From positions 1 through 21,743 of IMG/VR virus record IMGVR_UViG_3300030060_008087: a DNA stretch of 21,743 bases; one strand, 5' to 3'. Source of the stretch: a virus. The notes under the pieces were generated by a model. It did not search any database and had not been told where the DNA came from. It saw nothing but the letters and a program-made list of their open reading frames with translations. Each line of letters begins with the position of its first letter. Position 1 is the stretch's first letter. The position numbers and the translations under genes were made by a program. This document shows positions 1 through 21,743 of the stretch, piece after piece.

Positions 1-638
1 TTCAAACACCATAACGTCCAAGCCAATTGGGAGACTTCAACGGAACCGAGACCGACTTCACTATTTTTTAAAAGTATGCCATTTGCCATAACGTCCCCAA
101 TGGCCGCCTCGGCTATCTGGTTTTCAGACTTGAGGCGCATATAAAGACGTTGATCCGTAACTGTACCGTTCACGATTTTCCAGTTGGCGTCCGAGTCTAT
201 CAATTGGGGGAGTGCCGCCTGTACCAAATCGACGTTATCAAACGTCTTAAACTTGTCGCTAACAATCGCCCTACAAATTGGGGTATCGCCGTCGAACGTT
301 CGAAGCATTTTATTTTTCGGCTCATTAACTAAAACCTTGTTTACGAGTGCATCGAATTCTGGCGAATAGTTTTCGTTATCGCGGAAACGTCGCGCCGATC
401 TAACGTCGATATCGCAATTGTTCGCCAGTTGGCCGAACGCTACCTCATTGGTCTCAAAGAACCGGGTAGGCTCCCCGTGCTCGGCTTCCATCACAATAGA
501 AGTTTTTCCCTCGGTCGTTTGAACCTGTAGGCCGTTCGTCGGAGCTATATAATCCTGTTTCCGGGCGGCTTGGTCGCTAATCGTTCGAAGAATAGATTCC
601 AGCGTTCCGGTTTTGTTTTCTAGTGTTGTATCTAGCAT
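1..638 (-). CDS. DUF932 family phage protein, 3' end outside the window
   Basis: The reading frame runs leftward from an ATG at 638 and is still open at base 1, giving 212 codons of a longer protein. AGGA about nine bases before the ATG is the likely ribosome site. Residues 113-135 contain a run beginning RTFDGDT and continuing with SDKFKTFDN, and residues 192-202 read NSEVGLGSVEV. Both match the conserved blocks of DUF932, a family common on phages and plasmids whose biochemical role is not established. The gene is the last visible member of a leftward group after the GP88-like gene, 99 bases downstream of it. It has its own candidate promoter and operator at 694-722. The family call rests on recalled motifs, not on a search. 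Confidence 0.8.
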   Translation of the reverse strand, partial: MLDTTLENKTGTLESILRTISDQAARKQDYIAPTNGLQVQTTEGKTSIVMEAEHGEPTRFFETNEVAFGQLANNCDIDVRSARRFRDNENYSPEFDALVNKVLVNEPKNKMLRTFDGDTPICRAIVSDKFKTFDNVDLVQAALPQLIDSDANWKIVNGTVTDQRLYMRLKSENQIAEAAIGDVMANGILLKNSEVGLGSVEVSQLAWTLWCL

Positions 639-664
639 GTCGTTTTTCCTATTTATGGCGGAGC

Positions 665-683
665 GGCGGCCGCCTTAATTAAG
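665..683. repeat. Two abutting perfect palindromes
   Basis: GGCGGCCGCC (665-674) is a perfect 10-base palindrome, directly followed by CTTAATTAAG (674-683), which is another. They contain an 8-base NotI site (666-673) and an 8-base PacI site (675-682). In the 5' leader of the DUF932 gene they could form a hairpin that also uses the flanking GCGGC and GCCGC. The natural role, if any, is unknown. Confidence 0.6.
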
Positions 684-693
684 CCGCGAATAA

Positions 694-722
694 ATCCTAC
701 TATGGGATAGTGGGATATTCAA
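694..722 (-). promoter_or_regulatory. Promoter with internal dyad operator, for the DUF932 gene
   Basis: On the minus strand TTGAAT (722-717) and TAGGAT (699-694) are separated by 17 bases. The spacer carries the dyad ACTATCCCATAGT (699-711, arms ACTAT/ATAGT). The same 13 bases recur exactly at 1501-1513 in front of the next gene upstream. The promoter is inferred from hexamer similarity and the operator from the recurrence. Confidence 0.45.
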
Positions 723-737
723 GTTTTTAAAAGTCGG

Positions 738-1469
738 TTATGCGGCCCGGGCAATAATCCCGGTATCAACTACAAAGCCGCTGTAATCTTTTTTTGCTGG
801 CCCTTTCGCGGACAATCCGACTATGCAGTTTTTCGCGTACACGTTCCGCAAGTCGGACTTATCCCCGTTTATCACGCGCCGGTTTAAAAACTCGGTAGGC
901 ATTGGTCCCCGGAACACAACGGCGACGGGAACGCCAGTATTCCAAGCTTTTAAAACTTGGTTTCGGTATTGGGGGCGGCCGCTGTAGCTGAATATTAATT
1001 GGTAGTTATCCGGGCGCGGCTTGGTGAGCCGAGCGGCTCTTTTCGTGTAGTCATAAAAGAAAGTATCCGGGAAAGCTTGCGGGATACCGTAATTTTCAAA
1101 GTCAATATCTGAAATAACGTTGAGCCTCACCACGGCTTTTCGGTTCGTTCTTTTCGCGTGTTGGTCGTGTAAATTTAACTCGTGTTTGAGAAGTTTTAAA
1201 AAATCGTCTTTCCGCTCGTGAAAGAATTGCGTTTTTCTTTTTCTAGCTTCGTTCACTTCCGGGTAGATTGCGCCGTTCCCGGTTTCTTTCAGGCACGGGT
1301 CCATACATCCGGCCGCCTTGCTCCCCGGGCAGGTAATCGAATCGGGAAACAGTGAAAGCGAAGCCACGTATAGCGGCAAGTCGAACGGGTTAAAAACGTC
1401 GTTTTGAGTCTTTTTAAGCTTGAGGTTAGCTTGCGAACGGTCTAGTAGTTTTTCGGGGTATTGTTTCAT
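738..1469 (-). CDS. GP88-like phage protein of unknown function
   Basis: The protein has 243 residues counted from the ATG at 1469. A GTG at 1478 would add MLT, but AAAGAG sits at a suitable distance only from the ATG. Residues 47-59 form a cysteine cluster (C47, C55, C59) after the run LSLFPDSIT. Residues 115-122 read RLNVISDI and residues 138-144 FYDYTKR. This combination is that of the phage gene product 88 family, in which a cysteine motif precedes an RLNxxSDI block and an aromatic YDYTK block. The family recurs in phages but its function is unknown; the cysteines suggest metal binding, which is inference. The start overlaps the end of the nuclease gene by 44 bases. Confidence 0.72.
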   Translation of the reverse strand: MKQYPEKLLDRSQANLKLKKTQNDVFNPFDLPLYVASLSLFPDSITCPGSKAAGCMDPCLKETGNGAIYPEVNEARKRKTQFFHERKDDFLKLLKHELNLHDQHAKRTNRKAVVRLNVISDIDFENYGIPQAFPDTFFYDYTKRAARLTKPRPDNYQLIFSYSGRPQYRNQVLKAWNTGVPVAVVFRGPMPTEFLNRRVINGDKSDLRNVYAKNCIVGLSAKGPAKKDYSGFVVDTGIIARAA

Positions 1470-1929
1470 TGTCAGCACTCTTTGTTATAGGTGTATCTGA
1501 ACTATCCCATAGTTTGGTGCTGTTTTCTAGCCAACAAATAAAATTTTTAAAATCGGTTTTGAGGTCAAAAATTAAGTCGGGCGCGGTCATTTTGATGTCA
1601 GAACCCGCAAGCTGTAACACACTATTCGAGCGGTACAGATAGCAAGCCGAGCCGGTCGCGTTTTGTTTTTCTGCAAGTACCCAAACCCGGGCGCATTGGT
1701 GACGGGTTGCAAAGCTTACTTGGTGCGGACTCAAATTTACTTTGTTGCCCGAGCAAACTTTTAATTCAATCAAGTGTAGGTTTTTTTTGCGGTCACAAAT
1801 TAAAAGGTCGGGGATGCCGGGCGTACTGCTGTTTTCTATCCGGGTCGCAACTAACCCAGGTTCTGACTCAATGCGTTTTTTCAGTCGTTTCCAAAAGCTC
1901 GACTCGTTCGCTTTGGTGCTCAATGACAC
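1426..1929 (-). CDS. PD-(D/E)XK nuclease, VRR-NUC/resolvase-like
   Basis: The product has 167 residues. Residues 36-57 run TPGIPDLL...LHLIELKV, giving the catalytic pattern P40-D41 ... E55-L56-K57 of the PD-(D/E)XK nuclease fold as seen in VRR-NUC and Holliday-resolvase-like phage proteins. SPHQ at 67-70 fits the conserved position after the ExK strand. The likely role is cutting branched or replicating phage DNA, perhaps before packaging, since it lies directly after terS. The longest reading begins with GTG at 1929, but GGAGAG is better spaced for a TTG at 1923, which would give MSTKANESS. Overlap with terS is 62 or 56 bases accordingly. The C-terminal 50 residues match nothing I recognise. 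Confidence 0.8.
   Translation of the reverse strand: MSLSTKANESSFWKRLKKRIESEPGLVATRIENSSTPGIPDLLICDRKKNLHLIELKVCSGNKVNLSPHQVSFATRHQCARVWVLAEKQNATGSACYLYRSNSVLQLAGSDIKMTAPDLIFDLKTDFKNFICWLENSTKLWDSSDTPITKSADNETIPRKTTRPFAS
1493..1529 (-). promoter_or_regulatory. Promoter and dyad operator upstream of the GP88-like gene
   Basis: Read on the minus strand, 1512-1493 is CTATGGGATAGTTCAGATAC. It matches 15 of 20 positions of the operator at 3135-3154 read on the same strand. GATAGT inside it (1506-1501) could be a -10, with TAGAAA (1529-1524) 17 bases upstream as a weak -35. It lies inside the coding end of the nuclease gene and 24 bases before the GP88 ATG. Confidence 0.4.
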
Positions 1930-2407
1930 GCTCTCCGAGTTGTTTTTTTAAATCGTTCAAAGCTTTCTCGACTTCCTCTTTGCTCATTTGGTCAATCGAG
2001 CCGTGACGGATTTCTGATTTGCTGACATATAGACCGGCTGCCATACCTCGCGCTTTCTCTGCTTGAACGGCCGCCCCAAAATTATTCTCCGACAATGAAC
2101 GGTCGCGAATGCGTCCGAGGTCGGCTAAATGTTGGCCTAACGTGACCCCGTACTTCTCATTTAGTTCCGCACGCCGTTCTTTTAAAGCTCGTACAATGTG
2201 AGGTGACTTTTTGGGGGAAAGCATTTCGTAAGCCCGGGTATGCGCCCCACTCTTCGCGAACCCCGCCTCTATCGCTAAGTTTTGCAGGGTCTCCATGTCG
2301 CCCTTCGTAGCGACAAGCTCTACAAATTTGATCTGCTTCCCGGTAAGGCGCGTATTCTCGTTGATGGCCGGACGGCCCCGGGTCTCTTTCTTCAAAGTTT
2401 CTGCCAT
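1868..2407 (-). CDS. terS: Terminase small subunit
   Basis: The protein has 179 residues. Residues 21-76 begin LTGKQIKFVELVA and include AIEAGFAKSGAHTRAYEML, followed by SPHIVRALKERR. This is the N-terminal helix-turn-helix region typical of terminase small subunits, the DNA-recognition part of the packaging motor. Residues 140-165 are charged and helical, fitting the oligomerisation segment. The large subunit is not in the window, so it should lie beyond one edge. The ATG has only a weak purine-rich site (CCGGGG). A cluster of short repeats 110-205 bases upstream (2518-2612) could be the packaging recognition site. The gene overlaps the nuclease gene, implying one transcript. Confidence 0.78.
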   Translation of the reverse strand: MAETLKKETRGRPAINENTRLTGKQIKFVELVATKGDMETLQNLAIEAGFAKSGAHTRAYEMLSPKKSPHIVRALKERRAELNEKYGVTLGQHLADLGRIRDRSLSENNFGAAVQAEKARGMAAGLYVSKSEIRHGSIDQMSKEEVEKALNDLKKQLGERVIEHQSERVELLETTEKTH

Positions 2408-2517
2408 ACCCCGGAGTCTAAATAAGCCGTTTTATCAAAGCAACTTTTCAGAACAAAACAAAAAATAATTTTTTTATTTTTTTTAGCCCCTATATGCTTT
2501 TTTGGATATTTTCAAAG

Positions 2518-2612
2518 TGGTAACACCATAAACGAGTGGTGTTCCACTAGTGTTCCAGCTACAAGGCCCATTGTATAAGGGAATGGAACACTGGTAACAG
2601 TGGTAACACCAT
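2518..2612. repeat. Cluster of six TGG(T)AACAC-type repeats beside terS
   Basis: TGGTAACACCAT occurs at 2518-2529 and again at 2601-2612, with TGGTAACA at 2592-2599 and TGGAACAC at 2584-2591. The same unit occurs inverted as GTGTTCCA at 2539-2546 and 2550-2557. AGTGTTCCA (2549-2557) and TGGAACACT (2584-2592) form a perfect 9-base inverted repeat. A/T-rich tracts flank the cluster (about 2455-2485 and 2613-2647). The arrangement suits a protein-binding array such as a packaging site or replication origin. There is no convincing gene in 2408-2701. Confidence 0.65.
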
Positions 2613-2676
2613 TTTGAAAAAAAACTTTTTACAAAAAAATATTTTTTCCCAGAAAAGTACTATACTGAAAGCGTAA

Positions 2677-2698
2677 AAAAGGGGCCGAAGCCCCTTTT
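2677..2698 (-). terminator. Rho-independent terminator, potentially bidirectional
   Basis: AAAAGGGGC (2677-2685), loop CGAA and GCCCCTTTT (2690-2698) form a perfect 9-base stem ending in a T-run on either strand. It begins four bases after the stop of the 123-residue minus-strand gene, so that gene is the natural client. It isolates that gene from terS. Confidence 0.85.
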
Positions 2699-2701
2699 CT
2701 C

Positions 2702-3073
2702 TCAGTCGGAGGCTTTCAGCCAGTTATCAATGTTTTCTAGAGTGTCTGTCATCCAAGCTAAACAGTCTGGATGCTCGTCTCCAAAATCCCCTGCTTCCAT
2801 TGGCTTGATAGACCGTTCAGTCACGGTAAACAAACCAATTGGTGTGGGAGGGGTTTTTCTGTCCCAGCGAAAGCCGCCCATGTTGTCCACGTATAGCTCT
2901 TCATTTTCGCCGTAAACAACGTAAATCGGATTTTTCTTGCCGCCCTTGTGGCGGTGTGCCATCCGAATCGCTGTTATCGGGTCAGTCGCCTTGGCCCAAG
3001 AGCCGTAATGACCGGCCGTTGATGCAAGGAAAGTGAAGCCGTTAGGCAATACATGATCGTCAGTGTCACTCAT
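2702..3073 (-). CDS. Unknown 123-residue protein, single-gene unit
   Basis: I do not recognise this 123-residue soluble protein. It has no signal peptide or membrane segment. It is acidic at the C-terminus and contains an aromatic/glycine-rich centre (residues about 50-72, IYVVYGENEELYVDNMGG). The ATG is preceded by AAGGAGG at good spacing. It is one of the clearest transcription units in the window: a near-consensus promoter with an operator over the -10 upstream, and a strong terminator directly after the stop. Being alone and opposite to the plus-strand cassette, it may be made early or be subject to repression, which is inference from the promoter. It could be a host-interaction protein. 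Confidence 0.8.
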   Translation of the reverse strand: MSDTDDHVLPNGFTFLASTAGHYGSWAKATDPITAIRMAHRHKGGKKNPIYVVYGENEELYVDNMGGFRWDRKTPPTPIGLFTVTERSIKPMEAGDFGDEHPDCLAWMTDTLENIDNWLKASD

Positions 3074-3134
3074 AGTGAACCTCCTTTTTTAGAATGTTAA
3101 AGAACTACCGGGCGCAACCCCGGCGAAAATTAGC

Positions 3135-3171
3135 GTATGGGAATTATCTCATACTTTTTTTAAAAAGTCAA
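3135..3171 (-). promoter_or_regulatory. Strong sigma70-type promoter with operator over the -10
   Basis: On the minus strand TTGACT (3171-3166) and GATAAT (3148-3143) are exactly 17 bases apart. The -10 lies inside GTATGGGAATTATCTCATAC (3135-3154, plus-strand reading). Its 8-base arms pair with one mismatch around a 4-base centre. This is the classic layout of a repressed phage promoter; it drives the 123-residue gene. Confidence 0.75.
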
Positions 3172-3182
3172 GTACTAATTTT

Positions 3183-3238
3183 TTGCACTTTTCCACTTGC
3201 ACCCATATGAGATGTATCATACTCTCCCATGTTCCCAT
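3183..3238 (+). promoter_or_regulatory. Probable promoter and half-site cluster for the plus-strand cassette
   Basis: TTGCAC occurs at 3183-3188 and 3197-3202. The second is 17 bases from TACTCT (3220-3225) and the first 17 from TATGAG (3206-3211). Half-sites matching the other operators lie across it: TATGAGAT (3206-3213), then inverted TCCCAT at 3225-3230 and 3233-3238. A separate short dyad GTATCATAC is at 3214-3222. I cannot decide between the two promoter alignments. Confidence 0.5.
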
Positions 3239-3262
3239 CAAAAAAAACGTAAAGGAGTATAG

Positions 3263-3520
3263 ATGGAAAATGAAAACAACTTGGTTTTAAGCACCAAGCA
3301 ACACGTCGAAATGACCGCTAATTTGACAAGCCTGCTGATGGATATATACGGGCTAGATGGACCGCTGGAAACAGAAGTCGATGAACACGGGAATGAGTCT
3401 TACACAAAAAACTCACAAGAGCGGTTCGATTTTTTTAATGATGATGCGGAAAAAATTTTGCGGATTCTTGGTTTTAAGTCTTATGCAAACCTAGAAGAGG
3501 TCGAAGAATGTTCTGGTTAA
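3263..3520 (+). CDS. Unknown 85-residue protein, first gene of the plus-strand cassette
   Basis: This acidic protein starts at an ATG preceded by AAAGGAG. No family is recognised. Sequence such as ERFDFFNDDAEKILRIL near the C-terminus suggests helices. Its end overlaps the next gene by 13 bases, which suggests translational coupling. It lies directly after the divergent promoter region, so it should be the first and probably most strongly expressed product of the cassette. Confidence 0.75.
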   Translation: MENENNLVLSTKQHVEMTANLTSLLMDIYGLDGPLETEVDEHGNESYTKNSQERFDFFNDDAEKILRILGFKSYANLEEVEECSG

Positions 3521-3849
3521 TAAAAAAGATACTCAGTTGGTTTGAACCCCCGCCCCGGAAGACGGATGACCGTCTGAAGAAAAAGGTCCGAGATCACCGA
3601 AAGAAGGTCGAAGCCCAGAGCACCGCTTATACAATTTGGTTTTCTGACTCTCCCGGTCATCAAGACGATTATTTAGAGAACATTCCAGAAAACAAGATGA
3701 TTGAGTTGTCGCATCGTTATGGTTTTGACGCAGAAGAAGTGATTCATTTTGGCGAAACTTTTATGTGGCCCGAGGGCATTGAACCGTATGACAACCCCCG
3801 CCCTACATCGGACGACGTTGTTGGCGGTTGTTACAAGGTACGAACATGA
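3508..3849 (+). CDS. Unknown 113-residue protein with amphipathic N-terminus
   Basis: No family is recognised. The N-terminus MFWLIKKILSWF is strongly hydrophobic with interspersed lysines and may associate with the membrane. It is too short for a confident membrane span. A very basic stretch follows (about residues 20-38, rich in K and R), then a neutral to acidic remainder. A basic segment directly after an amphipathic helix could contact membrane or nucleic acid; this is inference. Its stop overlaps the next start as ATGA. Confidence 0.7.
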   Translation: MFWLIKKILSWFEPPPRKTDDRLKKKVRDHRKKVEAQSTAYTIWFSDSPGHQDDYLENIPENKMIELSHRYGFDAEEVIHFGETFMWPEGIEPYDNPRPTSDDVVGGCYKVRT

Positions 3850-4028
3850 TCAAATTAGAACTCACCCTGTCCGAAGAACAGATAGAAGAACTTATTAAAC
3901 GCGCTGAAGCGGCAGAGAAAGACATCGATACGATCCTCAAGACGGTCTGGCTGATAATCGAAGATCTCAAAGAAAAGAACAAAACACTCGAAAACATCAA
4001 TGCAATTTTAAAAAAGGAGAAAAAATAA
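3846..4028 (+). CDS. Unknown 60-residue coiled-coil protein
   Basis: The ATG at 3846 overlaps the preceding stop in the form ATGA and is preferred. A TTG at 3828 would add six residues. Nearly the whole product is predicted helical with heptad-like spacing (LTLSEEQIEELIKRAEAAEK near the start, lysine/asparagine-rich end). A dimer-forming coiled coil is likely. No function can be assigned. The stop TAA overlaps the next ATG by one base. Confidence 0.72.
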   Translation: MIKLELTLSEEQIEELIKRAEAAEKDIDTILKTVWLIIEDLKEKNKTLENINAILKKEKK

Positions 4029-4438
4029 TGCATGTGACAATACCGGCTGTCAGTAAAAAGCTGACCAAAACAATGATGGAGAAAGGCAACCCAGATTGCT
4101 TCAAGGACTTGGCCCGTTTGGCGCGGGTGATGGGGATCGATTTTGATCTACTGTCGAATGGTGAGAAGAAAGAGCTACCGCTTCACTTCCCGGATGGCAC
4201 AGAGACCGTGATCCGATTCTACCGGGTCACTGGCAAGGGCGGTCGCAAGGACAAGCGGTACAGTATTCCTGCGACGGTGTTCAAGGCGCAGGCTAGTGCC
4301 GGGGATGTCATAGCTTTCAATGTGAAGGTCGATGACAACGGTGATGTAATGTTGTGTGCGAATGTGACGCGCAACCCGGAGTATACAAAATGGACCACGG
4401 ACGACATTGAGTTCGAGTGGACCAAGTGGTCGATCTGA
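4028..4438 (+). CDS. Unknown 136-residue protein
   Basis: The ATG overlaps the previous stop and AAGGAG lies just upstream. The first 55 residues look helical. The rest looks like a beta-rich domain with a conserved-looking stretch FYRVTGKGGRKDKRYSIPA (about residues 64-82) and a final FEWTKWSI. A beta-barrel or pseudobarrel nucleic-acid-binding fold is possible, but I recognise no family motif and make no functional call. Confidence 0.72.
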   Translation: MHVTIPAVSKKLTKTMMEKGNPDCFKDLARLARVMGIDFDLLSNGEKKELPLHFPDGTETVIRFYRVTGKGGRKDKRYSIPATVFKAQASAGDVIAFNVKVDDNGDVMLCANVTRNPEYTKWTTDDIEFEWTKWSI

Positions 4439-4448
4439 GGATAAATAA

Positions 4449-4790
4449 ATGACAAAGGAAATGGCAACACAAGAGGATTACGAAGCCTTGGAGATGGAGC
4501 ACGGCGGCACCGATTACCACAAATATTGCATCGTCATCACACAAGAAGACGGCGGCATGGGGATCGTAGGTGAGTTTGGCTCACCAAAGGACGCGGCGAT
4601 TTACTACAAAGAAATGATACAAAGGGATGAAGAGCCAAATGACGCTGTAATGATCCATCCGATAACTATGGTTTCCAGACTGTATATCCCGGAAAGAAAA
4701 GACGAGCTTTTAGTTCGGAACGAGGATGGCAACTACTACGTTGCAGACAAAGACATACACATCGGAAAAGGAGAAATAGATGCACATTGA
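4449..4790 (+). CDS. Unknown 113-residue acidic protein
   Basis: The start at ATG 4449 is supported by GAGGAT seven bases upstream. The protein is acidic and soluble, with no signal peptide. The first half has a compact alpha/beta look (YCIVITQEDGGMGIVGEFG). It overlaps the next gene by 11 bases. No family recognised. Confidence 0.7.
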   Translation: MTKEMATQEDYEALEMEHGGTDYHKYCIVITQEDGGMGIVGEFGSPKDAAIYYKEMIQRDEEPNDAVMIHPITMVSRLYIPERKDELLVRNEDGNYYVADKDIHIGKGEIDAH

Positions 4791-5076
4791 ACTGAATGAC
4801 GACCAAGTGGCGTTGCTGATGGACCTTCTGAATAGAACTATCAGCGACGTAAAATTCTATCGAGAAGAAGCAGAGACGGTTGGAAAAGACGGTGAGCGAT
4901 ATGGAGTCAACGAAGTTGGCTTGGGATATGCCGGTGTCGCTATGTACCAAGCAGAGTGTCGTTTGTTGGAGTTGCAAGAGACAATACAAGAACAAAGCGG
5001 TTTGGATTGGTTCATGAATCAAGCGACCCAACGCATGGAAGGTAGAAAAGCAGAGTATGACGAGTCATCCGAATAG
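4780..5076 (+). CDS. Unknown 98-residue helical protein
   Basis: AAGGAG precedes the ATG. The opening MHIELNDDQVALLMDLLNRT is the common start of small phage proteins that form helical hairpins. The remainder is also helix-rich and acidic. No family recognised. It ends the first half of the cassette, just before a structured 82-base spacer. Confidence 0.7.
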   Translation: MHIELNDDQVALLMDLLNRTISDVKFYREEAETVGKDGERYGVNEVGLGYAGVAMYQAECRLLELQETIQEQSGLDWFMNQATQRMEGRKAEYDESSE

Positions 5077-5112
5077 GCCAAGGCAAATACTCCTGCCTTA
5101 GAAGCGACGTGT

Positions 5113-5146
5113 CCCCGTCCGTCGTGGCCGAAAGGCGGGGATTTTT
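5113..5146 (+). terminator. Imperfect terminator or attenuator inside the cassette
   Basis: CCCC (5113-5116) can pair with GGGG (5137-5140). Inside, GCC-GAAA-GGC (5127-5136) forms a tetraloop hairpin, and ATTTTT follows at 5141-5146. The stem is interrupted, so partial read-through is likely. Another small hairpin, AAGGCA/TGCCTT, lies just upstream (about 5081-5100). It separates the first six genes of the cassette from the last five. Confidence 0.45.
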
Positions 5147-5158
5147 AGAGGACCAAGA

Positions 5159-5551
5159 ATGAGAAATGTCAACCGAGAAGATTTAACCACGTGTGACGAG
5201 TGTGGTCACAGAGATTATGTGGAAAGTATGACTTTCGTAGGTGATCACTGTGCTTGTTATCAATGTCAACGAGCAATAGATGAAGAGTCCGAACAAAAAT
5301 TCCAATCAAGGTTCCAACCCAAATTCAAAACTTTGTCGGTGCCGAGAGTGCTGACACCCGAAGAAATGGTCATCGATCAAATCGATAAAGAGATTTTCGA
5401 AAGAGAATGTCAAATCGAAAAGAATGGCGGCTTCGACTGCTATGACCATTTTGACGTCGAAATGCTTGGTGAGATTCGCGGCTTACGGCTAGCGAAAAAA
5501 ATTTTGGATTCACAAAAACGAGGAGAAGTGAATGAAAGCAGACCAACTTAG
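5159..5551 (+). CDS. Unknown protein with N-terminal zinc-ribbon-like motif
   Basis: The product has 130 residues with AGAGGA six bases before the ATG. C12-X2-C15 and C33-X2-C36 (with C31 also present) form a treble-clef or zinc-ribbon-like pair, as in small phage proteins that bind nucleic acid or host enzymes. The rest is charged and helical, with no recognised domain. Its end overlaps the next gene by 20 bases. Zinc binding is inferred from cysteine spacing only. Confidence 0.75.
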   Translation: MRNVNREDLTTCDECGHRDYVESMTFVGDHCACYQCQRAIDEESEQKFQSRFQPKFKTLSVPRVLTPEEMVIDQIDKEIFERECQIEKNGGFDCYDHFDVEMLGEIRGLRLAKKILDSQKRGEVNESRPT

Positions 5552-6413
5552 AAAAGGAATGATCTTTGAACGGGTTGTTCGAAGATTAAAAAAGCAACCC
5601 TTACCTAACGGTGCAAGCGTTATGAAAGATCAGTTGTTTGAAGTGGTAGAACATGAACGCCGAGAGTTGAATGGCTACGTTATTGACCAGGTTTTGATGG
5701 GTAACCTCATGGACAGATCCGGGGTCATGGTAGAAATGTCGGAGTTATGCAACCCGAAAGAGTGGCGACATCACGAGAATGCATTGTTATTCGAAGAGAA
5801 ACGTATCGTAGAGATATCGAGTCGCAGAGTAGAGTTTACTAATCACGATCCGATTGAGTTGGAAGCCACACAACGGGAGATAGAACCCGAGGAGGTCGGC
5901 GCGTCCACGGAAAAAAAGATCGAGCGGGCTTTGAAGCAAGTTGAAGCCCGTACAATGGACCAACGTCCGCGAAGCAATGTCGTGGTCATCAACAAAGAGA
6001 TCGTCAAAGCAGAGCCTGAGCCGGAGGTCATAGACCCTGATGTACAGGTAGTCGAGCAAAAAGATTACTCAAAGTACGGGTCGTACACGATTGACAACTT
6101 GGATTTGTTGGTCAATTCGTTTATGACACCCAAGATTGCACAGAAAGCAAAGCCCAAGGGTAACAGTCTGTATGTGATGGCTGTTGAAACAGATTGGGCG
6201 GCCTTTGCAGATTTGAAATACACCGTGAGAGAAGTCAGAGAAAAATCGATTCGCACTACACAGAGCGGCGGGTCGGGCAAGCTGACGTTTCAAAGGGTGC
6301 TCCATCGGTTGATGGAGGGGTTGGTTTGGTTCGGAAGTGGTAAACACAAACAGGCGTTGACAGTTTTTTTGCAACGTCGGGCGTTTGAAAAACAAAGAGG
6401 AGAAGAAAAGTGA
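5532..6413 (+). CDS. Unknown 293-residue protein, largest of the cassette
   Basis: AGGAGA lies six bases before the ATG. Three regions are visible. Residues 1-105 look like a small mixed domain. Residues about 106-175 are a charged, proline-containing linker (several EPE/EPEP runs). Residues about 178-290 are a helical C-terminal domain starting YGSYTIDNLDLLVNSF and ending in a basic tail. The layout suggests two domains joined by a flexible arm. No family recognised. The stop overlaps the next GTG as GTGA. Confidence 0.75.
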   Translation: MKADQLRKGMIFERVVRRLKKQPLPNGASVMKDQLFEVVEHERRELNGYVIDQVLMGNLMDRSGVMVEMSELCNPKEWRHHENALLFEEKRIVEISSRRVEFTNHDPIELEATQREIEPEEVGASTEKKIERALKQVEARTMDQRPRSNVVVINKEIVKAEPEPEVIDPDVQVVEQKDYSKYGSYTIDNLDLLVNSFMTPKIAQKAKPKGNSLYVMAVETDWAAFADLKYTVREVREKSIRTTQSGGSGKLTFQRVLHRLMEGLVWFGSGKHKQALTVFLQRRAFEKQRGEEK

Positions 6414-6829
6414 GCTACAAAGCTTATTTATTTGCATTGCCATCGGCAGAACACGTGGACATTTTGGATCATTTTTTAAAAGAAATGGATTGGCCTGATG
6501 ACCCGTGCATCGCGTTTTTAGAATTTTTCTACAAGTTAGAGAAAGGTTGGAACAAGACTTTTACGGATGGGTTGTTGGTCGCGGCTATCACAGTGGATCG
6601 TGGTGATTTGTGGGACGCGCTGTACAACGAAACAAAGTCGGTGCCGCAGGAGGAAGGCGGGTACATACCCCACGTACCGCAATTTGTCCGGCTCCATGAA
6701 GTACCAAGAAACCGTATTGACGAAAAAGGAGCAAATGGTTTCAGGTTGACGGAAGCAGAAGTAATAGAAGTCGGTGACGACAAAAACTGGGCAAATAAAA
6801 TAAAGGAGAAGATTGATGAAATGGGATGA
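6410..6829 (+). CDS. Unknown 139-residue protein, GTG start
   Basis: The GTG at 6410 overlaps the previous stop by four bases and follows AGAGGAGAAG, so the start is well supported. It is an aromatic-rich soluble protein (WPDDPCIAFLEFFYKLEKGW near residue 35). The C-terminus is acidic and helical. No family recognised. It overlaps the next gene by 14 bases. Confidence 0.7.
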   Translation: MSYKAYLFALPSAEHVDILDHFLKEMDWPDDPCIAFLEFFYKLEKGWNKTFTDGLLVAAITVDRGDLWDALYNETKSVPQEEGGYIPHVPQFVRLHEVPRNRIDEKGANGFRLTEAEVIEVGDDKNWANKIKEKIDEMG

Positions 6830-7238
6830 GAAGACACCAGAACAGTACGGGGCTTTTGCCACTTTGGTGATGGGCGACGAGAACGAGAAAGAAATCTATC
6901 TCGATGAAGATGATTATCAAATGCTGTTGAAGTGTCTAGACACAGTAAAACAGTGGATAGACGAGGTACCCGGTCCGAACGACGATTGGCCGGATACAAA
7001 AGAAGAGTGGCACAAGCACTTAGAAAGTATGAAATGGGACCGCCAGTATATCGTCGAGGTACAACAAAAGCTTGAAGAAGGTATCACTTCTATCATCGAC
7101 CACGTACGTCTTCTCTCCAGTATCACAGACTTCGATATTTTGCGCCTCGAAAGAGGGAAAGTGACACCAACGGAGTTGCTGGAGCAGAAAAAACGTCAGA
7201 TCATAAACAAGGGTATAAAGGAGCTAACTGATGGTTAG
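6816..7238 (+). CDS. Unknown 140-residue acidic helical protein
   Basis: The ATG at 6816 has AAAGGAGA at ideal spacing and is preferred over the TTG one codon earlier. The protein is acidic and mostly helical, with a tryptophan-rich middle (WIDEVPGPNDDWPDTKEEWH). It may form a helical bundle. No function can be assigned. Confidence 0.7.
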   Translation: MKWDEKTPEQYGAFATLVMGDENEKEIYLDEDDYQMLLKCLDTVKQWIDEVPGPNDDWPDTKEEWHKHLESMKWDRQYIVEVQQKLEEGITSIIDHVRLLSSITDFDILRLERGKVTPTELLEQKKRQIINKGIKELTDG

Positions 7239-7500
7239 AAAGTTTACAATGGCAGTGACCTATCAAAACCTGGCTACGCACAAACCCTCGACAGTGGTGT
7301 ATCAGTCGTTGTCGCTGAACCAGGTCCGTGAACATCCGTTGATGAAAAAAATCGAAGAGGGTATGAAAGAGAACCCCCCGACACTTCAACTGATGGGCAT
7401 GACGATGACGAGCGAACCGCATCACCCCGATGCGTTGAAAGAACAGACTCAGTTTTTAGCTGGGGACGATTTCAACGTGACACCAAAGAAGATCTTGTGA
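7231..7500 (+). CDS. Unknown 89-residue protein, last gene of the cassette
   Basis: AAAGGAG precedes the ATG, and the start overlaps the previous stop by eight bases. It is rich in methionine and threonine near the C-terminus (LMGMTMTSEP). No family recognised. Strong hairpins begin 13 bases after its stop. Confidence 0.68.
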   Translation: MVRKFTMAVTYQNLATHKPSTVVYQSLSLNQVREHPLMKKIEEGMKENPPTLQLMGMTMTSEPHHPDALKEQTQFLAGDDFNVTPKKIL

Positions 7501-7512
7501 TATCTTATCTTT

Positions 7513-7554
7513 GACCCCATAGGGGGTCGCGTGTGACTCCCATACACCGACCCC
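7513..7554. terminator. Overlapping alternative hairpins after the plus-strand cassette
   Basis: GACCCC (7513-7518) can pair with GGGGTC (7523-7528) around the loop ATAG. Alternatively GGGGTCG (7523-7529) can pair with CGACCCC (7548-7554), with GTGT/ACAC extending the stem inside. The two structures exclude each other because they share the G-run. There is no long T-run, so this may be a processing or protective hairpin, or a weak terminator. Confidence 0.5.
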
Positions 7555-7558
7555 TTCC

Positions 7559-7735
7559 CTACCTCAGAGCACACTCGCAAATCATGTAAGGTCCCGCCTT
7601 TTCACACATTTTGATCGTTTTACGGTCAGGGCAGTTCACGTACTCGTGGCCCTTGTAAGCCCAACCGGAACGTTGTGCTGGTTCAAAAGCGTTACAGCCA
7701 GATAGTAATAAAAACAAAAGAAAAGGTGCCGCCAT
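7559..7735 (-). CDS. Possible 58-residue lipoprotein, uncertain gene
   Basis: From the ATG at 7735 the product begins MAAPFLLFLLLSGCNAF. This is a short hydrophobic segment followed by a lipobox-like LSGC with Cys14. Four further cysteines follow (motifs VNCPD, KMCEK, MICECAL). A phage lipoprotein of the outer envelope is conceivable. Against it: there is no lysine or arginine in the signal n-region, no Shine-Dalgarno site, and a hairpin (7738-7766) ends two bases before the ATG. The frame stays open upstream to 7906 but the added sequence looks non-coding. Confidence 0.42.
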   Translation of the reverse strand: MAAPFLLFLLLSGCNAFEPAQRSGWAYKGHEYVNCPDRKTIKMCEKAGPYMICECALR

Positions 7736-7776
7736 CGCGACACCCGGGCGGCATCGGGCCGTGTCGGGCCAATAAG

Positions 7777-7802
7777 GGTAGGCCTTCTGGTCGCTACCTT
7801 TT
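7777..7802 (+). terminator. Weak hairpin with T-run
   Basis: GGTAG (7777-7781) pairs with CTACC (7794-7798), followed by TTTT. The short stem makes this a weak candidate for ending transcripts that pass the hairpins at 7513-7554. Confidence 0.3.
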
Positions 7803-7821
7803 ATCTGAGGAGAAGAAAAGG

Positions 7822-7896
7822 ATGTCTGGATATTGGTATAAACCGCACTTCGGGTCAAGCGGTGCGGTGCGCTACGGAAGGCCTGATGAAGCCTGA
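7822..7896 (+). CDS. Possible 24-residue small protein
   Basis: The ATG follows GAGGAG nine bases upstream and AAGG immediately upstream. The 24 codons encode MSGYWYKPHFGSSG and a short charged tail ending RPDEA. The product is aromatic and basic in its first half. The coding stretch contains a perfect 7-base hairpin, ACCGCAC/GTGCGGT (7842-7848 with 7862-7868). The segment may therefore be structured RNA rather than, or as well as, coding. Confidence 0.35.
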   Translation: MSGYWYKPHFGSSGAVRYGRPDEA

Positions 7897-7921
7897 CCCT
7901 AATCAAGGGATCGACATCTTA

Positions 7922-7946
7922 GCAAATACAAGGGTAGCAGCCCTTG
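7922..7946 (-). terminator. Probable terminator of the replication/regulator operon
   Basis: CAAGGG (7929-7934) and CCCTTG (7941-7946) form a 6-base stem with a 6-base loop. On the minus strand it is followed by TATTTG. It lies 60 bases past the stop of the ribbon-helix-helix gene. The T-run is short, so efficiency is uncertain. Confidence 0.45.
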
Positions 7947-8006
7947 CCCCGCCCACAGTGAACCTCTCGGAATGACGTGACAAAACCGATGAATCTATGG
8001 GCATGT

Positions 8007-8180
8007 CTATGGGAGACGTTCCGTGAGACGTTCTGCCTCGCGGATACGGTCTTGTTCCCATTCCCTGAGAATCTTTACCAGTTGTTTACTAATTGGACGG
8101 TCCTCGTGCTTTGCCAAGATTTTTATATCCTGATAAACGTCCCGAGGCACCGCCACTGATTTGTATTTTTCTGTATCCAT
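8007..8180 (-). CDS. Ribbon-helix-helix (Arc/CopG-like) DNA-binding regulator
   Basis: The protein has 57 residues from ATG 8180. The frame is open upstream to 8258 but that part lies inside the polymerase gene. YKSVAVPRDVYQDIKILAKH (residues 6-25) gives the beta strand plus helix A, and RPISKQLVKILREW (29-42) gives helix B of the ribbon-helix-helix fold. These proteins dimerise and insert a two-strand sheet into the DNA major groove, usually repressing at short dyads. Its length is close to phage P22 Arc. It has its own promoter (8188-8216), which places the transcription start at or next to the ATG, so the mRNA appears leaderless. It is the only recognisable DNA-binding regulator in the window and the natural candidate for the TATGRGA operators; that link is inference. 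Confidence 0.8.
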   Translation of the reverse strand: MDTEKYKSVAVPRDVYQDIKILAKHEDRPISKQLVKILREWEQDRIREAERLTERLP

Positions 8181-8187
8181 ATCGGAA

Positions 8188-8216
8188 ATTATAGGACTGT
8201 CAGCGATACTACGCAA
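8188..8216 (-). promoter_or_regulatory. Sigma70-type promoter giving a leaderless transcript
   Basis: TTGCGT (8216-8211) and a perfect TATAAT (8193-8188) are separated by 17 bases on the minus strand. Only seven bases lie between the -10 and the ATG at 8180, so transcription should begin at the start codon. The promoter sits over the last codons and stop of the polymerase gene. TATCCATA just downstream (8175-8182) resembles the operator core TATCCCATA with one base missing. Confidence 0.7.
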
Positions 8217-10119
8217 GTTCTTTCGCTTCTCCCCAACTTGGCCCAAGGTCAATGTCACATTTATTGGGAACCCTTAGTTCTATCGCGTTCTCCATGACTT
8301 CTTTGATCCGTCGTGCGTGATCTGCGTTCATTACACTACAGCCCAACTCATCGTGAACCTGGAGCAGGGGTAGCTCCCCCGCCTCGTACAGATCAACCAT
8401 TGCCTGCTTGGTCATGTCGGCCGCGCTGGCTTGGATCAATCTATTCAAAGCTTTATACGTGTAGGCACGTCGTAAAGGTGTCGTATCTCCGTATGTAGCA
8501 CGTGCTTCTGCCTTTGGCATCGCTTTTTTCAAATCGTAGCCTAACGGCTCATACAAATTGAATCGACACTTGCGGCCCTTGAGAGAACGTATCGCGCCAT
8601 CTTCTTTACTGTCAACGGATCGACTGACACCTTGCATCAGTTCTTTCACAAACGGTACGCGGCTATGGTACTGGTTGGTAATCTCTTTAGCCTCATCTAC
8701 CGGCACGTCCAACTCTCCACTCATCTTGTTCACACCCATGCCATACATCAAACCCAGATTTATCGTCTTGGCCTGTTTTCTTGGGATCTGAGCCATCTCC
8801 GCTACCATAGAATGGAAATCCGTGTCCGGGTCGTCGTTGTACGCTTTTACAAAGTCTTTTGCGCCACGTAGCGGTGTATTCTTCCATTCACCAAACACAT
8901 CCGCGTAATGAACCAAGATCCGTGGCTCCTGTTGCGAGAAGTCTACGGCCGCCCATTGCTCGTCTTCTTCCGGCAGAAACAAACTGCGGATCATGGGACC
9001 GAGTTTTGGATCACGTGCCGGGATCTGTTGAAGGTTGGGGTTGTTCATGGACAGTCGTCCACTGACTGTACCGCCCTCGTCGGATCTCAACTGGTTGATA
9101 TGACCATGTATGCGGCCTTCTTTGCTCACATACTTCATAATCGAAGTAATAAAAGTTCCTTGTACCTTGTTTAGGTTACGTGCTTCGACTACCAATTTCG
9201 CAAACTCGTGTGGATGCTCAGACAAAAAGACTTTTGTAAACGACGGTTGGCCGGTTTGCGTCCGGGCATACTTTATACCCAGCTTGTCGAACGCTTTTGC
9301 TAGAGATGCCGCTGCCCATATCTCCACGTCCATGCCAGCTAAGTCTTTGATCTTTTTGAGTTTTTGTTTTTCTTCTTTCAGCAAAGCCTGCTTCGTTCGT
9401 TCGCACCTCTCCAGATCGACTCGTATGCCGCGAAACGTCATGTCAATCAGGCAGGGCGTGAGCCGTGTTTCGAGGTCAAAGATCGTTTCCAAACTTTCCT
9501 TGCTGATCTCAATTTTAAAAAATTTGTACAGATCGTAAGCCAACCTCGCATCCTGCTCGGCGTATGGTCCAACGAACGCGGACGGTAGCTTCCAAAGCTC
9601 TCCCTTCGGATCGACACCAAACTCAATCGCGGCTTCGGTCAGAAGCTTCTCACTCTTTGCCTCGCCTAAATAATCGTATGACAGGGCGTTCAAACTGTAG
9701 CTGTAGCGGTTCTCATCGAGCAGGGCCGCCATGACCATCGTATCGATAATTTCTCCATTGACCTCTACACCCATCGCTTTGAGCCAGCCCAAGTCGTATG
9801 GCGCGTTGTGCATAATCTTTTTTGCGTCGGTTGCCATTTGTTTTTTCAACCAGCGCATCACAATACCTTGATCCAGGTTACCGCCGCCGACATGACCGAT
9901 GGGGTAGTACGCCTCCCAGCCCTCTGTTGCGACAGCGATACCCACAACCTCTCCGTCTTTTCTAGGCCAACCGGGGCCGTTTTGTTTCAAGTTAGGGTCG
10001 CGTGTTTCTAGGTCAACTGCGATCTCTTTACAACCCGTCAGGTCTCTCAGTTCGAAAGGCGGTGTCCATTCAGATTGTGGGGTGAATAACGGAAACTGTA
10101 GTCTAGTCTCTTTTTGCAT
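8209..10119 (-). CDS. Family A DNA polymerase with 3'-5' exonuclease
   Basis: The phage replicative polymerase, 636 residues from ATG 10119. TTG 10149 and GTG 10140 are upstream alternatives with no better ribosome site. The 3'-5' exonuclease domain shows D36-L-E38, N105 with D109, and Y186xxxD190. The polymerase domain shows TVSGRLSMNNPNLQQIP (about 351-367), motif A DFSQQEPR (393-400), motif B RKQAKTINLGLMYG (447-460) and motif C HDE (589-591). There is no 5'-3' exonuclease domain, as is usual for phage enzymes. Position 455 is Leu where E. coli Pol I has Phe762. Motif A differs from the usual DYSQIELR (Q for I, P for L). It overlaps the DUF3310 gene by 17 bases and is the last replication enzyme in the operon. 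Confidence 0.96.
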   Translation of the reverse strand: MQKETRLQFPLFTPQSEWTPPFELRDLTGCKEIAVDLETRDPNLKQNGPGWPRKDGEVVGIAVATEGWEAYYPIGHVGGGNLDQGIVMRWLKKQMATDAKKIMHNAPYDLGWLKAMGVEVNGEIIDTMVMAALLDENRYSYSLNALSYDYLGEAKSEKLLTEAAIEFGVDPKGELWKLPSAFVGPYAEQDARLAYDLYKFFKIEISKESLETIFDLETRLTPCLIDMTFRGIRVDLERCERTKQALLKEEKQKLKKIKDLAGMDVEIWAAASLAKAFDKLGIKYARTQTGQPSFTKVFLSEHPHEFAKLVVEARNLNKVQGTFITSIMKYVSKEGRIHGHINQLRSDEGGTVSGRLSMNNPNLQQIPARDPKLGPMIRSLFLPEEDEQWAAVDFSQQEPRILVHYADVFGEWKNTPLRGAKDFVKAYNDDPDTDFHSMVAEMAQIPRKQAKTINLGLMYGMGVNKMSGELDVPVDEAKEITNQYHSRVPFVKELMQGVSRSVDSKEDGAIRSLKGRKCRFNLYEPLGYDLKKAMPKAEARATYGDTTPLRRAYTYKALNRLIQASAADMTKQAMVDLYEAGELPLLQVHDELGCSVMNADHARRIKEVMENAIELRVPNKCDIDLGPSWGEAKELA

Positions 10120-10345
10120 GATCTTTTCTGGGGTCGTCACCGATGGCAAAACGTAAATACCAAATCGCCTTTTTTATGTCCTCTGTCTCTTTCCCTTTAT
10201 GCATACATCGCCATAGATACTTGAACGCATTGCATAGACAGTAAACTTTTACTGATTTGGCCCCAAACACCATGATCATCGCGTCGATGGCTTCTATGCC
10301 TCCGATCAGATAATGCTTGGGTTGGTTAACGTTATCATCGGTCAC
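10103..10345 (-). CDS. DUF3310 family protein
   Basis: The product has 80 residues starting at GTG 10345, with AAAGGAG nine bases upstream. The start overlaps the helicase stop as GTGA. The sequence VNQPKHY at the start, then GGIEAIDAM, LCNAFKYLWR and KKAIWYL, matches the DUF3310 pattern (VNxPxHY...GGIExID...NAxKYxWR...DLKKAxWYL). DUF3310 is widespread in phage replication and nucleotide-metabolism clusters, sometimes annotated as nucleotide-kinase-like, but its activity is not established. Placement between helicase and polymerase fits. Confidence 0.88.
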   Translation of the reverse strand: MTDDNVNQPKHYLIGGIEAIDAMIMVFGAKSVKVYCLCNAFKYLWRCMHKGKETEDIKKAIWYLRFAIGDDPRKDHAKRD

Positions 10346-11868
10346 AACGCATAGCTCCTTTGAAAGTTTTCAGGTTCCACAATGAAAAGGTTTTGTTTGC
10401 TACGAGTCACTGCAACGTAGAACACCCGATGTATTGAATCTGCGTCTCTTTCCATCGATTGTTCTGCGGCCACAGTCAGGTCCGTAAATAGGACCACATT
10501 GTCGGCTTCGCCACCTTTTGCTCCGTGGATCGTGCTCAATCGTATCCGAGGCGGCTGGGTGAGGTCTTCGCCTCGCCGCACGAGCGCGTTGATGTATGCC
10601 ACATCTACGCCCGGGATTTTATCCAGAGCCTCTTGCCACGTCATATCCTGAGTTGCCAGCAGACCTTGATTGTCTCGAAGCTGCTCAAAAGTGAACGTGT
10701 CGTCTTCTTCCCCAAGAATCCTTTTGTGTCCTCTTGCCACCCGGACACCGTTACCGGTCATGTGTTGATACAACACTTTCGCCAGTTCGTATGTAATCGT
10801 TTGACCATTTTTTAGAAGTCTCCACGCCTCCAGAGCTTGGCGTATTTTCAGACGCACACTGTGCTGACCGCCTTTGTGCTCAAAGAAGAAACCTTGGGAT
10901 TTTAAAAAGTTGCGGGCACCGTTTAGGTGATACTGTGCTTGTGCCAGAAACAACCATGATCCGTGGCCCAAGTTCAACTCACCAAACTCTGTGATCCTTC
11001 TGACCTGACCTTCTTCTTTCTTCGGCAAATAGTTTTTTGGGAACCGTCTAGCAATCCGGGAGCACACCCGGTTGGCAATCTCGTGTATCTTACGTGGCAC
11101 CCGAAAACTTTGCTCCAACACCTCGCTACCACCCGGCAGGTTGATAAAATGATCTACATCTGCACCACTCCAGCGGTAGATGGCTTGGTCATCGTCGCCC
11201 GCACAGTACATTCTTTTCGACTTTTTCTCGATGGCGTGAGCAATATCCCACTGCAGCGGGGATAGATCCTGCGCTTCATCCAACATTGCAAGCTCAAAAC
11301 TCGGGCAGGTCTGATGTGCTGACTTGGCAAAAAGTTCTAACATGTCTGTGTAGTCGAACAACATGTGCTCTTTTTTGTATTGAGCCAACGCAGATGCAAC
11401 GTAATCGACCTCTAACCACGTGTATTCCACATCACTGAAGTTGTACTCCTGCCTTAACAATGTCTTTTTCAAACGCGACAAAGTAATCAGACGCAGTATG
11501 GGTGACTCGCGCCGTAGACTATTACTGAGATCCTCTTCTACCTCATGCAGTCGAGCCTCACCACTCACCAGGTTGATACCAATTTTGTTTTCTACCTCCC
11601 GGTAGTGCTCTGCGGTCATCAACTGATCTGATTTCAAGCCGGTCAGAAAAAACGCCAAAGAATGTATAGTTCTGAAAAACGGCAGATCTTCTTTCGGATT
11701 GAGTCCGAACCGTTCAGCGGCCCTTTCCTTTGCTTCTGTCGCGGCTTTTCTGGTGAACGCAAAGAACGCAATTTGGTTGGAAGGGACATTGTCAGACAGT
11801 GCCCGGTCAACCAGATTCAGTAACGTAGTAGTTTTGCCTGTCCCCGGGGGTCCAAAAATCCTTTGCAT
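10342..11868 (-). CDS. UvrD/Rep-like superfamily 1 DNA helicase
   Basis: The protein has 508 residues, shorter than bacterial UvrD (about 720), so accessory subdomains are reduced. Motifs in order: Walker A GPPGTGKT (6-13), motif Ia AFTRKAATEAK (37-47), Walker B DEAQD (197-201), motif III GDDDQAIYRWSGAD (224-237), motif IV LEQSFRVPRKI, motif V STIHGAKGGEADNV and motif VI YVAVTRSKQ near the C-terminus. These define an ATP-driven 3'-5' helicase of superfamily 1A. It should unwind DNA for the phage polymerase or act in recombination. Its ATG overlaps the preceding stop by one base. Confidence 0.94.
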   Translation of the reverse strand: MQRIFGPPGTGKTTTLLNLVDRALSDNVPSNQIAFFAFTRKAATEAKERAAERFGLNPKEDLPFFRTIHSLAFFLTGLKSDQLMTAEHYREVENKIGINLVSGEARLHEVEEDLSNSLRRESPILRLITLSRLKKTLLRQEYNFSDVEYTWLEVDYVASALAQYKKEHMLFDYTDMLELFAKSAHQTCPSFELAMLDEAQDLSPLQWDIAHAIEKKSKRMYCAGDDDQAIYRWSGADVDHFINLPGGSEVLEQSFRVPRKIHEIANRVCSRIARRFPKNYLPKKEEGQVRRITEFGELNLGHGSWLFLAQAQYHLNGARNFLKSQGFFFEHKGGQHSVRLKIRQALEAWRLLKNGQTITYELAKVLYQHMTGNGVRVARGHKRILGEEDDTFTFEQLRDNQGLLATQDMTWQEALDKIPGVDVAYINALVRRGEDLTQPPRIRLSTIHGAKGGEADNVVLFTDLTVAAEQSMERDADSIHRVFYVAVTRSKQNLFIVEPENFQRSYAL

Positions 11869-12098
11869 CAGTAATCCTCGACCGTGTCGCCCAACCTTAC
11901 AAATACAGGGGTGTCGGGACCAACATATGCGCCTACTACGTTGAACTCCATGTACTCAACAGACTCTTCTTCTGTCATCCCGTCCCGTGTTTCGAGAATG
12001 ATGCAACACTGATAGTAGTCATAGACAATGACATCTTCACCACCCGGCAGGGATGCGATCCCGATTATTGCATCATCAAAACCGTCTGCTTTCTTCAA
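11868..12098 (-). CDS. Conserved-looking 76-residue phage protein, TTG start
   Basis: The start is TTG at 12098, overlapping the primase stop as TTGA. GAGGAGGAG lies eight bases upstream, and those bases also encode the last glutamates of the primase. The product (DGFDDAIIGIA at the start, EYMEFNVVGAYVGPDTPVFV later) resembles a short unannotated protein I recall from phage replication clusters. I know no function. Tight coupling to primase and helicase suggests a replication accessory role. Confidence 0.72.
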   Translation of the reverse strand: MKKADGFDDAIIGIASLPGGEDVIVYDYYQCCIILETRDGMTEEESVEYMEFNVVGAYVGPDTPVFVRLGDTVEDY

Positions 12099-13624
12099 AA
12101 CGGTATCTCCTCCTCGTTGGTAAACCGGGGGATGCTCAACGATGTTTTATCGTGATGAAACGCCGGTATGCGCCACAGTCTGACTCGTTTGTCCTGTATT
12201 CTCAACAAAGAGGAATGACCGTTGAGGTCTCTCAATCTCTGTGCTATCTGATGAGTCTTAAAGTGTTTGAAGTTTGCTTTGAGCAAATGCTGCTCCAGAT
12301 CTTTAAGTCTGAAATAAGTCTCGCCCCTTTCTTCATCTGTCCACGGACGCTTCAGGAGTATTTGTTCTTTATCTTCTGCCGCTTGATGACCGGTGCAAAA
12401 GTCTTCCAGATGATCGTTGAACTGCCCGTTGATACTGACATCCTCTGACACCTCAATGATACTGCCTTCCGTGTCACTCATCTCGTTGAGTAATCCGTTG
12501 ATCCGCGTCTCCCAGATATCTTTTTTCATGGTCCGTGGCAGGAAGTTCAATTGATCGACACAGGCTTTTTGAAACGCGCCTTGGTTCAACAAATCATCCG
12601 TTCCCATCTCTAACGGCTGTCCCATCACATCAACAAACCAAACGGGCGGTATGCTGTTGTACTTTCTGAGGTTTGCTATCTGAACCCCAGTTGTCACACC
12701 CTCTATGCCAAACTTGCGTGTCATGCATAGCTCACGGTTGCACACACTGTTGATAGGGGCATCGTTACACTTGTAAGCGTAGTCCTTTCGCTCCAGTTGT
12801 TTCGCCACGGTGTTGACTTCGCCCAAGGGCAGTGGCGGATGTATGAACTTCATGTTGTGTTCTAAAATCTCTGACTCCCAGCCTTCAGGGTTGGATTTGC
12901 GGAGATAGACACCGAGGTTAAATAGACCGTTGTTTCTGGCCCCTTCAGGTATTCCCTGTTGACAGAGGGCCTGTAAGCAAGGCGGCCCGTCTTTGAGTGG
13001 TAAGTCCGGGTCTTCCTCTACTTTGAGAGCTAAGACCTGTTCATGGGTCTGCACGTTTTCATCGTACAGTTCAAAAAACTCTTCTATTGTCGCGGCTGTG
13101 CCGTCTTGTTTGAATGCATACCGTAAGCCGTTCTCGTGATCAAAATACGGCGTATTTAAAAAATTACCCACATCGCCACGTTCGAGATGTAAGACAATCT
13201 GCTTTGGAAATATTTCACATGATCCGTAGCCCAAGGACACTGCTAATCTTTTCAGGGTGTCCTGCATGTCTTTTGCTGGGATAAACGTCTGAGTGAATAA
13301 AAACACATGAGCACCACCGCTTTTGCTTCTACATACCACCAAAGGTAGTTTCGCTTTTTGCAGTTGCTCTAATAACTTTTGGTGATCGAAGTTGTATTCA
13401 TCAATGTCTATGCAACCCCAACAGACTTGATTGTCTTCGTTGATGGGTATGATGCCGATGCTTTGTTGTCCAGACAGGTGTGCTTGCCATGTCTCTTCGG
13501 TTCTGGATTCTTTGACTACCGTGGCTTTGCCTGTTGCTTTGCCCTTGGTGTCGCGACCGTTGATCTTGTATGTGCCGTAAGCACTTTTCAGGCCGTCAAA
13601 AATTTTACTAAATCGTTCAATCAT
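12095..13624 (-). CDS. Archaeo-eukaryotic-type primase (TOTE-like) ending in an SSB-like tip
   Basis: The protein has 509 residues. CWGCIDIDEYN (68-78) supplies the metal-binding DID at 73-75, SKSGGAHVFLF (101-110 region) the SGGxH motif, and CEIFPKQ (136-142) the third catalytic block. Together these are the signature of the archaeo-eukaryotic primase superfamily, close to the TOTE-type primases of phages. EGARNNGLFNLGVYLRK (227-243) fits a PriCT-type helical domain. C286, C295 and C300 may bind metal. The final residues NEEEIPF copy the acidic-hydrophobic tip of bacterial SSB (DDDIPF). The ribosome site is weak (GGA), and an 8-base hairpin lies 20 bases upstream of the ATG. It should make primers for the family A polymerase. 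Confidence 0.87.
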   Translation of the reverse strand: MIERFSKIFDGLKSAYGTYKINGRDTKGKATGKATVVKESRTEETWQAHLSGQQSIGIIPINEDNQVCWGCIDIDEYNFDHQKLLEQLQKAKLPLVVCRSKSGGAHVFLFTQTFIPAKDMQDTLKRLAVSLGYGSCEIFPKQIVLHLERGDVGNFLNTPYFDHENGLRYAFKQDGTAATIEEFFELYDENVQTHEQVLALKVEEDPDLPLKDGPPCLQALCQQGIPEGARNNGLFNLGVYLRKSNPEGWESEILEHNMKFIHPPLPLGEVNTVAKQLERKDYAYKCNDAPINSVCNRELCMTRKFGIEGVTTGVQIANLRKYNSIPPVWFVDVMGQPLEMGTDDLLNQGAFQKACVDQLNFLPRTMKKDIWETRINGLLNEMSDTEGSIIEVSEDVSINGQFNDHLEDFCTGHQAAEDKEQILLKRPWTDEERGETYFRLKDLEQHLLKANFKHFKTHQIAQRLRDLNGHSSLLRIQDKRVRLWRIPAFHHDKTSLSIPRFTNEEEIPF

Positions 13625-13633
13625 CTAAATTCC

Positions 13634-13677
13634 AAGCCCGGGTAGCCCAGCAGGTCGAAGACGAGTAAGCTGGGCTT
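13634..13677 (-). promoter_or_regulatory. Hairpin in the leader of the primase gene
   Basis: AGCCCAGC (13644-13651) and GCTGGGCT (13669-13676) form a perfect 8-base stem with a 17-base loop. AAGCCC (13634-13639) can compete for GGGCTT (13672-13677), which would bring pairing to within ten bases of the primase ATG. It fills the only sizeable gap (79 bases) in the replication operon. It has no T-run on the minus strand, so RNA processing or translational control is more likely than termination. Confidence 0.5.
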
Positions 13678-13703
13678 TAGGAGACCGGGTTCCCCATTTG
13701 CGG

Positions 13704-14489
13704 CTAGAAGGGTTCTGGAGACCCCTCTGGTTGTGTTTCCATCTCATGCTTCACCGTTACTTCCCCACCTTTGATGGATTCGTAAAACGATTTAGCAGAG
13801 TGATACACTTCAGCGTCCTCGACCTGACCGACCAATTCAATGTTCCAACCGTGCCACTGGCCTTTGTCATTCTTTTCGCTTGACGTTGTCAGCTTGTAGA
13901 CGTGACTAAACCGTGGCGGTGTGAAACTACGCCCCTCACTGTTTTTCATGGACCGTGATGCAATCATCGTGTTCCATTTGCGAGACTTCTTCAGTTGCGT
14001 TGACTTCATAGAAATCAAAGCTGTGCTGAACGTTCCGTCCTCTTCAACGATTACCACGTAGTGCTGGTGTGTCTCGTCAATATATTGACCGTCGCCACCT
14101 ACTACATAGTCTTTGTTGTCGTTTTCGTCTCGCTTTGTCTCTGGCCTGTTGTCTCCTGGACCAAAGATACTAAGAGGCGCACCCGATCCACTGCCTCGGG
14201 GTGCCCACAAAAGAAATCTTCTTTCGTAGTGGGCAGGAATGACGTTCACACCTTTCTTACCGCTATAGACCGTGCCGGTGACAGTGTTGTACAAGTCACC
14301 CGGCTTGGCATCAATCTCACCCTCTTGAATCAAAGGGTCCAAAGCACTCAGCACTTTCAAAAACGGAAGTGCAAAGTCCTCCTGATCCATTGCCATGCCA
14401 GCACCGGCATCCTCTTCGAACATATCAACATCTAATGATGCAAGTGTCCCAGCCTTCTTTTCGGCCACTTCTTTCTCTTTCTCAGCCAT
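13704..14489 (-). CDS. Putative single-stranded DNA-binding protein
   Basis: The protein has 261 residues from ATG 14489, chosen because AGAGG is seven bases upstream; upstream starts to 14531 lack this. After a charged, low-complexity start (about 1-35), a beta-rich core contains FALPFLKVLSALDPL, GDLYNTVTGTVY, VNVIPAHYERRFLLWAPRG and later YKLTTSSEKNDKGQWHGWNIE. It ends in an acidic, proline-rich tail finishing EGSPEPF, comparable to the PF-terminated tip of SSB proteins. Position between a DUF7173-like gene and the primase fits an SSB or recombination mediator. I cannot identify an OB-fold signature, so the function is inferred from tail and context. Confidence 0.55.
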   Translation of the reverse strand: MAEKEKEVAEKKAGTLASLDVDMFEEDAGAGMAMDQEDFALPFLKVLSALDPLIQEGEIDAKPGDLYNTVTGTVYSGKKGVNVIPAHYERRFLLWAPRGSGSGAPLSIFGPGDNRPETKRDENDNKDYVVGGDGQYIDETHQHYVVIVEEDGTFSTALISMKSTQLKKSRKWNTMIASRSMKNSEGRSFTPPRFSHVYKLTTSSEKNDKGQWHGWNIELVGQVEDAEVYHSAKSFYESIKGGEVTVKHEMETQPEGSPEPF

Positions 14490-15054
14490 TTTCATTCCTC
14501 TTGATTTTTGCTCTCTGACCAACCCACACACCGAACATGTCCATCGGTAACTCCTTCCCGTCTTCTATCCTTCCTTTCGCCCAGCTACGCAGGGTCCCCG
14601 GATGTATTTCAGATTTTTGTTCAGGCATAAACTGACGTTGCATCAGGTCATCAACCAGAGCGTTGGCCTCATTGTCCTGCTCCCGGTTAAACCTAACCGT
14701 CACGGTATTCTTGATGATGTCCGCCTCACCATGCTGCCGCAGCCACTCGTATGCTTCATCCTTCCTTGCGGTTGGAATACGAGCACCGTATGTGGGTTCG
14801 AGAGTCACTTGAGAGCCATCGCCCATACTGAAAGCAGACATATTGAGTTCCTGCATCGCTGCGGGTAGCTCATTGTCGGTCAAATCCAGTAGTTTCTTTT
14901 TGGCTTCTTTGAGGTCGTTTTCTAAACTGTCAACTAAGGTTTCTTGTGCAATGATCTCTTCAGCTATCTTTGCTATACTTCCCAGTTGCGAGTTCTCTGG
15001 GATGTCCAGTGACTTTTCACTGTCTCCGGCCATCTCATCAAGCAGGTCCTTCAT
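14482..15054 (-). CDS. First gene of the replication operon, DUF7173-like
   Basis: The protein has 190 residues, and the ATG follows AGAGGA at good spacing. Residues about 25-65 form a coiled coil (IAEEIIAQETLVDSLENDL). A small domain with GDGSQVTLEPTYGARIPTA and YEWLRQHGEADIIKNTVTV follows. The C-terminal block runs HPGTLRSWAKGRIEDGKELP and ends in a basic tail. The combination resembles phage proteins grouped as DUF7173, recalled rather than searched. No activity is known. As the promoter-proximal gene it should be abundant. It overlaps the next gene by eight bases. Confidence 0.65.
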   Translation of the reverse strand: MKDLLDEMAGDSEKSLDIPENSQLGSIAKIAEEIIAQETLVDSLENDLKEAKKKLLDLTDNELPAAMQELNMSAFSMGDGSQVTLEPTYGARIPTARKDEAYEWLRQHGEADIIKNTVTVRFNREQDNEANALVDDLMQRQFMPEQKSEIHPGTLRSWAKGRIEDGKELPMDMFGVWVGQRAKIKRNENG

Positions 15055-15105
15055 CGTGCTTCCTCTATCTCGTTAATGTCATAGTGCCGTTAAGCACTTC
15101 CAAAC

Positions 15106-15138
15106 ATGAGATTAATCCCTTAATATCCTAGATGTCAA
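15106..15138 (-). promoter_or_regulatory. Promoter and dyad operator of the replication operon
   Basis: On the minus strand a perfect TTGACA (15138-15133) precedes ATTAAT (15116-15111) by 16 bases. The -10 lies in the near-palindrome GAGATTAATCCC (15108-15119). ATGAGATTAATCCC (15106-15119) matches 12 of 14 bases of the operator at 3135-3154 read on the minus strand. No clear promoter is seen for the plus-strand helicase in the same 100-base gap. Confidence 0.55.
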
Positions 15139-15154
15139 TATACAAAAGAAGAAA

Positions 15155-16597
15155 ATGTACAAGTTCAAAACAAAACCTTACGACCATCAGCAAGTAGCCT
15201 TGGATAAATCTTGGAATCGTCGCAACTTCGCCCTGCTCATGGAGATGGGGACCGGAAAAACAAAGGTCGCAATCGACAGCATGGGCATGTTGTTTCAGGA
15301 AAAAGAAATAGAAGCGGCGTTAGTAATCGCCCCCAAAGGTGTCTATGGCAACTGGCACCACAAAGAGATACCAGACCACATGAGTGATGACGTGGCCGTT
15401 GATTCTTTATTGTGGCAACCAAACACCACTCAAAAGTTTCAAAAGCGGTTGATCCAAGTGGCGCGGGGTTCTGGTGACGCACTCCGCATATTGATTATGA
15501 ACTGCGAAGCGTTGTCTACAAAGAAGGGGTTTGGAGTAGCAAACGATTTTCTACAGATGAACAAGAATAGTTTCGTTGTAGTAGACGAGAGCACCACAAT
15601 CAAGAACCGTCAGGCCCAGCGAACGAAGAACATTATCAAACTGGGCAAACTTGCTAAATACAAACGAATACTAACCGGTTCTCCTATAACCAAAAATCCA
15701 ATGGATTTGTACAGTCAGTTCGCATTTCTGGATAGCCGGATTCTGGGCTTTGACTCTTATTATGCATTCCAGGGTAGATACGCGATTGTCACACAAAGAC
15801 GTTTTGGAGCGAGGAGCTTCCAACAAATTACCGGGTATCGAAACTTGGAAGAGTTGAACTGCAAGCTGGAACGCCACAGTCATCGGGTGCTGAAAGAGGA
15901 TTGCCTCGATCTGCCGAATAAAATTTACATGCAGAGGTCGGTGCCTTTGACAGATGAGCAGGACAAAGCATACAAACAGATGAAAGAGTTCGCTCTTGCC
16001 ATGCTTGATAGAGGTGAATTGTCCACGACACAAAGCGTGTTGACCCAAATCATGCGTATGCAGGAGATTTGTTGTGGTCATTTGAGAACTGATGATGGAG
16101 ACATACAACCGTTAGCCAGTAACAGAATCAATGAAATGCTGGATGTGATTAGCGAAATGCTTGGCAAAGTAATCATCTGGGCCAGCTACGTGTACGACAT
16201 AGAACAAATTCAACAGACTCTGGCAGACAAGTTTGGAGAAGAAAGTGTAGTCACCTTTTATGGGGCCACGCCACAAGATCAACGAGACGCTATCGTAGCG
16301 CAGCTTCAGGACCCAGATAGTCCAGTGCGGTTTTTTGTGGCTAATCCAAAGACCGGCGGCTATGGCTTGACGCTGACAGCAGCAACCAACGTTATCTACT
16401 TCAACAACTCATACGATCTGGAGATCAGACTGCAATCAGAGGATCGAGCACACCGTATCAGTCAAAAACACCACGTGCTGTACGTGGATCTGGTTAGTCC
16501 AAACACCGTTGATGAGAAAATAATAAAAGCCCTGAAGAGTAAGATTGACATAGCACAACAAGTGCTAGGTGAAGAAGCCAAAGGATGGCTTATCTAG
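15155..16597 (+). CDS. SNF2-like superfamily 2 helicase/ATPase
   Basis: The protein has 480 residues. Motifs: Q-like YDHQQVAL (9-16), Walker A EMGTGKTKVA (30-39), motif Ia VIAPKGVYGNW, Walker B variant DEST (144-147) in place of DEAH, motif III LTGSP (173-177), motif V GGYGLTLTAAT and motif VI QSEDRAHRISQ (427-437). This is the SNF2/RapA-type two-lobed translocase of superfamily 2. Such proteins are common in marine phages, where they may remodel DNA-protein complexes or aid recombination; the target here is unknown. The start has only a weak AAGAAG ribosome site. It is the only plus-strand gene among minus-strand neighbours, and its stop overlaps the stop of the large convergent gene. Confidence 0.93.
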   Translation: MYKFKTKPYDHQQVALDKSWNRRNFALLMEMGTGKTKVAIDSMGMLFQEKEIEAALVIAPKGVYGNWHHKEIPDHMSDDVAVDSLLWQPNTTQKFQKRLIQVARGSGDALRILIMNCEALSTKKGFGVANDFLQMNKNSFVVVDESTTIKNRQAQRTKNIIKLGKLAKYKRILTGSPITKNPMDLYSQFAFLDSRILGFDSYYAFQGRYAIVTQRRFGARSFQQITGYRNLEELNCKLERHSHRVLKEDCLDLPNKIYMQRSVPLTDEQDKAYKQMKEFALAMLDRGELSTTQSVLTQIMRMQEICCGHLRTDDGDIQPLASNRINEMLDVISEMLGKVIIWASYVYDIEQIQQTLADKFGEESVVTFYGATPQDQRDAIVAQLQDPDSPVRFFVANPKTGGYGLTLTAATNVIYFNNSYDLEIRLQSEDRAHRISQKHHVLYVDLVSPNTVDEKIIKALKSKIDIAQQVLGEEAKGWLI

Positions 16598-19500
16598 GAT
16601 ACGGGTAGTGTCGCAATCCCTTGCGCTTGAATAAGCGGAGATACGGGATCGTCAGGATATAAAGCCGCAAACCGTTGCCGTTGTGCAGATGGTGCTCCCA
16701 TCGGCATGGCTGACGCTTGTGGCACTGGTCCTTGAAGCGCGGCAGGTTGTGGTCCCGGCACGGGAGGAGACACAGGCTGCACAGCTTGTGGCGGCGGTGC
16801 AGGCGGTAAAGGTCGGGCATCCTCACGCAAATCTCTGAACGGTGTCGAGGCGACGTAGCTTGGAGATCCGAGAATGAATTGACCGATGTATTTGTAGACC
16901 GGATTTAAATCACCAAGGTCTTTGGCTTGTCTGCCCTTTTGCAGAAAGTCTGCTAACAGAGAAGAGGCACCTGGCTTTGTTACGTCTACCAAAATATCTC
17001 GGAAAGCCAACGTAGGCAGTGTCGCAAACTGGTTTTTGATAAACTGAGCACCGGCTCCTGTTGTTTGTATGGTAGGACTCAAACCCGCAGTCCTCATCAA
17101 CATGGCGATACCTTGGGCACCAGCGATTCGAGAAACAAGATCTTTCATCGCGTCCGATTCTGGCACGTTGATGAAGTCATCTACGCCACGGTCCAAGGCA
17201 CGTTGGAGGTCCCGGCCGCGTAGCAAAAACGACCGTAATTTATCGACTTGTTCTTTTTCTACGAGACCTTCTCGCAAGAAGGTAGTCATCACACTGCCCT
17301 GACCTTTTTGGAACCCTCTTTTCCCTAGCTCGTCGGTGTTAAATAAAAATTCGAAGGCTCTTTCGAAATCGAGACCACCCTTACCCTCTCCGGGGCGGAA
17401 CTGTCCAGAGACTGATAAATCAGCAAAATCAATGGACCCGAATTTGTTTGGGAACTCGCTAATAACATGGTCAATCAAAGTGGCGTACAAACCATCTTTC
17501 AATTCGTTTGGGTCGGGGGATTCTTTGATCCGCTTGGCAAGGTCTCTGATACCTCGTTTTGCCGTCGGGCTTGCAAGCACGTTGGCTAAAACGCTTGCAG
17601 AATTGTCTGCGTTCAAAAACATCGCCAACGACACTTGCTTACGGTTTGTAGCTGCTCTTTGTGAAGCGTCCGCAAAAGCAGTTTCTAAAGCAACTTGCGC
17701 TGTTTCAACGTTATCCAAGTCGTTCAAAAGATTAAATTCGTCGTCCAAAATTTGAAGTATTGGTTTATTTTGATTGAGAAATCTGCGTAATTTTTGAGGA
17801 TTAATCCGTAAATTGTCGGGCCGTAACTCTCCCGGTTCCCCAGTTTCTAAGGTATCGATTACTCTGGCCGGTTCAGCACCTTCTGCTGGACGTATTTCTG
17901 TACGGAGCGGCGTAACAGGCTCTTCGATAAGGTCTTCGAAAATGTTTCGTATGTAAAAATCGACGGCTGAATTGACGGTACCTTTGAACTGTGTATCCCC
18001 AAGTTCGTCTACGAAGCCGAAGGCTTCTTTCATGGCTTCGAGATTGACTTTTTGTTTGGTGTAACCGCCGGTAAAAAGTCTATCAAGAGCATCCTCTGGC
18101 AAAATTATATCTTTACCGCGACGACTTTTTCGAGTGAGGTCTCCTGTGAAAGATCGTAAAAACACATCGTTTAGTTGACGAGAGAAATCTAAGGCTTGAC
18201 GTATATTCAAACTCGTGGGCGTCATATCTGCCCTAGCTCCGGCTGCCCCAACGGCTTCGAGTGCAGCTTGGTCGAGTGGGCCATAGATTGCTTTGTTTAT
18301 CGGCTCCGCTGCGCTGCCCGCAGCCCTCAACTCTCGTTGGAGCATCCTTCTAAAAGCCAACAAATTACCAAGGGAGTCCGTCTCTGCAAAATCTCTCACT
18401 TCTCCTGCCGCCATAGGAATGATGACGTCGGTTTCTGCATCAAAGGTGTAACCAAAGTCCTTCAAGTAGTTCCGAAGTGCTGATGAAATCGGGTCTCCCG
18501 ATCCAAGTATAAGACCGCCTTCGGCAGCCGGGTCCATTAGATTAGAAAAAGCTTGGAGGATTGGGGTTGTATCGACCGCCATCGTTTGGTCTATTTTACC
18601 GTATAAATCACTTTCAAACTTACGAGCAGTTTCCAGGGCCTGATCTGCTGCGTTAGCAACAATCTCTGAGGCTTCCATTTGACCGGTAATATTTTCCGGT
18701 CCCCTTGCCGCAATAATTCGATCAGAAGCTGCGGCGGCGTTATACAAGGCTTTGTCCAAACCACCAATCAATAAATTCTCAAAAGCTTCTCTTTCCAACT
18801 TACCGGCTTCTCGTAGAGCTTCCGGAGTACCCAACTTTTTCAAGCTTTCAATTAATAACGTCATCTGCACCGCACCTTTTCTTGCGGCATCTTTCTGCGC
18901 GTTTGTCAGATCTGGTCGGCCTTGTGCAAATGTTTTTTCAGCCAGAAGGATGACCGGGTGGTTGGTGAGTTGCCCCGGTGTCAGAGTAGCTGCTAGATCC
19001 GGATCAGCGGCAATTTTTTCCTGTAATTCTTTGAAAAAAACATCAGGATCTTCTCCAGCGTCTCTCAGTGCCTCAATCAAGTAGGCCCCGGCTTGTTGTT
19101 GTCTTTTTCTTTCTCCGAGTGTCCTCAAACCAAAAATGTCTTTACTAGCACCAACAAAACCTTTTTGCTGTATTTCTTGTCTCGCCCTACTTCCTGCCGC
19201 TCCCACCCCCGTAGCAACCATTGTGACAGGAGAGGGAACAAAAGCTGCGGTGAGACCGCCAATCAATGCTAGATCGTCTCTACCGGGCGCAAACTCCGTG
19301 ATCAAACCTTCAGTGATAGCCGGTAAGGTAGCCGCTGAGACTTCTCCGGCTGAAAAAGTAAGAGGTCCACGCTCACGAGCAGATCTGCCAGCACCAGCGA
19401 CTATTTTTTCTAACGTTTCTACAGCTTTTACCCTTTTTGGAGTCTTTGGTAGCGTGTCTACATCTACCGTTTCGCCCTTTAGTTTGCTGTTTCTGGCCCG

Positions 19501-20124
19501 CAAATGGTTTTGCATCAAGAACCGTGACCCGAGGTTTATGTCATTCGGATCTTCTGGCAGCTTTTGTAATAACTTACGTGTCGGGTAAACGTATCCCAAC
19601 GTCCCGCCTAATACTTCTCCTGAACGCGCAAAACCTCGCTCCGACGGCAATAACGGTCTTTTGCCAATAAGAGCTTCTTCAGTCTCCTCCGGTATGTCAG
19701 ATACCGCTGTAAGACCTGCGCCCAGCACGCCCAAACCCGCTTTTGCCAAAAAAGTGTAAGGAGTGCCTGAAGGGAGTCCCCGAGCAAGATTGGTAAGGAA
19801 TCTCCCTGCGAGTCCCGCTGCTTTGTAACTGGCAACACCAGCCGCAGCCGTAGTGCCTTCTTGTATCAGGCCACTAGCGACACCACGTCCAAAGCTGCGT
19901 AAACGACTAGGCTCCAAGTCGTCAGCATCTCGGCCCACCAAAAATGCGATTATCTCTTCGTCGCTGACCCCAGAGTCTATTGCAGCACCCGTGTCGAAAT
20001 TTGTCTCGCGGGCGAGAGCATCTCTTATCTCTCGAATTGCTTGTTTTTCTGTTTTTCCCTCTTGGACGAGAGTGTTGAAAGCCTGTTCAACGTTCAAGTC
20101 TATTGGGTTACTAAAAGCCGCCAT
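16594..20124 (-). CDS. Large 1176-residue putative virion (ejection-like) protein
   Basis: No family is recognised with confidence. The N-terminal 75 residues are helical and charged. Residues about 80-145 and 265-310 are Gly/Ala-rich and hydrophobic, with short segments such as AKAGLGVLGAGLTAVSDI that could insert in a membrane. Most of the rest is long helices rich in Ala, Leu and Glu. The last 75 residues are very Pro/Gln/Ala-rich and finish with RFAALYPDDPVSPLIQAQ. Great length, helical content and amphipathic patches are typical of internal virion or DNA-ejection proteins of short-tailed phages. Its position directly after another large structural-looking gene, 15 bases apart, agrees. 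No lytic transglycosylase motif was seen. The ribosome site is weak. Confidence 0.68.
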   Translation of the reverse strand: MAAFSNPIDLNVEQAFNTLVQEGKTEKQAIREIRDALARETNFDTGAAIDSGVSDEEIIAFLVGRDADDLEPSRLRSFGRGVASGLIQEGTTAAAGVASYKAAGLAGRFLTNLARGLPSGTPYTFLAKAGLGVLGAGLTAVSDIPEETEEALIGKRPLLPSERGFARSGEVLGGTLGYVYPTRKLLQKLPEDPNDINLGSRFLMQNHLRARNSKLKGETVDVDTLPKTPKRVKAVETLEKIVAGAGRSARERGPLTFSAGEVSAATLPAITEGLITEFAPGRDDLALIGGLTAAFVPSPVTMVATGVGAAGSRARQEIQQKGFVGASKDIFGLRTLGERKRQQQAGAYLIEALRDAGEDPDVFFKELQEKIAADPDLAATLTPGQLTNHPVILLAEKTFAQGRPDLTNAQKDAARKGAVQMTLLIESLKKLGTPEALREAGKLEREAFENLLIGGLDKALYNAAAASDRIIAARGPENITGQMEASEIVANAADQALETARKFESDLYGKIDQTMAVDTTPILQAFSNLMDPAAEGGLILGSGDPISSALRNYLKDFGYTFDAETDVIIPMAAGEVRDFAETDSLGNLLAFRRMLQRELRAAGSAAEPINKAIYGPLDQAALEAVGAAGARADMTPTSLNIRQALDFSRQLNDVFLRSFTGDLTRKSRRGKDIILPEDALDRLFTGGYTKQKVNLEAMKEAFGFVDELGDTQFKGTVNSAVDFYIRNIFEDLIEEPVTPLRTEIRPAEGAEPARVIDTLETGEPGELRPDNLRINPQKLRRFLNQNKPILQILDDEFNLLNDLDNVETAQVALETAFADASQRAATNRKQVSLAMFLNADNSASVLANVLASPTAKRGIRDLAKRIKESPDPNELKDGLYATLIDHVISEFPNKFGSIDFADLSVSGQFRPGEGKGGLDFERAFEFLFNTDELGKRGFQKGQGSVMTTFLREGLVEKEQVDKLRSFLLRGRDLQRALDRGVDDFINVPESDAMKDLVSRIAGAQGIAMLMRTAGLSPTIQTTGAGAQFIKNQFATLPTLAFRDILVDVTKPGASSLLADFLQKGRQAKDLGDLNPVYKYIGQFILGSPSYVASTPFRDLREDARPLPPAPPPQAVQPVSPPVPGPQPAALQGPVPQASAMPMGAPSAQRQRFAALYPDDPVSPLIQAQGIATLPVS

Positions 20125-20139
20125 ATAGTTCTACTTCTA

Positions 20140-21738
20140 TCAATTGACGAATCGATTGAGATCTAGTTCTTGCCCGGGCGTTTGTGGGTCCTCTTGTGCT
20201 TGCAGTGTTTCTATCACTTTCTCTAAACTTCTACCAATACCCGCTATTTGCTTAACAGAGTTGAACTCTGCCTCCGTTAGATCTTCAAGAGCCTTACCCC
20301 CTGTCAGAGACTGTTGTACCTGTTTATTGTAGAGCAAAGAAGTTTCTAACAACCTTGCGAAAGCACTTGGGGACATGCTTGGCTGTTGCTCAATGTTGGT
20401 CAGTAGTGACTCCATTTTTTGTTGCAACTGCACATTATCTCTGCCGGGCTGCGATTCCAACAAAATCATAAGGTTTTGAACCGCTAAAGTACGCAAAGCG
20501 TTAAAAGCTGCAATTTCTTCTGTTGCAATCCCAGGATCTATGTTTTTACCAATGATTCCGCCAAAAATGTTTGCCGCTTGGTCGACTTTGCTACCTAGAG
20601 TTCTCACCAACTGGTTATAAGCACCGGCACCTTTGGTGATGTCTACACCTTCGAGAACATCTACCAGCCCCGTTACCTCTGCGTCTAAATCCCTTGCGGG
20701 GCGTATTGCGCGTCGATCCTGTAATATCTGACGTATTTCAGGGTCGGCTAGGTTTTCAGGGTTTAAGGCACCACCAGCAAACCTTGGGTTTGTTTCGGCC
20801 AAATTCACAGCGATGCGCTGGGCTTCCTCCAGTATTTCTGGACGCAACCCTACTGGTTCTCCGCTCAAGCTTCGCATAGTAATCGCCTCTACAAGCTTAG
20901 AATCTAGCGGTACTTTGAAGACGTTTCTGCCATCTTTTACTTCGAAAGGAAAAGCAGATTCGATAACTGATTCAAACTTTTCTAAAGCGTCCCCTTCAAT
21001 TTTGCCTGCTTGGTATTGTTTAAGGAATGTTTGTGCAATCCTCCTGTTTTCTCCGGGATCTTTCCCTATTGGGATGTTGGTAACCGGTGCTTCCGGATTG
21101 GCGGCATCTGAAAATAGAGTCTCTCCAGACAGAGATAACAAGGGAACTGGTTTGTATACCTCGTTGTCATCCGGCAAACCATAAATATTCATTATATTTC
21201 CGAGAAGAGTTTCCCTTTGACCAATTATCACTGGCTTTTTGGGCTTCATGCCAGCCTTGATACCTTCTAGTACGACGTCCCTTTGAAATTTCAAATCGGC
21301 AGTTTTCTGGGCGGTAGAGGTGTCAATCGCACCCTTCAAGGCCAGCGTCTTGGCCGCTATCTCTTGTTCACGTTCAGACTTTTTTGCGTCTGCAAACTCC
21401 TCTAAAACGGGCGCAGCAACAGCACCTACCTGTGATAAAAACGGTCGTCCTGCGATGTTTTCACCTTTTGGGCCAAGTCCAGAGGCAAATTGAAACCCTG
21501 CTCTTGCCAAAGCTAACGCTTTATCTTTATCTCTTTCCTCGTCGCTTTTTGCGATAAGATTTTGATAAAGCGGTAAATATTCGCCATATAACTCTTCTAG
21601 AGGTCCGCCCCCGTCTTGAAAACCTTGCACAGCACCACCCGCCGCAAACTGCTGCACGGGCTGTCCCGGTGCTCCTGCCATCATCAATGCGCCGACACCC
21701 TGACCCATGTCTGTTGGCGCACCACCTTCCGTAGCCAT
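20140..21738 (-). CDS. Large putative virion protein, 5' end may lie outside the window
   Basis: It has 532 residues from ATG 21738. The frame is still open through the last five bases, so the true start could be upstream. The N-terminus is Gly/Ala-rich (FAAGGAVQGFQDGG at 31-44), a low-complexity GG-x-V...GG signature that I recall from structural proteins of marine phages. The rest is helical with little sequence character: about 95-135 is a helix with KKSEREQEIAAKTLALK, and residues 370-470 form long helices with a Gln-rich part. It is likely part of the same virion module as the 1176-residue protein. No enzymatic motif was found. Confidence 0.65.
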   Translation of the reverse strand: MATEGGAPTDMGQGVGALMMAGAPGQPVQQFAAGGAVQGFQDGGGPLEELYGEYLPLYQNLIAKSDEERDKDKALALARAGFQFASGLGPKGENIAGRPFLSQVGAVAAPVLEEFADAKKSEREQEIAAKTLALKGAIDTSTAQKTADLKFQRDVVLEGIKAGMKPKKPVIIGQRETLLGNIMNIYGLPDDNEVYKPVPLLSLSGETLFSDAANPEAPVTNIPIGKDPGENRRIAQTFLKQYQAGKIEGDALEKFESVIESAFPFEVKDGRNVFKVPLDSKLVEAITMRSLSGEPVGLRPEILEEAQRIAVNLAETNPRFAGGALNPENLADPEIRQILQDRRAIRPARDLDAEVTGLVDVLEGVDITKGAGAYNQLVRTLGSKVDQAANIFGGIIGKNIDPGIATEEIAAFNALRTLAVQNLMILLESQPGRDNVQLQQKMESLLTNIEQQPSMSPSAFARLLETSLLYNKQVQQSLTGGKALEDLTEAEFNSVKQIAGIGRSLEKVIETLQAQEDPQTPGQELDLNRFVN

Positions 21739-21743
21739 TTCGA

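Follow-up and report, generated by a model that had tools for sequence, protein, structure and literature searches.

The Arc repressor of phage P22 acts at one immunity region. Archaeal viruses also encode ribbon-helix-helix (RHH) regulators, namely SvtR of SIRV1 and AvtR of AFV6 (PMC5569661). A regulon described in other work on archaeal viruses is built on the Aca8 early-gene regulatory sequence, for which an autoregulating viral repressor has been proposed, and the shared regulatory sequence logic uncovered anti-defence genes (PMC11065993). In mycobacteriophages, the repressor binds asymmetric DNA sites called stoperators, where elongation is terminated (PMC9283540).

Dyads recur at several promoters in a stretch of viral DNA of 21,743 nt (the window), and they are probably the operators of one phage-encoded regulon, in which an RHH protein would block their promoters and limit itself. 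Such a circuit would be a new form of the already known virus-encoded RHH and early-gene regulons. As for SvtR and AvtR, the candidate regulator is a small, virus-encoded RHH protein (PMC5569661), but the operator sequence is unlike theirs, the promoters are of the bacterial sigma-70 type with the operator on the -10, and the phage family has many more target promoters. In the Aca8 regulon, too, many small accessory genes, most of them standing singly, have one regulatory sequence in common. However, Aca8 is a winged helix-turn-helix (HTH) protein whereas the phage regulator is a predicted RHH, the phage sites also include the replication operon, and an anti-defence role of the accessory genes here would be hypothetical. 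The proposed system resembles P22 Arc and Mnt in its palindromic operator and in the predicted RHH fold of its phage-encoded repressor (fold matches include 1par, 1baz and 1myk), but the sites described here are spread along the genome and identity in the fold alignments is 15-17%. Stoperators resemble these sites in being distributed across a phage genome (PMC9283540), but the sites in the window are palindromic and located at promoters, rather than asymmetric, within transcription units and aligned with the direction of transcription.

The putative operator is an 18-bp palindrome, TATGRGA-N4-TCYCATA, with inverted 7-bp half-sites whose centres are 11 bp apart (Table 1). A scoring matrix was derived from related phages, with sequences of the window's own group left out. 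Its top three matches across 21.7 kb are A, B and D, with scores of 21.9, 16.4 and 15.7, followed by a gap to a fourth-ranked match at 8.6. None of 200 dinucleotide shuffles had a third-best match as high as that of the real window. The exact 20-base dyad at A was as originally described, and a near-consensus promoter does run across it on the minus strand. The reported match of 12 of 14 positions between A and 15106-15119 was also reproduced, while the match at 1512-1493 is 13 of 20 positions rather than 15.

Table 1. Genes, promoters and candidate operators in the window (strand as + or -; a dot where no strand is assigned)
Feature	Position	Strand	Remarks
DUF932-like gene, phrog_1362	3..638	-	87%-identical homologues have canonical operator upstream
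Site C of the original prediction, ACTATGGGATAGT	699..711	.	Single half-site between TTGAAT and TAGGAT, 5' of DUF932 homologue
GP88 family gene, putative regulon member	738..1478	-	ATG probably at 1469
Candidate operator B, TATGGGA-TAGT-TCAGATA	1494..1511	-	5' of GP88, within 3' end of nuclease-like ORF 1426-1929
123-aa accessory gene	2702..3073	-	Behind A; near relatives carry unrelated genes instead
Leader of the operator-A cassette	3095..3124	-	Short hairpin and boxA-like GTTCTTTAACA; conserved together with operator
Candidate operator A, GTATGAGATAATTCCCATAC	3135..3154 (18-mer 3136-3153)	-	Top-scoring site; on -10 of 123-aa gene cassette promoter
Sigma-70 type promoter TTGACT-17-GATAAT	3143..3171	-	TG precedes -10; spans A
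Candidate operator cluster E	3206..3238	+	TATGAGA-TG-TATCATA and TCCCAT half-sites at 8-bp repeat; directly 5' of plus-strand cassette
85-aa gene p85, first of plus-strand cassette	3263..3520	+	ATG 3263; behind E; replaced in L090
57-aa RHH protein, RHH_5-like, proposed regulator	8007..8180	-	End of replication operon
RHH gene promoter TTGCGT-17-TATAAT	8188..8216	-	-10 ends 7 nt ahead of ATG; half-site TATAGGA at 8190-8196
gp33-like gene, DUF7307	14482..15054	-	First in replication operon
Candidate operator D, TAAGGGA-TTAA-TCTCATG	15105..15122	-	At replication-operon promoter
Replication-operon -35, TTGACA	15133..15138	-	Identical across nine aligned relatives

The original prediction built on a shorter core, the 13-mer ACTATCCCATAGT at 1501-1513, said to recur inverted at site C. 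The two copies are indeed identical, but this identity is weak evidence by itself because 3 of 100 shuffles also yield two matches (allowing up to 2 mismatches). A near-identical relative, L013/L090, has a disrupted 13-mer palindrome at B but an intact 18-mer TATGGGA-TAGT-TCAGATA, so the 18-mer, not the 13-mer, is the conserved unit. The 13-mer was dropped as a core on these grounds, and because its copy at 699-711 lacks an operator score: the best 18-mer there reaches -6.2. Of the five promoter regions proposed, A, B and D stand as the three top-ranked sites and E stands as a set of half-sites, whereas 699-711 is without a canonical site. In relatives, a canonical dyad is present at the position aligned to 699-711. 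The half-sites of cluster E are where they were reported and are conserved as a separate unit; in L112 they form an isolated 33-bp block of 91% identity, with neighbouring aligned blocks at 66-82%. A general rule of direct half-site repeats at 8 bp was also considered, but it is weak and confined to plus-cassette promoters.

The motif was then followed in 123 related phage contigs, all fragmentary records. With a spacer of 4, it has 98 matches, which group into about 23 context clusters since the loci are related and non-independent; 62 are in noncoding sequence, which makes up 8% of bases. The reversed motif has 9 matches, 1 of them noncoding. Among 630 column permutations, 51-67 noncoding matches were reached only by three variants of the same word with the R moved to another position, and the next-best permutation had 20. 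In distant records that were held out, there were 18 sites (7 noncoding) compared with 1.9 (0.1). The site occurs at the promoters of GP88, DUF932, the replication operon and many single-gene cassettes. A dyad scoring at least 11 is present in 24 of 25 GP88 upstream regions, one scoring at least 8 in 17 of 28 gp33 upstream regions, where the right half decays in distant relatives, and a dyad is found at the DUF932 promoter in 11 of 11 relatives. By comparison, none of 255 upstream regions of operon-internal genes has a site. These data support the regulon originally predicted: neither of the contrary outcomes named beforehand, matches as frequent in coding or shuffled sequence as at promoters or a lack of conservation in relatives, was seen.

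Site A is kept in L015, L090, L139, L104 and L112. The region around it is 93-95% identical in near relatives despite gene swaps, and the slot behind it holds three unrelated genes (123, 154 and 77 aa) in relatives. The operator would thus mark fast-turnover accessory genes behind a constant promoter. A search with the GP88 protein as bait recovered a single locus, and a nucleotide search in cultured phages gave no match. GTDB genomes were considered as host evidence; since the 23 matches, mostly to short contigs of unrelated MAGs or single-cell genomes, are probably co-binned phage, no host call was made from them. Rfam and tRNA scans gave no matches, and no integrase or other lysogeny module, such as would accompany a temperate-phage immunity repressor, was matched among the ORFs scanned in these fragmentary records.

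The original prediction proposed a regulon without naming a regulator. A candidate is encoded by the last gene of the replication operon, which has the order gp33-gp34-primase-UvrD-PolA-RHH. The 57-aa product matches Pfam RHH_5 with an E-value of 3.2e-5 and 24.0 bits, just below the 26-bit cutoff, and 25 of 25 family members match RHH_5 at E ≤1; an NCBIfam search with the protein returned chance matches only. Its AlphaFold model (mean pLDDT 82.8) has extended residues 1-12 and helices at 13-25 and 30-54, a predicted arrangement consistent with the strand-then-two-helices layout, spanning about 45-60 residues, of the RHH (MetJ/Arc-type) class, although the single-chain model leaves the N-terminal strand unformed. 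The model matches the folds of MatP, Arc, CopG, AmrZ and SvtR with query TM-scores of about 0.55-0.68, with weak E-values, none of them below 0.001. By sequence, the nearest solved structures are AvtR, at an E-value of only 0.022, and single-chain Arc (E 0.58). Homologues of the protein were found at 41 nonredundant loci. A tblastn search in cultured phages gave no match, and a profile search found a weak homologue in HTVC023P, gp13, which makes that phage the nearest cultured carrier of the RHH family.

The promoter of the RHH gene is apparently leaderless, judging from the position of its -10. A half-site is present upstream of 31 of 33 RHH homologues, compared with 12% of 1004 other upstream regions. 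These half-sites differ in arrangement and do not form a dyad with a 4-bp spacer; in L087/L088, a full dyad lies about 140 bp upstream of the RHH gene. Records with the RHH gene (n=19) have 53 sites, 27 of them noncoding, and records without it (n=26) have 9 sites, 5 of them noncoding, all 5 in two fragments where the RHH locus was not found.

Alternatively, the dyads could be operators bound by a transcription factor of the host, or by a different phage regulator absent from the window, with the RHH protein serving some other purpose. We consider this unlikely. A second regulator could go unseen because all records are fragments. The divergent RHH carriers L170, L171, L190 and HTVC023P have no noncoding sites of the operator sequence, which also favours another regulator. 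Among small ORFs scanned in three relatives, there was no clear Pfam match to other transcription regulators; one small ORF weakly matches a putative DNA-binding HTH family (E 0.0075). Against a separate regulator are the half-sites at the RHH promoters themselves, the status of RHH as a core gene wherever a record extends to its locus, and DSL-LC04, the nearest cultured relative by primase, which has neither an RHH match nor noncoding sites.

A second alternative, in which the repeats are nothing more than strong extended -10 promoters of the TRTGnTATAAT type, has some basis in their appearance: TATGGGATAAT looks like an extended -10, and the site is in constant register with sigma-70 promoters, with the -10 hexamer inside it and 17 bp past the -35. 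The -35 peaks at exactly -18 relative to the site (null, 0 of 1000). However, conservation extends to the downstream half, TCNCATA, which is kept as the inverse complement at a spacer of 4 only, in 32% of noncoding clusters compared with at most 9% for other spacers. When half-site spacers of 0-8 were compared, none but 4 stood out, and spacer 2 represented one family of cluster-E-like sites. In addition, cluster E and the RHH promoters have half-sites away from the -10 position, and in relatives both halves are retained at the promoters of DUF932 and GP88. A promoter element without operator function is thus very improbable. It is barely credible that site A acts as RNA, through an intrinsic terminator or another hairpin, instead of as a DNA operator: on the plus strand, dyad A offers 8 pairs and then seven T, but no T run follows the dyad at the other sites, many sites come right after a separate GC-rich terminator, and the register to the -35 is constant.

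Returning to the phage-encoded regulon, sequence comparison establishes the motif together with its specific spacer, position and conservation, and shows that both the RHH gene and the half-site in its promoter are conserved. The 57-aa protein is the likely operator binder. RHH dimers, which in this class insert a two-stranded sheet into the major groove, would be expected to bind the half-sites, and repression is the best model for its effect. An RHH protein on the operator overlapping the -10 would block RNA polymerase at the promoters of GP88, the replication operon and the accessory cassettes, and in most relatives at that of DUF932 too. Through the half-site in its own promoter, it would also limit its own synthesis. 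Early genes may be on first and shut off later.

Transcriptional control in uncultured marine podophages is almost undescribed. A paper on HTVC023P-type genomes does not mention promoters, and its single match to "repressor" falls in a reference title; our literature search found nothing linking pelagiphages with RHH proteins. Our broadest suggestion is a tentative one: a single leaderless RHH repressor that regulates itself may govern interchangeable single-gene early cassettes across the widespread marine HTVC023P-like podophages, and the operator might serve as bait for new host-takeover and anti-defence genes in phages of bacteria. A defined operator-regulator pair would open a viral control circuit, and the interchangeable accessory genes behind it, to a concrete and cheap test.

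The operator is most usefully described as an 18-bp palindrome, TATGRGA-N4-TCYCATA. The original prediction proposed a regulon of five sites around a 20-base dyad. That dyad, at 3135-3154, is exact, and site D matches it at 12 of 14 positions, as claimed; for site B, 13 of 20 positions match rather than 15. The 13-mer ACTATCCCATAGT does occur twice; two occurrences with up to two mismatches are also seen in 3 of 100 shuffles. To avoid circularity, the scoring matrix was trained solely on relatives, with the window, the records near-identical to it and the site classes of all of these excluded. Sites A, B and D are the three top-scoring 18-mers in the 21.7 kb; the fourth-best scores 8.6, and in none of 200 dinucleotide shuffles did the third-best match reach 15.7. 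Based on these scores and shuffles, A, B and D are real canonical sites, E consists of clustered half-sites, and C, the fifth claimed region, is not canonical.

Features of the window, with scores from the relatives-only matrix
Feature	Positions	Strand	Context or content	Score
Site A	3136-3153	minus	before 123-aa gene	21.9
Site B	1494-1511	minus	before GP88	16.4
Site D	15105-15122	minus	before replication operon	15.7
Cluster E	3206-3238		before 85-aa gene	8.0
Site C	699-711		near DUF932-like gene	-6.2
RHH gene	8007-8180	minus	57 residues, begins MDTEKYKSVAVPRDVYQDIKILAKHEDRPISKQLVKILREW; last gene of replication operon	
RHH promoter	8216-8188		TTGCGT-17-TATAAT	
RHH half-site	8190-8196		TATAGGA	
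Leader element	3095-3124	minus	operator A to accessory gene; short hairpin, then rrn boxA-like GTTCTTTAACA	
Palindromic stretch	661-690		GC-rich, gcggcggccgcc/ttaattaa/gccgcg; between DUF932-like gene and site C	
AT-rich noncoding stretch	about 2440-2690		before terminase small subunit; repeated GGTAACACC/GTGTTCC words	

The window comprises an entire IMG/VR virus record of 21,743 bases, which is classified as linear and is probably a fragment. No DNA-level match to it was found among cultured phages. By DNA polymerase and primase, the nearest cultured relatives are Phage DSL-LC04 (55% and 52% identity), phage 023Pt_psg01 and the Pelagibacter podophages HTVC023P and HTVC027P, with genomes of 58-62 kb. 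Contigs with homologous primases (L170, L171 and others) are assigned to MAGs of Maricaulis, Flavobacteriaceae and others, but are not host evidence because they are probably co-binned viral contigs.

Evidence for the operator across relatives came from 169 related viral loci, reduced by removing near-duplicates to 123 sequences including the window (1.23 Mb; 92% of bases ORF-covered). The dyad with 4-bp spacing and up to two mismatches has 98 matches, 62 of them noncoding, while a reversed-string control has 9, with 1 noncoding. Spacers of 0-3 and 5-8 show no excess, except for one site family at spacer 2. When all 630 column permutations were run, 51-67 noncoding matches were obtained only for TATRGGA, TATGRGA and TATGGRA, which are variants of one word; the next permutation gave 20. 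Because relatives share descent, matches were grouped by flanking sequence, leaving 23 context groups (16 noncoding), where permuted motifs average 5.9 and 0.8. In distant records, a matrix trained on near relatives found 18 sites (7 noncoding), compared to 1.9 (0.1) for permuted matrices.

The sites are positioned in register with promoters. Across 58 distinct oriented sites in 19 groups, matches to the -35 hexamer peak exactly 18 bases upstream of the site (2.63 of 6 vs a background of 1.56), a height equalled in none of 1000 circular-shift nulls. A -10-like hexamer begins 5 bases into the site, with a 17-bp spacer to the -35; the -35 of site D is at -16. Start codons follow at about 11-60 bases, and many sites lie directly after the preceding gene's terminator; the layout repeated along the genome is terminator, promoter with operator, gene. 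Upstream of GP88, 24 of 25 distinct sequences score at least 11, with GP88 identities down to 41%. For DUF932, all 11 relatives score at least 10.3, and the window itself 0.7. For gp33, 8 of 28 reach 11 and 17 of 28 reach 8. None of 255 regions upstream of the operon-internal genes gp34, primase, UvrD, PolA, nuclease and p80 scores 11 or more. The site could be regarded as a mere extended -10, but this was rejected because the right half, TCNCATA, is tied to spacer 4: given the left half, 32% of noncoding groups have it there, and at most 9% have it at any other spacer.

Operators are kept while the genes behind them are exchanged. Across 3270-3062, the related locus L090 shares 93% identity, but both flanking genes, of 123 aa and 85 aa, are replaced there; the 123-aa gene is also replaced in L139. 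In L112 and L104, where the terminase-region backbone is 66-67% identical to the window, operator A and its leader align at 82-92% and cluster E alone at 91% and 84%, respectively, with the two separated from each other. The gene behind operator A encodes 123, 154 or 77 aa among relatives, with unrelated sequences.

Several other noncoding elements were observed. The leader hairpin and boxA-like element, possibly an antitermination or leader signal, are kept even where the downstream gene is replaced (L015, L104, L112, L114 and L139; also L017, L072, L122, L137 and L142); in one relative, one of six hairpin pairs is changed on both sides with pairing preserved. The ttaattaaggcc part of the palindromic stretch is kept in several relatives. 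The AT-rich stretch is a candidate replication origin or packaging site, and a similar one containing GGTGTAACC words is found at that position in L006 and L008.

The proposed regulator is the ribbon-helix-helix (RHH) protein, with homologues at 41 nonredundant loci. Pfam RHH_5 matches the window protein at E 3.2e-5 (24.0 bits, just below the 26-bit cutoff) and all 25 aligned homologues at E up to 1. Among solved structures, the RHH profile comes closest to AvtR, an archaeal virus regulator (E 0.022), and a single-chain Arc (E 0.58). The AlphaFold model (mean pLDDT 82.8) has an extended N-terminus then two helices; Foldseek matches it to MatP, Arc, CopG, AmrZ and SvtR, none with E < 0.001. Among 91 small ORFs from three relatives, it was the only recognisable transcription regulator, plus one weak HTH match. 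The protein probably is, and would work like, an RHH regulator, with predicted DNA binding and dimerisation.

Records carrying the RHH gene contain 53 sites over 528 kb, of which 27 are noncoding, and records lacking it 9 over 444 kb, of which 5 are noncoding. All five of these come from the fragments G005 and G008, which resemble an RHH-carrying subgroup in their sites and gene order; we infer that these fragments merely miss the RHH locus. Cultured DSL-LC04 has neither an RHH match nor a site. The cultured podophage HTVC023P also has a protein of this MD..KWKSV RHH family, the divergent gp13 (L227 8538-8759; E 1e-6); no noncoding copy of the operator sequence was found in that phage.

The RHH gene of nearly every close or intermediate relative is preceded by a sigma-70 promoter, with just 5-7 bases separating the end of the -10 from the ATG, so the transcript should start at the start codon. 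Of 33 distinct RHH upstreams, 31 contain the half-site TAT[AG][ACG]GA no more than 48 bases from the ATG, vs 12% of 1004 others (shuffles: mean 1.5, maximum 6). The remaining two, L087 and L088, carry a full dyad some 140 bases upstream. A divergent RHH gene (L171, 15604) is preceded by the half-site-like words TCTTATA, TCCCATA and TCTGATA as direct repeats 10 bp apart.

Cooperative binding of dimers to short half-sites is known for RHH repressors (RelB, PMC2812701; viral RHH, PMC5569661), and a -10 flanked by inverted half-sites is consistent with promoter occlusion. A stoperator system was rejected as the class for the dyad regulon. The regulon resembles that of SvtR, which covers the SvtR promoter and three further viral sites, and, as a regulatory-sequence regulon, that of Aca8; it differs in regulator class, host domain, operator sequence and inclusion of a replication operon. 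The RHH protein would repress its target promoters, with negative feedback on its own gene. If strong core promoters are later shut down, the targets would be early genes, a timing suggested by analogy with Aca8, whose controlled genes have been proposed as early genes (PMC11065993). The records being fragments, the regulon may also have a function in lysogeny.
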